Assembly (NCBI GenBank): GCA_021825865.1
Contig: JAKAFU010000007.1
Coordinates: 1-62,428, forward strand
Reading direction: 5' to 3'
Origin: a bacterium
GTDB lineage: Bacteria > SZUA-79 > Acidulodesulfobacterales > Acidulodesulfobacteraceae
DNA: 62,428 nucleotides
In this document: piece by piece, positions 1-62,428 of the stretch
Layout: the number at the start of each line of letters is the position of its first letter
Position numbering within the stretch: position 1 is the first letter of the stretch
Notes under the pieces: generated by a model
The model's input: the letters and a program-made list of their open reading frames with translations, nothing else
Databases searched by the model: none
What the model was told of the DNA's origin: nothing
Position numbers and translations under genes: made by a program

Positions 1-90
1 CTTTATTTATTTTTAATTTAATTGATTTAATTTAATATTCACTAATTTTTCATTAAAGAATATATATAATAAATTTAACATAACCATTTG

Positions 91-146
91 ATATAATTTA
101 ATATAATTTGATATAATTTGATATAATTTGATATAAACTTGAAGCT
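91..146. repeat. 10-bp tandem repeat, about 5.6 copies
   Basis: The unit ATATAATTTG is repeated head to tail five and a half times, the first copy ending in A rather than G. The period is one helical turn, and the array lies about 105 bases upstream of the first gene. Each unit resembles a -10 hexamer (TATAAT), so the array could act as a cluster of weak promoter elements, as curved DNA, or as a slippage-prone spacer. No function is shown by the sequence itself. Confidence 0.85.
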
Positions 147-250
147 TGCAGATTAAATCTTATTATTTAAAATTTATTAAACTCTAGGCGATAATGGCAT
201 CATAATTATTCTAATTACTATTATACCGCATTTAAACATAAACATATAAG

Positions 251-1357
251 ATGAAATTTCATAATATTATTGTACTATATAATTCGTTTTCCGGACGTTT
301 TTCATTTAAAAAACTAAATTTTATTAAATATTATTTAAATAATATGAATATTAAAACAACAATATTTAATCTTACCGAGAAAGAATTTTACGACAAATTA
401 AATAATTCGCATAATAATTTTCTTTCTCCTTATGATGCTATATTTCTTGCAGGAGGAGACGGAAGCCTTAATCATATAATTAATAAATTAGTTTTTACAG
501 ATATCCCTATTGCGCACTTGCCTATGGGGACGGTTAATCTTTTTGCGCTTGAAAACAAAACGCCGTTTAATATAAAAAAAGCATTGGATGATATAATAAA
601 TAAATATAAGCCTATGAAGGTTAATTTAGGAAAAATCAACGATAGATTTTTTTTAATAATGGCAGGTATCGGCTTTGACGCATATGTAGTAAAAGAATTC
701 GAAAACAAACTGCATACGGCTAATGAAAAATCAATAATTTCTAAAAAAAATAATATATTCAAATATATTAACTATATAAACAGCGTTATAAAAACTTTAA
801 AAAAATACGAATTTACAGACCTTGCAGTTAATTTGCTCTATGATGGTAATAATCTTAATAATTTATGCGAATACGCAGCGTCATCAAAGAATACCGCAAA
901 CAACAGGCAAACTTTTATTGAAAAAGCAGACCAGAATTTTGAAAAATGCCGTATCGAAAATCTTTCTGCTAATAAAAATTTATCTGAAAAAAACATCATT
1001 GCAAAACAGGTTATTGCTTCGAACCTTAAATATTACGGCGGACCGTTTAAAGTTTTTCCGAACAGTTCGTGTTTTGACGATAATATTAACGTCAGATTAA
1101 TTAAAAATATAAATAATCGTTTCAATACATTATTGTGCATGGTTAAATCTATAATATTCAGTAAGCAATATATGAAAAATAGCGAAATTTATATGAAAGC
1201 AAAAAAAATAACTATAAACGCTTCAGATTCGGCAAAAAACAGCACGGTATACTGCCAGTGCGACGGTGAATTCATAGGCACTCTCCCCGTTGAAATAACA
1301 AAAGTCAGAAATGCCGTCACCTTACTTATATCGCCTGACGGTGAAATTGTGCTATAA
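251..1357 (+). CDS. Diacylglycerol kinase / lipid kinase family protein (DAGK catalytic domain)
   Basis: The 368-residue protein belongs to the DagK/YegS/sphingosine-kinase-like family, which phosphorylates a lipid hydroxyl with ATP at the inner face of the membrane. The nucleotide-binding signature GGDGS (family: GGDGT) is at residues 68-72, followed by PMGTVNLFA at 91-99. A GFDAYV block near 140 and a CDGEF block near the C terminus match the family. Between them, about residues 200-250 form an Asn/Lys/Ser-rich insertion, and the usual GGG motif is reduced to YYGGPF. The substrate cannot be told. The gene starts at an ATG with no clear ribosome site and ends 9 bases before glcD, so the two are probably cotranscribed. 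Confidence 0.8.
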   Translation: MKFHNIIVLYNSFSGRFSFKKLNFIKYYLNNMNIKTTIFNLTEKEFYDKLNNSHNNFLSPYDAIFLAGGDGSLNHIINKLVFTDIPIAHLPMGTVNLFALENKTPFNIKKALDDIINKYKPMKVNLGKINDRFFLIMAGIGFDAYVVKEFENKLHTANEKSIISKKNNIFKYINYINSVIKTLKKYEFTDLAVNLLYDGNNLNNLCEYAASSKNTANNRQTFIEKADQNFEKCRIENLSANKNLSEKNIIAKQVIASNLKYYGGPFKVFPNSSCFDDNINVRLIKNINNRFNTLLCMVKSIIFSKQYMKNSEIYMKAKKITINASDSAKNSTVYCQCDGEFIGTLPVEITKVRNAVTLLISPDGEIVL

Positions 1358-1366
1358 TAATAAGAT

Positions 1367-2746
1367 ATGGATAAGAAACTTATATATACAGAATTTAAAA
1401 ATATTTTAGGCAGCGACAGGGTTTTAGCGGAGCGCGAAGAGCTTTTATGCTATTCGTACGATGCTACGATAAAAGAGTCTATGCCGGATTTTGTTGTCTT
1501 TCCGTTAAATGAAGTTGAGATATCGGCTATTGTAAAGGCATGCAATAAATTTAATATTCCTGTCGTCGGAAGAGGCGCCGGCAGCGGGTTTTCCGGCGGA
1601 AGCGTTCCTATTAGCGGCGGTGCGGTAGTATCATTTGCTAAAATGACCGGTATTTTAGAATTAGATGAAGAAAACATGTTTATAACCGTAGCTCCGGGTA
1701 TTATCAACGCCGATTTAAAAAATTATCTTGCAGACAAAGGGTATTTTTATCCTCCTGATCCGGCAAGCTTTGAATTTTGCAGCATAGGAGGCAATGTAGC
1801 GGAATGCGCCGGAGGGCCAAAAGCTGTTAAATACGGTGTCACAAAAAATTACGTGTATGGTCTTGAAGTGATAACCGGAAGCGGAGAAATTATTAATACA
1901 GGTTCGAAAACTATAAAAGATGTTGCCGGCTATAATTTGACGCAGCTGTTAGTCGGTTCGGAAGGCACTTTAGGCCTTTTTTCAAAAATAATACTGAAGT
2001 TTTTGCCTAAACCGGAAACATCTAATCTTTTAATTGTTTCTTTTGATAACTCAACTAACGGTTTTAATGCTGCCCTGTCTCTGCTAAAACTTAACAGCAG
2101 ACCTTCAATGCTGGAATTCATGGATAGTTCGTCCATAACTGCCGTTAAAGATTATTTTAAAAACAGTTTTATTGCTCTTAAGGGTGATTTTTTATTTATA
2201 ATTGAAGCAGACGGAAGCGCAGATGAGGTTAAGAGTGCTATTGAACTATACAAAAACAAACTAAGTAAATTTTCTCCGGTTCTGCTGTTTGCCGCCGGAA
2301 ACGATAAAGAAAAGAAAGCTATTATGGATGCAAGGAAGGCTATTTCACCGGCATTAAGAGCGTTCGGAGATTTCAAGATAAACAATGATATTGCCGTGCC
2401 TATAAATAAAATAATACAGATTTTACATGATATCAAGAACATATCAGTTCAATATAATGTTCCCATTATAAATTTTGGCCACTTCGGAGACGGAAATATT
2501 CACGTTAACATAATGTTAGATAAAAGTGATGCGCCAATGCTTGAGCGCGGCGAAAAAGCTAAGTATGACATTATGAAAAAAACGGTTGAACTTGGCGGTA
2601 CTATATCAGGAGAGCATGGGATAGGAACTATGAAGAAAGAATTTATGAATCTAAAATTTGATTCATACTATATCAATTTAATGCGTAATATAAAAAAATC
2701 ATTTGACCCTAATAATATTTTAAATCCCGGCAAAATATTTGATTAA
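1367..2746 (+). CDS. glcD: FAD-linked oxidase, GlcD type (glycolate/D-lactate dehydrogenase flavoprotein subunit)
   Basis: This 459-residue flavoprotein of the vanillyl-alcohol-oxidase/PCMH superfamily oxidises a 2-hydroxyacid (glycolate or D-lactate) to the 2-keto acid. The FAD pyrophosphate loop GRGAGSGFSGG is at residues 68-78. The C-terminal FAD-linked oxidase domain has GHFGDGNIHV near 371 and GGTISGEHGIG near 410, both family hallmarks, and it ends with the usual NPGKIF. Length is normal. It lies directly upstream of the Fe-S subunit gene glcF, but there is no glcE, so this is a two-subunit enzyme. Electrons probably go from FAD to the Fe-S partner and on to quinone. Glycolate and lactate cannot be distinguished from sequence. 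Confidence 0.9.
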   Translation: MDKKLIYTEFKNILGSDRVLAEREELLCYSYDATIKESMPDFVVFPLNEVEISAIVKACNKFNIPVVGRGAGSGFSGGSVPISGGAVVSFAKMTGILELDEENMFITVAPGIINADLKNYLADKGYFYPPDPASFEFCSIGGNVAECAGGPKAVKYGVTKNYVYGLEVITGSGEIINTGSKTIKDVAGYNLTQLLVGSEGTLGLFSKIILKFLPKPETSNLLIVSFDNSTNGFNAALSLLKLNSRPSMLEFMDSSSITAVKDYFKNSFIALKGDFLFIIEADGSADEVKSAIELYKNKLSKFSPVLLFAAGNDKEKKAIMDARKAISPALRAFGDFKINNDIAVPINKIIQILHDIKNISVQYNVPIINFGHFGDGNIHVNIMLDKSDAPMLERGEKAKYDIMKKTVELGGTISGEHGIGTMKKEFMNLKFDSYYINLMRNIKKSFDPNNILNPGKIFD

Positions 2747-2864
2747 ATATTAGTCTGATATTAATTTAATATCTGCACTATAAAATTAATAAATTGATTT
2801 TCACTCAACTGATAAAACTAAGTAAAAGAGACTTGCTATAAAATAATAACTAAAAATAAAAAAA

Positions 2865-4232
2865 TTGGAAAATATTTTAAATACATCGCTGAAAAGTTTT
2901 GAAAATTGCGTAAAATGCGGAAAATGTCTATCTGTCTGTCCCTCATATAATGCTACTTTTAATGAATTTTTCAGTCCTAGAGGCCGTATTCGTTTAATTG
3001 CATCCGAAGTTAAAGATGAATTGCCTCTGAGGATATCAAAATTTGAACAATCTATGTCTACATGCCTTCTTTGCGGCAGGTGTGCCGATATTTGCCCAAA
3101 TGGAGTAAAAACAGGTCCTTTAGTCATAGAAGAAAAGAACAAATTTAACAAAATTAAAAATGAAAGATTTTCTCTGGACGGTTTCGCCCTTAATGCCTTA
3201 AAAACTAATAGAAGATTAATACTTTCCTCCGGTCTGCGACTTTCAAATATTTTTAAATTCAAAAATTTAAATATTCCGAAGCCTTCCGGAAGGCCATTTA
3301 TTTTACATAAAGATTTAAGATTTATTACTGAAAAAAATTTTTCAGATGCCGGCGATATGGCTGAAGAAAGTAGTATTGCCGATAAAAATTTAAAATCCGT
3401 TCATATTAACGCTGAACACAATACGAATAATGTTATTAAAAATATTAACGTCGGTTATTTCAGCGGATGCGTATTCAATAGTATTTATCCTGAAATATCT
3501 AAAAGCACTATTAGCGCATTGAATAAAAATAATATATCTGTTTTTGTTCCTTTTTCTCAGTCTTGCTGCGGCTTGCCTCATATATCAAGCGGGGATATTG
3601 CTTCTTTTAAGGAACTTGCGTTAAATAACGCTTTAAGTTTTAAAGAAAAGAAACTGGAATATATTGTGACTTCCTGCGCTTCCTGTTCCTTCTCTATTAA
3701 TAAATTATATCCTTTATATCTTAGCGCTGAAGAAAAAAATAAAACAAAAGAAAATGAAAGAACTGAGGTTTTAAACTTTTCTAGAAAATTGGTAGATATC
3801 TGGGAGTTTTTCGGCATTCTTAAAAAAAGGGGCGTAAATATAAAACAGGGGATGCTAAGCAAAGAATTAGACGCAGTATTTCATATACCATGCCATTTGA
3901 AAAATTCAGCAAATTTTATTCCTGTTTCAAAAAATGAAAATCTTATCGGCGAAGCGGGCAGTATTATAGATAATATAAGCGGATTAAATCTAAAACCGTT
4001 AAAACATAATTACTGCTGCGGAAACGGCGGTATGTTCAATATGCGTCATTATACTATGTCAAAAGATATTACAAAAAGAAAATTCGAAGAAATAAATGAC
4101 GCCTCGCCCGAAGTTATATTAACCTCGTGTTCCGGATGCATGCTTTCCTTAAAAGACCAGAAAAACATAGAAAACAGCAAAAATGAAATTCCGGTAAGGC
4201 ATCTTATTGAATTGTACGACAAAAGCATCTAA
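2865..4232 (+). CDS. glcF: Iron-sulfur subunit of glycolate/lactate oxidase, GlcF type (CCG domains)
   Basis: The 455-residue protein has two ferredoxin-type cysteine clusters at the N terminus: CVKCGKCLSVCP from residue 15 and CLLCGRCADICPNG from about residue 68. Two cysteine-rich CCG domains follow, with CCGLPH and CCGNGG. This is the GlcF/LldE/HdrD architecture. It should accept electrons from the upstream flavoprotein and pass them to quinone or another membrane carrier. The start is TTG: there is a stop codon 18 bases upstream in frame and no ATG between, and the first cluster is only 14 residues in. The gap of 118 bases after glcD holds no other gene. Residues 165-190 are a low-complexity linker. 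Confidence 0.87.
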   Translation: MENILNTSLKSFENCVKCGKCLSVCPSYNATFNEFFSPRGRIRLIASEVKDELPLRISKFEQSMSTCLLCGRCADICPNGVKTGPLVIEEKNKFNKIKNERFSLDGFALNALKTNRRLILSSGLRLSNIFKFKNLNIPKPSGRPFILHKDLRFITEKNFSDAGDMAEESSIADKNLKSVHINAEHNTNNVIKNINVGYFSGCVFNSIYPEISKSTISALNKNNISVFVPFSQSCCGLPHISSGDIASFKELALNNALSFKEKKLEYIVTSCASCSFSINKLYPLYLSAEEKNKTKENERTEVLNFSRKLVDIWEFFGILKKRGVNIKQGMLSKELDAVFHIPCHLKNSANFIPVSKNENLIGEAGSIIDNISGLNLKPLKHNYCCGNGGMFNMRHYTMSKDITKRKFEEINDASPEVILTSCSGCMLSLKDQKNIENSKNEIPVRHLIELYDKSI

Positions 4233-4240
4233 ACTCGGCT

Positions 4241-4302
4241 GCACATAGCGCATACATGATGAATTGCATTCCTATTAAACTTATACGCTATATGATATGT
4301 GC
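4241..4302. terminator. Possible bidirectional terminator hairpin between convergent glcF and glyA
   Basis: Between the convergent ends of glcF and glyA, GCACATAGCGCATA at 4241-4254 can pair with TATACGCTAT at 4283-4292 and, past a bulge, GTGC at 4299-4302. One mismatch falls in the inner stem. There is no T-tract on either side, so this is a weak terminator candidate supported mainly by its location between two converging operons. Confidence 0.3.
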
Positions 4303-4372
4303 TGTATAAATATAAGTGCTGCATTATTAGTTGAGAATTGAGTCTAATTGAGCCTATACGTTCTTTTAACTC

Positions 4373-5626
4373 TTATTCGTAATACCCCTGATACAGCGGA
4401 AATCTTCCGCAAAGATTTATAACTTCATTTTTTATATTTTGCTTTATAGCATTATCACCCGGGTTCAGCAGAATTTCAGAAATCAGTTCACCTATTTTCA
4501 CCATTTCCGCTTCTTTCATCCCTCTTGTAGTAACTGCCGGCGTACCTATTCGTATGCCGCTTGTAACAAAAGGCGTTCTCTCGTCAAATGGAATTTTATT
4601 TTTATTAACCGTTATTCCGACCTCATCTAATAAATTCTCGGCTTCTTTTCCCGTCATTTCTGATTTTCTAAAATCAACCAGCATCAAATGATTGTCTGTA
4701 CCGCCGGAAATTAAGCTGAAACCGTTATTTTTAAGAATATCTGCAAGAGCGGCGGCATTAAAAACAATCTGCCTCTGATATTCTCTAAATTCATTAGAAA
4801 GAGCTTCCTTAAAACAAACGGCTTTAGCCGCTATGACATGCTCAAGCGGTCCGCCCTGAATACCGGGAAAAATAGCCGAATTAATCTGCTTTGCATACTT
4901 TTCTTTTGCCAGTATTATCCCGCCTCTCGGTCCTCTTAAAGTTTTGTGCGTAGTTGATGTCACAAAATCCGCATAAGGCACAGGATTAGGATGAAGTTCC
5001 GCTGCAACTAATCCGGCGATATGAGCCATGTCAACCATAAGGTATGCGCCTGTTTCATCTGCAATTTCCCTGAATTTTGCAAAATCTATTATTCTTGGAT
5101 AAGCGCTTGCTCCTGCGATGATAAGCTTGGGGGAACAAGATTTGGCAATTTTTCTTAATTCGTCGTAATCTATTACTTCGGTCGTTTTATTTACACCGTA
5201 AGAAATCACCTTATAATATTTTCCCGAAAAATTAACAGGGCTGCCGTGCGTTAAATGCCCTCCTTGAGATAAATCCATACCAAGAACCGTATCGCCGGGA
5301 TTTAAAAATGCATAAAAAATAGCCATATTAGCCTGAGAACCGGAGTGAGGCTGCACATTGGCGTATTCGGCATTAAATATTTTTTTTAATCTGTCTATAG
5401 CCAGCTGCTCAATGCTGTCAACGTTGGCACAGCCGCCATAATATCTTTTGCCCGGGTAACCCTCGGCGTATTTATTTGTTAAGATAGAACCCTGAGCATC
5501 CATAACCGCCTGCGACACAAAATTTTCCGATGCAATAAGCTCAATAGAATATTGCTGCCTTTTAAGTTCGTTCTGCAAGAAGCCGTAAACTTCCGCATCA
5601 TAACTTTTTAAATTTTGTCCATTCAA
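4373..5626 (-). CDS. glyA: Serine hydroxymethyltransferase
   Basis: GlyA interconverts serine plus tetrahydrofolate with glycine plus 5,10-methylene-THF, using pyridoxal phosphate. The 417-residue length is typical. The PLP lysine is K228 in [12 protein letters not shown], and the N-terminal [12 protein letters not shown] block (residues 25-36) is diagnostic. The start is TTG at 5624-5626: AGGTGG lies six bases upstream on the coding strand, and the nearby ATG at 5622 is out of frame. It is the last gene of the long leftward run, 58 bases after rpiB. Position in the fatty-acid operon is probably convenience for growth-linked expression rather than a pathway link. Confidence 0.96.
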
Positions 5627-5684
5627 TTTTGTCCACCTGTATAGTTTATAATTTATATTTATTATTATTTATCTTGTAAATTTA

Positions 5685-6119
5685 TTATATATTATTAATT
5701 TCATCTATTCTATGCTGGTGCCTGCCGCCTTCAAATTCTGTTTTTAAAAAATTATCCAAATATCTTTCTACTTCGAGAGGCGTCATAGTTCTGCCGCCAA
5801 AAGTTATTACATTTGCATTATTATGTTTTTTAGCAACCTCCGCAGTATATTCATCGTAAATCAATGCAGCCCGGATACCCTTAACCTTATTTGCGGCTAT
5901 TGACATACCTATTCCGGTTCCGCATACTAAAATGCCGATAGAATTTGGGTCTTTCGCCGTTTCTTCGGCAACTTTCTTAGCATAATCAGGGTAATCAACA
6001 CTTTTGGTTGCGGAGTCCGTGCCTAAATCAATAAACTCTATTTTTTTTTCTTTAAGATAGTTTTTAACCGACTCTTTCAGGTCAAATCCGGCATGGTCGG
6101 AACCAATATATACTTTCAT
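5685..6119 (-). CDS. rpiB: Ribose-5-phosphate isomerase B
   Basis: RpiB interconverts ribose 5-phosphate and ribulose 5-phosphate in the pentose phosphate pathway. The 144-residue protein opens with MKVYIGSDHAGFDLKE and has the catalytic cysteine in the phosphate-binding block LVCGTGIGMSIAANK. This is the RpiB/LacAB family, unrelated to RpiA. The AGGAAAA sequence just before the ATG serves as ribosome site. It is 20 bases downstream of fabF and ahead of glyA; rpiB-glyA adjacency is common in bacteria, which supports both calls. Full length, nothing missing. Confidence 0.95.
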   Translation of the reverse strand: MKVYIGSDHAGFDLKESVKNYLKEKKIEFIDLGTDSATKSVDYPDYAKKVAEETAKDPNSIGILVCGTGIGMSIAANKVKGIRAALIYDEYTAEVAKKHNNANVITFGGRTMTPLEVERYLDNFLKTEFEGGRHQHRIDEINNI

Positions 6120-6139
6120 TATAATTTTCCTATTATTAA

Positions 6140-7399
6140 TTATTTACCTTCCCATTTTTTTAAAACTAAGGTAGCATTTGTTCCGCCAAATCCGAAAGAA
6201 TTTGATATTGCATATTTTATATCGGCTTTTCTCATAATATTAGGTACATAGTCCAGATCGCATTCTTCATCGGCTTCTTCAAAATTTATAGTCGGCGGCA
6301 CTTTTCCAGAATACAAAGTCATAGCCGTTGCCACTGCTTCTATGCCTCCCGCAGCTCCTAACGCATGTCCTATCATTGACTTTATCGAACTTACCATAAG
6401 CTTCTTGCTGTGTTCTTTAAAGAGCTGTTTAATAGCCTTAGTTTCGTTCAAATCGTTATAATATGTAGATGTGCCGTGAGCATTAATATAATCAACGTCC
6501 TCAGGATTAATACCGGCATCTTCTATCGCATTTTTCATGCAATAAAACGCACCCTGCGCATTCGGGTCGGGGGTAGATAGATGATAAGCGTCAGAAGAAA
6601 ATCCATAGCCGACAACCTCTGCATATATTTTGGCGCCTCTATTTTGTGCACTAGTCAATTCTTCTAAAATAACTATGCCGGAACCTTCGCTTACAACAAA
6701 TCCATCCCTATTTTTATCAAAAGGTCTGGACGCTTTTTCGGGTTCATCGTTTCTGGTTGACAGCGCTTTCATAGCATTAAAACCTGATATACATAAAGGA
6801 GTAATCGTAGATTCCGCCCCTCCTGCTATCATAACATCTGCATCACCTCTTGCAATTATCTTGTAGGCATCTCCTATGGAGTTAGTCCCCGTAGAACATG
6901 CAGAAACGGTGCTGGCATTTGGTCCTTTCGCGCCCGTCATAATGGAAACCTGCCCAGGCGCTAAATTTATTAATAGCATAGGTATAAAAAACGGAGAAAT
7001 TTTTTTAGGTCCATTTTCTAATAAAAGTGTGTGATATTTTTCAATGGTCATTAGACCGCCTATTCCTGCGCCTATCCAAACACCAACTCTGTGAGCATTA
7101 GATTCGTTGACCTTAAAACCGGATTCTTCTAATGCCATTTTTGAACATGCAACAGCGTAATGGATAAATCTATCCATCTTTTTAACTTCTTTTTTATCTA
7201 TAAAATTTTCCGGTTCAAAATTTTTAACCTCTCCTGCAATCTTAGTTGTATATTCGGCCGTGTCAAAAGCGGTAATCAGTCCTATGCCGCTTCTGCCGCT
7301 GAGCATTCCTTCCCATGAAGTATTAAGGTCATTTCCTAAGGGAGAAACCATAGACATACCTGTAATTACTACTCTTCTATTGCACTTAGTTTTTTCCAT
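6140..7399 (-). CDS. fabF: 3-oxoacyl-[acyl-carrier-protein] synthase II
   Basis: FabF condenses acyl-ACP with malonyl-ACP in the elongation cycle of type II fatty acid synthesis. The 419-residue protein has the Cys-His-His triad of elongating ketosynthases: C168 in VSACSTGTN, H308 in INAHGTS and H345 in MIGHALGAAGG. The last two distinguish it from FabH (Cys-His-Asn). AAAGGTG lies before the ATG. It follows acpP by 63 bases, the classical acpP-fabF order. No fabB homologue is present in the window, so this may be the only elongating ketosynthase of the operon. Confidence 0.96.
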   Translation of the reverse strand: MEKTKCNRRVVITGMSMVSPLGNDLNTSWEGMLSGRSGIGLITAFDTAEYTTKIAGEVKNFEPENFIDKKEVKKMDRFIHYAVACSKMALEESGFKVNESNAHRVGVWIGAGIGGLMTIEKYHTLLLENGPKKISPFFIPMLLINLAPGQVSIMTGAKGPNASTVSACSTGTNSIGDAYKIIARGDADVMIAGGAESTITPLCISGFNAMKALSTRNDEPEKASRPFDKNRDGFVVSEGSGIVILEELTSAQNRGAKIYAEVVGYGFSSDAYHLSTPDPNAQGAFYCMKNAIEDAGINPEDVDYINAHGTSTYYNDLNETKAIKQLFKEHSKKLMVSSIKSMIGHALGAAGGIEAVATAMTLYSGKVPPTINFEEADEECDLDYVPNIMRKADIKYAISNSFGFGGTNATLVLKKWEGK

Positions 7400-7462
7400 T
7401 GAAAAACACCTTTATAAATATTTAAAATACGCTTTAACGTAAAACAGTCAAATTTAGTAATA

Positions 7463-7696
7463 TTATTTCGTATGCTCTTCTATATAAGACACTGCATCTT
7501 TTACAGTCTTAATTTTTTCCGCATCCTCATCGGAAATCTCTATACCGAACTCTTCCTCAAACGCCATAACTAACTCAACGGTATCCAAAGAATCCGCTCC
7601 TAAATCCTCAACAAAAGAAGCGTCATCCGTTGCTTCATCCGGTGTAACTCCGAGCTGTTCAACTATTGTTTCTTTAACTTTTTCTGCAACCGACAT
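7463..7696 (-). CDS. acpP: Acyl carrier protein
   Basis: This 77-residue acidic protein carries growing acyl chains on a 4'-phosphopantetheine arm attached to Ser36 in the [13 protein letters not shown] signature. Length and helical layout are typical. It lies between fabG and fabF, the normal bacterial order. A complete 10-base Shine-Dalgarno sequence precedes the ATG, the strongest ribosome site in the window, in keeping with the high abundance of ACP. The 206-base gap upstream could hold an extra promoter or regulatory element for separate ACP expression. Confidence 0.97.
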
Positions 7697-7703
7697 TATA
7701 TAA

Positions 7704-7713
7704 TCACCTCCTT
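7704..7713 (-). promoter_or_regulatory. Perfect Shine-Dalgarno sequence of acpP
   Basis: Read on the coding strand this is AAGGAGGTGA, complementary to the full anti-SD end of 16S rRNA, seven bases before the acpP ATG. Most other genes in this window have short or no SD sequences, so this stands out and fits a very highly translated protein. Confidence 0.85.
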
Positions 7714-7865
7714 ATTTTTTTATTGACAATGGCCGTTCTGCGGACCATAATGCACAATATAATATTATTTTATTCTCAACACGATTATTAACATATCCGC
7801 CATCAATCATCAATATACCGCAGACTAATTGCAATAACTGCCTGCCTGAATATTAATCCGATTAC

Positions 7866-7893
7866 TTCAACTGTTCGCTGCATTGTTGAACAG
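7866..7893. other. Overlapping inverted repeats in the fabG-acpP gap
   Basis: TTCAAC (7866-7871) pairs with GTTGAA (7885-7890), and the shifted CTGTTC (7871-7876) pairs with GAACAG (7888-7893). The two stems share bases and exclude each other. They lie just downstream of the fabG stop within the 206-base leader of acpP. No T-run follows on the coding strand, so a processing site, weak attenuator or operator is as likely as a terminator. Confidence 0.35.
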
Positions 7894-7902
7894 CATTATA
7901 TA

Positions 7903-8664
7903 TTATCTCATGTACATTCCGCCGTTTACATCTATTGTAGCACCCGTAATATAATTTGACAGTTCAGAAGCCAGAAAAAGAACTGCACTGCTCACATCTT
8001 CAGGAACGCCGAACCTGTTTAGCGGAATTTCTTTTTTTATGTTATTCTGAACAGCTTCATTTAATTTATCTGTCATATCAGTGCTTATAAATCCTGGGGC
8101 TACTGTATTCACATATATATTTCTTGAAGCATACTCCTTTGCGGCGGATTTAGTAAATGCTATTATTCCGGCTTTAGCCGATGCGTAATTGGCCTGCCCT
8201 GCATTTCCGGATTCGCCTATAACTGAAGAAATATTTATAATTTTCCCTGCTTTCGCTTTAATCATATATTTTATAACATTTTTTACAACATAAAACAAAC
8301 CGTTTAAATTTACATTAATAACTTCATTCCAATCTTTATCGCTCATTTTGATTAAAATAGCGTCTTTTGTAATCCCGGCATTATTAACCAAAATGTCAAT
8401 TTTATCATATTGCAGAACAATATCTGTAACAGTTTTTGCAATGCCGATGCTGTCGGAAATATCTGCTTCATAAAAAGAAAATCCTGCATTGTCTTTTATT
8501 TTCGATAGTTCGTCTGAAATTGCGGAAAACTTTACATAACTTCTCCCTATTATAGCAACTTTAGCCCCTGCCGTCAGCAAAGTTTTAGTAATAGACAGCC
8601 CTATACCGGTATAGCCGCCGGTAACAATAGCGTTTTTTCCTTTAAGGTCGATGCAAAATGACAT
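7903..8664 (-). CDS. fabG: 3-oxoacyl-[acyl-carrier-protein] reductase
   Basis: FabG reduces 3-ketoacyl-ACP to 3-hydroxyacyl-ACP with NADPH. The 253-residue short-chain dehydrogenase has the cofactor motif TGGYTGIG (15-22), NNAG (94-97), and the catalytic Ser147, Tyr160 and Lys164 in ANYASAK. An N-terminal MSFCIDLKGK replaces the usual start, and the ATG has no obvious SD sequence. It follows fabD by 37 bases and precedes acpP. SDR enzymes are hard to assign by sequence alone; the operon context makes FabG by far the best choice. Confidence 0.95.
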   Translation of the reverse strand: MSFCIDLKGKNAIVTGGYTGIGLSITKTLLTAGAKVAIIGRSYVKFSAISDELSKIKDNAGFSFYEADISDSIGIAKTVTDIVLQYDKIDILVNNAGITKDAILIKMSDKDWNEVINVNLNGLFYVVKNVIKYMIKAKAGKIINISSVIGESGNAGQANYASAKAGIIAFTKSAAKEYASRNIYVNTVAPGFISTDMTDKLNEAVQNNIKKEIPLNRFGVPEDVSSAVLFLASELSNYITGATIDVNGGMYMR

Positions 8665-8701
8665 ATTCGCAGTTTATATTTTAATTATTACTGTAATACA
8701 A

Positions 8702-9712
8702 TCAGTCTGAAATTATTGTTTTTAATCCTTTAAAAGATTCTACAGAATTAACTGAATATGATAAAATTTCTTTATCTATCCTTTTTACAAGTCCGGTCAA
8801 AACATTCGCAGGACCAACTTCTATTATAGTATTAACGTTTTTATTTTTTTTCATATTAACAACGCAGTCAATCCATCTCACAGGAGAAGTTATCTGAAGA
8901 AGAAGATAGTTTATAGCATCATTTTTTTTCGAATAGCTATTTCCGTCAACATTTGAAAAAATTTTTATATTATTGTCGGAATCATTATACCATTCCGGAT
9001 TTATAAAATTCTTCAGACCTGTTGCCGCATCTTCCATGTAAGGCGTATGAAAAGGAGCGCTTACAGGCAGATAAACAATTTTTTTAGCTCCTTTTTCTTT
9101 CAGTAATTCACAAGCCGTTTCAATATCTTCAGCTTTTCCGGAAATTACCGACTGGACAGGGGAATTATAATTTGCTATAAAAACGGTTCCCTTTACGGCA
9201 CTTCCGTTTTTTTCACCGTCACCAATTCTGCCTGACTTATTATTTATTTCATTAACGGTATCTTCTATAATTCCGGCAGACAAACCTATTACCGCCGCCA
9301 TCTTTCCAAAGCCGACGGGGCACGCGCTCTGCATTAATTCTCCTCTTTTTCTTGTTATAAGCAATGCATTTTTAAATTTTATAATGCCGGCGAAAACATT
9401 CGCGCTGTATTCTCCCAGACTATGACCTGAAGCAGCCGAAATATTATTTATATTAAATTCATTTTTAATAATATTTAAAATAGCTATGCTCATAGTCAAT
9501 ATTGCCGGCTGCGTATTCTCAGTCAAATTCAGCATATTTTCATCATCGCCGAATGTCAGCTTTTTCATATCTATTTTTAAAGTATCCGAAGCCTCCTCCA
9601 GAAACACTTTATATTCCGAGAAATTATCATAGAAGTCTTTGCCCATTTTTATATGCTGCGAGCCCTGCCCCGGAAAAACAAATGCTATATTTCTATCTGT
9701 CATTTCGCTCAT
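8702..9712 (-). CDS. fabD: Malonyl-CoA:ACP transacylase
   Basis: FabD moves malonyl groups from CoA to ACP to supply the elongation cycle. The 336-residue protein has FVFPGQGSQ near the N terminus, the nucleophile Ser98 in GHSLGEYSA, and the APFHTPYM block with the catalytic histidine. It is slightly longer than usual because of a Gly/Asn/Lys-rich loop near residues 158-176. The ATG lies five bases after the fabK stop, so translation is probably coupled. A second ATG three codons in is an alternative start. Confidence 0.95.
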   Translation of the reverse strand: MSEMTDRNIAFVFPGQGSQHIKMGKDFYDNFSEYKVFLEEASDTLKIDMKKLTFGDDENMLNLTENTQPAILTMSIAILNIIKNEFNINNISAASGHSLGEYSANVFAGIIKFKNALLITRKRGELMQSACPVGFGKMAAVIGLSAGIIEDTVNEINNKSGRIGDGEKNGSAVKGTVFIANYNSPVQSVISGKAEDIETACELLKEKGAKKIVYLPVSAPFHTPYMEDAATGLKNFINPEWYNDSDNNIKIFSNVDGNSYSKKNDAINYLLLQITSPVRWIDCVVNMKKNKNVNTIIEVGPANVLTGLVKRIDKEILSYSVNSVESFKGLKTIISD

Positions 9713-9717
9713 TTCAT

Positions 9718-10662
9718 TTATAAAACAAATTTTAAAAAGTTATTTATAAAATCTTCAGTCTGCTGCATAATTTCTTCAATAACATCTTTGACCGATTTTT
9801 CTTCTTTAATGATGCCGGCTATCTGACCGCTCATCATTGAGCCGTATTCTGAATCGCCGTCTATTGCAGCCGCTTTAAGCTTGCCTATTCCTAATTCTTC
9901 ATATTCTTTAATATCTGCGCACTTTTCTTCCAGCTCTAAAAACTGTTTTGACAACTTATTCTTGAGAACCCTTACAGGATGTCCGGTAGGTCTTCCGGTA
10001 ATAACCGTATCCCTGTCGGATGCTTTTATTATCATATTTTTCCAGTTCTGATGAACATTGCATTCTTTCGTAGCTATAAATCTGGTACCCATTTGAATGC
10101 CTGAAGCTCCGAGACACAAGGCCGCGGCAAAACCCCTGAAATCGGCAATACCTCCCGCGGCAATGACGGGGATACCGACATTGTCGGCAACCTGCGGGAC
10201 TAAAGTCATGGTAGTAGATTCGCCAATATGCCCGCCGGACTCCATACCTTCGGCAATTAAGGCATCTGCGCCTGCTTTCTCCATTCTTTTGGCTAATGCC
10301 ACTGCCGGAATAACCGGTATAACTTTTATACCGGCATCATGAAATTTTTTAATAAAAGGACCCGCATTCCCGGCTCCGGTTGTAACAACCGATACTCCTT
10401 CGCTTATAACTGCATCTACAAGTTCGTTTATATATGAAAGATATAATATCAGATTAACTCCAAACGGTTTATCGGTGTTCTCTTTGGCAAGCCGTATCTG
10501 TTTAACCAGCAAATCCGGCGGCATCTGACCGGCTCCTATTATACCCAGACCGCCTGCGTTTGATACGGCTGAAGCGAGGTTGTAATCGGACGCCCATGCC
10601 ATACCGCCTTGAAATATAGGATATTTTATACCTACCAGTTCACATATTGGAGATTTCAGCAT
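9718..10662 (-). CDS. fabK: Enoyl-[acyl-carrier-protein] reductase II (FMN)
   Basis: FabK is a flavoprotein of the nitronate-monooxygenase/2-nitropropane-dioxygenase-like family that reduces trans-2-enoyl-ACP with NAD(P)H, replacing FabI. The 314-residue protein opens with KYPIFQGGMAWAS and contains PFGVNLIL, EGMESGGHIGE and GGIADFRG, the FMN-binding TIM-barrel features of this family. Sitting between fabH and fabD, an ACP reductase role is much more likely than nitronate oxidation. No fabI, fabL or fabV is present nearby. Confidence 0.88.
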   Translation of the reverse strand: MLKSPICELVGIKYPIFQGGMAWASDYNLASAVSNAGGLGIIGAGQMPPDLLVKQIRLAKENTDKPFGVNLILYLSYINELVDAVISEGVSVVTTGAGNAGPFIKKFHDAGIKVIPVIPAVALAKRMEKAGADALIAEGMESGGHIGESTTMTLVPQVADNVGIPVIAAGGIADFRGFAAALCLGASGIQMGTRFIATKECNVHQNWKNMIIKASDRDTVITGRPTGHPVRVLKNKLSKQFLELEEKCADIKEYEELGIGKLKAAAIDGDSEYGSMMSGQIAGIIKEEKSVKDVIEEIMQQTEDFINNFLKFVL

Positions 10663-10841
10663 TTTATTTTAATTTTCCCGACTATAATTATCTATTATAA
10701 AATTTTAATATTTATTGCAAATAGAATAAAATTGGTTTAACCGCACTGCTCAATTTAGCACCTTACTGTACGCAACACCTGCAGCTCAAAAATGTGCACA
10801 GCTGTAAAATAATGAATAAATGGCATCTGCCGCTGATTAAA

Positions 10842-11831
10842 TTACCATTTTATCATAGCCGAAGCCCATGTCAAACCTGCTCCTATAGCATCAACAAGAA
10901 CAATGTCCCCTTGTTTGATTCTGCCGCTTCTATACGCTTCATCCAAAGCAAGCGGTATAGAACCGCTTGAAGTGTTGCCGTATTTATAAACATCGACAAA
11001 AACCTTTTCTATCGGAAAACCTAATTTTTTGGCAGTTGCCTCTATTATTCTTGTATTAGCCTGATGAGGCACAAATAAATCAATATCTTCAGAATTAAAA
11101 TTATTATATTTTATAGCTTCTTGCGCAACATCTCTAAGATAATTAACCGCATACTTAAAAAGTTCCGAACCTTTCATTTTGATATAATGTTCCCGATTGC
11201 TCACAGACTCCGCTGAAGCAGGGATGTTAGAGCCTCCTGCAGGCAGTTTTAATATCTCATCATGTCCGCCTTCGGAATGGATATGCGTTGATAGTATTCC
11301 TCTGCCGGATTTGTCATCGTCGTCTGCCGATAAAACAAGAGCTCCTCCGCCATCGCCGAATAATACGCATGTCGATCTGTCCGTATAATCCGTGATCCTT
11401 GAAAGAATGTCCACACCTATAACAAGAGCATTTTTAAACTGCCCCGACTTAATCAGAGAATCGGCAACCGAAAGAGAATATATAAACCCTGCGCATCCGG
11501 CGCTAAGGTCAAATGCTGCTGCTTTTTTAATGCCGAGATTATTTTGCACTATACAAGATGTAGACGGGAAAATCATATCGGGCGTCACCGTTCCGATAAT
11601 AATCAGGTCAATATCGCACGGCCGCATATTTGCCATTTCAAGAGCTTTTCTTGATGCCTCTGTGGCAATATCTGAAGTTTTAATATTTTTATCGGCTATC
11701 CTGCGTTCTTTTATACCGGTGCGCGACACTATCCAATCGTCGGAAGTATCAACTATTTTAAGTAAATCCTCGTTAGAAAGAATTTTATCAGGTACATAAG
11801 AACCAATGCCTTTTATGATTGAACGTAACAA
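10842..11831 (-). CDS. fabH: 3-oxoacyl-[acyl-carrier-protein] synthase III
   Basis: FabH starts fatty acid synthesis by condensing acetyl-CoA (or a branched primer) with malonyl-ACP. The 329-residue protein has the Cys-His-Asn triad: C113 in LSAGCAGFIYSL, H256 in VPHQANTRI and N286 in YGNTSSGS. The first residues (MLRSIIKGIGSYVP) fit the family, so the TTG start at 11829-11831 is probably real, although no strong SD sequence precedes it. It follows plsX by 67 bases. A 180-base gap with no recognisable element separates it from fabK. Confidence 0.95.
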   Translation of the reverse strand: MLRSIIKGIGSYVPDKILSNEDLLKIVDTSDDWIVSRTGIKERRIADKNIKTSDIATEASRKALEMANMRPCDIDLIIIGTVTPDMIFPSTSCIVQNNLGIKKAAAFDLSAGCAGFIYSLSVADSLIKSGQFKNALVIGVDILSRITDYTDRSTCVLFGDGGGALVLSADDDDKSGRGILSTHIHSEGGHDEILKLPAGGSNIPASAESVSNREHYIKMKGSELFKYAVNYLRDVAQEAIKYNNFNSEDIDLFVPHQANTRIIEATAKKLGFPIEKVFVDVYKYGNTSSGSIPLALDEAYRSGRIKQGDIVLVDAIGAGLTWASAMIKW

Positions 11832-11898
11832 TTTTTAATCCGTAATTAAAAAGTTAAAAAAAGTAAACTGCCTCTTTGTGTTTATACTGAAGACATCG

Positions 11899-12939
11899 CT
11901 ATGCAATCTTCGCCTCTTTATTATTAACAGCTTCAACGTTTAATTCAATCTTTTTGCTTATCTTTAAATTTATTTCCTGTTCCGCAAATCTTTTTGCCAT
12001 TCTTATTCCGCTTGCAATTGCTTTTGGGGAAGCACCGCCGTGGGCAATAAACCCTACGCCGTTAATTCCAAGAAGAGGTGCTCCGCCATATTCATTATGG
12101 TCGACTAATTTCTTAAAATTTTTTAATGCTTTTGACGCAAGTAATACACCTATCTTAGCCATTATACTTTTGTTTACTTCTTCTCTCAATAGTTTAAATA
12201 TAGTTTCTGCCAGAGTTTCGGAAGATTTTAGTATGACATTTCCTGTAAACCCGTCGCACACGACTACATCTGCCTTACCGTTAAAAATTTCTCTGCCCTC
12301 TACATAGCCAAGAAAATTTATATCTATTTTTTTAATTATCTTAAATGCTTCTCTTGTTAATTCATTTCCCTTAGACTCTTCTTCTCCGTTGCTTAGCAGT
12401 CCGACGACGGGACTGTCGATATGCTTAATAAATGAGGCATATTCGGAACCCATAATCGCAAACTGCGCCAGATGATGCGGTTTGACATCAACATTGGCCC
12501 CTGCATCTAACAGTACTGTATGTCCGCCTACAGATGGCATAACAGTGGCAATAGCAGGCCTGTCTATACCTTTAAGTCTTTTAAGTACAAACATGGCTAT
12601 AGCCAACGAAGCACCGGTATTGCCTGCGCTTATTACAGCATCTGCTTCTTTACTGTGAACCATTTCATAAGCAATTCTCAAAGAAGAATCCCTTTTATTT
12701 CTTACGATAGAGGAAGGAGAATCCTTCATAGTTATCTGTTCGGATGCATTGCGGATTTTTAATCTTTTCAGAACTGCATCAGAACAATCTATCTTGTCTA
12801 TAATTTCCAAAAGTATCTTTTCGTCGCCTACAAGAATAACTTCTAAATTATTGTCTGATTTAAGCTCCTCTATCGCCCCTAAAATCTCAGGATTTGGGGC
12901 ATTATCTGAACCAAAAGCATCTAGAGCTATTTTAACCAT
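11899..12939 (-). CDS. plsX: Phosphate acyltransferase PlsX
   Basis: PlsX makes acyl-phosphate from acyl-ACP, the first acyl donor for glycerolipid synthesis by PlsY. The 346-residue protein opens with IALDAFGSDNAPNPEI and has the family blocks SAGNTGA, DAGAN and VVCDGFTGNV. It sits in the widespread yceD-rpmF-plsX-fabH order, so the assignment is firm. An extra hydrophilic tail follows the last conserved block. The nearest SD-like sequence is rather far from the ATG. Confidence 0.96.
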   Translation of the reverse strand: MVKIALDAFGSDNAPNPEILGAIEELKSDNNLEVILVGDEKILLEIIDKIDCSDAVLKRLKIRNASEQITMKDSPSSIVRNKRDSSLRIAYEMVHSKEADAVISAGNTGASLAIAMFVLKRLKGIDRPAIATVMPSVGGHTVLLDAGANVDVKPHHLAQFAIMGSEYASFIKHIDSPVVGLLSNGEEESKGNELTREAFKIIKKIDINFLGYVEGREIFNGKADVVVCDGFTGNVILKSSETLAETIFKLLREEVNKSIMAKIGVLLASKALKNFKKLVDHNEYGGAPLLGINGVGFIAHGGASPKAIASGIRMAKRFAEQEINLKISKKIELNVEAVNNKEAKIA

Positions 12940-12985
12940 AATAAGTTTAGGCTCACCTGAAGTTTATTTAAAATAATAAATAATA

Positions 12986-13180
12986 TTAGCTTGCAGATTT
13001 TTCAACCTTGTCTACAATTATTTTTCTGCCGTTATATGTGTTGCAATTTGAACACATTCTGTGAGGCAGTGTAGCTTCGCCGCAAGTCGGACATTTTACA
13101 TAATTGACAGACGTCAGGCTGTCATGCGTTCTTCTTTTATCTCTTCTGCATTTGCTATGTCTTTTTTTAGGATTTGCCAT
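12986..13180 (-). CDS. rpmF: 50S ribosomal protein L32
   Basis: L32 is a small structural protein of the large ribosomal subunit. The 64-residue sequence begins with the standard MANPKKRHSKCRRDKRR and has two CxxC pairs, CPTC and CSNC, so it is the zinc-binding form (as opposed to the zinc-free form that lacks these cysteines). AGGAG precedes the ATG. It lies between yceD and plsX, as in most bacteria. Confidence 0.97.
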   Translation of the reverse strand: MANPKKRHSKCRRDKRRTHDSLTSVNYVKCPTCGEATLPHRMCSNCNTYNGRKIIVDKVEKSAS

Positions 13181-13367
13181 AATTAATATCTCCTGATTGT
13201 TTTGGTCTTAGTTTCTATTTATTTTATTTTAATCTATTTTTATTTTTAATTTATTTTATTATATTGCATTTTTATTGTTATTTTATACAATCATAATTAT
13301 ATAAAACTGAACGGGCCATGCTGCACGGTAATATATAAAACGCATTCACATCATACCTGTATTTTTA

Positions 13368-13886
13368 TCAATTATATATAATAATATTTCTGTCGGCGCA
13401 TTTACACCTTTCTTTATTTAAATCCGCGCCGCATGACGGACAGAGTCCCTTGCAATCATTTGAACACAGCGGATTAAGAGGAATAAGCAGATTAATCGCC
13501 TCGATGCAAATATTATATAAATCAACCGAATTTCCGTCATAATAGCCTAAGTCCATTTCTTCTTCTTTTAACTCAATATTTCTGCCGCCACTGACAATAT
13601 CATTCTTATCCGGCTCTAAAGGAACATATATAAGATTTAAAATTTCGTCAATATTGTAATTATAACTATTTAAACATCTTACACATTCTAAAACCGCAGA
13701 CGCCTTTAATTTGACCTGCGCAATAAGTCTCGAACCTTTCAAACTCAGTGTGATTTCGGCTAAAAAATCATAATCGCCGTTTAAAGTTATATTATTTTCC
13801 GCCAACATATTAATAAAATTATGGTCGGATAATTTAATAGAATATTTATTGGAATTTTTATCTAACTTTTTTAAATTAACAAGCAT
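13368..13886 (-). CDS. yceD: YceD/DUF177 family protein
   Basis: The 172-residue protein matches the DUF177 (YceD) family that nearly always precedes rpmF and has been linked to 23S rRNA or ribosome biogenesis. Visible features are a CVRC pair near residue 88 and a C-terminal cysteine cluster, CSNDCKGLCPSCG followed by CKC, which probably binds a metal. Mechanism is not known for this family. It is the first gene of the yceD-rpmF-plsX-fab block and lies 230 bases downstream of valS, so a promoter could lie in that gap. Confidence 0.88.
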   Translation of the reverse strand: MLVNLKKLDKNSNKYSIKLSDHNFINMLAENNITLNGDYDFLAEITLSLKGSRLIAQVKLKASAVLECVRCLNSYNYNIDEILNLIYVPLEPDKNDIVSGGRNIELKEEEMDLGYYDGNSVDLYNICIEAINLLIPLNPLCSNDCKGLCPSCGADLNKERCKCADRNIIIYN

Positions 13887-14116
13887 ATTTAATTAAAATA
13901 ACAAATAAAAATGACAGTATATTATTAAATTAAATTTCGGAATTGTCAACCTTCAATTTTAAAACTCTATTATTCTATGTTTTTTCGTATTTTTTTGTAT
14001 TCTATATTGCTTTTATTATTATCTGTTTTATTATATTGTATATTACCTTATTATCATTTATTTTTATAACTTATTGCTATTATTTATATATACTTTAAAA
14101 TGCATCAGCTCTCACG

Positions 14117-16702
14117 CTAACTTTCAAAAGATATATAAATTTTAGAATCGCCGCCTGCTCCAAAGTCAGCTTTTTCGGATATAATTATGTCTTCCGCTCT
14201 GCATGCAGACATTATATCTGTAGAAAAATTCCTTACTATTTCCATCAGCTGCGCATCCGGCGAATAGACATATATTTTTTTTACTTTATGATTCTGATGA
14301 AGATTTAAATTAGTTCTTAATTTTCTGGATAAATCTAAAACGGCAAGCAAAACAGCAACATCTTTAGCAGCGCTTTCATTAATCAGTTCATGCCTATATA
14401 CGGGCCAGACGCACTGATGAATGCTTTCCTCTGTCTCAAAATTTTTATAAAACGACAGGTATAATTCTTCTGTTATAAAAGGCAAGAACGGAGCAAAAAG
14501 TTTCAGCATATTAAACGATACATAATACATCGTATTCAGAGATTGAACTTTTCTGTCGTTAAATGAAGCGTCTTCCTCCCAGAAAATATTTTTAACTATT
14601 TCAAGATAATTATCGCAATATATATTATAAAAAAAATCGCTCACAATCCTCAATGCGGAAGAATATTCGTAAGATTCAAAATATTCTTCGCATGCTTTCA
14701 ATGTTTTTTGAAATTCGCTAAGCAGCCAGCCGTCAACTACGGATAAATCAGCTGAATTTAATTTGTCAAGAGACGCCGTTCCGAATATCGGTTTAAAATC
14801 TTCATTGGATTTAATGCTGTTAATATTAGTGATAAAAAACCTGACTGCATTCCATAATTTTATTAACAGTCTTCTGCCGTTTGCAACATCTTCTTCGCTG
14901 AATCTTAAATCCTGACCTAAATTTGCTTTTGCAGCCCAGTATCTTAAGGCATCGGCAGAATATTTTTCTATTATTTCTTCCGGCGCAACAAAATTGCCGA
15001 GACTCTTTGACATTTTTTTTCCGCTTTTATCAAGACCCCAGCCGCTTATCATAACATTTTTAAAAGGAATATCGCCTGTATGGTAAATTGATTTAACAAC
15101 TGTATAAAAAAGCCATGTCCGTATTATTTCCTGTGCCTGAGGTCTTAAAGTCATGGGCATTATTTTTATTTCTTTATTTTTCCTATTCGTATTATCTGAA
15201 CTATTTACATGCGAATCAAAATCAAAATTAGCCCAGTTTGAATTTATAAAAGGCGTCAAGGAGGATGTCATCCATGTATCCATCACGTCATTTTCGGGAA
15301 TAAATTCGTTATTTCCGCAAACACGGCATATGCTGACGTGCTTAGGTTTTGAAGCAGCCGGGTCAACGGGCAGCTCATCTTCTTCGGCTATAACCGGTTC
15401 GCCGCATTTAGAGCAATACCATACCGGAAACGGTACGCCGTAAAATCTCTGCCTTGAAATATTCCAGTCCCACTTAATATTTTGGACCCATTCATCGTAT
15501 CGTGTTTTCATAAAAGCCGGATACCAGTTAATTTTACTTCCGGCGTCAATAAATTGAGCTTTATTGTTTAATATCGTAATAAACCATTGGGGCGTCTGAA
15601 CAAATTCTACCGCAGTGCTGCATCTGTCATGAATACCTACATTATGCCGCAATTTTTTTTCATTTTTAATCAACGATATTTTTTTTAAATCTTCGACTAT
15701 ATTTTTTTTAGCATCTTTGACGTTCAGTCCTGCGTAAGCACGCGCTTTTTCATTTAATCTGCCTGAAGGTTCAATGATTATCGCAGTGTCTAATTTATGC
15801 TCTTTCCATTTTTTTACGTCTTCGGCATCACCCCATGTGCATACCATCATAAGACCTGTCCCATAATTCATTTCTACCGATTCGTCAAATTTGACGGGAA
15901 CGGTATGTTCGTAAATCGGTATTCTGATTAATTCGTCTTTCAAATGCGAATATCTTGAATCAGACGGATTGGCGTAAATTGCAACGCATGCGCCGAGAAG
16001 CTCCGGTCTGGTAGTCGATATAATCAATTTTTCTCCGGAAGATGAGCTGAATTCGATATCAAATAAAATTCCGTCAAATTCTTCTATTGCAATATCAGCC
16101 TGCGCAAGCGAAGTCCTGCAGGAAGGACACCATATAATCGGTTCATCCCGTCTTTCTACCAATTTTTTGCCATAAAGCTCTATAAATGATTTTTGAGAGG
16201 TTTTTCTGCATTTCGCATCTATTGTAGAATAAGTTAAACTCCAATCTACGCTTATGCCGAGCGCCTGCCATAACTCTTTATATGTGCTAATCCCGATTTT
16301 TGTTTCTTTAAGGCATAAATCGATAAACTCGTCTCTGGTAATTTTAGACTTATTTATTTTATACTTTTTTTCAACATACCTTTCTGTAGGAAGACCGTTG
16401 TCGTCAAATCCCATAGGATAAAAAATATTAAAACCTTTCATCCTCTTGTATCGGATTATGAACTCAGCCTGAGAATAGCTCATTGCATGACCGACATGAA
16501 GATGAGCCGAAGATACGTAAGGAGGAGGCGTGTCTATAGAAAATATATGTGAAAAATCGCCGGATGAGTTGTCATCGCTGCACTCTTTATTTTCATTTTT
16601 AAATTTATATATATTATTGCTTTCCCAGTATTCGGCAATCTTTTTTTCCGCCGATTTATAGTCATAATTTTTAGGGAAGTCTGTAAAATTGGTTTTTTGC
16701 AT
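14117..16702 (-). CDS. valS: Valyl-tRNA synthetase, archaeal-type
   Basis: ValS charges tRNA-Val. The 861-residue class I synthetase has its HIGH motif as HVGH (69-72) and a KMSKS motif in DKSGKKMSKSLGNF. It carries the YPMGFDDNGLPTER block in place of the bacterial PGTDHAGIAT type. That block, the two cysteine pairs in the editing/zinc region (CPSC, CSKCGEP, CRVCG) and the lack of the long C-terminal coiled coil place it with the archaeal-type ValS also found in Rickettsia, spirochaetes and some anaerobes. It lies downstream of recR with a 104-base gap containing 17-bp repeats. A Ser/Asn-rich stretch near residues 36-50 and another near 475 are extra to the family. Confidence 0.93.
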   Translation of the reverse strand: MQKTNFTDFPKNYDYKSAEKKIAEYWESNNIYKFKNENKECSDDNSSGDFSHIFSIDTPPPYVSSAHLHVGHAMSYSQAEFIIRYKRMKGFNIFYPMGFDDNGLPTERYVEKKYKINKSKITRDEFIDLCLKETKIGISTYKELWQALGISVDWSLTYSTIDAKCRKTSQKSFIELYGKKLVERRDEPIIWCPSCRTSLAQADIAIEEFDGILFDIEFSSSSGEKLIISTTRPELLGACVAIYANPSDSRYSHLKDELIRIPIYEHTVPVKFDESVEMNYGTGLMMVCTWGDAEDVKKWKEHKLDTAIIIEPSGRLNEKARAYAGLNVKDAKKNIVEDLKKISLIKNEKKLRHNVGIHDRCSTAVEFVQTPQWFITILNNKAQFIDAGSKINWYPAFMKTRYDEWVQNIKWDWNISRQRFYGVPFPVWYCSKCGEPVIAEEDELPVDPAASKPKHVSICRVCGNNEFIPENDVMDTWMTSSLTPFINSNWANFDFDSHVNSSDNTNRKNKEIKIMPMTLRPQAQEIIRTWLFYTVVKSIYHTGDIPFKNVMISGWGLDKSGKKMSKSLGNFVAPEEIIEKYSADALRYWAAKANLGQDLRFSEEDVANGRRLLIKLWNAVRFFITNINSIKSNEDFKPIFGTASLDKLNSADLSVVDGWLLSEFQKTLKACEEYFESYEYSSALRIVSDFFYNIYCDNYLEIVKNIFWEEDASFNDRKVQSLNTMYYVSFNMLKLFAPFLPFITEELYLSFYKNFETEESIHQCVWPVYRHELINESAAKDVAVLLAVLDLSRKLRTNLNLHQNHKVKKIYVYSPDAQLMEIVRNFSTDIMSACRAEDIIISEKADFGAGGDSKIYISFES

Positions 16703-16734
16703 AGTTTTATAAGTCTATCAATTTTTTTGATAAA

Positions 16735-16785
16735 AATCAAACTATCTTTGAAATCAAAGTATCTTCAAAATCAAAGTATCTTTGG
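16735..16785. repeat. Three 17-bp direct repeats upstream of valS
   Basis: Three tandem units of the form AATCAAAGTATCTTTGA run through 16735-16751, 16752-16768 and 16769-16785, with 2 to 4 differences between units. Each unit contains a small palindrome (CAAAG/CTTTG). They end 33 bases before the valS ATG on the coding strand, within its leader. They could be a protein-binding array or a simple slippage product. Confidence 0.75.
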
Positions 16786-16806
16786 CAACTATCATAGCGG
16801 TTTATC

Positions 16807-17412
16807 TCAAAACTTTTTTCTGCCGGAAATGGCTTCGGCTAACGTATTTTTATCAACGTACTCAAGGTCGGAACCAACGGGTATGCCGCGGGCTAATGCC
16901 GTTATATTAACATTATACGGCGCTAATAATTTTTGAATATAAAAAGACGTTGCTTCTCCATTCGAGTTTGGATTTAGAGCAATAACTATTTCTTCAAATC
17001 CGCCGTTTGCGACTCTGTCAACTAATTCTTCAATTTTGATGTCATCAGGACCGACGCCTTCAAGCGGATTGATTAATCCGTGAAGAACATGATAATAGCC
17101 GTTATAATTTCCGCTCTTTTCAAAAACATAGATAATCTCGGGATTTTCTACGATGCAGAGCATTTTAGAATTTCTTGAGCCGTTGGAACATATAGGGCAC
17201 AGTTCTTCTTCGCTTGACAGATTAAAACAGATTTTGCAGAGATTCACATGTTTTTTAGCATTAATTATAGAATTAGCAAGACCGAAAGCAGCGGCATCAT
17301 TCTGAGACAGTATATGGAAAGCCAGTCTTCTTGCCGTACGCTCGCCTATTCCGGGAAGTTTTTTTAGCGAAAAAACTAAATCCCTGACATAATCGTTGTG
17401 TTCATTAGGCAT
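16807..17412 (-). CDS. recR: Recombination protein RecR
   Basis: RecR acts with RecO (and RecF) to load RecA on gapped DNA. The 201-residue protein has the helix-hairpin-helix LPGIGERTARRLA (19-31), a four-cysteine zinc finger (C59, C62, C72, C75) and a Toprim domain beginning near residue 85. Length is normal. It is third in the dnaX-ybaB-recR order that is conserved across bacteria, which supports all three calls. No other rec gene is in the window. Confidence 0.96.
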   Translation of the reverse strand: MPNEHNDYVRDLVFSLKKLPGIGERTARRLAFHILSQNDAAAFGLANSIINAKKHVNLCKICFNLSSEEELCPICSNGSRNSKMLCIVENPEIIYVFEKSGNYNGYYHVLHGLINPLEGVGPDDIKIEELVDRVANGGFEEIVIALNPNSNGEATSFYIQKLLAPYNVNITALARGIPVGSDLEYVDKNTLAEAISGRKKF

Positions 17413-17554
17413 ATTTAATTTAGTTAATCAATTAGTTATCTGTATAAAAGAATATTTATTTTGTAATTACCGTAAATAATATAAAATTAGCGTATTAATT
17501 ATTAATATAATTAGAATACAATTATTTATTTATTTATTTAATTAATTAATTAAA

Positions 17555-17869
17555 TTAAAATAAACCCGGAATATTTAAGCCTCCCGTGAGTTTAGACATT
17601 TCACCGGAAATAAGGTCTTTGGATTTATTTAATGCCTCATTAACAGAAGCCACTATTAAGTCCTGCAGCATTTCTACATCGTCCGGATTTACCACTGTTT
17701 TATCTATATCTATAGAAATCAATTCCTGTTTACCGTTAACCTTAGAAGTTATCATACCTCCTCCCGAACTGGCTTCTACTACTTTCTCGGCAAGTTCTTC
17801 CTGCATTTTAAGCATATCGGATTGGAGTTTCTGAGCCTGTTTAAGCATTCCTGAAATATTTTTTGACAT
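17555..17869 (-). CDS. ybaB: YbaB/EbfC family nucleoid-associated protein
   Basis: YbaB/EbfC is a small DNA-binding protein that forms dimeric tweezers on DNA and is usually co-expressed with dnaX and recR. The protein is 104 residues from the chosen start, with the typical coiled N-terminal helix (MLKQAQKLQSDMLKMQEEL) and a VNGKQELISIDID strand. I chose the ATG at 17869 rather than the one at 17881, because the GGAGG ribosome site overlaps the upstream ATG and is correctly spaced (5 bases) for the downstream one. Confidence 0.93.
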   Translation of the reverse strand: MSKNISGMLKQAQKLQSDMLKMQEELAEKVVEASSGGGMITSKVNGKQELISIDIDKTVVNPDDVEMLQDLIVASVNEALNKSKDLISGEMSKLTGGLNIPGLF

Positions 17870-17872
17870 TTT

Positions 17873-17880
17873 AACCTCCA
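17873..17880 (-). promoter_or_regulatory. Shine-Dalgarno sequence that fixes the ybaB start
   Basis: On the coding strand TGGAGGTT occupies these bases and shares its first two bases with an upstream in-frame ATG at 17881-17879. A ribosome bound here would start at the ATG at 17869, giving MSKNISG, which also matches where the family usually begins. Confidence 0.8.
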
Positions 17881-18063
17881 TTTATATGAATAATATGTTT
17901 AATGCAAATTATATACGCTTTTTATATTTTATATATGTTTAAGACTTAATATAATTTATGCAGAATAAACATACAAATACAAAAAGCATTTGCGCACGAC
18001 GCATTATATCATTAATTTAATTTATTATTAATTTTTTATCAACAAAAATTTACATATATATTT

Positions 18064-19764
18064 TTATTCTTTGATATTTTCTATAAATCCATCAAAAACC
18101 TCTTCAAATAAATTACGCATAACATCGCTTTTGATATCCGCATTAATAATGCCGGCATCGCCGCTTTCTATATTATTATTATCAACATTACCGCCGCTGC
18201 CGTCATTTTTCTTATTATTATCGTTATCTTTTTCTTTGTTAATCACATTTTCATGCCGGCGGGCGGCGCTGCCGTTATCATTATCGTTAAGAACAGAATC
18301 CGTCTGTGTATTAAGCCTTGCTGAAAGGTTGTCGTCTATATTGTTAGTAATAGAGTCGATATGTTCAAGAAAATCTTCCCCGTCGGCAACAATGCCGCTC
18401 TGTATTTCATTATCTAACCTATGTTCTCCAATATTCTTCTTATTTGCTTTGCCTGTTTTATGGTTTAAATTATATTCTTTAATATTTTGATTTTCCTGCA
18501 AAATAGAAGCATTATTATTTATGATTTTATTATCGTTAATTACATCGCAAACATTTACAGAATCGTCGTTTGTATCTTTCTGCAAATATTTTCTTTCCGT
18601 ATCCGCCAGTTCAGTTATTGTATTAATTTTTTCTAATTTGTCTATTTTATCTAATTTCTCCAATACCGCCTTTATTTCAATTTTAGACGGTGTGCTTATA
18701 AGCCTGAATATAATAAGCTCCATCATAAGAAGCGGCGAAGAAACACGCTGATATCTGCCGTCTGCTTCAAGAAGAATGTCTATCATATCTAATATTTCAG
18801 CTTCTCCCTTAAGTTCTGTCAGAGGGATAAGCGAAGCGACGTCGGCTTCAAGTATATCGCTTATTATGCTTTTGTAGTTTAATTTCAATACAAGGATATT
18901 CCTTAGAAAAAATGCCAGCTGTCTTATAAATTGCCGTATATCCGTTCCGGCTATGTATATATCGTTGATTATTTTTATAGAATTTTCATAATCTTTTTTA
19001 AAAATATATTCGGTAATTTTTTTTATAGTTTCTTTTCCTGTTACCCCAAGAATATTGCCGACATCTTCTTTTATTTCTTTGCCGTAATAAGATATAACCG
19101 TATCAAAAGCGGAAAGAGCGTCCCGGAGAGAACCGTCGCTTAAGGAGGCTATAGTCATGAGATTTTCGTCTGAAATCTCAATATTTTCTTCTTCCGCAAT
19201 TTTTTTTAATTTTAAATAAATAACGGTGGGAGCAATTCTTTTAAAAGTGAATCTCTGACATCTTGATAATATTGTTTCAGGAACTTTATAAATTTCAGTA
19301 GTTGCAAAAATAAATTTGACGTGCTCCGGCGGTTCTTCAAGAGTTTTTAAAAGCGCATTAAAGGCGCTTTTAGAAAGCATATGCACTTCGTCTATTATAT
19401 ATATCTTATATTTTAAACTTTGCGGAGAATACATTATATTTTCTTTAAGCTCTCGTATATCGTCTACACCGGTATTTGACGCTCCGTCTATTTCAATAAC
19501 ATCGACCGCATTGCCTCCAAGCATTTCGGTGCATGCACGGCAAACGCCGCAAGGATGAGAGGTGGGGCCTTTTTCACAGTTTACAGACCTCGCAAGTATT
19601 CTTGCTATAGAAGTTTTTCCTACGCCTCTGGTCCCCGAAAAAATATAGGCATGCGCTACCCTGTCGGAATCAACGGCGTTTTTAAGCGTTTTAACAATAT
19701 CATCCTGCCCTATGACTTCGTCAAATGTTTTTGGTCTGTATTTTCTGGCTAATACCTGATACAT
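18064..19764 (-). CDS. dnaX: DNA polymerase III subunits gamma and tau
   Basis: DnaX is the clamp-loader ATPase of the replisome. The 566-residue protein has Walker A GTRGVGKTS (44-52), a four-cysteine zinc module (CEKG...CGVCRAC), Walker B/DEVH in IIDEVHMLSKSAFNALL and the sensor-1 region ending with ILSRCQRF. The conserved ATPase and collar domains end near residue 360. The C-terminal 200 residues are almost entirely Asn/Asp/Lys/Ser low complexity except for a short hydrophobic end. I do not see a convincing frameshift signal for a separate gamma form; runs of eight A occur but are expected at this base composition. First gene of the long leftward run. Confidence 0.96.
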   Translation of the reverse strand: MYQVLARKYRPKTFDEVIGQDDIVKTLKNAVDSDRVAHAYIFSGTRGVGKTSIARILARSVNCEKGPTSHPCGVCRACTEMLGGNAVDVIEIDGASNTGVDDIRELKENIMYSPQSLKYKIYIIDEVHMLSKSAFNALLKTLEEPPEHVKFIFATTEIYKVPETILSRCQRFTFKRIAPTVIYLKLKKIAEEENIEISDENLMTIASLSDGSLRDALSAFDTVISYYGKEIKEDVGNILGVTGKETIKKITEYIFKKDYENSIKIINDIYIAGTDIRQFIRQLAFFLRNILVLKLNYKSIISDILEADVASLIPLTELKGEAEILDMIDILLEADGRYQRVSSPLLMMELIIFRLISTPSKIEIKAVLEKLDKIDKLEKINTITELADTERKYLQKDTNDDSVNVCDVINDNKIINNNASILQENQNIKEYNLNHKTGKANKKNIGEHRLDNEIQSGIVADGEDFLEHIDSITNNIDDNLSARLNTQTDSVLNDNDNGSAARRHENVINKEKDNDNNKKNDGSGGNVDNNNIESGDAGIINADIKSDVMRNLFEEVFDGFIENIKE

Positions 19765-19815
19765 TATTATATTACTATATTATTTTTATGATTGTTTTGA
19801 TATTAAGAAAATTAC

Positions 19816-19855
19816 GAAAATTAGGGACGGACACCATTTTTTACGCACTAATTTC
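19816..19855 (+). repeat. Dispersed 40-bp repeat, copy 1
   Basis: The 40 bases begin GAAAATTAGGGACGGACACC and match 19942-19981 at 32 of 40 positions, nearly all differences being transitions. Related, shorter matches occur at 22952-23022 and 59483-59542. The sequence lies upstream of dnaX in the divergent gap with yggS. The GGGACGGACACC core resembles termini of short non-coding elements mobilised by REP-associated tyrosine transposases, but no transposase is present here. Confidence 0.65.
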
Positions 19856-19941
19856 CTTCCACTTTTTATATTTTTATATTATTGAATAATTATAGCACAA
19901 ATATAATAATAAAATTGAAAATTAATGACATGAAAATTAAT

Positions 19942-19981
19942 GAAAATTAGGAACGAATGCTATTTTTTATGCAATAGTTTC
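19942..19981 (+). repeat. Dispersed 40-bp repeat, copy 2
   Basis: This is a decayed direct copy of 19816-19855 (32 of 40 identical), 126 bases further on and in the same orientation. It lies between the two divergent genes dnaX and yggS, just upstream of the likely yggS -10 element at 20011-20016. Confidence 0.65.
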
Positions 19982-20057
19982 TATATAATAATTTTCGCGG
20001 TATTATATTGTATAATCATAGCATAAAGTGATATTATATAATTATATTATAAAAAAG

Positions 20058-20978
20058 ATGATATCTGAAAACATACAAAAAATAAATGATGACATAAGAC
20101 GTTCTGCTGCTAAAAGCGGCAGAAACTATCAACATATTACTATTCTTGCCGCTTCAAAAACCAGAAATGCCGATGAAATAATTAAAGCTTGCGAGTCCGG
20201 GATAACTGTTTTCGGAGAAAATTACGTTCAGGAATTTTTAGGTAAATATGATTATTTTAAAAGCATTGCCCAAATAAATCATACAGACTGCGGCAACGGT
20301 AATACCGGTAATAATAGCGGCAGCAGTATCATGCGCAGTGATGCGGGCGGCAGGGGTCTGAACTTTATTAAAAAAGCTGAATATACTGGCAACATTGTTA
20401 ATAACAATAACCTCGACAAGAAAAGCAGCAATAATATTGCCGGCAGTAATAACATCCCATCTGCTTGCATTTTTAAAAATTTAAAATGGCATTTAATAGG
20501 CAAACTGCAAAAAAATAAGGTTAAATACATAGCAAAAAAAGTAAGTATGATTCATTCCGTTGATAGTTTTGAACTTGCCAAACTTATAGATAAATTTTCG
20601 GCAGACGATAATTTTTCCGGAAATAAAATTAAAATCCTTATTGAAATTAATATCGCTGATGAATCAACTAAATCCGGCATCAAGTTAGACGATGCAAAGG
20701 AATTAATTTATAATTTAAACAGCTTAAATAATATTGAACTCAAAGGATTTATGACTATGCCTCCTTATGCCGAAAATCCCGAACAGAATAGAATTTATTT
20801 TAAAGCGCTAAAAGATTTTATCGATTTTGCCAATCAAAAAAATATGTACAAAAATGAACTGACAGAACTTTCTATGGGAACTTCAAACGATTTTGCGGCT
20901 GCAATTGAAGAAGGCGCAACAATCGTCAGGTTGGGAACTATTATTTTCGGCGAAAGAATTTATGCAATCAGACAATAA
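20058..20978 (+). CDS. yggS: YggS/PROSC family pyridoxal-phosphate homeostasis protein, with Asn-rich insertion
   Basis: YggS binds PLP on a lysine without catalysing a known reaction and buffers vitamin B6 pools. Family blocks are all present: ILAASKTR with the PLP lysine, FGENYVQE, HLIGKLQKNK, IHSVDSFELA, LKGFMTMPP and LSMGTSNDF...IRLG-type ending (VRLGTIIFGER). The protein is about 306 residues against the usual 220-235 because of a 65-residue Asn/Gly/Ser-rich insertion between the second and third blocks (about 20271-20471). I chose the ATG at 20058; a GTG at 20028 lies only 12 bases after a TATAAT and would leave almost no leader. It ends 32 bases from the convergent kup gene. Confidence 0.9.
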   Translation: MISENIQKINDDIRRSAAKSGRNYQHITILAASKTRNADEIIKACESGITVFGENYVQEFLGKYDYFKSIAQINHTDCGNGNTGNNSGSSIMRSDAGGRGLNFIKKAEYTGNIVNNNNLDKKSSNNIAGSNNIPSACIFKNLKWHLIGKLQKNKVKYIAKKVSMIHSVDSFELAKLIDKFSADDNFSGNKIKILIEINIADESTKSGIKLDDAKELIYNLNSLNNIELKGFMTMPPYAENPEQNRIYFKALKDFIDFANQKNMYKNELTELSMGTSNDFAAAIEEGATIVRLGTIIFGERIYAIRQ

Positions 20979-21010
20979 ATAATATAATCGGTAATTTTTA
21001 ATCGGTTTAA

Positions 21011-22867
21011 TTAAATTTCTATCCTCATTAATATGCCGTGAATTTTTTCGGCAGGCAGATTGTAAAATCTGACGAAAGAAGGAGATAACTTTTTTATTAT
21101 AGCAAATATTTTCCAGATAACATTATTACTTACCACCTCTTCTATGCCGTAAAATATCACCTTTTCATTTACATTATAAACACGAAGTATATTTTCTATA
21201 TTCACTATCTCAAGATAGCCCGCTTTAATAATAAAATGTTTTAAACCTGGGGCTATATCATTTTCAAACTTGCTTTCTATTCCATATGGAATATTTTTTG
21301 TGTGAATTGAAACTATTATATTATTTTCGTATATTATATTGTTTTCAAACAATGTAGTGGTTATATAATACGGAATTTTATTTATATCACGCGCAAAAAA
21401 TAAAGCCGAACCTTTAATTTTTGGCATACTTTTATATAACTCATTATATTCTTTAAGAAATTTATCAATATCCGTCAGTTTATACGCTTTATATAATTTT
21501 TCTTGTCCTTTAGTATATATCATGATTATTAAAAATGGGACTAACGCTATGAGGAGGGCAACATATCCGCCTTTTAACGTTTTAAACAAAAGATTAGATA
21601 TTAAAAAAGAAGCATCGACAACTATTATAAATATTGAAGATACAAACAAAATAAATCTTCGTTCATGATAAAAATATATACTAATCATTATACCCGTGAA
21701 CGTCATAGTGCCGCTGACGGCAAGACCGTACGCCATAGCTATATTATCTGATGTTCTGAATACTATCATTATCAAAATAACGCAGATAAATAAAAACCAG
21801 TTTGCCAGGTTTATATAAATTTGCGACTGCATTTTATCTGAAGTGTATTGCACTTTCAAAAGCGGCAGAATTCTGGTAGTAATTCCCTGATAAATAATGG
21901 AAAATATACCGCTTATTACAGCCTGCGACGCTATAATGGTGGCTATTATACTCAAAAACAAAAATGGAACATATAACAGGTGCGATTCTTCATATATCAT
22001 TTGAAAAAATACATTACTTGATTTTAAATGGTCTACCATAAACGAACCCTGTCCTATATAACTCAGAACTAATGTGCCGAATACAAAGTACCATGCTTTT
22101 CTTATAGGCTCTCTGCCTATATGCCCCATATCCGCATATAACGCCTCGCCGCCGGTAGCAGACAGAATAACGTCGGAAAGCACGAAAAAGCTTATAAGTC
22201 CGTGTCCTACAGCGCTCCTTACATTCATATTAATATGAAATATAAAAACCATAGCGTAATACGGGTTTATTGCTTTTAAAATGACGGGATTATAAACTAT
22301 AGATATAACTCCGGTAATTCCCAACGTTATAAACCATATAAACATAATTGGACCAAAAGTTTTACCTATTTTATCAGTACCCTTATACTGAAACCAGAAT
22401 AAAAATATCGCTATTACAACCGATATAAAAACTACTAAAGATGTAGAGATAGTGCTGAACGCAGGGATTAAAGCGACACCTTCGACGGCGCTAAGAATAC
22501 TGATAGCCGGAGTTATTACACTATCTCCTATTAATAAAGACAGTGCAATATAAGAAATTATAGTAATAAAAGCCATTTCCCTTGCCGATTTTACCACTTT
22601 TCGCAATACATTTCTAAGAATAATAGTTCCGCCTTCATTATTTTCGCTGATATTCATCGCAAACCAGACGTACTGTACTGAGACTATGACTATTAAAGTC
22701 CATATAATAAGCGATATAACGCCCAATATATTAAAAATGGTTGGTCTGAGATATGCAAATATTACCGCTAAAGTATAAATCGGGCTTGTTCCGATATCTC
22801 CAAAAACAAGTCCCAACGCTTTCATAGGATTACTTTCGCAAAAATTTTTCAATCCTTCAGATTTCAT
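21011..22867 (-). CDS. kup: KUP-family potassium transporter
   Basis: This 618-residue membrane protein of the KUP/HAK/KT family takes up K+ with protons. The N-terminal signature GLVFGDIGTSPIYT is at about residues 19-32, followed by some twelve hydrophobic segments to about residue 465. A cytoplasmic C-terminal domain of about 150 residues follows. AGGAAA precedes the ATG. The next gene upstream in the same direction is an APC permease, 163 bases away with a repeat in the gap, so they may or may not be cotranscribed. Length is normal for the family. Confidence 0.93.
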   Translation of the reverse strand: MKSEGLKNFCESNPMKALGLVFGDIGTSPIYTLAVIFAYLRPTIFNILGVISLIIWTLIVIVSVQYVWFAMNISENNEGGTIILRNVLRKVVKSAREMAFITIISYIALSLLIGDSVITPAISILSAVEGVALIPAFSTISTSLVVFISVVIAIFLFWFQYKGTDKIGKTFGPIMFIWFITLGITGVISIVYNPVILKAINPYYAMVFIFHINMNVRSAVGHGLISFFVLSDVILSATGGEALYADMGHIGREPIRKAWYFVFGTLVLSYIGQGSFMVDHLKSSNVFFQMIYEESHLLYVPFLFLSIIATIIASQAVISGIFSIIYQGITTRILPLLKVQYTSDKMQSQIYINLANWFLFICVILIMIVFRTSDNIAMAYGLAVSGTMTFTGIMISIYFYHERRFILFVSSIFIIVVDASFLISNLLFKTLKGGYVALLIALVPFLIIMIYTKGQEKLYKAYKLTDIDKFLKEYNELYKSMPKIKGSALFFARDINKIPYYITTTLFENNIIYENNIIVSIHTKNIPYGIESKFENDIAPGLKHFIIKAGYLEIVNIENILRVYNVNEKVIFYGIEEVVSNNVIWKIFAIIKKLSPSFVRFYNLPAEKIHGILMRIEI

Positions 22868-22951
22868 ATTTTTCCTTATTTTATTAGATTTTTAATTGTA
22901 AGATTTTAACATATTTTAAAAAATTATAGCGGCTTAAAATTAATAAAATTA

Positions 22952-23022
22952 GAAATCAGGGACGGATACTTATTTTTATAAACATTGTCTATACTCAATT
23001 TAAACGGCGTCTGTGTCTAATT
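22952..23022 (+). repeat. 71-bp element with inverted ends related to the dispersed repeat
   Basis: The left end (GAAATCAGGGACGGATAC) matches the start of the 40-bp repeats at 19816 and 19942. The right end, 23002-23022, is an inverted relative: its reverse complement (AATTAGACACAGACGCC) matches the 19816 copy at 16 of 21 positions. Two inverted ends in 71 bases give the look of a small hairpin-forming mobile element. It fills most of the gap between the APC permease and kup. Confidence 0.5.
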
Positions 23023-23030
23023 AATTTAAT

Positions 23031-24632
23031 TTATTTATTAATTTGATGTCCGTGCGCATGTCCGTTGTCCGACAAGGCAGCTGGGTTTCCGCTTGCGCAG
23101 CCTTCTTCTTCTATTAAATTTACGGTTACGCTCACTTTAGCCAATATTTCTTTTCTGTATTTTTTAAGATACATTATATAAATTATTACAAAACATATAA
23201 AAAGGATTGACGTCGCGCTCGCCTGAAAAATAGGAAACAGCGGCGGAACAACAGATTCATATAACACAAACATAAATATTAATGTTGCTAAACCCGGCAT
23301 AACATAATGCTCAATAGGATGAATAATCTTTCTCAACATACCGTGATGTTTTTCTTTCAATCTCTTATATAAAACCATAATCGAAGTATTTAACAAAAAA
23401 TGTGTTATTATTAAACCGTACAATGCAATAGTAGTTAAAAATGCAAATGTTTCCGTCAATCCTTTCTGTAATTTTGGATTTGCCGCTGAAACAGAAAACA
23501 TCCTGCTGAAACCGACGCCTTCTATATGAAGCATAATAAAACCGGTTGTCAGCGCCACAATTGATGCTGACGCGCCTATAAAGAGCAAAGACTTATAAGG
23601 CGTTTTAAATCTCTTATGAATATCAGAAAAAAAATCAGGCAGTATATGGTCCCTTGCCATTGCAAAATAAACCCTGGCCGCATTAGACTGCATTGCCACA
23701 GAATCAGAAAATGCCGAATTTAGGGCAACCAATGAAAGCATCAAGCCGCCGGCAATGCCAGTATAAAAAGTAGCCACCAATATGCCTGGTATAGCACTGT
23801 GAGCAAAACCCGCCATATGATTGACGCCCCAGCCTACTACAAGAGAATACGAAACCTCAGTCAGAACTCCTCCCGTTATCAACAATCCTATAACTAAAGC
23901 TTTAGTTATCGACCTGTGAGATTTTACCTCTTCCCCTAAAGGTGCTGAGCCGCCGTATCCGATAAAACTGGTTATGGCAAAAATCATACCGAGACCGACT
24001 GAAGAAACAGGTCCGCCGTTAGGGTCAAAATAGCTTTTATAATTTGGCCACGCAAACGGATTAAATACATTAAGCGTATTATCCGGAGCTTTCAAGATAA
24101 TAATCAGCGACAGGACAAATAAAAAACTGATTTCAAACAGCGCCGCAGCTTTTATGTATTTCATCTGGATTTTTATGCCAAATATAGCAAGCATAATCGG
24201 AATTATAATAAAAATTAAAATCAACGGCATCCACAGCCAACCAGCTATATTGATATTAAAAAAGTACTTCAGGGCACCCGGCAAAACAACGCCGCCTATA
24301 TAAGTAGGTATAGCTGCAGTGCTTGCCACCTGGTACATAATATATAAAAAGCCGGTTAAAACCGCGGGAGACGGTCCGTATGCCGTTGCGACATAACCGT
24401 AATAACCTCCGGCACTTGCATGTCTTTTTGATAAATGATAAAGGGTATTGACTTCAAGATACATAACCGCCATTGCAAGAAGAAAAGAAAGAGGTGTTAA
24501 GACATAAGCGTAAATGGCGGCGGCGGTCATAAAAGCAACTGTATCGCACGCAGGAGCCATAGCCGCTATTTCCTGAGCAATAGCCCCCAGAACCCCGATG
24601 TTTCCTTGCTCTAATCTTTTTATTTTTTCCAT
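23031..24632 (-). CDS. APC-superfamily amino acid permease
   Basis: The 533-residue integral membrane protein has the APC fold: a glycine-rich first segment (GNIGVLGAIAQEIAAMAP), then AGGYYGYVATAYG in the second and third helices, and about twelve membrane segments in all. The substrate cannot be read from sequence; relatives carry amino acids or polyamines. It ends with a His-containing tail (NGHAHGHQ). No enzyme gene for amino acid degradation is adjacent. It is the first gene of a two-gene leftward unit with kup and faces a 488-base intergenic region. Confidence 0.83.
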   Translation of the reverse strand: MEKIKRLEQGNIGVLGAIAQEIAAMAPACDTVAFMTAAAIYAYVLTPLSFLLAMAVMYLEVNTLYHLSKRHASAGGYYGYVATAYGPSPAVLTGFLYIMYQVASTAAIPTYIGGVVLPGALKYFFNINIAGWLWMPLILIFIIIPIMLAIFGIKIQMKYIKAAALFEISFLFVLSLIIILKAPDNTLNVFNPFAWPNYKSYFDPNGGPVSSVGLGMIFAITSFIGYGGSAPLGEEVKSHRSITKALVIGLLITGGVLTEVSYSLVVGWGVNHMAGFAHSAIPGILVATFYTGIAGGLMLSLVALNSAFSDSVAMQSNAARVYFAMARDHILPDFFSDIHKRFKTPYKSLLFIGASASIVALTTGFIMLHIEGVGFSRMFSVSAANPKLQKGLTETFAFLTTIALYGLIITHFLLNTSIMVLYKRLKEKHHGMLRKIIHPIEHYVMPGLATLIFMFVLYESVVPPLFPIFQASATSILFICFVIIYIMYLKKYRKEILAKVSVTVNLIEEEGCASGNPAALSDNGHAHGHQINK

Positions 24633-25120
24633 AATTTCAATAAGCCTTATGCTAAAACAAACTAACTTATTTTTTTATTTGTTATATAAACTATATATAA
24701 CTATATAAATGACCGGATATATTATATAACATAATTAATTAATATGCTTTAGTTAAATAATACAAAGAATAAAATTATATCATTTAATAATAAAACATAG
24801 GTCAATAAAAATAGCAGCAATTCAAAAAACAATGCGGTTTTAATAACAACGTCTATTTTTAGTTCGCCTGGTTATCGGCTATATATTATATACAAGGATT
24901 ATATGTTCCGCACCCGATATATTTAGTGCGCGCATATATGTTATTTCATCTATCTCTATATAAATATACGCAGTCAAATATAGTTATAGCTAAAGATTAT
25001 TATTTCGTTTTTTATGTTGAATTTTTTAGTAATATGCATTACAATAATAACCGTTACGATAATTAATTAATTTACTATATTATTAAATTAAAAATCAAAA
25101 ATAACGAATAATTAATTGCT
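24633..25120. other. 488-base gene-free region between divergent genes
   Basis: No ORF, tRNA or structured RNA is recognisable. It separates the divergent APC permease and the ATPase gene, so it must hold two promoters. One good candidate on the + strand is at 25017-25045. An 8-base palindrome TGCGCGCA at 24927-24934, flanked by ATAT-rich arms, is a possible operator. The rest is featureless AT-rich sequence. Confidence 0.6.
25017..25045 (+). promoter_or_regulatory. Sigma-70-type promoter for the AAA ATPase gene
   Basis: TTGAAT (25017-25022), a 17-base spacer and TACAAT (25040-25045) make a near-consensus vegetative promoter. Transcription would start near 25052, leaving a leader of about 70 bases before the ATG at 25121. 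In such AT-rich DNA chance matches are common, but the spacing is ideal and the position is right. Confidence 0.55.
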
Positions 25121-26440
25121 ATGAAATTCTATGACAGAACCAAAGAACTTGAAACATTGCGGTCTATTTTATCGTCAATCAAGACGTCTTCGTCTTCCGC
25201 CTCTAAAATGACGGTGATTACCGGCAGAAGAAGAGTGGGGAAAACAAAGCTTATACTTGAAGCTTTCGGCGAGAATATGCTTTATCTATTTATAGCGAGA
25301 AAAGAAGAAAAACTATTATGCGAAGAATTTTCCTATTTGATTCGGAATAAATTAAATAATAAGATAATAGGAAAAATTACTGCTTTTAAAGACTTGTTCG
25401 AATATCTTATGATTTTATCGGAAGAAAAAGCTCTTACGGTAGTAATAGATGAGTTTCAGGAATTTTATAACATTAACCCTTCGGTTTATTCGGATATGCA
25501 AAATATCTGGGACAATTACAAGAATAAATCTAAAATGAATTTAATTTTAAGCGGGTCAATCTATTCGCTTATGAAAAAAATATTTGAAAACTCAAAAGAA
25601 CCTCTTTTCGGCAGGGCAGATAAGAAAATTTACCTTAAACCTTTCGATGTCGATATTTTAAAAAAAATAATAATTGAAAACAATAAGTCTGCAAATAAAA
25701 TTGATATTTTAAGTTTTTACATGTTTACCGGCGGAATGGCAAAATACGTTGAATTATTTGTAGATAACGGTGCATTGACGTATAGTAAAATGCTTGATTT
25801 AATTTTAGAAGAAAACTCAATATTTATTGAAGAAGGAAAAGATTTGTTAATAGAAGAATTCGGCAAGGAGTATGCTACATATTTTTCTATTCTTTCTTTA
25901 ATCGCAAGTTCAAAAACCTCAAGAAGCGAAATTGAATCTATTTTAGAAAAAAATATAGGAGGCTATTTAGACAGGCTGGAAAATGAATATAGCATAATAA
26001 AAAAAATAAAGCCGGCATTTTCAAAAGAAGGCGGCAGAATACAAAAATATGTTATAGAAGATAATTTTTTAAATTTCTGGTTCCGCTTTATTTACGGCTA
26101 TAAAAGCGCCGTAGAAATAGGGAATTTAAAATACGTTCAAAATATAATAGACAGGGACTTTGCAACTTATGCAGGAAAATTCCTTGAAAAGTATTTCATC
26201 GAAAAACTAAAACTCTCTCAAGAATTTTCTTATATCGGCTCTTATTGGGAAAAAGGCAATAAAAACGAAATAGATATCGTTGCAGTAAACGGCATCGACA
26301 AAAAAATATTATTAGCCGAAGTTAAATTAAATCCGAAAAAAATCAATATAAATAAACTTAAGGAAAAAGCTGAAAAATTAACGGAAAAATTTAAGGATTG
26401 CAACTTTGAATATAAAGGATTTTCTCTTGAAGATTTATAA
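25121..26440 (+). CDS. AAA ATPase of the archaeal-ATPase/DUF234 family with PD-(D/E)XK-like tail
   Basis: The 439-residue protein has a STAND-like archaeal ATPase domain: Walker A GRRRVGKT (35-42) and Walker B VVIDEFQEF (about 108-116), with a LILSGS sensor. A winged-helix-like middle follows (near 250-290), then a DUF234 C-terminal region. In that region WEKGNKNEIDIVA and LLAEVKL, near residues 370-393, resemble the E-x-D...E-x-K core of PD-(D/E)XK nucleases. Cellular role is unknown; the family is widespread in archaea and anaerobes and is often single-gene and mobile. Here it stands alone between operons on the opposite strand, with its own promoter, suggesting acquisition as a unit. Confidence 0.85.
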   Translation: MKFYDRTKELETLRSILSSIKTSSSSASKMTVITGRRRVGKTKLILEAFGENMLYLFIARKEEKLLCEEFSYLIRNKLNNKIIGKITAFKDLFEYLMILSEEKALTVVIDEFQEFYNINPSVYSDMQNIWDNYKNKSKMNLILSGSIYSLMKKIFENSKEPLFGRADKKIYLKPFDVDILKKIIIENNKSANKIDILSFYMFTGGMAKYVELFVDNGALTYSKMLDLILEENSIFIEEGKDLLIEEFGKEYATYFSILSLIASSKTSRSEIESILEKNIGGYLDRLENEYSIIKKIKPAFSKEGGRIQKYVIEDNFLNFWFRFIYGYKSAVEIGNLKYVQNIIDRDFATYAGKFLEKYFIEKLKLSQEFSYIGSYWEKGNKNEIDIVAVNGIDKKILLAEVKLNPKKININKLKEKAEKLTEKFKDCNFEYKGFSLEDL

Positions 26441-26560
26441 ATTTTGGTTCTTTTTCTTAATCTGTCAATATTATCGATATTAAAAACTGACTGGCACCGT
26501 AATTATAAATTATAAATCAATATATAAAGCCCGTCTGCATATTATTGCATATATGCTCCA

Positions 26561-29500
26561 TTAATGTGCTTCATCCCAATTTTTGCCTTTGCCTATGTTA
26601 ATAACTAAGGGAACATCGCTGAGCAAGGTTTTATCGGTCATTTTTGACTTAATTATATCTTCTAAAACTTCAACTTCGCTCATTTCAGCTTCAAATATAA
26701 GCTCATCATGAATCTGAAGTATCATCTCAGTTTTAAGCTGCTTATTTTTAAGTTCGTTATAAATATTAACCATTGCAATCTTTATAATATCGGCTGCCGT
26801 TCCTTGAATCGGTGCATTAATAGCAGCTCTTTCTGCAAAGGGAGATATATTCTTTGCAGAAGAATTTATATCTTTAATATAGCATCTTCTGCCGAACAGT
26901 GTTTTTACATAACCGTTTTTTTTAGCTTCTTTTACTATATTTTCCATATAATATTTTACGGCAGAATGTTTCTCAAAGAACGAATCTATATATATCTTTG
27001 CTTCTTTCTGGGTTATATTTAATTCTTTCGATAATCCATAAGGACTCATGCCGTAAATTATTCCGAAATTTATTACCTTTGCTTTTCGCCGCATATCTGC
27101 GTCAATATCTTCCGATTTAATTCCAAAAACTTCCGAAGCCGTTTTAAGATGTATATCTTCATTATTTTTAAAACTTTCAATCAGTGAGGAATCTTTTGAA
27201 ATAGACGCCATAACACGCAGATCTATCTGCGAATAATCAGCGCTGATTAATAATTTGCCGTCAGGCGCTATAAAAGCCTGTCTTATTTTTTTTCCTTCAA
27301 CGCCTGCAATAGGGATATTCTGAAGATTAGGGTCTTTACTTGCAAGCCTTCCGGTAGAGGTTTTTATCTGGCTGAAAGATGTATGAATTCTGCTGTTTCT
27401 GTCTAATTTTTTTAAAAGAACATCTGTAAAAGATGTCTTCAGCTTTATTTTATTCCTGTAAGAAATTATGCTGTCTAGAAATAATAAATAATCTTTATAT
27501 GCAGATGCAGACCCGTTTCCGTCTTTTAAATAAGCGTCGGACAATAATTCTAAGTCATTCTTCAATTTTAAAAGGACTTCTATATCCGTACTATTTTTTT
27601 TTATTCTTTGAAACTTAAGTTCGTCAAACATAACCTCGCTTAGCTGTTTAGGGGAATTTATATTAAATTCTCTTCCCGCAATTTTATATATAGCGGCCGC
27701 CATTTTTTGAGCCTCAAGCTCTAACTCTGCGGATAAAACAAATAATTTATCTTTATCAACCATGAATCCGGTTTCTTCAATATCGGCAAGAATAGCGGCA
27801 AGCGGCATATCTATACCGAAAAAAATCTTCTTCAGTTCATTATCTTTTTCGAGCTCTTTAAGCTGAAGCCTAAAAATAAAATATAATAAAAAAGCTTTAT
27901 TCTCTTTGGCATCTGCACTAATTTCTCTTAACCCGTCCAATTTTTCTGAAAATTCATTAATTATATCTTCAAAGGTATGATTATGAATTATCGGATTTAA
28001 TAGATATGAAGCTATCGCAATGTCAAAAAACCCGTTATTAAGACTAATATTATAATATTTTAAATAACTGCGGATAGAATTTATATCATAACCTATTTTT
28101 TTTACGGTTTCGTCTGTCAATTCTGCAATTATATCTTTATTCTTTAAAAAATCTTCTAAATTAATATTTAAATACCCGTTTTTATTTGAAAATAAATATA
28201 CTTTTTCTTCCATTTTATCGGCATAGTCTAATAAATTATCGCCATTATCTGCGTTATTACTATAACCGGTTTTTTTTAATTTTAACTGCTTTACGCCGCT
28301 TTCGCAGCCGGCATTGCCGCCGCTTCTGTTTATAATATCGGAGCAGCCGATATAAATTGCGAGCTCATTCTCGCAGATTTTCGATAATTCTTTAATATTA
28401 CAGGAAGCTTCTGCATAGCCGCGGCTATGGCTATTATTATGACTTTCTATATTATCTGATTTAAGATTACTGTCTAAGTTAAGTTGTTTTATCAGAGAGT
28501 AAAATTCAAATTCTTTGAATATTTTATAAAGACCATCATTATTCTGCTGCTCTAATGCAAAATCTTCTAAATTTTCAATTCTTTGAACCTTGTCGTAGAT
28601 ATAAGATATGTTACAACCTATGTTCCTGTTATTACAATCGGCATTCCCGTCTGAATTTAAATTTTTAGAATTTTCTGTATAATTTTGAACGGTAAAATCT
28701 TTACCTATATTGGCGCTATTAATATTATTATCATTATTATTAATAATAATACTGCTGCTATCAATAATATTATTACTATTACTATCAAGATTACAGTTTT
28801 CGGCAGTATTCAAAGATAATTGAGGAACAAAATATGACTGTTCAAACGGCAGGTCTTTATAAAAAGAAGCTAATTTTAAAGAATTATAAGCATCTTCTTT
28901 ATGAGCTGCAAGCAATTCTTTAATTTTTGACTGCTTCATAAGGTCTAAGCCGTTATATATTCCGTCTAAGCTGCCATAAGTTCTTATCAGGCTTAATGCC
29001 GTTTTTTCGCCTATCCCTTTAATGCCGGGTATGTTATCAGACACATCGCCCATTAACGCAAGGATATATTTAAATGCTTCCGGTTTGATGCCGTAAGTGT
29101 TTTTAAATAATTCATCGGTTATAAGAACATCTTTCTGCGCATCATATATACAAACATTCGGCGACAGCAGCTGTTTAAGATCTTTATCGCTTGTTACTAT
29201 ACAGGCTGTTTTGCTTGATTTTGAAAACTTCTCAGTTATAAAAGCAATTAAATCGTCAGCCTCGTATCCTTCTAATTTAAATGTTTTAAAACCGAGGAAA
29301 TTAGATATTAAGGTAATATAATCAACCTGTTTTACTAAATCTTCAGGCATTTCTATTCTATTAGCTTTATAATCTTTATACAGTTCTTTTCTTAAACTTT
29401 TTCTAGAATCAAATATACATGCGCCGTATTTTATATTAAATTTTGTTTTAAGTTTGATAAGCATACGGGCATAACCCAGAATAGCTCCGGTAGGAAATCC

Positions 29501-29602
29501 TTTAGAATTGACAAGGGGAGGCAGAGCGTAAAAAGCTCTATAAAAATATGAACTGGAATCTATGAGAAAAATATCGCTTTCTATATTGAGCGGTTTTGAC
29601 AT
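26561..29602 (-). CDS. polA: DNA polymerase I, with Asn-rich insertion and degenerate 3'-5' exonuclease
   Basis: PolA fills gaps in repair and Okazaki fragment processing. Domains in order: 5'-3' exonuclease (1 to about 260), a 70-residue Asn/Ser-rich insertion (about 264-336, at 28590-28813), a degraded 3'-5' exonuclease region (about 395-560) and the polymerase. Polymerase motifs A (DYSQIDLRVMA), B (RRKAKVINFGIIYG) and C (QIHDELIFE) are intact. The proofreading D-x-E of exo motif I is not visible; the matching strand reads ELAIYIGCSDI. At 1013 residues it is longer than the usual 880-930. I chose the ATG at 29602 over the TTG two codons upstream. Last gene of the heme run. Confidence 0.95.
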   Translation of the reverse strand: MSKPLNIESDIFLIDSSSYFYRAFYALPPLVNSKGFPTGAILGYARMLIKLKTKFNIKYGACIFDSRKSLRKELYKDYKANRIEMPEDLVKQVDYITLISNFLGFKTFKLEGYEADDLIAFITEKFSKSSKTACIVTSDKDLKQLLSPNVCIYDAQKDVLITDELFKNTYGIKPEAFKYILALMGDVSDNIPGIKGIGEKTALSLIRTYGSLDGIYNGLDLMKQSKIKELLAAHKEDAYNSLKLASFYKDLPFEQSYFVPQLSLNTAENCNLDSNSNNIIDSSSIIINNNDNNINSANIGKDFTVQNYTENSKNLNSDGNADCNNRNIGCNISYIYDKVQRIENLEDFALEQQNNDGLYKIFKEFEFYSLIKQLNLDSNLKSDNIESHNNSHSRGYAEASCNIKELSKICENELAIYIGCSDIINRSGGNAGCESGVKQLKLKKTGYSNNADNGDNLLDYADKMEEKVYLFSNKNGYLNINLEDFLKNKDIIAELTDETVKKIGYDINSIRSYLKYYNISLNNGFFDIAIASYLLNPIIHNHTFEDIINEFSEKLDGLREISADAKENKAFLLYFIFRLQLKELEKDNELKKIFFGIDMPLAAILADIEETGFMVDKDKLFVLSAELELEAQKMAAAIYKIAGREFNINSPKQLSEVMFDELKFQRIKKNSTDIEVLLKLKNDLELLSDAYLKDGNGSASAYKDYLLFLDSIISYRNKIKLKTSFTDVLLKKLDRNSRIHTSFSQIKTSTGRLASKDPNLQNIPIAGVEGKKIRQAFIAPDGKLLISADYSQIDLRVMASISKDSSLIESFKNNEDIHLKTASEVFGIKSEDIDADMRRKAKVINFGIIYGMSPYGLSKELNITQKEAKIYIDSFFEKHSAVKYYMENIVKEAKKNGYVKTLFGRRCYIKDINSSAKNISPFAERAAINAPIQGTAADIIKIAMVNIYNELKNKQLKTEMILQIHDELIFEAEMSEVEVLEDIIKSKMTDKTLLSDVPLVINIGKGKNWDEAH

Positions 29603-29666
29603 TAGCAATATCTCAATAATTATTAAAAATATTTTAAAGTATCAAACTGAAATGCTGCCAACGTGT

Positions 29667-30110
29667 TTAATCTACTAACGCTGTAGCCGTATCGGTATTC
29701 CGGCGCGTGTTAACAACCTTTGTGAATGCCAATCTGTCGCCGAGCCTTTCTCCTATAGGGTTAGTTATTATATAATATATTTCAATACCATATATAAAAA
29801 GTCCCGCCGTAAACATTAAAAACAGACCAAACAGCGGTATAAACGCAAACGCAAGTGCGGTAACCAGAAACATATTTCTAATAATTGAATCTTTAAATTC
29901 AATTTTTTTTTCGCCCGGCATTGTTATAACCTTGAGTCCTATCAATTTTTTACCCAGACTCTGCCCATCAAAAAAACCGTCTCCTATCAGCAAATATAAA
30001 AGACCTGCCATGAAGCCGTACGGGTAAAATACTTTACTAAAAAAACCTACAATCAGCAAATCAATCGCTTTTGCAATAAATCTGTTAAGTTTGTTGGCAG
30101 TCTGTTCCAT
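29667..30110 (-). CDS. RDD family membrane protein
   Basis: The 147-residue protein has the RDD-family pattern: RFIAKAIDLLIVG at the first membrane segment, a second segment near 30-48, then GQSLGKKLIGLKVI and a hydrophobic hairpin near 85-115. RDD proteins are small integral membrane proteins, some linked to ion transport, most uncharacterised. It lies 29 bases after ahbD and 64 bases before polA, so it is probably transcribed with the heme genes. Whether it has a role in heme handling is unknown. Confidence 0.8.
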   Translation of the reverse strand: MEQTANKLNRFIAKAIDLLIVGFFSKVFYPYGFMAGLLYLLIGDGFFDGQSLGKKLIGLKVITMPGEKKIEFKDSIIRNMFLVTALAFAFIPLFGLFLMFTAGLFIYGIEIYYIITNPIGERLGDRLAFTKVVNTRRNTDTATALVD

Positions 30111-30139
30111 AGTTAAAATTAGAAATTAAAATTAAAGCG

Positions 30140-31291
30140 CTAAAGTTTAATTAATGAAGGTTCATAAATGCAGTAGGGCTCTTCGGCTAAATAATCTCCT
30201 GTTTCATAATAGGCTCTTGCCCTGCACCCTTCGCAGACTTTTTTATATTCGCATATGCCGCATTTGCCTTTTAATAAACTTAAATCGCGTAAATTCGCAA
30301 ATACTTCAGAAGATTCCCAAATTTTTTCAGCAGGTTCTTCAAGAACATTGCCTGCCAATGCCGGAAGATAACCGCACGGCTGCACATCACCTTTTCTTGA
30401 AATAAACATAACTGAACTTCCGGCCAGACAGCCTCTGGTTACCGCGGCCATACCGTGCGTTTTTGGTGTAATAGTTATTCCTTCGTCTTTGGCTCTTTTA
30501 TGCATTATTCTAAAATAATGCGGAGCGCATGTTGCCTTTAGCTCAAGTACGTCTTTAAGTTCCATTGTTTTATCGTAAAACCACGCCAGTATGTCTTCAT
30601 ATTTCTGTTTATCTAACATCTGCGTATTCGCTATCTGCACACCGCATCCAACGGGCACAAGCATAAAAATATGCAGCGCTTTCAAATTATTCTTTAAAAC
30701 AAGTTCAAGTATATCTTTGATTTCATTTTCATTATGTTTAGCTATGGTCGTATTCACCTGAACTTCAAGCCCTTCATTCTGCAAGTTTTTAATTCCGTTA
30801 AAAGCCGCATCGAACGACCCGGGTATCATTCTGAATGAATCGTGCGTTTTAGCGTTGGAACCGTCCAAACTTATCGCCACCCTCTTTACTCCGCATTCTT
30901 TAATTTTTTTTGCGGTTTCTTTATTAATCATAGTTCCATTGGTAGCCAGCGCAACCCTTAATCCTTTGCGCGAAGCGTAAGAGGCAATTTCAAAAATATC
31001 ATCCCTGTATAAAGGTTCCCCGCCGGTTAATATCAAAATAGGACTGGAAAAGCTGCACAAATTGTCTATTACGGAAAAACATTGTTCCGTCGTCAGTTCA
31101 TTTTCCTGTTTTTCTTCTTGAGCTTCTGCCCGACAATGAATGCATTTAAGATTGCATCTTGCCGTAAGCTCCCAAAAGACAAGCCTCAATTCATTTTTTT
31201 TGCCAACCGGCGGCATAGCACCCATAGCTCCTCCATGAGAGCCATGAGCCATAAACGCAGCATCGGCAGGCATCATTTTATCGTTCATCAT
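30140..31291 (-). CDS. ahbD: Heme b synthase AhbD (radical SAM, siroheme-dependent heme pathway)
   Basis: AhbD converts iron-coproporphyrin III to heme b by oxidative decarboxylation of two propionates, the last step of the alternative heme pathway. The 383-residue radical SAM protein has the cluster motif CNLKCIHC near residue 46 and SPASM-type cysteines at the C terminus (QPCGYLPAL, then CGICEYKKVCEGC). The N-terminal 30 residues are Met/Gly/His-rich and variable. It follows ahbC by 74 bases, the normal gene order. NirJ of heme d1 synthesis is the closest alternative, but no other nir gene is present and the hemA-hemC-cobA/hemD context argues for heme b. Confidence 0.87.
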   Translation of the reverse strand: MMNDKMMPADAAFMAHGSHGGAMGAMPPVGKKNELRLVFWELTARCNLKCIHCRAEAQEEKQENELTTEQCFSVIDNLCSFSSPILILTGGEPLYRDDIFEIASYASRKGLRVALATNGTMINKETAKKIKECGVKRVAISLDGSNAKTHDSFRMIPGSFDAAFNGIKNLQNEGLEVQVNTTIAKHNENEIKDILELVLKNNLKALHIFMLVPVGCGVQIANTQMLDKQKYEDILAWFYDKTMELKDVLELKATCAPHYFRIMHKRAKDEGITITPKTHGMAAVTRGCLAGSSVMFISRKGDVQPCGYLPALAGNVLEEPAEKIWESSEVFANLRDLSLLKGKCGICEYKKVCEGCRARAYYETGDYLAEEPYCIYEPSLIKL

Positions 31292-31365
31292 AACTTTATA
31301 ATCCCATTTTATTTGTCTATTTTATTTATATTTATTATATTTAATATTTATAATTATATCCGTAT

Positions 31366-32550
31366 TTACAGCCCTATTTCTTCATCGGTTAAATAGCATG
31401 CCGGGTCTGGCGACCATAAATCTCCTGAAGAAGCTTCCGACCTGACTCTGAAATTACCGTTGCATACTTCAAGCCATTTGCATTTAGAGCATCTTCCTTT
31501 AACATATTCCTGCTTATGTTTTAACTGCTTCATTAAGGGATTTGAGGTATCCGTCCAAATTTCACTGAATTTCCTTTCTTTCACGTTGCCAAATGAATAG
31601 TGCCTCCAGAACTGGTCGGCATAAACTTCTCCATCCCAGCTAACGGAACCTATGCCTACTCCGGAGCTGTTTCCGCCGTTCATTTTAAGAAGCTGCATAA
31701 CATTTTCGGCAGACTCCGTCTGTCCTTCTTTTAATAATTTCATATAAATATAAGGTCCGTCGGCATGGTTATCTACCGTCAAAACCTCTTTCGTGTTATC
31801 TTTGGAATATATTTCTTTCGTAAGTTCAAGAATCATATCCACAGTCTGCCTTGCTTCCTCGTGAGTAAGGTCTTCTTCCATGAGTTTCGTTCCTCTCCCT
31901 GCATAAACAAGATGATAAAAACAAACACGCGGTATATTTTCTTCCTCTAAGAGTTTAAAGATTCCGGGTATTTCCTGAGCGTTTCTTTTGTTTATCGTAA
32001 ATCTTAAGCCGACCTTAATTCCTGCCTCTTTAGCGTAGTTTATACCGTTTATCGCCTCGGTAAAAGCTCCTTTTTTACCTCTAAATCTGTCGTGAACTTC
32101 TGAAAGTCCGTCAAGGCTGATTCCGACATAAGACAGTCCGACTTTTTTGAGTTCCTGTGCAAGTTCTCTTGTAATTAAGGTTCCATTCGTCGATATTACC
32201 GCTCTCATGCCTTTTGATTTTGCATAAAATGCTAGGTCCAGAAAGTGAGGATGCATTAAGGGTTCGCCGCCTGAAAAAAGCATGACCGGAGAGCCGAAAG
32301 AAGATACGTCGTCTATAAACGCCTTTCCTTCTTCTAATGTTAACTCGTTATTATATTGAAGATTTTTAGACTGCGAATAGCAATGCACGCAGTTCAGATT
32401 ACAGGTTTTAGTCATATTCCATACTATAACCGGTTTTTTATCTTCTGAAAATTGCAGGAGATGAGACGGCAATTTTTGCGACATCCTTCCATACCGCAGC
32501 GCGTCCGAAGCATGCACTCCTCCGCAATAAAGTTTTGAAATTCCTATCAT
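31366..32550 (-). CDS. ahbC: 12,18-didecarboxysiroheme deacetylase AhbC (radical SAM)
   Basis: AhbC removes two acetate side chains from 12,18-didecarboxysiroheme to give iron-coproporphyrin III. The 394-residue protein starts with MIGISKLYCGG and DALRYGRMS, characteristic of AhbC/NirJ-type enzymes. It has the radical SAM motif CNLNCVHC (about 50-57), GGEPLMHP, and auxiliary-cluster cysteines CSKCKWLEVCNGN and PACYL at the end. It is followed by ahbD and preceded by the cobA-hemD fusion. Together they indicate heme synthesis from siroheme rather than from protoporphyrin. Confidence 0.87.
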   Translation of the reverse strand: MIGISKLYCGGVHASDALRYGRMSQKLPSHLLQFSEDKKPVIVWNMTKTCNLNCVHCYSQSKNLQYNNELTLEEGKAFIDDVSSFGSPVMLFSGGEPLMHPHFLDLAFYAKSKGMRAVISTNGTLITRELAQELKKVGLSYVGISLDGLSEVHDRFRGKKGAFTEAINGINYAKEAGIKVGLRFTINKRNAQEIPGIFKLLEEENIPRVCFYHLVYAGRGTKLMEEDLTHEEARQTVDMILELTKEIYSKDNTKEVLTVDNHADGPYIYMKLLKEGQTESAENVMQLLKMNGGNSSGVGIGSVSWDGEVYADQFWRHYSFGNVKERKFSEIWTDTSNPLMKQLKHKQEYVKGRCSKCKWLEVCNGNFRVRSEASSGDLWSPDPACYLTDEEIGL

Positions 32551-32630
32551 TTTTATTTAACCTCGCTTATTTAATTTAAATTTAATTATTTACTTTAATT
32601 TTTTGAAAATTATATAATATTGCAGTGCCG

Positions 32631-34235
32631 TTATAATGCGTTATACTCCTTATAAAAGTTTACTATTTCTTCGGTTAAAGAATTAATATTAACATCCTTT
32701 GATATTATATCAGATTTTATGCCAAACCTGAAAGCATATTCGGCTGTTTTTCTGCCTATAGCGGCAAAGCGGATGCCGCAGCGTCTATCGGCATTAGTTC
32801 TCTGCAGTATATCCAATAAACCTTCCTGCGCCGACTCAACGCATTTTATAAAATTTTCAACCGTTGAATAGCTTGTAAATGTTATAAGATTTACAGGGGG
32901 ATTTGCGGCATTAAAATCTTTAAATAAATTTGCTATATTTTCAACGGATTCAGGCGGCAAAATCGTTTCATAAACAGGAATATTAGTTAACACGCCTCCG
33001 GCAGAAATAATATATTCAGGCAGCTCGCTGCTGATATTTAAAGCCTGCGGAAACAGAAAATTCTTTCCTTTAATATTTGTAGCGCCATATAGCAAATCCA
33101 GCTCTTTTATGATTCCGTCCTGCGAAAATATTTCAGACGATGAAGGAAAAATATCTGCTATTATACCGTATTTTCTTAGTTCAGCCGATGTTGCCGCACC
33201 GACGGAAATGATTTTACAATTACTTAATATTCTTAAATCTTTGCCTGCGGAAAATATTCTTTCAAAGTATCCTTCTGCCGCATTAGCGCTTGTAAATATT
33301 AAAAAATCATAGCGGTTAATTTCTTCAATAGACTTTAAGATTGCATTTTCGTCAATATTTCTGCTTTTTTGTATAATTTCAATTAAAGGAAGTTCTATGG
33401 TTTCCGCACCGTATTTTTTTAAATTAGCGGCAAGCGACGAGGCTTTTCCAGTAGAACGTGTAATTAAAGCTTTGACGCCGTATAACGGTCTTTTCTCAAA
33501 CCATTTTATCCTTTGCCTTAAGCGGACTACATCTCCTACTATTAATATCAAAGGGCTTTTTAAACCCTCGCTGCGCATTTCTTTTTCAATAGTTTTAAGG
33601 GTCCCGACGGCAACTTTCTGATGCGCGGTAGTTCCTTCCTGGATAACAGCCGCCGGAGTGTTTTCGTCTTTCCCCGCTTTTATAATTTCATTTATGATAT
33701 TGGTAATATTTTTATATCCCATTAAAACGACAATAGTAGAAGCACCTGCTATATTATCCCAGTTTATAGTCGTTTCTTCCTTATGTTCTCCTTCGTGTCC
33801 CGTTACTATGGCAACGGTAGATGAATAATCTCTATGGGTCAGAGGAATACCTGCGTAAGCAGGAACTGCGAAAGAGGACGAAATACCGGGTATGATTTCA
33901 AAATCTATGTCTTCTTCATGCAATTTTTCAGCTTCTTCGCCGCCTCTTCCGTACAGAAAAGGGTCTCCTCCTTTAAGTCTTACTACTATTTTATTTTCTT
34001 TAGCTTTTTTAGCCAGCAGCTCATTTATAGAATACTGCGGAAGCGTATGATTAGAAGAACGTTTGCCGGCGTAAATTATTTCGCAGTCCTTCCGTGCGTA
34101 CTTCAGCAGGTCTGTAGAAATAAGACTGTCGTAAACTATTACATCTGCTTCACCTATAACCCTTTTTGCTTTAAGGGTTAAAAGTTCCGGGTCTCCGGGT
34201 CCTGCTCCAGTCAGATAGACTAAGGGTTTATTCAT
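32631..34235 (-). CDS. cobA-hemD: Uroporphyrinogen-III C-methyltransferase / uroporphyrinogen-III synthase fusion
   Basis: The 534-residue fusion makes uroporphyrinogen III from hydroxymethylbilane (HemD half) and methylates it twice to precorrin-2 (CobA half). The N-terminal methyltransferase has VYLTGAGPGDPELLTLKA (5-22) and VRLKGGDPFLYGRGGEE, the SAM-site blocks. The HemD domain begins near residue 258 (YGVKALITRSTG) and runs to the end, weakly conserved as usual. AGGAAAG lies before the ATG. The fusion is common in Gram-positive and deltaproteobacterial-type genomes and channels intermediates into siroheme. Confidence 0.93.
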   Translation of the reverse strand: MNKPLVYLTGAGPGDPELLTLKAKRVIGEADVIVYDSLISTDLLKYARKDCEIIYAGKRSSNHTLPQYSINELLAKKAKENKIVVRLKGGDPFLYGRGGEEAEKLHEEDIDFEIIPGISSSFAVPAYAGIPLTHRDYSSTVAIVTGHEGEHKEETTINWDNIAGASTIVVLMGYKNITNIINEIIKAGKDENTPAAVIQEGTTAHQKVAVGTLKTIEKEMRSEGLKSPLILIVGDVVRLRQRIKWFEKRPLYGVKALITRSTGKASSLAANLKKYGAETIELPLIEIIQKSRNIDENAILKSIEEINRYDFLIFTSANAAEGYFERIFSAGKDLRILSNCKIISVGAATSAELRKYGIIADIFPSSSEIFSQDGIIKELDLLYGATNIKGKNFLFPQALNISSELPEYIISAGGVLTNIPVYETILPPESVENIANLFKDFNAANPPVNLITFTSYSTVENFIKCVESAQEGLLDILQRTNADRRCGIRFAAIGRKTAEYAFRFGIKSDIISKDVNINSLTEEIVNFYKEYNAL

Positions 34236-34349
34236 AAACTTTCCTTATTTTTATTGTATTTTTTATTTTTTATGTTATTTTGTTATTAAATTCGTTTGCG
34301 TCTTTATATAGTTTATTTAATATTGCACTTGCATTAGATTATTGCAATA

Positions 34350-35399
34350 TTATTTATTTTTAGACAAAATTTCCAGCCCGCCCTTTTCTATAATTTTATG
34401 CGCCAACTTTTTACCCAATTCTTTATATTCTGTTTCGCTTCCGATAATGTCTGCTTCTAAATATTCTCCGTTCATATTGGAAACGAATCCTTTAATATAA
34501 ATCTTGCTTTCGCAGGAAATGCCGTTATCGGACAAATAAGAATAAACCCCGACCGGCGAAGCACAGCCGCAGTCTAATATTCTGATGAAATCTCTTTCGG
34601 CGTACGTTGAAACATAGGTACAATTATCGTTAATAAATTGCAAAACTTCAGCTAATTCTTTATTATTTTTTGAAAATTCAACCGCTATAACCCCTTGACC
34701 GCACTGTGGAATAAAAACAAGCGGGTCTAGATAAAAATCTATCAGCGGGTCTAGTCCCAATCTTATCAGTCCGCTTGAAGAAAGTATAATAGCATCGAAT
34801 ATACCGTCTTTTACCTTTTGAATTCTTGTGTCGATGTTGCCTCTTAAAGGCTCAAAAATTAAATCATCCCTTAATCTTTGCATAAGAATTCTTCTTCTGA
34901 GGCTTGACGTGCCGACTACGGCATTGCGCTTAAGCAAACCGATGGCAGCGGCACATGCAATTGCGTTCTTTTCTGAAATTATACTATTATTTGTACCGAT
35001 TTTAACATCAGCAATATCTTTAGTCCCGTCAGTTCCGTCTTTTAATATAAGGCAATCACGAGGGTCATCACGTTTAAGCGTGCATCCTATAATCAATTCA
35101 TCCGGTATAACCTGAGGCACATCTTTTAAACTGTGCACCGCTATATCTATTTTTCCTGCAAGCAAAGCTTCCTCAATCTCTTTTACAAACAGACCTTTCC
35201 CGCCGAAAGAGCTTAATGAGGCATGCGTTATTTTATCGCCTGATGTTTTAATCGGTATAATTTCTACATCTGCGTCAATGTTTTGTCCTTTAAAAACATT
35301 TAATAATCGGTTTTTAACGGTATTTGCCTGATAAAGAGCAAGTTTACTGCCGCGCGTTCCTAATTTTAGAATATACTTTCTATTATTATTGGATAACAT
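34350..35399 (-). CDS. hemC: Porphobilinogen deaminase (hydroxymethylbilane synthase)
   Basis: HemC joins four porphobilinogens into hydroxymethylbilane on a dipyrromethane cofactor. The 349-residue protein has LKLGTRGSKLALYQA at the start, the VHSLKDVP block, VGTSSLRRR and the cofactor cysteine in LDCGCASPVG. It is about 35 residues longer than usual, mostly in the 105-150 region and the tail. It follows hemA by 16 bases and precedes cobA-hemD. The gene for the preceding step (hemB) is not in this window. Confidence 0.95.
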   Translation of the reverse strand: MLSNNNRKYILKLGTRGSKLALYQANTVKNRLLNVFKGQNIDADVEIIPIKTSGDKITHASLSSFGGKGLFVKEIEEALLAGKIDIAVHSLKDVPQVIPDELIIGCTLKRDDPRDCLILKDGTDGTKDIADVKIGTNNSIISEKNAIACAAAIGLLKRNAVVGTSSLRRRILMQRLRDDLIFEPLRGNIDTRIQKVKDGIFDAIILSSSGLIRLGLDPLIDFYLDPLVFIPQCGQGVIAVEFSKNNKELAEVLQFINDNCTYVSTYAERDFIRILDCGCASPVGVYSYLSDNGISCESKIYIKGFVSNMNGEYLEADIIGSETEYKELGKKLAHKIIEKGGLEILSKNK

Positions 35400-35415
35400 A
35401 ATTTTTATTATTTAA

Positions 35416-36885
35416 TTATTTAGCTTTATTATTATTCAATTGAATAATTTTATTATTGTAATAAGGGGCGCTGTTTGCGTTATTTGCATTATCGCCGTCT
35501 GTTCCATCTTCTTCTGCGTTTAATATTTCTTTTTCAATCTCTTTGTTTTCTTGAGATATACTGCCAATATTTATATCCAGGTCAAAAAGTATTTTGGCTG
35601 CCTCCATAAGATTTAACCCGTTAAAATCAACCTCTGCTCTTTTAATTTTTGTAATAGGTTCGTGAAGAATCTTATTTGTGATAGAATTTACTATTGCTTC
35701 TATATTCTCATCTTTATTATTTATATATTTACACAATTCAGCCGAAAGAATACCGTTAACTTTATTTCTTAAATTTACAATTATCGGAACGACATTAAGA
35801 GAGTTTTTCCAATTTATAAAGTCTTCCGCTTCTTCGTCTATTATCTTTTCTGCAAAATCTGCCTCCTGCTGCCTTACGTCAAGATTATTTTCAATAATTT
35901 TGCCGATATCGTCAATATCAAAAAGATATACATTGGAAATTTTATTTATTTCAGGGTCAATATTGCGCGGAACGGATATATCTATTAAAAAAATCGGCCT
36001 CTGCTTGCGCATTTTAATAATAGGCTGAATATCTTCGTATTTTATGATATATGAATCTGCTCCTGTGGAACATAATACTATATCGGCTACCGTCAATATT
36101 TTATAATATTCGTTAAAGTCAATAATCGTCTTAGAATCGTATCCGTCTAATTCTTCCGCAAGTTTAACAGCCTTTTCTCTTGTTCTGTTTGTAATGAATA
36201 TTTCACTGACTCCCTGCTTTATAAAATGTTTGGCTGCAATTTTCCCCATCTCTCCCGTTCCAAGCAGTAAAACCTTTTTATTACTTATATCGTTAAATAT
36301 TTTTTTAGCGAGCTCCACGGCGGCATAGCTTATCGAAACCGGCGCTGCTGCTATTTTTGTTTCTGTTCTTACCCTTTTAGCACAGTAAAAAGACTTATGA
36401 AAAAGTTTGTTTAAAATTAAACCGGTATTTTTAAATTCGCAGGCTTCATTATACGATTCTTTAATCTGGCCTAAAATTTGCGGTTCGCCTATTATCATAG
36501 AATCTAAGCTTGATGCAACTTTAAAAAAATGAAGTATTGCTTCGAAATTTTTATAGGTATAAAACATATTCCGCAATTCTTCATTTCCAAAATTATCACC
36601 GAATAAATATTTAATTATAATATTTTTTATGACTGCTCCATAGTCTATATTTTTATTGTCGCCCGAAGAATTACCGGATACCGCGAATATAAACTCGGCT
36701 CTGTTGCATGTAGAAATTATTGCGGATTCTTGAATTAACTGCTTTCCGGTTTCTTCATTAAATAAACGTTTGATATTAAAGATAAATTCATTCCGCAATT
36801 CTTTTGTAAGAATTTTCTTCGATACTTCTTCTCTGTGAATTATGTCCGAAGATTTATGATTTAATCCGGTAATAATAATTTCCAT
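35416..36885 (-). CDS. hemA: Glutamyl-tRNA reductase
   Basis: HemA reduces glutamyl-tRNA to glutamate-1-semialdehyde, committing to tetrapyrrole synthesis by the C5 route. The 489-residue protein has GLNHKSSDI (7-15), the catalytic Cys60 in ISTCNRAEF and the NADPH-binding LLGTGEMGKIAA. The dimerisation domain ends near 445. The last 45 residues, Glu/Asn/Asp-rich, are extra to the family. It follows a hemX-like gene, a pairing known from many bacteria in which HemX modulates HemA levels. The semialdehyde aminotransferase gene (hemL) is not in the window. Confidence 0.95.
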   Translation of the reverse strand: MEIIITGLNHKSSDIIHREEVSKKILTKELRNEFIFNIKRLFNEETGKQLIQESAIISTCNRAEFIFAVSGNSSGDNKNIDYGAVIKNIIIKYLFGDNFGNEELRNMFYTYKNFEAILHFFKVASSLDSMIIGEPQILGQIKESYNEACEFKNTGLILNKLFHKSFYCAKRVRTETKIAAAPVSISYAAVELAKKIFNDISNKKVLLLGTGEMGKIAAKHFIKQGVSEIFITNRTREKAVKLAEELDGYDSKTIIDFNEYYKILTVADIVLCSTGADSYIIKYEDIQPIIKMRKQRPIFLIDISVPRNIDPEINKISNVYLFDIDDIGKIIENNLDVRQQEADFAEKIIDEEAEDFINWKNSLNVVPIIVNLRNKVNGILSAELCKYINNKDENIEAIVNSITNKILHEPITKIKRAEVDFNGLNLMEAAKILFDLDINIGSISQENKEIEKEILNAEEDGTDGDNANNANSAPYYNNKIIQLNNNKAK

Positions 36886-37080
36886 ATTAATTTAGTTTAA
36901 TTATTAATTATAAAAGCAATTATAAGTAAAGTTGAGATATTAATATATAATATAGACATATAATATAAATTAAACAATTAAATATTGATATCCTGTGATA
37001 TTAAAATTAAAACAATCATTAATAGTACATATATAAAATTAAAGTAAACACCGTTTTTCTGCAGGCTTATTTTCTCCAGT

Positions 37081-37968
37081 TTATTTTAATCCGTGAAATT
37101 CAGGAAACAAATACAAGGAAAAACCCACTGTCAAAATAATCATAATAAAACCTGCTATACTCAGCATAGCCGCTTTATTACCCCTTAAACCTTTTGCGAC
37201 GCGTTCGTGCAGCAAAATTGCGTATATAAGCCATGTAATCAGTGAAATAATTTCAATCGGTTTTACCGAAGCCACCGATTTAAACAAAGCGCTTGAAAGA
37301 TATATGCCTATTACTATGCCTGCGGTTAAAGCAGGAAATCCTAATTTTAGACACTGATAATTCATATTATCCAACAATTCTAAATTGTACCCCTTACCTA
37401 AATTAAAGTAATTAAAATTCCTGCGAAAATTAAACAATCTGCCTTCATTTTTGCCGCTGCTGTTTTTATTGCCGCTATTTATAATTTTCAAATTCTTTTT
37501 AAGCTTTAGTTTTCTTTCCTGAAGAATATATATTAAAGATAAAATAAATGCAAGGGCGAACAGCGAATCACCCGTTAATATAAGAACAATATGCGCTATT
37601 AAAAGCCATGAATCTACTTTTAATATAGCGTTAATATCCATGGAAGGCGCAAAATAAGATACTAATAATGCCGCAATGACTATCGGGGTTGCATAAATAA
37701 CAATATATTTAGCTTTGTATAAAAGTTCAAAAAGAATAACTATAAGCATGAGTATCCACGAATTGAAAAAAATCATCAAATCGATAGGTATAATCATTGT
37801 AAAATGATATTTGTCCAAACCTGCAATAACAATTACACTCTGAATAACAAAAGTGAAATAGATTAAAAAAATAAAGGAATTATATGGATTATTTTTCTTA
37901 ATATAAAGAACTGCATAAGATAAAAAAAATAATAAAATCGGGATAAAATAATAATTTTTAAAAATCAT
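37081..37968 (-). CDS. HemX/CcsA-like cytochrome c assembly family membrane protein
   Basis: The 295-residue integral membrane protein has about eight hydrophobic segments. Near the C terminus SVKPIEIISLITWLIYAILL and a HERVAKGLRGNKAAMLSI block match the HemX/CcsA/CcmC family. The strict WWD heme-handling motif of true cytochrome c maturation proteins is not visible, which favours HemX. A Lys/Asn-rich cytoplasmic loop (about 152-190) is longer than usual. The ATG overlaps the stop of met8 by four bases (ATGA), so they are translationally coupled, and hemA follows. A role in controlling HemA or in heme export is inferred from context. Confidence 0.78.
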   Translation of the reverse strand: MIFKNYYFIPILLFFLSYAVLYIKKNNPYNSFIFLIYFTFVIQSVIVIAGLDKYHFTMIIPIDLMIFFNSWILMLIVILFELLYKAKYIVIYATPIVIAALLVSYFAPSMDINAILKVDSWLLIAHIVLILTGDSLFALAFILSLIYILQERKLKLKKNLKIINSGNKNSSGKNEGRLFNFRRNFNYFNLGKGYNLELLDNMNYQCLKLGFPALTAGIVIGIYLSSALFKSVASVKPIEIISLITWLIYAILLHERVAKGLRGNKAAMLSIAGFIMIILTVGFSLYLFPEFHGLK

Positions 37969-38615
37969 TTACAAGCTTCCTCGAGGAAATCGCTTAAAAA
38001 TAAACTTATATCATTATATTTTTTTTCCTTCACCATGACAAAAAGTTCGGAAGAAAGAAGTTTGCCGAATATTTCTTGATTTTTTTTCTGCGGCAGATTC
38101 TTCTTTTTTACTTCTTTTCTGACTAAGCCCAGAATCTTTACAAAGCTCGTATATTCCTCACCATATATTTTTTCTAAACTTTCTCTTATTTTTCTTGCAA
38201 AAAGAGGACTAAGTCCGCCGGTAAACACGGCTATTTCAAATTCTCCTCTTGAAACTAGGGCTGGAAGCGTGAATGTACATAATGCCGGTTTATCGGCAAC
38301 GTTTATCAAAATATTTTTCTTTATACATCTTTTATATAATTTTTCTTCCGTTTTTTTATTTGCTTCGGTGGAAGAAATAGCGCAAAAAACTGCAAAAAAA
38401 TCCTCTTCATCGCCAATTTTATATATGCTTTTAACCCATTTAATTTTTGCTTTTTTCGCTGCGTCATAAATTTCATTTGTAATCTCAGGGGAAATGACTG
38501 TTATTATGGCGCCCTTTTCAATAAGCCGCTCTATTTTTCTTGATGCAACATTCCCTCCGCCGACAACAAGAACTTTTTTTTCAAAAATATTTAAACCTAT
38601 AGGATAATATTTCAT
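37965..38615 (-). CDS. Precorrin-2 dehydrogenase / sirohydrochlorin ferrochelatase (Met8/CysG N-terminal type)
   Basis: The 216-residue protein matches the NAD-binding half of CysG and yeast Met8, which oxidises precorrin-2 to sirohydrochlorin and inserts iron to make siroheme. The Rossmann motif VLVVGGGNVASRKIERL is at residues 15-31, and FTLPALVSRGEFEIAVFTGG contains the conserved active region. Together with the CobA-HemD fusion it completes uroporphyrinogen III to siroheme, the substrate of the Ahb pathway. Whether it does both reactions or only the oxidation cannot be told. First gene of the heme run. Confidence 0.9.
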   Translation of the reverse strand: MKYYPIGLNIFEKKVLVVGGGNVASRKIERLIEKGAIITVISPEITNEIYDAAKKAKIKWVKSIYKIGDEEDFFAVFCAISSTEANKKTEEKLYKRCIKKNILINVADKPALCTFTLPALVSRGEFEIAVFTGGLSPLFARKIRESLEKIYGEEYTSFVKILGLVRKEVKKKNLPQKKNQEIFGKLLSSELFVMVKEKKYNDISLFLSDFLEEACK

Positions 38616-38842
38616 AAAAAACTTTTAATTTTATGTATTTTGCATCCAAAAAATTATATGACTGCTAAATTTATTATTATTTATATTGGTATTCAAAAAA
38701 TTGTATAATGTTAAATTTATTATTATTTATCTGTTTTATTAAGCTTTTTTTTCCAAAATTTATGTTAACTTAATGTTCATAATATATTATATTTTAATAA
38801 ATTAAATATATATTAATTTATCCGCTTTAATAAGTTATAAAC

Positions 38843-39409
38843 TCATTCGCCGAAAATTTCTGCCGAAAATATATAAATATCTGCATTTTCTTTATAGGCA
38901 TCGCCGGGCAATCCCGCTTTTTGAGATACCGCTTCTAAAAATTGCGTTTTATTCATATGATATTCGGTTGCAACCTGAGGCAATAAAACACCGTGGTACG
39001 GTCCTTTCATTATATATAAACCGTGTTTTCCTATTATAATTTCATCAAGACTGTTAATTTTTTCTAAAGGACTTAAGACAGATATTTCAATACTGATTTT
39101 ACTAATCTCGGAGATGGATAGAGGCATAAACCTCGGGTCATTGAATGCGGCTTCATACGCCATTTTATATATATTTTTGTAAATCGGCTCGTTTGAAACA
39201 AAATTTCCTATGCATCCCCTTAATTGTTCGCCGTTCAGTTTTAAAGTTACAAAGACTCCGGCCTTTCTTTTTAAATTGTCCGTTAAAGAATTCAAAAGTT
39301 CAGCGGAGTTCAGATAGGCATCTTTTTTTCCGCTTAATGAATCTTCTATTGATTTCCGTGCGATTTTAATCAACTGTTTTTTTTCATTATCGTTTAAATT
39401 AAATTCCAT
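38843..39409 (-). CDS. AMMECR1 domain protein
   Basis: The 188-residue protein has the invariant LRGCIGNF block and the DPRFMPLSISEI and HGLYIMKG blocks of the AMMECR1 family, a widely conserved protein of unknown biochemical function. In many bacteria and archaea it is encoded with MEMO and a radical SAM protein; here no MEMO gene is adjacent, and the nearest radical SAM genes (ahb) belong to another operon. AGAGGT precedes the ATG. Full length for a single-domain member. Confidence 0.87.
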   Translation of the reverse strand: MEFNLNDNEKKQLIKIARKSIEDSLSGKKDAYLNSAELLNSLTDNLKRKAGVFVTLKLNGEQLRGCIGNFVSNEPIYKNIYKMAYEAAFNDPRFMPLSISEISKISIEISVLSPLEKINSLDEIIIGKHGLYIMKGPYHGVLLPQVATEYHMNKTQFLEAVSQKAGLPGDAYKENADIYIFSAEIFGE

Positions 39410-39443
39410 TATTACAGACCTCTTTTACCATATTTATATATTT

Positions 39444-39567
39444 AATATATTTAAAAATATTTTAAAAATTTATTTTGCTCCTTATTTACAATAATCACGA
39501 TGATGCGCAAATACTTACGACATATTTAGTATTATAATATATTTAAAAATATTTTAAAAATTTATTT
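39444..39567. repeat. 32-bp perfect direct repeat between AMMECR1 and OsmC genes
   Basis: The same 32 bases, beginning AATATATTTAAAAATATTTT, occur at 39444-39475 and 39536-39567 with 60 bases between. Both copies lie in the leader of the AMMECR1 gene. Each copy is itself rich in self-complementary AAATATTT segments. In AT-rich DNA imperfect repeats are common, but 32 identical bases suggests a recent duplication. Confidence 0.8.
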
Positions 39568-39616
39568 GATTCTATCTTGATTTAACAAATTTTATATCAC
39601 CGTATATCATAAGATT

Positions 39617-40045
39617 TCATGCAATATTATAAGAAAATTCTATATCGGCAGCCTTCTGGAGCATTGCCCATACACTGCAATATTTGTCTTTTGAAAGCTC
39701 AATTGCCCTGTCTACTGCTTCTTTGTCAATATTTACTCCTTTAAAATTGTAGATAATGCTGATTTTAGTAAAAACCATAGGATGAGATTCGGCTCTCTGT
39801 CCTCTGACCGTCACGTCAAAAGATTCAATGGCCTGTCTTTTCTTGGTTAAAATTGATATAATATCCATGGAACTGCAGCCTGCAAGACTCACAAGAAGAA
39901 GTTCCGTGGGTTTTATGCCTTCATCATTGCCGCCTACGTCTTTTGATGTATCCATGATTATTTTGTAATCAGGATTAGACGAAGAATATGCATCAAATTG
40001 CAAATTCTTTATATGATTAATTTTTATCTCCATTACATCCGGCAT
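39617..40045 (-). CDS. OsmC/Ohr family protein
   Basis: The 142-residue protein has the OsmC fold with both conserved redox cysteines: one in LAGCSSMDI and one in DKYCSVWAML. Characterised relatives reduce organic hydroperoxides with a dithiol partner. It resembles the YhfA-like subgroup rather than classical Ohr, so a peroxidase role is probable but not certain. AAGGAGG lies ten bases before the ATG, a strong ribosome site. It stands 214 bases downstream of gpsA and may be a separate unit. Confidence 0.87.
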   Translation of the reverse strand: MPDVMEIKINHIKNLQFDAYSSSNPDYKIIMDTSKDVGGNDEGIKPTELLLVSLAGCSSMDIISILTKKRQAIESFDVTVRGQRAESHPMVFTKISIIYNFKGVNIDKEAVDRAIELSKDKYCSVWAMLQKAADIEFSYNIA

Positions 40046-40258
40046 AATAGTTTATCCTCCTTCGGCTTATATTCTATCGGTAAATAAATCCGACGGCTAT
40101 TAGTTATTTTTATATATTTGTTCTTTATCTAATTTTATTTATTTATATATTTATTTATTTTATATTTTTCGACATTTATTTAATACTTTATGTTCACAAT
40201 ATTCACACTTTGCGTACTTTTATTTAAAATTAAAGTTTAATTAATTAAATTAAGCCGG

Positions 40259-41299
40259 TTAGTCAAATTCATTTTTAATATCTCTTTTAAGCAGCATTTT
40301 TATGGCATCATGCGGCTTCAGACCTTCGTAAAGCACTAAATATACAATTTCGGTTATAGGCATGTAAATATTTTTTTGTTTTGCCAAGATATGTACCGAT
40401 TTGGCAGTGGTGACACCTTCTGCAATCATTTTCATATTGTGAGTTATTGAATCGAGACTTATTCCTTGGGCAATTTTTAAACCTACCGTTCTGTTTCTGC
40501 TTAAATCAGATGTGGAAGTTAAAATCAAATCGCCTAAACCGGATAGTCCTGCAAAAGTTTGCCTATCCGCCCCCATGGCTTCGCCAAATCTTGTAATCTC
40601 GGCTATGCCGCGGGTCAATAGCGCCGCTCTGGCATTATAACCTAATTTTAATCCATCGGACATACCGGCTGCAAGCGCTATAATATTTTTAAGCGCCCCT
40701 CCGAGTTCTAAACCTTTTACATCATGCAGCGTATATATTCGGAAATTCTGATTATTTTTAAAAAAATCTTTAATATCTGCAAGCAATAAATCATTTGAGG
40801 ATGCTATACATACAGCCGTAGGAAGACCGACGGCCACTTCGGCGGCAAAACTCGGTCCGCTCAGCATAGCATAACTTTCAAGCATTTTCTTTCCAAGTAT
40901 ATCAGAAAAAACCTCATGCGGCATTTCCAAAGTATTCAGTCCGACCCCTTTTGCAGTATTAATAAAAATATACTCGCTAAAATCATACTGAGCGTCATAG
41001 CGCTTGATTTCCTGGAGCGTACTTTTTAAAGCTAATGACGGAACAACTAAAAATATTATGTTTGCATTTTTAAAAACAGGTTCATACGTATCTTCTATGA
41101 TAATATTTTCTTTTAGCGCTATTCCGGGCAGGTAATCAAAGTTTTGCCTGGATTGCTGCAATTTTTTGGCAAATTCCGGATTCCTGCATTTCAGGTAAAC
41201 TTTATCGGTATATTTAGCAAAATTAACTGCTAAGGCAGTTCCGAAACTTCCTGCCCCTATAATCCCGGGCACAAAACCGCCGTTATTATTTTTTTTCAT
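40259..41299 (-). CDS. gpsA: Glycerol-3-phosphate dehydrogenase [NAD(P)+]
   Basis: GpsA reduces dihydroxyacetone phosphate to sn-glycerol 3-phosphate for phospholipid synthesis. The 346-residue protein has the dinucleotide motif GIIGAGSFGTALA, LSGPSFAAEV and the catalytic-region block KNIIALAAGMSDGL. The C-terminal half has RGIAEITRFG and GLSGLGDLILT, as in the family. It follows gyrA by 48 bases. PlsX elsewhere in the window supplies acyl donors for the same pathway. Confidence 0.96.
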   Translation of the reverse strand: MKKNNNGGFVPGIIGAGSFGTALAVNFAKYTDKVYLKCRNPEFAKKLQQSRQNFDYLPGIALKENIIIEDTYEPVFKNANIIFLVVPSLALKSTLQEIKRYDAQYDFSEYIFINTAKGVGLNTLEMPHEVFSDILGKKMLESYAMLSGPSFAAEVAVGLPTAVCIASSNDLLLADIKDFFKNNQNFRIYTLHDVKGLELGGALKNIIALAAGMSDGLKLGYNARAALLTRGIAEITRFGEAMGADRQTFAGLSGLGDLILTSTSDLSRNRTVGLKIAQGISLDSITHNMKMIAEGVTTAKSVHILAKQKNIYMPITEIVYLVLYEGLKPHDAIKMLLKRDIKNEFD

Positions 41300-41347
41300 A
41301 AAATATGCTTAAAGTAAAATTTACAAATTATATTATAATAATAAATA

Positions 41348-43789
41348 TTAATCTGCCGTTTCTTCTTCTGTTTCGTCAGATGCCGATGCTACAATGGCGT
41401 TAGAAACTTTTTCTTCTTCATTCAGCCCTATGAGTCTTACCCCCATTGTGTTTCTTCCTATACTGCGGAGATTGGATGCTTTAATCCTTATAATACGGCC
41501 GGAAGAAGTTATTAAAATTATATCGTTATCTTCTTTTACTTTTAGAACGGCTATAACATTGCCGTTTCTTTTTCCTGTTTTAATAGCTATGAGTCCGCTT
41601 CCGCCTCTATTTTGCTTACGAAACTCCGTCATAGTCGTCTTTTTGCCGTAGCCGTTCTCTGTAATACCCACAAGGAAATCATCTTTAGACGTTAAAATAT
41701 CCATAGAGACAACCGCGTCGTCTTTTAGAAGTTTTATTCCTCTTACGCCCATAGCGCCTCTTGCAAGAAGCCTGTAATCATTAATGTCGGAACAAATTGA
41801 TTTCCCTAATTTTGTCGCTATTGTTATTAAGGTATCCTGCAGAGAGTTATCCACAATCTTGACGCTTATAACTTCATCTCCTTCTCTGAGCTTCACGGCT
41901 ATCAATCCGCCCTTTCTTATGTTTGCAAAATGAATCAAGGAAGTTTTTATAATTTGTCCTTTTTTTGTTGCAATAATTAATGAATAGCCTTCGTTAAAAT
42001 TTTTAACCGGTATAAAAAATGAGATTTTTTCATTTTCTCTTAAATTAAGAAGATTAACGATAGGTTTTCCTTTTGACTGTTTCTGCGTTTCAGGAATATC
42101 ATAAACTTTAAGTTTATATGCTATCCCTAAGTTAGTCAGGAATAAAATGCTGTCATGGGCCATTGCGCAAAAAGAATCCGTTACAAAATCATCTTCTTTT
42201 GATTTTATACCTATATGTCCGCGCCCGCCTCTATGCTGAGATTGAAAGGAATCAAGCTTAGTTCTTTTTATATATCCGCTTCCCGTCATCATAACAATCA
42301 TTTCATCGTTGGGAATGAAATCTATTTCATTTACTTCCGCTTCTTCTACAACTATTTCGGTTCTTCTTAAATCTCCGAATTTTTCTTTTATAAAAATTAG
42401 TTCATCCTTTATAATTTTTACGATAAGATTTTCATTGGCTAATATTTCTTTAAGTTTATTGACCTTACTTAATATTTCTTCATATTCTTTTATAAGCTGT
42501 TCTCTTTCCAGATTGGTTATCTTTTCGAGTTTCATATCAAGAATAGCTTGCGCCTGAATGTCCGAAAAATTATATTTTTTAACAAGAGCCGCCTTGGCTT
42601 CTTTTGGAGATGCGGACATTTTAATTAATTCAATAACTTCGTCTATATTTTGAGCCGCTATTTTCAGAGCTTCTAATATATGAAGTCTTGCCTGCGCTTT
42701 TTTTAATTCAAATAATGTTCTTTTAACCACTACTTCTTTTCTAAAATCGATAAAATATGAAAGTACCGATTTTAAATTGAGTATCTTTGGCTGATTGTTT
42801 ACTATCGCAAGCATAATGACCCCGAATGTTTCTTCAAGCTGCGTATGCGAAAAAAGTTTATTCATCAAAATAGTTTCATTTGCATCTCTTTTCAGTTCGA
42901 TAACGACCCTAAGTCCTTCTCTGTCTGATTCGTCTCTCAAATCAGATATTCCTTCCACTCTTTTGTCTCTGACGAGTTCTGCAATTTTTTCAAGTATCTT
43001 AGCTTTATTAACCATGTACGGAACTTCGGTTATGATTATTTTATCTTTTTCGGTATGATATTTAGCTCTTACCTTAACAATGCCTCTTCCGGTGTTAAAA
43101 TAGTTTATAATGCCGGAATAGCCGTAAACTATGCCGCCAGTGGGAAAATCAGGTCCTTTCATAAATTTCATAAGGTCATTTATAAGACAATCGGGGTTGT
43201 CCATAAAATACAGTAAGGCGTCTATAGTTTCGCTTAAATTATGAGGCGGTATATTTGAAGCCATGCCTACCGCAATTCCTGAAGACCCGTTAATAAGCAG
43301 ATTAGGAAATTTGGCGGGCAAAATTGTAGGCTCTTTTAATGAACCGTCATAGTTTGGTATAAAATCGACCGTTTCATTGTCTATATCGTCAAGCATGAAA
43401 GAAGATAATCTTGTCATTCTGATTTCGGTATATCTCATAGCTGCCGGAGGATCTCCGTCAATAGAACCGAAATTGCCCTGCCCGTCGACTAACGGATATC
43501 TTAATGAAATGTCCTGCGCCATTCTGACTATTGAGTCGTAAACTGCCGAGTCTCCATGCGGATGATATTTACCTATAACATCTCCGACTATTCTTGCGGA
43601 TTTTTTGTATGGTTTGTTATAATCATTGCCTATTTCGTTCATAGCAAATAAAATTCTTCTATGAACAGGCTTTAATCCGTCTTTGATTTCAGGCAGTGCC
43701 CTTCCGATAATAACGCTCATAGCATAGTCAAGATAAGACTGCCTCATTTCATCTTCAATGTTAATATTGATAATATTATTCTGCTCCAT
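41348..43789 (-). CDS. gyrA: DNA gyrase subunit A
   Basis: GyrA breaks and reseals DNA in ATP-driven negative supercoiling with GyrB. The 813-residue protein has the catalytic Tyr120 in AMRYTEIRM. The quinolone region [10 protein letters not shown] (76-85) is wild type, with Ser81 at the classical position. The C-terminal beta-pinwheel has a GyrA box variant (QHRGGRG), favouring gyrase over topoisomerase IV, and repeated blade motifs such as NRGGSG. It ends with a short acidic tail. A GGAGG site precedes the ATG. gyrB is not in the window. Confidence 0.94.
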
Positions 43790-43876
43790 CTACAATTTAG
43801 CCTCCGATTGATTTGTAATATATAATAATTTATATCTTGCTATTAGCATTTATATTTAGTTAATTGTTAGACCGTT

Positions 43877-43918
43877 GAATAAAAACTGCTAAATAAAAGC
43901 CGTTAAATAAAAACTGTT
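43877..43918. repeat. Three 14-bp tandem repeats upstream of gyrA
   Basis: Units GAATAAAAACTGCT, AAATAAAAGCCGTT and AAATAAAAACTGTT follow one another without spacing. They lie between moaA and gyrA, about 90 bases before the gyrA ATG on the coding strand. Function unknown; a simple slippage origin is likely. Confidence 0.6.
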
Positions 43919-43927
43919 GATAAACTA

Positions 43928-43948
43928 TAAAAATGCATAGATTTGCAT
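43928..43948 (-). terminator. Weak intrinsic terminator candidate after moaA
   Basis: On the coding strand, ATGCA and TGCAT form a five-pair stem with a six-base loop, followed at once by a run of T. It starts 15 bases after the moaA stop. The stem is short, so it would be weak, but the stem-plus-T layout and position fit a terminator separating moaA from gyrA. Confidence 0.35.
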
Positions 43949-43962
43949 CTCTAAAACATTAA

Positions 43963-45015
43963 TTATCCCCCTATTTTATTCATATAAATATTACCGTTAC
44001 CGTCTGTTATAATATTACCGTTATGAAGATTATCGGTTTCATTTTTATTGTTTTTATTATTGAATAAATGCGTCTGCCGTTTTTTTTGTAATATCTTTAA
44101 TAAATATTCATAGATATCTTCGTCAGATGCATTGCTGTTTAAAATTTCTTTTATATCATATTCTTCATCATAAAAAAGACATAGCCGCAATTTGCCGGAT
44201 GCAGTTATTCTCAGTCTGTTACAATCATTACAGAAATGTTCGGATAACGGGCTGATAAACCCTATTACGGCCTTATTATTTTTTTGAGCTGAAAAATAAT
44301 ATTCTTTGCTCACTGAACAATCATCAACCTTCTTAGGTTCAAAATCTTTATATTCTATTTTAATTTTATCTATCAGTTCTTTTGAAGTAATTGCCCGACT
44401 TATATTTTGCCCTATAGGCATATATTCTATAAATCTTAAATTAAGCTCATTTTTTACTGCAAAATTTATAAAATTGAGCAACTCTTTGTCGTTATCGCCG
44501 CGCATCAGCACCGTATTTATTTTAATAGGTTTAAAACCTGCAGCCTTTGCAATATTGATACCCTTGAGAACGGAATCAAGATTACCGCCGCGCGTCAATT
44601 TGCTGAAAATCTCATTGTCTAATGAATCAAGACTTATATTTATTCTTTTAAGTCCTGCATTATATAAATCCTGCGCATACCTATCAAGAAGAATGCCGTT
44701 AGTAGTCATGGCTATATCTTTTATGCCGCCGATATTGTTCAATTTTTCAATAAAATTGACGACACCTTTTCTAACAAGGGGCTCTCCGCCTGTAATCCTT
44801 ATTTTATTAACGCCGTAACCGGCCAGTACACTGACAAATCTTAAAATTTCTTCATATGACAGCATCTCGCTGTGACTGAGCAATTGCACCCCGTCCTCCG
44901 GCATGCAGTATACGCATCTTAAGTTGCATCTGTCGGTTAAAGAAATTCTTAAATAGGTAATTTGCCTTCCAAAACCGTCAATTAAAAGTTTAGCCGGTTT
45001 ATTATTAATATTCAT
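43963..45015 (-). CDS. moaA: GTP 3',8-cyclase (molybdenum cofactor synthesis), with Asn-rich insertion before the C terminus
   Basis: MoaA rearranges GTP to 3',8-cyclo-7,8-dihydro-GTP, the first step of molybdopterin synthesis. The 350-residue radical SAM enzyme has cluster 1 at C30, C34 and C37 (CNLRCVYC) and the C-terminal cluster in FCNDCNRLR plus the LCLF cysteine. The family ends in a Gly-Gly tail that enters the active site; here the tail (MNKIGG) is kept. Between it and the preceding QTHLF block lies a 25-residue Asn/Gly-rich insertion. It is three bases downstream of the PBP gene. No other moa or moe gene is in the window. Confidence 0.94.
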   Translation of the reverse strand: MNINNKPAKLLIDGFGRQITYLRISLTDRCNLRCVYCMPEDGVQLLSHSEMLSYEEILRFVSVLAGYGVNKIRITGGEPLVRKGVVNFIEKLNNIGGIKDIAMTTNGILLDRYAQDLYNAGLKRINISLDSLDNEIFSKLTRGGNLDSVLKGINIAKAAGFKPIKINTVLMRGDNDKELLNFINFAVKNELNLRFIEYMPIGQNISRAITSKELIDKIKIEYKDFEPKKVDDCSVSKEYYFSAQKNNKAVIGFISPLSEHFCNDCNRLRITASGKLRLCLFYDEEYDIKEILNSNASDEDIYEYLLKILQKKRQTHLFNNKNNKNETDNLHNGNIITDGNGNIYMNKIGG

Positions 45016-45017
45016 AA

Positions 45018-47405
45018 TTAAGGCATCTCAAAAAAAGACTGAGGGTTTGATATCTTCCTCACTTTCGCCGTCGATTTAGGTTCAGTCCCCGCAATATACG
45101 GCATTAAAACAGGGTCCTGATAACTTGAATCTGCAAGCAGTCCGGTATGCGGATTTATTTCTGCAAAAACAATCCCCGAAGGTATCTTAAACGGTTTAGG
45201 TTTAAAAATCATTAATGCTTTTGACATATATCCGTACCATATAGGAGCCGCCGTTATGGCTCCTACCATAAATCTGCCCATAGAATGAAAATCATCCTTC
45301 CCCGTCCATACTGCCGTCACAAGCGAAGAGGTATATCCGACAAACACCCCGTCTCTATACTGGCTTGAAGAGCCCGTTTTACCGGCCACATATGGAGTAA
45401 TATTTCTTATTTTCGATATCGTAACGCCTGTTCCGTTTGTAATAACGCGCTCAAGCATATTCGTCAGCACGAAAGAAACCTGAGGCGACAACACCTGTTT
45501 GCATTCAGGCTTTTTATAATATAAAATTTTTCCTTGAGGGGTTAATATTTTTACTATAAAAACAGGTTTGCACTCAGTGCCGCTGTTAGCAAATGCAGTA
45601 TATCCGTCGGCTAAATCTACAAGCCTCACGCTGGATGAACCCAAAGCCATAGTCAGATTATGCACAAGGTGATGCAGCCCCATTTTATTAGCAAGCGCTA
45701 CGACTTTACTGACACCGACTTTATCTAAAAGCTTAACCGCAATAACGTCTATGGAATGAGCCAGCCCAATCAAAAGGGTTGTCGGTCCCGTAAATCTTCT
45801 TGAAAAATTATGCGGTTTATAGTATTTTCCGGGGACGCCTGTCGGATAAATTACCGGCGTATTATTGATAATTGAAGACGGCGTATATCCCAATGTTAAG
45901 GCTTCGGCATAAACAAAAGGTTTAAACGCTGAACCCGTCTGCCTTTTAGAATAAAGAGCACGGTTAAATTCGGTATCTTTATAGCTATATCCGCCAACCA
46001 TAGCCCTTACGTAACCGTTCTTTGGTTCTATAGATACCAATGCCCCTTCTATTACGTCTTTTTCTTCAAGTGAAAATATGGGGATATGATTTTTGTTAAA
46101 ACCGTCAAATTTTGCCAGAATTTCATATCCGGGCTTCAACGCCTGCCCTGCATTATTTATTCGTCTATAAGCAAAATAAACATAACGCTGAAATTTAGAT
46201 GCCCATCTCATATTGCTTACAGGAATAATGCCGTTATATTTGCCCACCGATATATAAGCCTCTTGTCCATTTCTTGACACTCCGGTTACAAAAGCTTTAT
46301 AGATATAGCCTTTATAAAGACTTTTTATGCTGCTTCTGTCCCTTCTGACGGCACTTTTCATCTGCGAATAGGAAAGCACTTTCAGCGGGCCTGTATAACC
46401 GTATTCATGGGACAAAATCTTTAAATGCGATTTTACAGATTCGTCGGCATATTTCTGAGCTCTGGCGCTTAAAGCGGAATAAATTTTTAATCCGCCTTCT
46501 TTATATATCTGTTTACCATATTTAGAAATTATCAGCTGTTTTATTAAAGCAACATAATATGGAGCTACTCCGGCATATTTAAAATAATCGTTTAATACAA
46601 TAGGCGTATTATAGGCCTGAATAGCCTGCTGTTTGGTTATAAAACCGTCCTTATACATCTGATTCAAAACATACTTTTGACGCCTCTTCATGTCTTTGAA
46701 ATGAATAAAAGGGTCAAGAAAAGACGGTGCCTGCGGCAGTCCGCCGAGCATAGCGGCTTCAGCCAGATTAAGTTTCCAGACCGGTTTACCAAAATAGCTC
46801 AAGGATGCAGCCTCTATTCCGTAGGAACCGTTTCCTAAATAAATCTGGTTTAAATATATATCTAAGATGTCATTTTTTGATAAATGGTCGGCTATGCGGT
46901 ATGCAAGTATAGCCTCCCTTAATTTCCATATATAAGTTCTTTGATATGGGACAAGTATTGTTTTGGCAACCTGCTGAGTTATTGTAGAACCGCCTTCCAC
47001 AATATGTCCCGCCATCAAATTCACGATAAAAGCTCTTAAAATTGCTTTAAAATCAATAGGTCCTTGATTATAAAAATTTTTATCTTCAGCGGCTAAAAAA
47101 GCTTCTCTTACCTGAACCGGTATATCCGAAAAAGGCACTACTTCTCTGTTGACAGGACCAAGATATCCGACGAGTTTGCCCGTTGACGAATATACATAAT
47201 TAACCTGCTGCGGATGATAATCTTTCAAGGACATAATATTTGGAACCGTAGAGGCAAGCGAAAAATACAATATAGCTACTATTGCGATAGGCGCGACTAT
47301 AATTACCGATACTGTAATTATAATTATTTTAAACAGACTTTTCTTTTTTTTTATTTTTTTGTTTTCAGTTCCGTTTTTTGTATCATTTTTACTTCTGCTG
47401 CTCAT
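45018..47405 (-). CDS. Class A penicillin-binding protein (PBP1A-type glycosyltransferase/transpeptidase)
   Basis: The 795-residue protein polymerises and crosslinks peptidoglycan. It has a membrane anchor (about 25-50), a GT51 transglycosylase domain with catalytic Glu107 in FLAAEDKNFY and EGGSTITQQ (137-145), an OB-like insert and a transpeptidase domain. Transpeptidase motifs are SAFK in TGSAFKPF and KTG in AGKTGSSS. The middle SxN motif appears as SID (AHSIDVIAVKL), with Asp in place of Asn. AGGAAG precedes the ATG. The gene just upstream encodes an LpoA-like protein, a possible activator. Confidence 0.94.
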   Translation of the reverse strand: MSSRSKNDTKNGTENKKIKKKKSLFKIIIITVSVIIVAPIAIVAILYFSLASTVPNIMSLKDYHPQQVNYVYSSTGKLVGYLGPVNREVVPFSDIPVQVREAFLAAEDKNFYNQGPIDFKAILRAFIVNLMAGHIVEGGSTITQQVAKTILVPYQRTYIWKLREAILAYRIADHLSKNDILDIYLNQIYLGNGSYGIEAASLSYFGKPVWKLNLAEAAMLGGLPQAPSFLDPFIHFKDMKRRQKYVLNQMYKDGFITKQQAIQAYNTPIVLNDYFKYAGVAPYYVALIKQLIISKYGKQIYKEGGLKIYSALSARAQKYADESVKSHLKILSHEYGYTGPLKVLSYSQMKSAVRRDRSSIKSLYKGYIYKAFVTGVSRNGQEAYISVGKYNGIIPVSNMRWASKFQRYVYFAYRRINNAGQALKPGYEILAKFDGFNKNHIPIFSLEEKDVIEGALVSIEPKNGYVRAMVGGYSYKDTEFNRALYSKRQTGSAFKPFVYAEALTLGYTPSSIINNTPVIYPTGVPGKYYKPHNFSRRFTGPTTLLIGLAHSIDVIAVKLLDKVGVSKVVALANKMGLHHLVHNLTMALGSSSVRLVDLADGYTAFANSGTECKPVFIVKILTPQGKILYYKKPECKQVLSPQVSFVLTNMLERVITNGTGVTISKIRNITPYVAGKTGSSSQYRDGVFVGYTSSLVTAVWTGKDDFHSMGRFMVGAITAAPIWYGYMSKALMIFKPKPFKIPSGIVFAEINPHTGLLADSSYQDPVLMPYIAGTEPKSTAKVRKISNPQSFFEMP

Positions 47406-47473
47406 AATTAAAATCTTCCTGTCATATAATATAATGTGAATATAAAGTTATCTTTATTTATAAATTAATTAGA

Positions 47474-48919
47474 TTAGAAAGGGCTTTTTATTATATATAT
47501 TTTGTTATTCTTCAATTGGAAGAGGTAGAGCCCTTTTACAAAATCTCTGCCTTTAATATAACTGATACCGCATACACCTTTAAAAGATTTGATATTTAAC
47601 AGACTGCGGTATAACAATTTTCTGTTCATAATTTCAGCGCTATTAATACCGCCATTAAATTGTATTTTGTTGTTTAGTCTTTTATCATAAACATTACCGC
47701 CGTCATGCATAATCACCGACTTTATTACAATACTCCCCATATCGTACCCTTCTGCCGATAATATATTCGGTTTTTCATTATAATAGCTTTTATAAGCTTT
47801 TACAAAATTTTTAACTAATTTATTTCTGCTATTCGGAAAAAAACCGTTTGGATAAATTATGCCCTGCATATAAAAACCGTACTTACTTAAGAATACTTTA
47901 TTATCAACCTGACTTAATCCAAAAAGTTTAATCCCTGTAATATTATAATATGCAAGCTGCGTCAATATCAGCTTTAATTTTCCGATAGACCCGATGATAA
48001 AAAGGCCGTTGAACGGAATATAAGGTTTTGCCTTTGTAATACCGTGCATAAGGTCGTACGGGGTCACCCCTAATTGAGCCTCTTCCGCTTTTGTCATATG
48101 TCCGTGCCCCATATCCTGAAATCTGACGAGTGAATTAAAATTATAAAAAAAATCAACCCTTCTGCTTCCGTAAGCTGTTTCATCAATAACTTTCATTCCT
48201 AATGTGCTGCCTATGGTATTTACATATTGAATCGTTCTTCTGCCGTACGCGTTATCGGGATATATAGCCGATATTTTGGTAATCCCGTGGGTTTTGGCAT
48301 ACTGCATATCATTTAATACCTCATTTTTCACCGTCATTCCATAGTGAAATAAATATGGAGACCTGTACTTTGAAAAATTTAACGGAGCAGGTGTAAAAAC
48401 AGGAATCTTGTATATTGAAGAATATTTTGAAAAATATTTAAGCTGTCCGGCAAACAAGGGACCTATAATTGCACTGATATTCTTTCGGGCAATGCTCTTA
48501 AATAAATTTTTAATGGAACCGTTTCCTGCACCGGCAGGAAGACTTATGACAATAAATTTGACATCTGCTTTCTTGCGGCTCTGCACAGAAAAGAGAATCC
48601 CGTTTAAAAATTGTTTTCCAAAATATTTATATATGCCTGTTGTAGGCACCATAACGGCGATATCGGTCGGAGCATTTTTAACTTCCGGATTTTTATTATC
48701 GGCTTTCTTCGCCGTATTTACGGTATCTGCAGTATCTGCTTTGTCTATACCGCCTGCATTATTTAATAAACCTGCGCCGTAACACCTGCCGGAATTATTA
48801 AAACCGGCTGCAAGAGTCATAAAACCGCTTATAAGCGCAATAATAATTAAAGATAAAATCTTCTTATTATGATTGGCGCGGCTCAAATTGTATTTCAAAC
48901 TATTATTAAAATATTTCAT
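47474..48919 (-). CDS. LpoA/LppC-like periplasmic binding-fold protein
   Basis: The 481-residue protein has a signal peptide-like N terminus (hydrophobic about 21-42) and a type I periplasmic-binding fold starting at DIAVMVPTTGIYKYFG, with SAIIGPLFAGQLKYFSK and ISAIYPDNAYGRRT as in LppC/YraM (penicillin-binding protein activator) and branched-chain amino acid receptors. I see no clean lipobox, so it may be soluble or anchored by its N terminus. It lies 68 bases upstream of a PBP1A gene in the same direction and has no ABC transporter partner nearby. An LpoA-type activator role is inferred. A short low-complexity Ala/Asp/Lys stretch follows the signal. Confidence 0.7.
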   Translation of the reverse strand: MKYFNNSLKYNLSRANHNKKILSLIIIALISGFMTLAAGFNNSGRCYGAGLLNNAGGIDKADTADTVNTAKKADNKNPEVKNAPTDIAVMVPTTGIYKYFGKQFLNGILFSVQSRKKADVKFIVISLPAGAGNGSIKNLFKSIARKNISAIIGPLFAGQLKYFSKYSSIYKIPVFTPAPLNFSKYRSPYLFHYGMTVKNEVLNDMQYAKTHGITKISAIYPDNAYGRRTIQYVNTIGSTLGMKVIDETAYGSRRVDFFYNFNSLVRFQDMGHGHMTKAEEAQLGVTPYDLMHGITKAKPYIPFNGLFIIGSIGKLKLILTQLAYYNITGIKLFGLSQVDNKVFLSKYGFYMQGIIYPNGFFPNSRNKLVKNFVKAYKSYYNEKPNILSAEGYDMGSIVIKSVIMHDGGNVYDKRLNNKIQFNGGINSAEIMNRKLLYRSLLNIKSFKGVCGISYIKGRDFVKGLYLFQLKNNKIYIIKSPF

Positions 48920-49215
48920 TAAAAAATTAATATGCGTGCTATATTGTTATATTATAGTTATAAGTTATATTGCCGTATCAAAATCGGCAAAAATTATTTT
49001 ATACGTAAACTATCATATTAATGATGATAAATAAATTAAAAGAGCTTCGTCAGCATATTTAAATATTAATGGATGATAAATTTTGCTGTGCGAATATTTA
49101 TACAATAATCGTAATTATTTAAATCGACCATATCATTAATTATTTGGTATATAATATTTATTTTGTTCATTTTATCATATAATTAAAAATATTTAAAGAA
49201 ACAAAAAGAAACAAT

Positions 49216-50586
49216 ATGAAAAATCACATAATCGGCACGAGCGGAGATATTTGTTCCGATAATAATTTAATTAATTTATTCTACTCTTACAGCAGAATTT
49301 TTTCACAGCTTAAAAATGTTCGGCAAAGCGGTATAAAAAAAATATTTCAAAAAATTATCGGCTCATATGTATCATCGGGTGATAATTGCGGCGATATAGC
49401 AAAAATTGCAGAAATTCTAAAAACTGAGGCGGCGAAAACATTTAAAATTAATAAAAACGATTTTGACAGATTACAAAACATTACTGAAAATGAAATTAAT
49501 ATACTGGATAAATTAAATATTGTACGTTTTTTAAATCTAAGCGATAACAATACGATACCGATGTTTTTATATTATTATAATGCAGATAAACAAGAAAACG
49601 CTAATAAAAATAATAAAAAAACGGTATCTGACTTATCTTTGTCATCGTTAAACTTAAATATCAATTTTATACGCGAAAAAATATATAACGGTAAAACAAA
49701 TAACAGTAAATTTGTATTTATTGCATCTTCAAGATATAAAAACGCCGGTATATTCAAATTTAACGATGACTTAATATGCGGTTTAAATAACTGCCTCAAT
49801 TTTAATAAATTGACCGGAGAGCAGAATATAGGAGAGCATAATATAGAAGAAAACACGAAAACGCAATTGATATACACTTTATATTTTATAGGGACTGCGA
49901 GTGAAGCAGAAAACGGTCTGATAAAAAATTATGCTAAAATTTTTAAACATAAAAATAAAATTATATTGGCGCCCCATTACCCAATAACCTATTTCTTGGA
50001 AAATTTCCCGCAATATTCAATATTTTCAGCTATTTCTGCCATAAACCCTTTTGAAACAAATTTTAAATATTGTTATACTTACAGAAATAATCTAATATCA
50101 AATATAACATCGGAAATGATTGTGCTATATTTATCAAAAAACAGTTCTTTAAATAATCTTATTAAAAAATTTGAAAAATCAAATAAAAATGTTAATATCA
50201 TAGAAAAGTTTATTGAAAATAATAAAATTGCGGCAGCAGGCAAAAATACAAATATTACAAACGCAAAAAACGCTCAAGCAGTAAATATTTTATATTCCGA
50301 TGCCGATACAGATAAAATAGACAGAAATGAAAATATATATAATTTATATAATTTGCGGTATATTGAAAAAGAAATATTAAATTTTCTATGTTATAGCAAT
50401 AAAATAACAGATAATATCAATATAACAGTTGACGATATAATTAATAATCTGACAAAGATTGTTCAGCAGAGAAATCCGGATAATGAAATAAATAAAATTA
50501 AAAAAATTATTCTTCAGTCAATTTCTTTAATGGAGATTAAAGGCGTTATAAAAAGAGAAATCTCAGGGGTAATAAAAAAAATATGA
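49216..50586 (+). CDS. Degenerate DprA-like protein
   Basis: The 456-residue Asn/Lys-rich protein is not obviously conserved, but its layout follows DprA (Smf). The N-terminal region ends with ILDKLNIVRFLNLSDNN, resembling the pre-Rossmann segment. A strand-loop FVFIASSRYKNAG stands where DprA has VGSR. FIGTASEAENG stands where SGLARGID would be, YTYRNNLISNITSEMIVLYL where RNRIIAGLS is, and a C-terminal winged-helix-like ISLMEIKGVIKREISG ends the protein. The central SGxAxGIDxxAH motif is lost and Asn-rich insertions are present. It overlaps topA by four bases (ATGA), and dprA-topA is a classical gene pair. DNA binding is possible; canonical RecA loading is doubtful. Confidence 0.55.
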   Translation: MKNHIIGTSGDICSDNNLINLFYSYSRIFSQLKNVRQSGIKKIFQKIIGSYVSSGDNCGDIAKIAEILKTEAAKTFKINKNDFDRLQNITENEINILDKLNIVRFLNLSDNNTIPMFLYYYNADKQENANKNNKKTVSDLSLSSLNLNINFIREKIYNGKTNNSKFVFIASSRYKNAGIFKFNDDLICGLNNCLNFNKLTGEQNIGEHNIEENTKTQLIYTLYFIGTASEAENGLIKNYAKIFKHKNKIILAPHYPITYFLENFPQYSIFSAISAINPFETNFKYCYTYRNNLISNITSEMIVLYLSKNSSLNNLIKKFEKSNKNVNIIEKFIENNKIAAAGKNTNITNAKNAQAVNILYSDADTDKIDRNENIYNLYNLRYIEKEILNFLCYSNKITDNINITVDDIINNLTKIVQQRNPDNEINKIKKIILQSISLMEIKGVIKREISGVIKKI

Positions 50587-53132
50587 AAAATTTAGTTATA
50601 GTGGAATCTCCCTCGAAAGCTAATACAATAAATAAGTATCTCGGCGATAATTATTCTGTTAAGGCTACTATGGGGCATATAAAAGATTTGCCTAAAAGTA
50701 AAATAGGCGTCGATATTGAACACGGATTCGAACCGTTTTACGAAATTATAAAAGGCAAAGAAAAAACTACGGAAGAAATAAAAAAATATGCTAAAGCCGC
50801 AGATACCGTTTTCCTTGCAGCCGACCCCGACAGGGAAGGGGAAGCAATCGCATGGAATGTAAAAGAAATTATAGACACCATAAAAGGCAAAAAACCTGCC
50901 GTTAAAAGAGTTCTCTTCAATGAAATAACAAAAGACGCCGTCAACGAAGCAATCAAAAATCCGACAGAACTCAATAAATCCATGTTTGAATCTCAGAAAG
51001 CCAGGAGGATATTAGACAGATTAGTCGGCTATAATTTGAGCCCTTTTTTATGGAAAAAGGTCGGCAGAGGACTTTCGGCCGGAAGGGTCCAATCGGTTAC
51101 GCTGTATTTAATAGTTGAAAGGGAAAAAGAAATTAATAATTTTGTCAAAGAAGAATATTGGACGCTTTCGGCAGTTTTTTTAATCAAAAACAGTGCAGGG
51201 AATTCATTTACTATTACTTCCGAACTTGCAAAAATAAATAACAAAGAACCTAAAATAAAAAATGCAGAAGAAGCTGAAAATATTAAAAATTCATTATTAA
51301 ATATAAATGAATATAAAATTTACAGTATCGGCAAAAAGTCCGTCAAAAGGAATTCTCCCGCGCCTTTAATTACAAGTACTATGCAGCAGGAAGCTTTCAA
51401 AACTATAAGGTTTTCCGTTAAAAAGACAATGAATATCGCACAGAAACTTTATGAAGGGATTGAACTGGGAAAAGTGGAAAGTATCGGAAAAGGCAAGCTG
51501 GGACTTACAGGCCTTATAACTTATATGAGAACAGATTCTACAAGAATATCCGATGCTGCTGCCAAAGCCGCAAATGAGCTTATTGTTAAAGAATTCGGGA
51601 AAGACTTTGCAAAAAACGGGACGGCTGTTATATCAAAAAAACAAAAAACAAAAAAAATTCAGGATGCTCACGAAGCAATAAGACCTTCAAATGTTTTTTT
51701 GACGCCTGAAAAAATAAAAAATTATTTATCTGCCGATGAATATAAACTTTACAAACTCATATGGACGTATTTTGTCGCTTCGCAGATGTCACAGAGCATT
51801 TATGACCAGTATTCCATAGTAATAAGCGGCAAAGCGGCTGAATCCTCCGGCAAAAATAGCATAGCAAACAGCACCGCTAATACTGATAGCATTAAAAAAA
51901 TTAAAAATAAAAAAAGTAAAATTGACGGGAAAACGGCTGCAGATGATACAAATGATAATACCGAAAATATCGCAGCAGATGAAAATGAATATTTATTTAA
52001 AACAGCGGAAAGTGTACTTAAATTTGAAGGATATTTAAAAGTACTTAACAAACTGCATGAACATCAAAAGGAGGATTTAGATTCAAATTACGATTCAGGC
52101 GCAGAACAGGATTCAAATACCGACAACTCTGCGAACAGCAGCACATATAATAATAAAAAGTCTGAAAATAAAAATAATAAAACCGCATATAAAGAACATG
52201 ACCCAAAATATATTTCAAAAATATTTGAGGTGCTAAAAGAAAACGACTCCGCTTTTATTCAAGATTTAAATCTTGCGCAGCATTTCACGGCACCGCCGCC
52301 AAGATATACCGAAGCCTCTCTCGTTAAAGCATTAGATGAAAATGGCGTAGGGAGACCGTCCACTTACCAGACGATTATATCAAATATTAAAAATAAAGAT
52401 TATGTTGAAACGGAAACCGAAACAAGTTCCGTAGCTAAATTTAAACCGACAGAGCTTGGGATTGTCGTATCCGATATTCTAAAAGAAGGTTTTCCCGATA
52501 TTTTAGACATCAAATTCACTGCAAATATGGAAAATAAACTTGATGAAATAGAAAACGGAACATTGGATAAAAATACGCTGCTGAGGGGATTTTACGATAA
52601 GCTAATTGAAAGATTAGCGGTTGCCGGAAAAGATATTGCAAGTGTAAAAGGCACGTCTATTCCTACAGATATAGTCTGTGATAAATGCGGAAAACCTATG
52701 GTCGTAAAATTCGGCAGATTCGGAAAATTTCTGGCGTGCAGCGGTTATCCCGAATGCAAGAATACAAGAGAGCTTTCTTCAGGTACTGAAAATAATATAA
52801 CAGGAGCACAGAATTTAAGCAGCGCCGACGGTTCCGAAAACAGTGAGAATTCCGCTCATATACGTCAGGCCGAAGAACCCGCCGTACTTTGCGAAAAATG
52901 CGGAAAACCTATGGTGCTTAAATCCGGCAGATTCGGAAAATTTCTGGCGTGCAGCGGTTATCCCGAATGCAAGAATACAAAACCTGTGCCTCTGAAATCT
53001 AATATACCCTGCCCAAACGAATGCGGAGGCTATCTTGTTACGAAAAAAACAAAAACAGGAAGAAGGTTCTACGGATGTTCAAATTATCCAAAATGCAATT
53101 ATGTAACATGGAAATTACCAAAAACAGAGTAG
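50583..53132 (+). CDS. topA: DNA topoisomerase I
   Basis: TopA relaxes negative supercoils by single-strand passage. The 849-residue protein has a Toprim domain (VIVESPSKANTI at 5-16, DPDREGEAIAW at 81-91) and the catalytic Tyr314 in LITYMRTDS. Three C-terminal four-cysteine zinc modules end it, the first two nearly identical in protein and DNA. Two insertions of about 50 residues each, rich in Asn, Ser, Asp and Lys (about 51836-51988 and 52060-52200), interrupt the region before AQHFTAPPPRYTEASLV. The ATG overlaps the stop of the DprA-like gene, giving coupled translation. Confidence 0.95.
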   Translation: MKNLVIVESPSKANTINKYLGDNYSVKATMGHIKDLPKSKIGVDIEHGFEPFYEIIKGKEKTTEEIKKYAKAADTVFLAADPDREGEAIAWNVKEIIDTIKGKKPAVKRVLFNEITKDAVNEAIKNPTELNKSMFESQKARRILDRLVGYNLSPFLWKKVGRGLSAGRVQSVTLYLIVEREKEINNFVKEEYWTLSAVFLIKNSAGNSFTITSELAKINNKEPKIKNAEEAENIKNSLLNINEYKIYSIGKKSVKRNSPAPLITSTMQQEAFKTIRFSVKKTMNIAQKLYEGIELGKVESIGKGKLGLTGLITYMRTDSTRISDAAAKAANELIVKEFGKDFAKNGTAVISKKQKTKKIQDAHEAIRPSNVFLTPEKIKNYLSADEYKLYKLIWTYFVASQMSQSIYDQYSIVISGKAAESSGKNSIANSTANTDSIKKIKNKKSKIDGKTAADDTNDNTENIAADENEYLFKTAESVLKFEGYLKVLNKLHEHQKEDLDSNYDSGAEQDSNTDNSANSSTYNNKKSENKNNKTAYKEHDPKYISKIFEVLKENDSAFIQDLNLAQHFTAPPPRYTEASLVKALDENGVGRPSTYQTIISNIKNKDYVETETETSSVAKFKPTELGIVVSDILKEGFPDILDIKFTANMENKLDEIENGTLDKNTLLRGFYDKLIERLAVAGKDIASVKGTSIPTDIVCDKCGKPMVVKFGRFGKFLACSGYPECKNTRELSSGTENNITGAQNLSSADGSENSENSAHIRQAEEPAVLCEKCGKPMVLKSGRFGKFLACSGYPECKNTKPVPLKSNIPCPNECGGYLVTKKTKTGRRFYGCSNYPKCNYVTWKLPKTE
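52712..52980 (+). repeat. 56-bp identical repeat encoding two TopA zinc modules
   Basis: Bases 52712-52767 and 52925-52980 are identical (56 of 56), starting CGGCAGATTCGGAAAATTTC. They code for the same segment of successive zinc-ribbon modules, and the sequence just upstream of each (CGGAAAACCTATGGT) is also shared. Identity at synonymous positions points to a recent duplication or ongoing gene conversion. Confidence 0.9.
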
Positions 53133-53365
53133 TCATTATTTATAATTATTTATAATATAATATGATGTAATATTATAATATAATATGTCATAATGTTTAT
53201 TTATGGTATTATTATTGTTGTATTGCATTATTAATTATTGCCGCAATGAATGTATGATGATTATACACGATACATTAATATACTATATAATATAAATAGT
53301 TATGCAATAATATTAAACAAATAATTTAATCCTGTCATTGTTCTATTATCTATCTGGAGGCTGAA

Positions 53366-54196
53366 ATGTTTAGCTGGATAAGAGATGTTTCTATTAAAAC
53401 AAAAATCATCGTTCCTCTCGTTGTATTAATTTTAATACCGATTATTTTAATTTCTTACATTTCATTTAATCTTCAAAAGCAGCTCACTATCTCATTGACA
53501 AAGCATGATGCGGAGGTTACGGCAAAAACCGCTCTTTCAACCCTTAACACGATGATGGTGACTCATACCATACAAAATAAATCATACAGAAGAACGCTGA
53601 TAAAAATATATAAACGAATTAAAGGAATAAAAGGCTTTCAGGTTATACGCGGCAACCTTGTAAATGAAGAGTTTGATAAAAAGTATGGTCCGGGTCTTAA
53701 AGAAGAAGAACCGAATTCAAATTTTGACAGGGAAATTCTTGCTTCTCCAATCCCTATCACAAAAGAAATATATAATAATCATCATGCATATTTAATGGTC
53801 GGCATTCCTTTTGTTGCAACAACAGATTCAAGAGGGATTGATTGTTTATATTGCCATACAGACGCCGTAAGCGGAGATGTATTAGGCGGAATAAAAATTA
53901 TTTATTCTCTAAAAGCATTGGATGCCACGCAGTCGTATTTTATCAAATATTCCATAATCATAGCCCTGATTTCTATTATTTTAATTATTATAGTTCTTTA
54001 TCTTATAATTAAAAATGCGATTATCAACCCTACGATAAAATTATCAAAAGCTGCAGATAATATATCTAAAGGCGATTTCAAACAGGAAATTCCGCATACA
54101 AGAAACGATGAGATAGGAAAACTGGCTAAATCATTCAGCAGAATGGAAATAAGTCTCAGAAAAGCCATAGAAATGCTTAAGGAAAAGCAAAAATAG
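53366..54196 (+). CDS. Periplasmic c-type heme sensor with HAMP domain and no output domain
   Basis: The 276-residue protein has a first membrane helix (about 13-35), a periplasmic domain, a second helix (about 189-215) and a HAMP domain (NPTIKLSKAADNISKGDF..., about 220-270). The periplasmic part contains VIRGNLVNEEF, KYGPG and a heme-c attachment site C160-L-Y-C163-H164 followed by VLGGI. This layout matches the c-heme PAS-like sensor domains of Geobacter chemoreceptors GSU0582 and GSU0935. There it is followed by a signalling domain; here the protein stops right after HAMP. GGAGG lies five bases before the ATG. Redox or ligand sensing is inferred; how the signal leaves the protein is unclear. 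Confidence 0.82.
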   Translation: MFSWIRDVSIKTKIIVPLVVLILIPIILISYISFNLQKQLTISLTKHDAEVTAKTALSTLNTMMVTHTIQNKSYRRTLIKIYKRIKGIKGFQVIRGNLVNEEFDKKYGPGLKEEEPNSNFDREILASPIPITKEIYNNHHAYLMVGIPFVATTDSRGIDCLYCHTDAVSGDVLGGIKIIYSLKALDATQSYFIKYSIIIALISIILIIIVLYLIIKNAIINPTIKLSKAADNISKGDFKQEIPHTRNDEIGKLAKSFSRMEISLRKAIEMLKEKQK

Positions 54197-54246
54197 TAAA
54201 ACAATACTGTTGTTAATTACTATATCGGGCTATATCGCGCTAAAAA

Positions 54247-54945
54247 TTATATTAAGTTATATCTTTTGAGCAGAGGGATTAATGTTTCTATGCATAACCC
54301 CTCTGCGTTTTTATATGACCCCGAATATGATTCTACTATATTGTGTGAATCCTGAATGCCGTAAGCTCCTGCTTTATCGAAAGGCTTGCTTTCGTGTATG
54401 TAGCCGTATATTTCTTCATCGGATAATTTTTTTATTTTAACCTCCGTCTTATCATATACCGACTCATAAAGCCGTATATTTTTATTAATCAGCGCCGCGC
54501 CGGTGTAAACATTGTGAGTGTTGCCGGAAAGCATACTGAGCATATTAAAAGCGGAGACGGCATCTTTCGGTTTGCCTAAAGATAAGCCGCGGTTAGCTCT
54601 CTGGGGCAAAGTGTCTGGCTCAGGCTCGGACGAAGACAATGATGCAGCAGAAGGAGACAGCGGAGAAGACGGCACCGATGAATAATGAGCAGCACCGATA
54701 CTTAAATCATCAAAAATGACGATAGTGTCCGAACCTATGATAAAACAGTCTGGATAACTGCTTTCAATACTTTTGGCTTTATCAAGGGCAAGATTTTTCG
54801 CAAATTCAGAAGGCTCAATTTCGCCTAAGTATTCAGGTTCATTGATAATTTTATGTTCTATCGGTATAAAATCAATTTTATATTCTTTTAGAATATCTGA
54901 GCGGCGCGGTGAAGACGACGCTAAAATTATGCACGGTTTAGGCAT
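54247..54945 (-). CDS. maf: Maf family nucleotide pyrophosphatase, with Ser/Pro-rich insertion
   Basis: Maf/YhdE proteins hydrolyse non-canonical or modified nucleoside triphosphates and are linked to septum control. The family signature is complete: LASSSPRRSDIL at the start, the DTIV block with GSD, YTGAAL, DKTEV and FDKAGAYGIQD. A Ser/Pro/Glu-rich insertion (about 54582-54708) splits the region after DTIV and is visibly richer in G+C than its surroundings. I chose the ATG at 54945, which puts the start where the family begins; a TTG at 54996 would add 17 residues, and neither has a clear SD sequence. Confidence 0.9.
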   Translation of the reverse strand: MPKPCIILASSSPRRSDILKEYKIDFIPIEHKIINEPEYLGEIEPSEFAKNLALDKAKSIESSYPDCFIIGSDTIVIFDDLSIGAAHYSSVPSSPLSPSAASLSSSEPEPDTLPQRANRGLSLGKPKDAVSAFNMLSMLSGNTHNVYTGAALINKNIRLYESVYDKTEVKIKKLSDEEIYGYIHESKPFDKAGAYGIQDSHNIVESYSGSYKNAEGLCIETLIPLLKRYNLI

Positions 54946-55129
54946 TTTAAAAATATTTTCGATTGCACGCAGCACGTCAATTGCAGTATGTGGCAATCTT
55001 AATATTGTATTTTAATAAATTTTAATTAAATTAAAAATAAATTAAATTAAATACGAACCATAATTTATTGCGCTTTTGTACAGCGCGCTAAAACACAAAT
55101 TTTTTACAAATATTATTATTTTATTATTG

Positions 55130-56134
55130 CTAATTCCCAAGTTCCTTAGAGCGCAAATAAGCGGCATTAACAGCGGAATCTATAACATATTTAATTCTTC
55201 CCTCTTCCAGTTTGCTTAAACCGTATGCGGTAGTGCCTCCGGGAGAAGTCACTAAATCCTTAAGGTCTTTAGTAGAGTATTTGCTAAATTCCTCGGAACT
55301 CAAAAGCTCTCCTGAACCGAGTATCGTTTGTACGGCTAAAATAGATGCCATGTTTCGAGGAAGTCCCAATTTGACAGCAGCTTCAATAAAACCTTCAGCG
55401 ATTAAAAATAAATAAGCCGGACCGCTTCCGCTGACGGCGGTTACTGCATCAAAATATTTTTCTTCAATAGTCAAGACCTTTGAAGACATTTCGAGAATGT
55501 TTTTCACTTTGCTGTAATCCTCTTCCTTCACGGCATTATTATAACAAACGGCGCTCATACCTTTTCCGGCGAGTGAATTGATATTCGGCATAATTCTAAT
55601 AATTTTAGGATTATATTTGCCGCGGAATTTTTCATAAAATAATCTGTTGATGGCTTCAATCTTCACGCCCCCTGCTATTGACACAAAAATAAGATCTTTA
55701 ATTTTACTGCCGGAAGAATTATCGGAATTTTTACCGTGAGCCTCTCCGCCTGCGTCGTAGCCGTTGTTTGCGAAATTTGCATCAGTTACATTATTATCCG
55801 ATATATTTATCGTATTTGCTTTATTAATATTATCATCGCCGCTGCTGTCAAAAATTTCATGAAACATATGCAGAATAGTATCTGCCGCAATGTTTAAGAC
55901 ATCTGCTACCACATTAGGTTTTACTGCTATAAAAATAATATCTGAATTTTCGATTACCTCGCCTACGCTGTTTAAAATTGCAATATTAAAATTACTTTTC
56001 ATAAATTCCCGCCTTTCTAATGACGGGTCATATATTGCTACGGCTATGTCTTCAGTATTTTTATTATTAATTATTCCCTTTATTAAACCGAATGCCATAT
56101 TCCCTGCTCCGATAAAACCTATTTTAAGCCCCAT
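55130..56134 (-). CDS. proC: Pyrroline-5-carboxylate reductase, with Asn-rich insertion
   Basis: ProC reduces pyrroline-5-carboxylate to proline. The 334-residue protein opens with the NAD(P) motif IGFIGAGNMAFGLIKG and has IAVKPNVV, SIAGGV, MPNINSLAGKGM, AVSGSGPAYLF and VTSPGGTTAYG, all family hallmarks. It is some 60 residues longer than usual because of an Asn/Asp/Gly/Ser-rich insertion at about residues 94-146 (55696-55855), between two strands of the N-terminal domain. AGGAG precedes the ATG. It lies 184 bases upstream of the maf start in the same direction. Confidence 0.95.
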   Translation of the reverse strand: MGLKIGFIGAGNMAFGLIKGIINNKNTEDIAVAIYDPSLERREFMKSNFNIAILNSVGEVIENSDIIFIAVKPNVVADVLNIAADTILHMFHEIFDSSGDDNINKANTINISDNNVTDANFANNGYDAGGEAHGKNSDNSSGSKIKDLIFVSIAGGVKIEAINRLFYEKFRGKYNPKIIRIMPNINSLAGKGMSAVCYNNAVKEEDYSKVKNILEMSSKVLTIEEKYFDAVTAVSGSGPAYLFLIAEGFIEAAVKLGLPRNMASILAVQTILGSGELLSSEEFSKYSTKDLKDLVTSPGGTTAYGLSKLEEGRIKYVIDSAVNAAYLRSKELGN

Positions 56135-56489
56135 AATAAGTTTCTCCTGTTAATATATATCAATTTTTTTTAATTAATATTTTTCCGTTAGTTATAATTA
56201 TATTATAATCATTATAATATAATCGGATTTAGTGCTTTTGCATTATGCCGTATTAATTATGATTTACCGCTGCAATTGCCGTGTATTATATCACATATAG
56301 TAATTTAATGAAAATAAATTATAGCAAAACGGCATTTATATTTGTATCGGAAAATATTTGATAACGTCAATAAGTTAATAATAATCTGCTCATAAATAAA
56401 AAATTATTCTTTTATTTATTTTTTTCTTGAAATTATTTTTTAAATGTGTAAAATAATAAGAACATTGATTCTTAAGGGATATTATTATT
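56135..56489. other. 355-base gene-free region between proC and fumarase
   Basis: The region separates the divergent proC and fumarase genes. No ORF or RNA gene is visible. Near its right end there is a promoter candidate at 56427-56454 and a good ribosome site AAGGGA at 56474-56479 for the fumarase alpha gene. The middle holds short AT-rich palindromes (ATTATAAT-type) without clear meaning. Confidence 0.6.
56427..56454 (+). promoter_or_regulatory. Sigma-70-type promoter for the fumarase-suc-kor block
   Basis: TTGAAA (56427-56432), a 16-base spacer and TAAAAT (56449-56454) resemble a vegetative promoter. Transcription would begin near 56461, some 29 bases before the ATG of the fumarase alpha gene. 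The block that follows may use this as its main promoter, though the gaps before fumB, sucC, sucD and korB could hold others. Confidence 0.5.
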
Positions 56490-57329
56490 ATGAAAATAAT
56501 TAAACTTGACCAAATTTCAAACGCTGTTATAGATTTAATAACACACGCTGCATCCAATCTTTCCGAAGATGTTATTAAAAGTCTGAATAATTCATTAGAT
56601 ATTGAAATTTCTGAATCGGGGAAAAGCGTTTTAAATAAAATAATTAAAAATGCAGAAATAGCAAAAAGCGAAGACAGACCTTTATGCCAGGATACAGGGC
56701 TCGCCGTTTTCTTTGTAGAAATAGGCAGCGATATCGCCATAGAAGGCGGAACTATAACCGAAGGTATTAATGAAGGAACAAGAAAAGGTTATGAAAAAGG
56801 CTATTTAAGAAAATCAACATGCGACCCTCTGACCAGAAAAAATATAGGCGACAATACGCCTGCTATAATACATTATGAATTTACCGGCGGCGATAAACTA
56901 AAAATATCTTACGCTGCCAAAGGCGGCGGCAGTGAGAATATGAGCAGAATAAAAATGATGAAACCGTCTGACGGAATTCAAGGAATTATTGATTTTGCCG
57001 TTGAAACAATGGAAATAGCCGGACCTAATCCATGCCCGCCTAATATTATCGGCATTGGAATAGGCGGAAATTTTGAAAGATCAGCTATTATAGCTAAAAA
57101 AGCGCTTTTCAGAAACATCGGGACAATTAATCCGGATAAAGAACTTGCACAAATTGAACAAACCATATATAATAAAATCAACAAGATAGGTACTGGACCA
57201 ATGGGATTCGGCGGCGTTTGCACCGCCTTAGCGGTGCATATAATTAAAGAGCCGTGCCATATCGCCAGTATGCCCATAGCTATAAATATTGAATGTCATT
57301 CCCACAGACATGGGTCTGTCGTTTTATAA
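56490..57329 (+). CDS. Class I fumarate hydratase, alpha subunit (or L-tartrate dehydratase alpha)
   Basis: The 279-residue protein is the N-terminal half of the oxygen-sensitive [4Fe-4S] fumarases. It has RPLCQDTGLAVFF with the first cluster cysteine, GGGSENMSR, NPCPPNIIGIG and GFGGVCTALAV near the end; three cysteines can ligate the cluster. In two-subunit enzymes this chain pairs with a separate beta chain, found 211 bases downstream. L-tartrate dehydratase (TtdA) is a close relative, but the sucCD and kor neighbours favour fumarase. AAGGGA is ten bases before the ATG. Confidence 0.88.
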   Translation: MKIIKLDQISNAVIDLITHAASNLSEDVIKSLNNSLDIEISESGKSVLNKIIKNAEIAKSEDRPLCQDTGLAVFFVEIGSDIAIEGGTITEGINEGTRKGYEKGYLRKSTCDPLTRKNIGDNTPAIIHYEFTGGDKLKISYAAKGGGSENMSRIKMMKPSDGIQGIIDFAVETMEIAGPNPCPPNIIGIGIGGNFERSAIIAKKALFRNIGTINPDKELAQIEQTIYNKINKIGTGPMGFGGVCTALAVHIIKEPCHIASMPIAINIECHSHRHGSVVL

Positions 57330-57540
57330 TTATAATCATAAATATATTAAATATAATAAATATATAAATAAATGCAAATTCAGCAATATTATGTATATTT
57401 AAACTTAACTTATATTAATTAATAGAAAACTAATAGAAACTAATAAAAAACATATTCTCATAAATATTACAATGCAGTTATTATATTACAGTTATAACTA
57501 TTAATAAAAAAAATAATTAAAAAATAATAAAAAAATAAAA

Positions 57541-58101
57541 ATGGAATTTAAAAAAATAACAACTCCTTTAAGCGAAGATACAATTGCTGCGCTCAGAACA
57601 GGCGATGAAGTATTAATAAGCGGCACTATTTATACCGCCAGAGATGAAGCACACAGAAGACTTACATTGCTGATTGCCGAAAACATGCCGCTGCCGTTTA
57701 ATATTGAGGGCCAAATTATTTATTATGTCGGTCCTTCGCCGGCTAAACCGGGTGAAGTTATAGGTTCGGCAGGTCCCACTACAAGCTACCGCATGGATAA
57801 ATACGCTCCCGTTCTTATGGAGCATGGACTTAAAGGAATGATAGGCAAAGGTAAGCGTTCGGAAGAGGTTAAAAGCGCTATGAAAAAGTATAAAGCCGTA
57901 TATTTTGGCGCAATTGGCGGAGCAGGAGCTTTAATAGCTAAATCCATTAAATCTTCCAAGGTTATTGCCTACGAAGAGCTGCTTTCCGAAGCTGTAAGGG
58001 AGCTAACCGTCGAAGACTTTCCGGCAATAGTCGTAAATGATATTTTTGGAGGAGATTTGTATAACGAAGGCAAATTAAAATTTGCAGGCAAGTTTAAGTA
58101 G
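57541..58101 (+). CDS. Class I fumarate hydratase, beta subunit
   Basis: The 186-residue protein is the C-terminal half of class I fumarase: it starts with the ITTPLSEDTIAALRTGDEVL block and has the TARDEAHRR motif, GPTTSYRMD, MIGKGKR and VNDIFGGDLY. It completes the enzyme with the alpha chain upstream. No SD-like sequence is visible in the A-rich leader, although the ATG position is well fixed by family alignment. It precedes sucC by 107 bases. Confidence 0.9.
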   Translation: MEFKKITTPLSEDTIAALRTGDEVLISGTIYTARDEAHRRLTLLIAENMPLPFNIEGQIIYYVGPSPAKPGEVIGSAGPTTSYRMDKYAPVLMEHGLKGMIGKGKRSEEVKSAMKKYKAVYFGAIGGAGALIAKSIKSSKVIAYEELLSEAVRELTVEDFPAIVVNDIFGGDLYNEGKLKFAGKFK

Positions 58102-58208
58102 TTTGTAGTTTTTATGTTTTAAATCGACTTGCTTGGATTATGTTAATTATTATTATGAAGGTTTTTACATAAATATAAATACTTTTAATATTAATAAGGG
58201 TTAATCTA

Positions 58209-59372
58209 ATGGATATACATGAATATCAGGCTAAAGAATTGCTTACAAAAAATAATATCAAAATTTTACGTTCAACTTTGTGCCATAGCGGAGACGAAGC
58301 TTATAATGCGGCTATCAGTTTAAATACTCCCGTTGTTGTCGTAAAGGCTCAGGTACATGCAGGCGGCAGAGGCAAAGCGGGCGGCGTCAAAATAGCCAAA
58401 ACACCGGATGAGGCAAAAAATATAACAGAGCAAATGCTGGGAATGACGCTTGTAACCGCTCAAACAGGTAAAGACGGTAAAGTAGTGCATAAAGTGCTTA
58501 TAGAAGAAGGTGCGGATATCAAAAAAGAACTATATTTATCTGTAACTATCGACAGAAGAACTTCTAATATTGCGTTTGTCGTCAGTGCAGAAGGCGGAAT
58601 GGAGATTGAAGAAATATCAAAAAAATCGCCTGAAAAAATTCTTACGGTATTAATAAATCCTTCTAACGGCGTTAAATCTTATCACGTGTTAAAAATGTTT
58701 TTATTTTTAGGTCTGGATAAAGCTATCTATAACGAATTTACTAATTTTGTCACTTTATTATATAACGCCTTTTTAGCGGAAGATATGTCAATGCTTGAAA
58801 TTAATCCGCTTATTATAACGGGCGGCGGCAATCTGATACCGCTTGACGCAAAAATTGCCCTTGATGATAATGCATCATTCAGGCATCCGTATTATAACGA
58901 CTTCATTGACGAAGATGAAGAAGACCCTCTCGAAACTAAAGCTAAAAGCGTAGGACTTAATTACATAAGACTTGACGGAAACGTAGGCTGCATGGTAAAC
59001 GGAGCCGGACTTGCCATGGCCACTATGGACACTATAAAAGAATTTGGCGCAGCGCCGGCAAACTTTCTCGACGTAGGCGGTACTGCCGACAGCAAAAGGG
59101 TAGAAACGGCTTTTAATATTTTATTATCCGATAAAAACGTAAAGGCTATTTTTATTAATATTTTTGGCGGCATTGTAAAATGCGATATGGTAGCGGACGG
59201 TGTAATTACAGCCGCAAAAAATATAGGATTAAAACTGCCGGTCGTTATAAGACTTGAAGGTACAAATGCCGATAAAGCATCTGAGCTTTTAGAAACTTCG
59301 GGCTTAAATTTTATTGTGGGCGACTCTTTAGCCGACGGGGCACGAAAGGTATCAAAAATTGTAAACGGTTAA
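58209..59372 (+). CDS. sucC: Succinyl-CoA synthetase, beta subunit (ADP-forming)
   Basis: SucC and SucD interconvert succinyl-CoA with succinate, forming ATP or, in the reductive direction, using it. The 387-residue beta subunit has MDIHEYQAKELL at the start, the ATP-grasp region VHAGGRGKAGGVK and MLEINPL. The CoA-ligase block NIFGGIVKCDMVADG is near the C terminus. AAGGG precedes the ATG. Length is typical. The alpha subunit follows after a 206-base gap with repeats, larger than the usual few bases for sucCD. Confidence 0.96.
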   Translation: MDIHEYQAKELLTKNNIKILRSTLCHSGDEAYNAAISLNTPVVVVKAQVHAGGRGKAGGVKIAKTPDEAKNITEQMLGMTLVTAQTGKDGKVVHKVLIEEGADIKKELYLSVTIDRRTSNIAFVVSAEGGMEIEEISKKSPEKILTVLINPSNGVKSYHVLKMFLFLGLDKAIYNEFTNFVTLLYNAFLAEDMSMLEINPLIITGGGNLIPLDAKIALDDNASFRHPYYNDFIDEDEEDPLETKAKSVGLNYIRLDGNVGCMVNGAGLAMATMDTIKEFGAAPANFLDVGGTADSKRVETAFNILLSDKNVKAIFINIFGGIVKCDMVADGVITAAKNIGLKLPVVIRLEGTNADKASELLETSGLNFIVGDSLADGARKVSKIVNG

Positions 59373-59482
59373 AATAGAATTGCTTAGCGTCACAATATGA
59401 TTATGATTAATATATAAATGATTTCCGTTGTTAATTCATTAATTTATTTAATATTAACATGATATACATATAAATTACATAA

Positions 59483-59542
59483 ACAGTGTCTGTTATTAAT
59501 TTTTAAAGACATTTTTAAGACAATCGAATCTGTCTCTAATTT
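59483..59542 (-). repeat. Dispersed repeat, two decayed copies in the sucC-sucD gap
   Basis: On the minus strand AAATTAGAGACAGATT (59542-59527) and AATTAATAACAGACACTG (59502-59485) both resemble the AATTAGGGACGGACACC core found at 19816, 19942 and 22952-23022. They lie in the unusually large gap between sucC and sucD. The match is about 13 of 16 positions each, so this is a probable but decayed family member. Confidence 0.4.
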
Positions 59543-59578
59543 AAATAAATTATTATTATAAGGCAAGGTATAAAATTT

Positions 59579-60457
59579 ATGAGCATTCTGATTAATAAAG
59601 AAACGTCGGTTCTCGTTCAGGGCATTACCGGCAAGGAAGGTTCTTTTCATACTTTGAAATGTTTAGAATACGGTACTAAAATCGCAGCAGGCGTGACCCC
59701 TTTTAAAGGCGGTTCGCTGTTCAACGATTCAATTCCGGTATTCAATACGGTAGCGGAAGCTAAGTCTAATATTAAAATAGATGCGACCGTTATTTTTGTT
59801 CCGGCAATATTCGCATCTTCAAGCGTAATTGAAGCGGTAGAATCTGAAATTCCGCTTATAGTGTGCATAACCGAAGGTATACCTACAATTGATATGATGA
59901 ATGTGAAATCCGCATTGAGGGGTTCAAGTTCAGTTATGATAGGTCCTAATTGCCCAGGGATAATAACGGCGGATGAATGTAAAATCGGAATTATGCCCGG
60001 CTTCATTCACAAAAAGGGCAAAATTGCGGTGTTATCGCGAAGCGGAACTTTAACATATGAAGCCGTTAATCAATTGACTGAAGCAGGGTTGGGGGAAACC
60101 ACCTGTATAGGCATAGGAGGAGACCCCATAATCGGCTCTTCTTTCTTAACCTTTTTAAAAATGTTCGAGAACGATCCTGAAACCGAAGGCGTCGTTTTAA
60201 TTGGAGAAATAGGCGGAACGCAGGAGGAAGAGGCATCCGAGTATGTAAAAAATTATATGAAAAAGCCTGTCGTCGGATTTATTGCAGGAAAAACAGCCCC
60301 CGAAGGAAAAAGAATGGGGCACGCAGGCGCAATAATTTCAGGAGGAAAAGGAACGGCTTCGGAAAAATTGAAAATAATGAAAAAAAACGGAATTCATATC
60401 GCTGAAAATCCGTCTGTTATCGCTGAAACAATGCTCAAGGCATTAAAAAAGCATTAA
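59579..60457 (+). CDS. sucD: Succinyl-CoA synthetase, alpha subunit
   Basis: The 292-residue alpha subunit binds CoA and carries the phosphohistidine. It has [13 protein letters not shown], the CoA-domain block [22 protein letters not shown] and the active histidine in [19 protein letters not shown] lies upstream of the ATG. It pairs with SucC upstream and precedes the ferredoxin subunit of 2-oxoglutarate oxidoreductase by 42 bases, which ties the two reactions around succinyl-CoA together. Confidence 0.96.
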
Positions 60458-60499
60458 GATAAACTTATTTAATTAATTTATTAATTTAAGGAGGCATGT

Positions 60500-60853
60500 A
60501 TGCCTAATCAGGATAATCAACATAACGCTAACAATAACCCCAATAACTTGAAGTTAAATCAATCCGCAGATGTAACTATTCCTAACTACAAGTCTTGCGA
60601 CTCAATTGAAATTACCGTTAAACCTGTAAACAAGCTTACAATCAAACAATACACCGGTATGGGTAAAAAAGAAAGAGTGCAGATAGATATAGTAGTTAAC
60701 TATTGCAAGGGATGCGAATTGTGCGTCGCATTCTGCCCTGAAGAAGTTTTAGTCATGAATAAAGAAACCGCGGAAGTGATAAATATTTCCAGATGTACAA
60801 AGTGTAACATCTGTGAGTATCTTTGTCCGGATTTTTCTATATCTGTAGAATAG
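60500..60853 (+). CDS. korD: 2-oxoglutarate:ferredoxin oxidoreductase, ferredoxin-like (delta) subunit
   Basis: The 117-residue protein has two 4Fe-4S motifs, CKGCELCVAFCP and CTKCNICEYLCP, in its C-terminal half. This is the delta/ferredoxin subunit of 2-oxoacid:ferredoxin oxidoreductases. The first 60 residues are Asn-rich and not part of the usual subunit. AAGGAGG lies five bases before the ATG. It is followed 13 bases later by korA, so the two are coexpressed. Electrons would enter or leave through these clusters. Confidence 0.88.
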   Translation: MPNQDNQHNANNNPNNLKLNQSADVTIPNYKSCDSIEITVKPVNKLTIKQYTGMGKKERVQIDIVVNYCKGCELCVAFCPEEVLVMNKETAEVINISRCTKCNICEYLCPDFSISVE

Positions 60854-60866
60854 GAGGAAACAAACT

Positions 60867-61997
60867 ATGAGCGAAAATATTAAATTAATGCAGGGCAATG
60901 AAGCCATTGCCGAAGGAGCCATGGCTGCAGGGTGCGATTTCTTTGCAGGATATCCCATAACCCCTTCATCTGAAGTTTCAGAAATATTATCGGCAAGACT
61001 TACTAAAAAAGGATACATCGTTATTCAAATGGAAGATGAAATAGCGGCGTTGGGAGCTGTTCTTGGAGCTGCGCTTGGAGGAGCAAAAGCTCTAACGGCT
61101 ACTTCCGGACCGGGTATGTCATTAAAATCGGAGCACATAGGCTACGCTTCTATGTGTGAAATTCCATGCGTTATAGTTAATGTTATGAGAGGCGGACCGT
61201 CTACAGGCAATCCTACGCTGCCTTCTCAGGCGGATATTATGCAGGCTAAATGGGGGACTCACGGAGACCATGCCATTATAGCCATCACTCCTTCAAGCGT
61301 TAACGAATCTTTTTACGAGACAATAAGAGCTTTTAATCTTGCCGTAAAATTCAGAACGCCGGTATTAATTTTAACCGACGAGATTATTGGACACATGAGA
61401 GAAAAGGTTGTAGTGCCTGAAAAAGATACCTTAGAGATAATTAACATAAAATTGCCGGATGTGCCGCCTTCAGAATATAAGCCTTACAACTATACAAGCG
61501 GCAAAGTTACGCCTTTAGCGCCTATGGGAGAAGGCTACCGCTACCATGTAACAGGACTAAGTCACGATGAAACAGGTTTTCCTTCGGCAAAAGTTGAAGT
61601 GTTGGAAAATGAGCAAAATTGGCTTATAAATAAGATTTATAATAATGTAAAAGATATTGAAAAATACGAAGAAACTATGACCGAGGATGCAGATATATTA
61701 ATAGTGGCTTACGGTTCTGTAGCGCGTTCTGCAAAAGCAGCTTTGTCTATAGCAAGGGCAGCCGGTATAAAAGCAGGGTTATTCAGACCGATTACAATAT
61801 GGCCGTTTCCGGAAGAAAGAATTAAAGAATTATCTAAAAAAATAAATAAAATACTTGTTCCTGAAATGAACATGGGACAGATTATATTGGAAGTCCAGAG
61901 AGCAGCTTGTAATAATATCGTAAAAGGACTTAATATAGTCAGCGGGGAACCTATAACACCCGACAGAATATATTCAAAAATTAAAGAAATGATGTAA
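60867..61997 (+). CDS. korA: 2-oxoglutarate:ferredoxin oxidoreductase, alpha subunit
   Basis: KorA and KorB convert 2-oxoglutarate plus CoA to succinyl-CoA and CO2 with ferredoxin, or the reverse in the reductive TCA cycle. The 376-residue alpha subunit has GNEAIAEGAMAAGCDFFAGY (11-30), ITPSSEV, ATSGPGMSLKSE and the MRGGPSTG block, typical of the pyrimidine-binding (domain I) half of OFORs. The related 2-oxoisovalerate enzyme is possible, but sucCD next to it supports 2-oxoglutarate. AGGAGG precedes the ATG. A 255-base gap with hairpins separates it from korB. Confidence 0.92.
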   Translation: MSENIKLMQGNEAIAEGAMAAGCDFFAGYPITPSSEVSEILSARLTKKGYIVIQMEDEIAALGAVLGAALGGAKALTATSGPGMSLKSEHIGYASMCEIPCVIVNVMRGGPSTGNPTLPSQADIMQAKWGTHGDHAIIAITPSSVNESFYETIRAFNLAVKFRTPVLILTDEIIGHMREKVVVPEKDTLEIINIKLPDVPPSEYKPYNYTSGKVTPLAPMGEGYRYHVTGLSHDETGFPSAKVEVLENEQNWLINKIYNNVKDIEKYEETMTEDADILIVAYGSVARSAKAALSIARAAGIKAGLFRPITIWPFPEERIKELSKKINKILVPEMNMGQIILEVQRAACNNIVKGLNIVSGEPITPDRIYSKIKEMM

Positions 61998-62030
61998 CGA
62001 ATGTAATGAACGGTACAGATAAATTAAAAT

Positions 62031-62065
62031 AGATATTACTGCGGTAATATCTTGCAGTAATATCT
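62031..62065 (+). promoter_or_regulatory. Alternative hairpins between korA and korB
   Basis: AGATATTACTGC (62031-62042) is perfectly complementary to GCAGTAATATCT (62054-62065), a 12-pair stem with an 11-base loop. Its left arm can instead pair with GTAATATCT at 62044-62052 (nine pairs, four-base loop). The two stems share the left arm and cannot form together. No T-run follows. It starts 33 bases after the korA stop and about 190 bases before korB, so it may be an mRNA-stability element, a weak terminator or an attenuator. Confidence 0.45.
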
Positions 62066-62252
62066 ATTAATATATATTTATATTGGCTGTTTAATTCATA
62101 GGCTTTATAATATATAGGTCTGTATATGTTTATACGTTCCGGCAATTTTTTTTATTTAGATCTATTTTAAATCTATACCATTATATTTAATAAATACAAG
62201 TCATTTTATTTATTTTTAATTTTATTCAATTTATTTTGTTAAGGAGATTAAC

Positions 62253-62428
62253 ATGGCTAAAACTAAGACTAAATTTGATTACGATAAATACTTAAGAAAA
62301 AACACACTCCCTCATATATGGTGCCCCGGATGCGGAGACGGAATAATATTAAAATCTCTTTTAAGAGCTATAGACGGACTTCAGTATAAGAAAGACGATA
62401 TAGTTATAACATCTGGAATAGGCAGATC
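62253..62428 (+). CDS. korB: 2-oxoglutarate:ferredoxin oxidoreductase, beta subunit (5' part)
   Basis: Only the first 58 codons are in the window. The chain has KNTLPHIWCPGCGDGIILKS, the start of the thiamine-diphosphate-binding domain typical of KorB, with the two cysteines CPGC. AAGGAGA lies seven bases before the ATG. It pairs with KorA and KorD upstream. The gamma subunit gene, if there is one, would be outside the window. Confidence 0.9.
   Translation, partial: MAKTKTKFDYDKYLRKNTLPHIWCPGCGDGIILKSLLRAIDGLQYKKDDIVITSGIGR

Follow-up and report, generated by a model that had tools for sequence, protein, structure and literature searches.

Asparagine-rich padding of everyday enzymes is a genome-wide feature of a genus of uncultured acid-mine bacteria. 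The DNA analysed here (the window, 62,428 nucleotides) comes from a metagenome-assembled genome in the genus of Candidatus Acididesulfobacter, the nearest named organism being C. A. diazotrophicus AP1. We sampled relatives' genomes as stretches and compared orthologs (with G007 among the outgroups), the outgroups being other genera of the same family. Within the genus, inserts occur at the same sites but vary in length and are sometimes lost, whereas the corresponding sites are nearly empty in the family's other genera. The host families are numerous and unrelated, and many of the hosts act in replication and repair; beyond the window, ArgS, RecJ, HolB, ThiD and IspE also carry inserts in this genome. 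We consider it probable (roughly 70%) that these are disordered, exposed loop extensions, built by slippage or duplication and weakly constrained, for which no specific function is needed.

The excess over related genera is directional. Ortholog inserts of at least 12 aa numbered 53 in G002 vs 10 in the outgroup G007 (sign test, 3e-8) and 34 vs 4 for G000 (sign test, 6e-7), while pairs of outgroups showed few inserts, symmetrically distributed. Asn-rich (N-rich) windows were likewise found in 81 of 463 genus proteins vs 24 of 352 in sister genera (p=5e-6). Such stretches might simply follow from AT-rich coding DNA: GC content is lower in the genus than in its sister genera (see also Table 1 of PMC6776010), and the most N-rich sequence within the genus is found in its lowest-GC sample, G006. 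However, N-rich residues make up only 1.3% of proteins in AT-rich control bacteria (mean GC 30%), compared with 2.0-6.6% in the genus (30-35% GC), and N-rich windows occur in 40/203 of this genome's own proteins, compared with 43/553 for AT-rich bacteria whose mean GC is lower (p=1e-5). The GC content of the inserts also equals that of their hosts, with no more AT than in the flanks, and base composition leaves the gain of residues missing from relatives unexplained. We therefore regard base composition alone as an improbable cause. A preliminary description of the window had proposed replication slippage in AT-rich DNA, tolerated in surface loops; AT-richness as the direct driver does not survive these comparisons, while slippage at tolerant sites is supported as a mechanism by recent in-frame indels often lying at direct repeats (see below) and by the lower conservation of the hosts. 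Insert-bearing proteins show 55% identity vs 68% for the others, and are also longer.

The same description listed ten proteins with insertions or tails absent from their families. YggS, PolA, TopA, Maf and ProC are confirmed, with 0-7 aa at the corresponding sites in outgroups; the inserts of the confirmed hosts in the window are hydrophilic and 16-69 aa long. The NCBIfam matches of all five proteins are split at the insert into at least two stretches. In YggS, 69 aa (20265..20471, + strand) separate the first and second conserved blocks at a position matching residues 72-76 of E. coli YggS (outgroups 0-2 aa, genus 11-47 aa). PolA has one insert of 65 aa that follows its 5'-3' exonuclease domain (28604..28798, - strand; outgroups 0-6 aa, genus 34-65 aa) and a second of 30 aa (28247..28336, - strand; outgroups 0-3 aa, genus 17-30 aa). 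TopA has three, all on the + strand: 46 aa at 51840..51977 (outgroups 0-5 aa; absent from G002, G003 and G005), 32 aa at 52053..52148 (outgroups 0-7 aa, genus 26-35 aa) and 16 aa at 52794..52841, between zinc-ribbon repeats at position 738 (outgroups 1-4 aa). The 40 aa Maf insert (54589..54708, - strand; outgroups 0 aa) is Ser/Pro-rich in this genome, but its counterpart at that site in G006 is N-rich. In ProC, 51 aa (55712..55864, - strand; outgroups 0 aa) separate a helix from a strand within the nucleotide-binding fold; residues 94-143 have pLDDT values below 50 in the predicted structure, and the insert is predicted to be disordered, although the confidence of the model is only moderate.

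Several inserts were absent from that list. HemC carries 23 aa (34950..35018, - strand), with 32-33 aa in G001 and G006 and 4-9 aa in outgroups, while the 21 aa in a HemX-like protein (37411..37473, - strand) are a weaker case, as outgroups have 2-16 aa there. The open reading frame before topA (49216-50586), which has no NCBIfam match and can be labelled DprA-like by position only, contains inserts of 34 aa (49582..49683, + strand) and 23 aa (49771..49839, + strand). The other listed proteins fared less well. DnaX has a C-terminal low-complexity tail (18067..18633, - strand) longer than in outgroups (open frames of 569-638 aa vs 484-552 aa), but this region is normally variable, and the longer tail is an ordinary variable gamma/tau tail. 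The polar stretch of the DAG-kinase-like protein (863..988, + strand; residues ~205-246) is a gap between the Pfam domains DAGK_cat and YegS_C only. The evidence is weak for the C-terminal tail of HemA (35419..35574, - strand), mostly common to outgroups; for that of MoaA (43966..44064, - strand), where outgroup tails vary similarly; and for the Asn-rich N-terminal extension of KorD (60500..60574, + strand), of 15-18 aa vs 0-12 aa in outgroups.

The composition of the inserts is uniform across unrelated hosts, lies on the net negative side and is far from that of random codons. Asn reaches 19-20%, threefold its share in hosts and proteome (6.5-7%), and Ser and Asp are likewise raised. This agrees with the Asn/Ser/Asp/Lys richness described earlier, except that Lys is depleted relative to hosts and that Maf departs from the pattern here. 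Coding by runs of AAT/AAC-type triplets, also proposed, turned out to be minor. Homocodon pairs are slightly in excess (36 vs 27 in shuffled inserts, p=0.04), but homocodon triples are not enriched in this genome's window inserts, where the longest Asn run is 4 and no long Asn homopolymers from AAT repeats occur. Simple triplet slippage is thus ruled out as a sufficient origin.

Longer units gave a different picture. Between close species, 45 of 46 indels were in frame, and direct repeats of at least 5 nt flanked 28% of indels vs 1.3% of controls, with units of 6-48 nt, when gaps were placed at the DNA level. With gaps placed from the protein alignment, a test for tandem duplication was almost empty because of the gap placement itself; DNA-level placement exposed the repeats. 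Inserts, but not flanks, retained a weak periodicity at 9 and 18 nt. These alignments show recent small events to be slippage or tandem duplication. Large indels (81-153 nt) have little flanking repeat, and the origin of the biggest inserts was not directly seen. Selfish in-frame repeat elements might have seeded them, as in Rickettsia, whose palindromic elements form a dispersed family of homologous repeats inserted in frame into many unrelated coding genes. The inserts of this genus resemble these in entering many unrelated genes in frame, but they are single-copy, mutually unrelated and not palindromic. The window inserts occur once in the whole of their own genome and in the sampled stretches, the remaining genome matches being short and AT-rich, and long inverted repeats are lacking (the longest arm measures 10 nt, and several inserts have no inverted repeat). 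We give such elements hardly any credence.

The inserts also appear to be translated. Their omega values (0.31-0.52) exceed those of the hosts (0.10-0.17) but lie below a neutral simulation (0.71; 0.59-0.89), and a value about half the neutral expectation indicates that they are translated and weakly constrained. Since the genomes are metagenome assemblies, one could suppose that the inserts are assembly errors, or that they are cut out of the RNA or bypassed by the ribosome, leaving proteins without them. This is very unlikely: the same sites are occupied in seven separate assemblies, which excludes an assembly artefact, the indels are multiples of three, the inserts lie within open frames, and an omega below neutral is expected only if they are translated. 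Identical inserts, in site and in length, in close relatives of differing base composition had been named as a refuting result; genus relatives do share the sites, but lengths and sequences differ, and the other genera lack the inserts.

Taken as loop extensions that need no specific function, the inserts would have accumulated along the branch to the genus in ~16-31% of its conserved proteins, with turnover continuing. Replication slippage or slipped-strand tandem duplication would lengthen and shorten loops at permissive sites, by duplicating or deleting 6-48 nt at direct repeats without disturbing the frame, as shown for recent small events. The frame is preserved and amino-acid change weakly constrained, at about half the neutral rate, so that a hydrophilic coil of Asn, Ser, Asp, Gly and Ala is retained while the copies diverge, hiding their repeat origin. 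Indels are presumably also generated or tolerated more often in the genus than in its sisters, given the phylum-wide lack of MutS/MutL as background; indels per dN in the genus are ~2-3x those of sister genera. Mismatch-repair loss does not single out the genus, as MutS and MutL were absent from 30/30 phylum genomes examined. A genus-specific repair-gene loss was rejected, since the genus is not set apart by MutS, MutL or NucS; matches to DnaQ-like and SbcD-like proteins were weak across the family, and among these genes no genus-specific mutational cause was found.

Purely neutral filler does not fit an omega of about half neutral and a composition far from random codons; the hydrophilic character is probably kept by selection. 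Some function is compatible with an omega below neutral. Hydrophilic coils could be favoured as such, for instance for enzyme solvation in acid, metal or salt, or in condensates, and besides omega, the uniform, net negative composition across unrelated hosts, the many replication and repair hosts and a precedent in Deinococcus agree with this. Yet a sister genus of the same acid-mine system lacks inserts (AP3 beside AP2, which we infer to be G007 and G002), as does one from the same sample series (LSA5.bin80 beside LSA5.bin79). Acid or salt adaptation is therefore not supported as the sole cause. Sequence and length at each site are also poorly conserved, outright loss is possible (TopA insert 1, in three species), and the inserts prefer less conserved hosts. 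We consider a selected function unlikely. Slightly more doubtful still is the reading in which the genus-wide gain of Asn-rich disordered loops is a selected trait, a common physical tag rather than tolerated filler, which may for example help replication, repair and biosynthetic enzymes to stay solvated or to condense.

Malaria parasites and slime moulds are the main known cases of Asn-rich protein padding. As in Plasmodium falciparum and Dictyostelium, the inserts of this genus are Asn-rich, lineage-specific, spread over many unrelated families and not predicted by AT content. Unlike in Plasmodium, the host is bacterial, Asn runs in this genome's window inserts do not exceed 4, triplet runs are minor, window inserts measure 16-69 aa and duplication units 6-48 nt. 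The P. falciparum inserts affect many unrelated families, are disordered and lineage-specific, and are insufficiently explained by AT content (PMC3749963). Housekeeping and repair enzymes of Deinococcus radiodurans carry hydrophilic low-complexity regions missing in homologues, the studied case being tails at both the N and the C terminus, for which a role in desiccation was proposed (PMC2904767); this is one clear literature precedent for bacterial housekeeping proteins with lineage-specific inserts. Both bacteria have hydrophilic stretches (disordered, by prediction here) in housekeeping enzymes whose homologues do without them, but those described here are internal, Asn-rich and differ between co-occurring sister genera. 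They are compositionally biased and hydrophilic, like prokaryotic low-complexity regions generally, but Asn, reportedly heavily under-represented in the latter (PMC6821194), is their most enriched residue, contradicting the reported rarity.

With inserts in a small bacterial genus and none in co-occurring sister genera, one enzyme can be tested at a time, at known sites in the well-studied TopA, PolA, YggS, ProC and Maf. The debate over whether the Plasmodium inserts are useless or selected rests on a single lineage whose genetics are difficult. In this genus, disordered regions can be followed among close species as they arise and disappear.

Alignment of the window's proteins with syntenic orthologs from the genus and from up to seven genomes of other genera reveals clear inserts in YggS (69 aa), PolA (65 and 30 aa), TopA (46, 32 and 16 aa), Maf (40 aa) and ProC (51 aa), and further ones in HemC (23 aa) and HemX (21 aa). 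The first five had been named in a preliminary description of this DNA, which missed HemC and HemX; at their insert sites the outgroups (sister genera of the same family) have 0-7 residues, and all five NCBIfam matches are interrupted there. The YggS insert lies between the equivalents of E. coli residues 72 and 76, and the first two TopA inserts fall between one match that stops at E. coli TopA residue 418 and another that begins at 450. A moderate-confidence model of ProC (mean pLDDT 63.9) is almost devoid of secondary structure over residues 94-143, where pLDDT falls below 50; this stretch separates a helix from a strand of the nucleotide-binding fold. Other proteins on the earlier list fared less well: DnaX has a longer tail, yet an ordinary variable one, and the tails of HemA, MoaA and KorD are largely common to the outgroups or similarly variable there. 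The DAG-kinase-like protein has just a gap between Pfam domains.

The window corresponds to contig C57 in a metagenome-assembled genome of 1.91 Mb (G000); a PolA-based search of named genomes puts it beside Candidatus Acididesulfobacter diazotrophicus AP1 (G001; contig SGBB01000001.1) and MAGs. The analysis drew on seven species of this genus (G000-G006) and 23 genomes from five other genera of the family (G007-G029); inserts of at least 12 aa were counted in reciprocal-best orthologs of genome pairs. Between G002 and G007, which we infer to be AP2 and AP3 from one artificial acid-mine system (PMC6776010), the former has 53 inserts (39 of 242 proteins) and the latter 10, while G000 has 34 (24 of 77 proteins) versus 4 in its outgroup. 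Pairs among the other genera give few inserts, and symmetrically. Hosts elsewhere in G000 include ArgS, PolX, ThiD, RecJ, HolB, a GGDEF protein and IspE; those in G002 include PurH, radical-SAM enzymes, a nucleoside phosphorylase, a UvrD-type helicase and an SMC-like protein. The phenomenon is real and genus-wide. Base composition alone is insufficient to explain it: N-rich windows hold 2.0-6.6% of residues in the genus, versus 0.3-1.7% in sister genera and 1.3% in AT-rich controls (39 contigs, mean GC 30%). The lack of inserts in co-occurring sister genera weakens the case for habitat adaptation, raised earlier as a response to acid or salt.

Asn makes up 19-20% of insert residues; Ser and Asp are also raised, Lys and most hydrophobic residues are lowered, and the net charge comes to about -3.7 per 100 residues. 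If codons were drawn at random at fourfold-site composition, 45% of residues would be hydrophobic and 4% Asn; in the inserts each makes up about 20%. Insert GC (35-37%) is no lower than that of the flanks. Intergenic GC in the window is only 19.6%, versus about 40% at the genes' fourfold-degenerate sites, an unusually wide gap. Expansion of AAT/AAC triplets is not the main visible process, since homocodon pairs only slightly exceed codon-shuffled controls (36 vs 27, p=0.04) and triples show no excess over them.

To describe length changes, we used 46 pairwise indels of at least 6 nt between close species at the DNA level, some counted in more than one pair. All but one (45/46) are multiples of three; the exception is found close to where the YggS reading frame begins. 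Flanking direct repeats totalling at least 5 nt accompany 28% of indels, versus 1.3% at shifted positions; PolA offers an example in ATAGCG adjoining ATAGCGATAGCG, the ORF preceding topA has a 15-nt unit, and TopA has a 48-nt unit with a 10-nt repeat. Most large indels (81-153 nt) have little repeat. Residual periodicity at 9 and 18 nt is weak and occurs in inserts, not flanks. At matched divergence, the genus fixes roughly 2-3 times as many indels per dN as sister genera (for instance, the G000-G004 pair has 67 events per thousand codons per unit dN, and three pairs from the genus labelled g3 have 22-31). Seeding by palindromic selfish elements is excluded because the window's inserts are single-copy in their genome.

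The 46-aa TopA insert (51840-51977) is present in G000, G004, G001 and G006 and missing, with identical borders, from G002, G003 and G005. This distribution conflicts with the nucleotide tree, (G002,(G004,(G001,G006)),(G005,(G000,G003))), so either the insert was lost repeatedly, alleles were exchanged, or an old polymorphism was sorted among the species. At the Maf site, the G006 sequence is unlike that of G000 and G001 has just 5 residues; the site is permissive, and its sequence is not what is conserved. The ORF directly before topA (49216-50586; 15% Asn) shares 26-30% identity with sister-genus ORFs in the same place and has no match in NCBIfam; its position suggests a candidate dprA. An ATPase-like ORF (25121-26440), possibly a recent acquisition, has no ortholog in any syntenic stretch compared, genus included.

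MutS (PF00488) and MutL (PF01119) profiles matched none of the 30 family genomes, including those 99-100% complete, and matched 11 of 14 control genomes. A phylum-wide search returned the same 30, and the entire lineage appears to be without canonical mismatch repair. NucS-type domains gave partial matches in three genomes, none in the genus. As MutS and MutL are missing from all 30 genomes, their absence is a shared background that does not set the genus apart. Canonical MutS also works chiefly on loops of a few nucleotides, so the causal role of this loss is probably modest. In none of the genomes (G000-G029) do DnaQ-like or SbcD-like matches reach the curated cut-off, and many genomes have no such matches; these repair and proofreading genes look divergent or absent in the family.

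Across eight species pairs, omega (a dN/dS-type ratio) is 0.31-0.52 in inserts and 0.10-0.17 at host and other sites, while neutral codons simulated with the observed substitution pattern and the same method give 0.71 (0.59-0.89). It follows that the inserts are very probably translated, and that they are under weak constraint. Proteins that carry them show lower conservation (median identity 55% vs 68%) and are longer, which fits tolerance. The best explanation is that in-frame slippage and duplication within permissive loops would generate the inserts, with weak purifying selection keeping a hydrophilic coil. An omega below the neutral value and a uniform composition leave room for a selected physical role. 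The inserts resemble those of Plasmodium, including a lineage-specificity that AT content leaves unexplained (PMC3749963), but lack long Asn homopolymers. Deinococcus radiodurans, with hydrophilic disordered regions within housekeeping proteins, offers a bacterial precedent (PMC2904767). As Asn is heavily under-represented in surveyed prokaryotic low-complexity regions (PMC6821194), the genus is atypical among prokaryotes in this respect.

Follow-up and report, generated by a model that had tools for sequence, protein, structure and literature searches.

A conserved CxxCH-bearing membrane protein that ends after HAMP and looks like the sister of a chemotaxis receptor

Receptors whose polypeptide terminates with a HAMP domain raise the question of how a signal can be passed on without an output. 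This question is posed by a gene in the window analysed here, a stretch of 62,428 nucleotides (contig JAKAFU010000007.1 of assembly GCA_021825865.1) from a member of the Acidulodesulfobacteraceae. An earlier note, made from the sequence alone, had described the gene product as a stand-alone heme-HAMP protein, with a CxxCH site at C160, C163 and H164 between two membrane helices and without any methyl-accepting, kinase or cyclase domain. This description holds. Hydrophobicity peaks at residues 14-32 and 197-215, HAMP is the last domain, and a Pfam profile search found no MCP, kinase or cyclase domain, with MCPsignal (PF00015) absent. The orthologues share the same HAMP-terminated layout. The protein, referred to here as the short receptor, is a real, intact and conserved membrane-anchored protein without an output of its own (Table 1).

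Table 1. Positions in the window of the short receptor gene, its parts and its two neighbours.
Feature	Position	Strand	Remarks
Short receptor, open reading frame	53366-54196	+	ATG start; 276 aa; TM1, periplasmic CxxCH domain, TM2, HAMP, end
TM1, residues 14-32	53405..53461	+	Kyte-Doolittle 19-residue mean 3.08
Periplasmic sensor domain, residues 34-190	53465..53935	+	Family shared with the MCP paralogue and the relatives' GGDEF receptor
M63-M64, N-terminal helix region of the sensor	53552..53557	+	M64 invariant
CxxCH heme c attachment motif, C160-L-Y-C163-H164	53843..53857	+	Read from the codons
TM2, about residues 195-215	53948..54010	+	Kyte-Doolittle 19-residue mean up to 3.61
HAMP, residues 217-260	54014..54145	+	PF00672, E=1.7e-10, cut-off passed
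Last 16 residues before the stop, beyond the HAMP match: final part of the HAMP helix plus a Lys-rich tail	54146..54193	+	
topA, conserved upstream neighbour	50583..53132	+	Context only
maf, convergent downstream neighbour	54247..54996	-	Context only

The surroundings of the gene offer no obvious partner. The earlier note had pointed to a gap of only about 50 bases before the next gene; the distance is correct (50 bp), but that gene is maf, which lies convergently on the opposite strand, so that the gap is no sign of a downstream operon partner and maf was rejected as one. In some relatives yggS follows the short receptor, even with a 4-bp overlap; being a housekeeping gene, it was likewise rejected. 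At the locus in the window genome and in the relatives, no partner gene was found beside the short receptor, and the neighbours are housekeeping genes. More specifically, where the contig includes topA the short receptor gene adjoins it, and maf, yggS or proC lies on the other side.

To follow the gene through its family, we compared 30 genomes, namely the window's own and 29 relatives. The short receptor is intact in 17 of them, the window genome included, and spans four genera. The copies of the 16 relatives are 57-96% identical to that of the window, and the orthologues measure 270-280 aa, all stopping after HAMP. The same short architecture at nearly the same length, which the earlier note had proposed to look for, thus recurs within the family. 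A frameshift joining the gene to an output domain was searched for as well and appears in none of the relatives, nor does any fragment of an output domain lie between the short receptor and maf. We rejected a frameshift or truncation on the grounds of the same-locus orthologues: that a frameshift or an assembly error removed an output domain has a vanishingly small probability when the intact copies of 16 further genomes all share its end point. In one further relative (G011) the gene is split into two frames, and eight relatives show a clean absence at an intact topA locus. Four genomes in which no topA was found (G015, G016, G020 and G022) were left out of the presence/absence scoring. On the topA tree, this distribution forces at least six gains or losses of the gene. 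One assembly, G023, contains the whole topA locus twice (L058 on contig C80 and L051 on contig C44); the short gene of the second contig is divergent, and the assembly likely represents mixed strains.

Comparison of the window gene with five congeners gave dN values of 0.02-0.09 against dS values of 0.15-1.2, corresponding to an overall dN/dS of about 0.07-0.14. The ratio is equally low over TM2 and HAMP (0.02-0.12), indicating that the HAMP relay is kept by selection. Furthermore, a DEIG motif and much of HAMP are invariant among the orthologues.

The periplasmic part matched no Pfam family. The earlier note had placed it in the setting known from Geobacter chemoreceptor sensors, a kinship that our searches did not recover. 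PF21563, the class 40H, Geobacter-type MCP sensor, has no match in the short receptor and none in the window genome at E<=1; of 14 proteins from the wider sensor family two matched it (best E=0.15), and hhalign gave 3% against a PF21563-type kinase. PF11845 (Tll0287-like/DUF3365/sCache_heme) did not match the short receptor at E<=10 and was weakly matched by three of the 14 (best E=0.043), while hhalign of the sensor against a Tll0287-like set gave 42% over 43 columns around the heme motif. These alignments hint at a kinship with Tll0287-like proteins. In the PDB, neither phmmer nor two profile searches, one with the whole protein and one with the sensor alone, retrieved a heme sensor domain, and the profile searches returned HAMP or chance matches only. 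An AlphaFold2 model built on four near-identical sequences reached a pLDDT of 42.6, too poor for comparison with the Cache fold of the PF11845 family, in which the heme motif sits between beta3 and beta4. The domain lies outside Pfam coverage, although it is present in several distant bacterial families.

The heme attachment motif is invariant in 18 copies of the short receptor, 11 MCP paralogues and two GGDEF paralogues, and arises in 0.025% of 20,000 shuffles of the short receptor protein. CcsA and ResB are parts of the system II cytochrome c maturation pathway, and genes for a CcsA-type protein (PF01578) and ResB stand side by side on contig C19 of the genome. The c-type maturation system, whose lack the earlier note had regarded as fatal to a heme protein, is hence represented, making a covalent heme on the short receptor plausible. 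Apart from this pair, the window itself (37129-37776, minus strand) encodes another member of the cytochrome c assembly family (PF01578) in a frame of 295 aa. As for the axial ligands, M64 is invariant in all 31 aligned sensor domains, and the invariance of H47 is confined to the short proteins. M64 is a candidate sixth ligand of the heme, and H47 is a candidate likewise; in GSU0935, Met60, which also belongs to the N-terminal region, can serve as the sixth heme ligand (PMC8396549).

The earlier note had suggested a check for full-length paralogues, and the window's genome indeed encodes one: a heme MCP of 597 aa with an MCPsignal domain (L002:1489-3279, plus strand), which has the same sensor domain, CxxCH included, and is 43% identical to the short receptor over residues 2-244. 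Pfam finds no HAMP in this protein. Between TM2 and the signalling domain, a Cys-rich stretch with several Cys and one CxxC takes the place of the expected HAMP, and this stretch is conserved in relatives. The heme MCP of G012 is split, in the region after TM2, into two overlapping frames (L100:1486-3292). The same sensor domain also occurs on GGDEF receptors in relatives; searches of the window genome turned up none. Among 386 genomes surveyed, 10 that do not belong to the family have the sensor domain; every open frame carrying it there is at least 481 aa long, and none is short. Of three that were examined, one is an MCP extending beyond a HAMP-like region.

In a tree of the sensor domains, in which the outgroups lie apart from the short and MCP forms, the MCPs group together in a single clade (92/100), and the short forms are not resolved as one. 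The short receptor looks like the sister of the chemotaxis receptor encoded in the same genome. Both the trees and the distribution are consistent with a duplication in this lineage from which the heme MCP would also derive, and after which one copy would have lost its signalling module; the direction is not established, and the confinement of the short form to this lineage favours loss of the output over gain of the MCP module.

The distribution of the two forms suggests a link with chemotaxis receptors, the co-occurrence that the earlier note had proposed to examine. All 18 carriers of the short receptor have the heme MCP, the broken G012 copy among them, and the four genomes without any MCPsignal protein (G008, G010, G014 and G019) all lack the short receptor at an intact locus. 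The association is significant when kinship is ignored (Fisher p=0.005). Corrected for kinship on the topA tree, it comes down to 3-4 independent pairs, none of them contrary, a number with which a sign test cannot reach 0.05. An action by way of partner receptors, as the earlier note had suggested, would fit the absence of the short receptor from every MCP-free relative, but the independent events are too few for significance. Four relatives have MCPs without the short receptor (G006, G017, G025 and G027), which indicates that it is accessory and that chemotaxis does not need it. A heterodimer with the nearest MCP paralogue through HAMP is unlikely, because that protein has the Cys-rich stretch in place of a Pfam HAMP; contact through the sensor domains or within mixed assemblies is possible. 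The window genome further encodes a soluble MCPsignal protein of 237 aa with no membrane or sensor part (L067:1495-2208, minus strand), and this domain recurs, in frames of roughly 240 aa, in relatives with MCPs.

From these observations, we tentatively favour, at somewhat below an even chance, a redox or NO receptor that acts in trans on the chemotaxis system from a heme-bearing, HAMP-terminated anchor. The short receptor would probably be homodimeric, carry a single covalent heme c in its periplasmic part and finish with HAMP. A change in heme redox state or the binding of NO would then shift TM2 and switch the HAMP bundle, and the output-less protein could pass its signal on in trans via mixed assemblies, with the chemotaxis receptors as the likeliest recipients. 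That it is a regulatory subunit of the chemoreceptors, a former MCP without its signalling domain that tunes the array in trans through HAMP or the sensor domain, we consider unlikely. The missing output domain and the lack of a neighbouring partner would also suit a buffer for electrons or NO, namely a periplasmic heme protein tethered to the membrane in which HAMP merely holds the dimer and no signalling takes place. About half of the heme-Cache family are stand-alone domains for which redox roles have been proposed (PMC12889525). Such a buffer is conceivable but rather doubtful, given that TM2 and HAMP are constrained as strongly as the sensor, with the invariant DEIG motif among the conserved residues, and that a HAMP-bearing heme-Cache example bound NO tightly whereas a stand-alone one did not (PMC12889525).

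The partner might instead be another signalling protein, such as a heme-bearing GGDEF receptor, a histidine kinase, or the sensorless 237-aa MCP-like protein. The relatives' GGDEF receptors with the same sensor and the recurrence of the small MCPsignal protein in MCP-bearing relatives speak for this option, which nevertheless appears improbable: the window's own genome lacks such a GGDEF receptor, and the 240-aa frame is also found in G006 and G017, which are without the short receptor. Slightly more improbable still is a dying or decoy receptor, that is, an MCP copy stripped of its output and itself being lost. The repeated gains or losses and the split copy in G011 would be expected of such a gene, but the low dN/dS in all five comparisons and the age of the short form, present in four genera, argue against it. 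A receptor acting in trans on chemotaxis remains the reading that we prefer, and the short receptor and the heme MCP, one without and one with an output, make a natural pair for testing signalling in trans.

The short receptor is not the only protein of its layout in this genome. Contig C5 encodes a second stand-alone heme-HAMP protein of 298 aa (L003:315-1208, minus strand) with PF11845 (E=4e-36) and HAMP. Both proteins have the short layout and a CxxCH motif, and their HAMP domains and tails are very similar (hhalign 99.4% over 129 columns), but the sensor of the second matches PF11845 and that of the short receptor does not. Relatives have this type too, with two copies in tandem in G009 (L163) and G012 (L162), and it is also present in the MCP-free genome G010. 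At the end of contig C43 (L008:1489-1599, minus strand) the last 36 residues of the second protein are encoded again, which probably reflects either an overlap in the assembly or another copy truncated by the contig edge. One lineage thus keeps two HAMP-terminated heme proteins with different sensor domains, of which the one in the window is the apparent MCP sister.

A literature search on truncated chemoreceptors returned nothing on point. The closest counterparts are HAMP-terminated receptors of other kinds. AF1503 of Archaeoglobus fulgidus spans the membrane and ends in the cytoplasm with a HAMP domain that has no output attached (PMC3585426). Among PDB entries it matches the HAMP of the short receptor best (E=3.9e-9), but it is archaeal and the match is limited to the HAMP region. 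The Geobacter MCP sensors GSU0582 and GSU0935 have a periplasmic CxxCH domain in common with the short receptor; they belong to full MCPs, however, and the short receptor has no sequence match to them in the PF21563 and PDB searches. Nearest in architecture is 'Target 2' of Pseudomonas azotoformans, described in a 2026 preprint as an expressed heme-Cache protein with two TMs and HAMP, for which no output is named (PMC12889525). It was a dimer in detergent and released NO slowly (koff 6.25e-4 per s), while a stand-alone heme-Cache domain looked redox-like (PMC12889525). Target 2 shares with the short receptor the two TMs, the periplasmic c-type CxxCH domain and the cytoplasmic HAMP, but it belongs to PF11845, which the short receptor does not match, and comes from another phylum. 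The layout of a HAMP-terminated heme receptor is therefore already known; what differs here is the family of the sensor and the close MCP sister.
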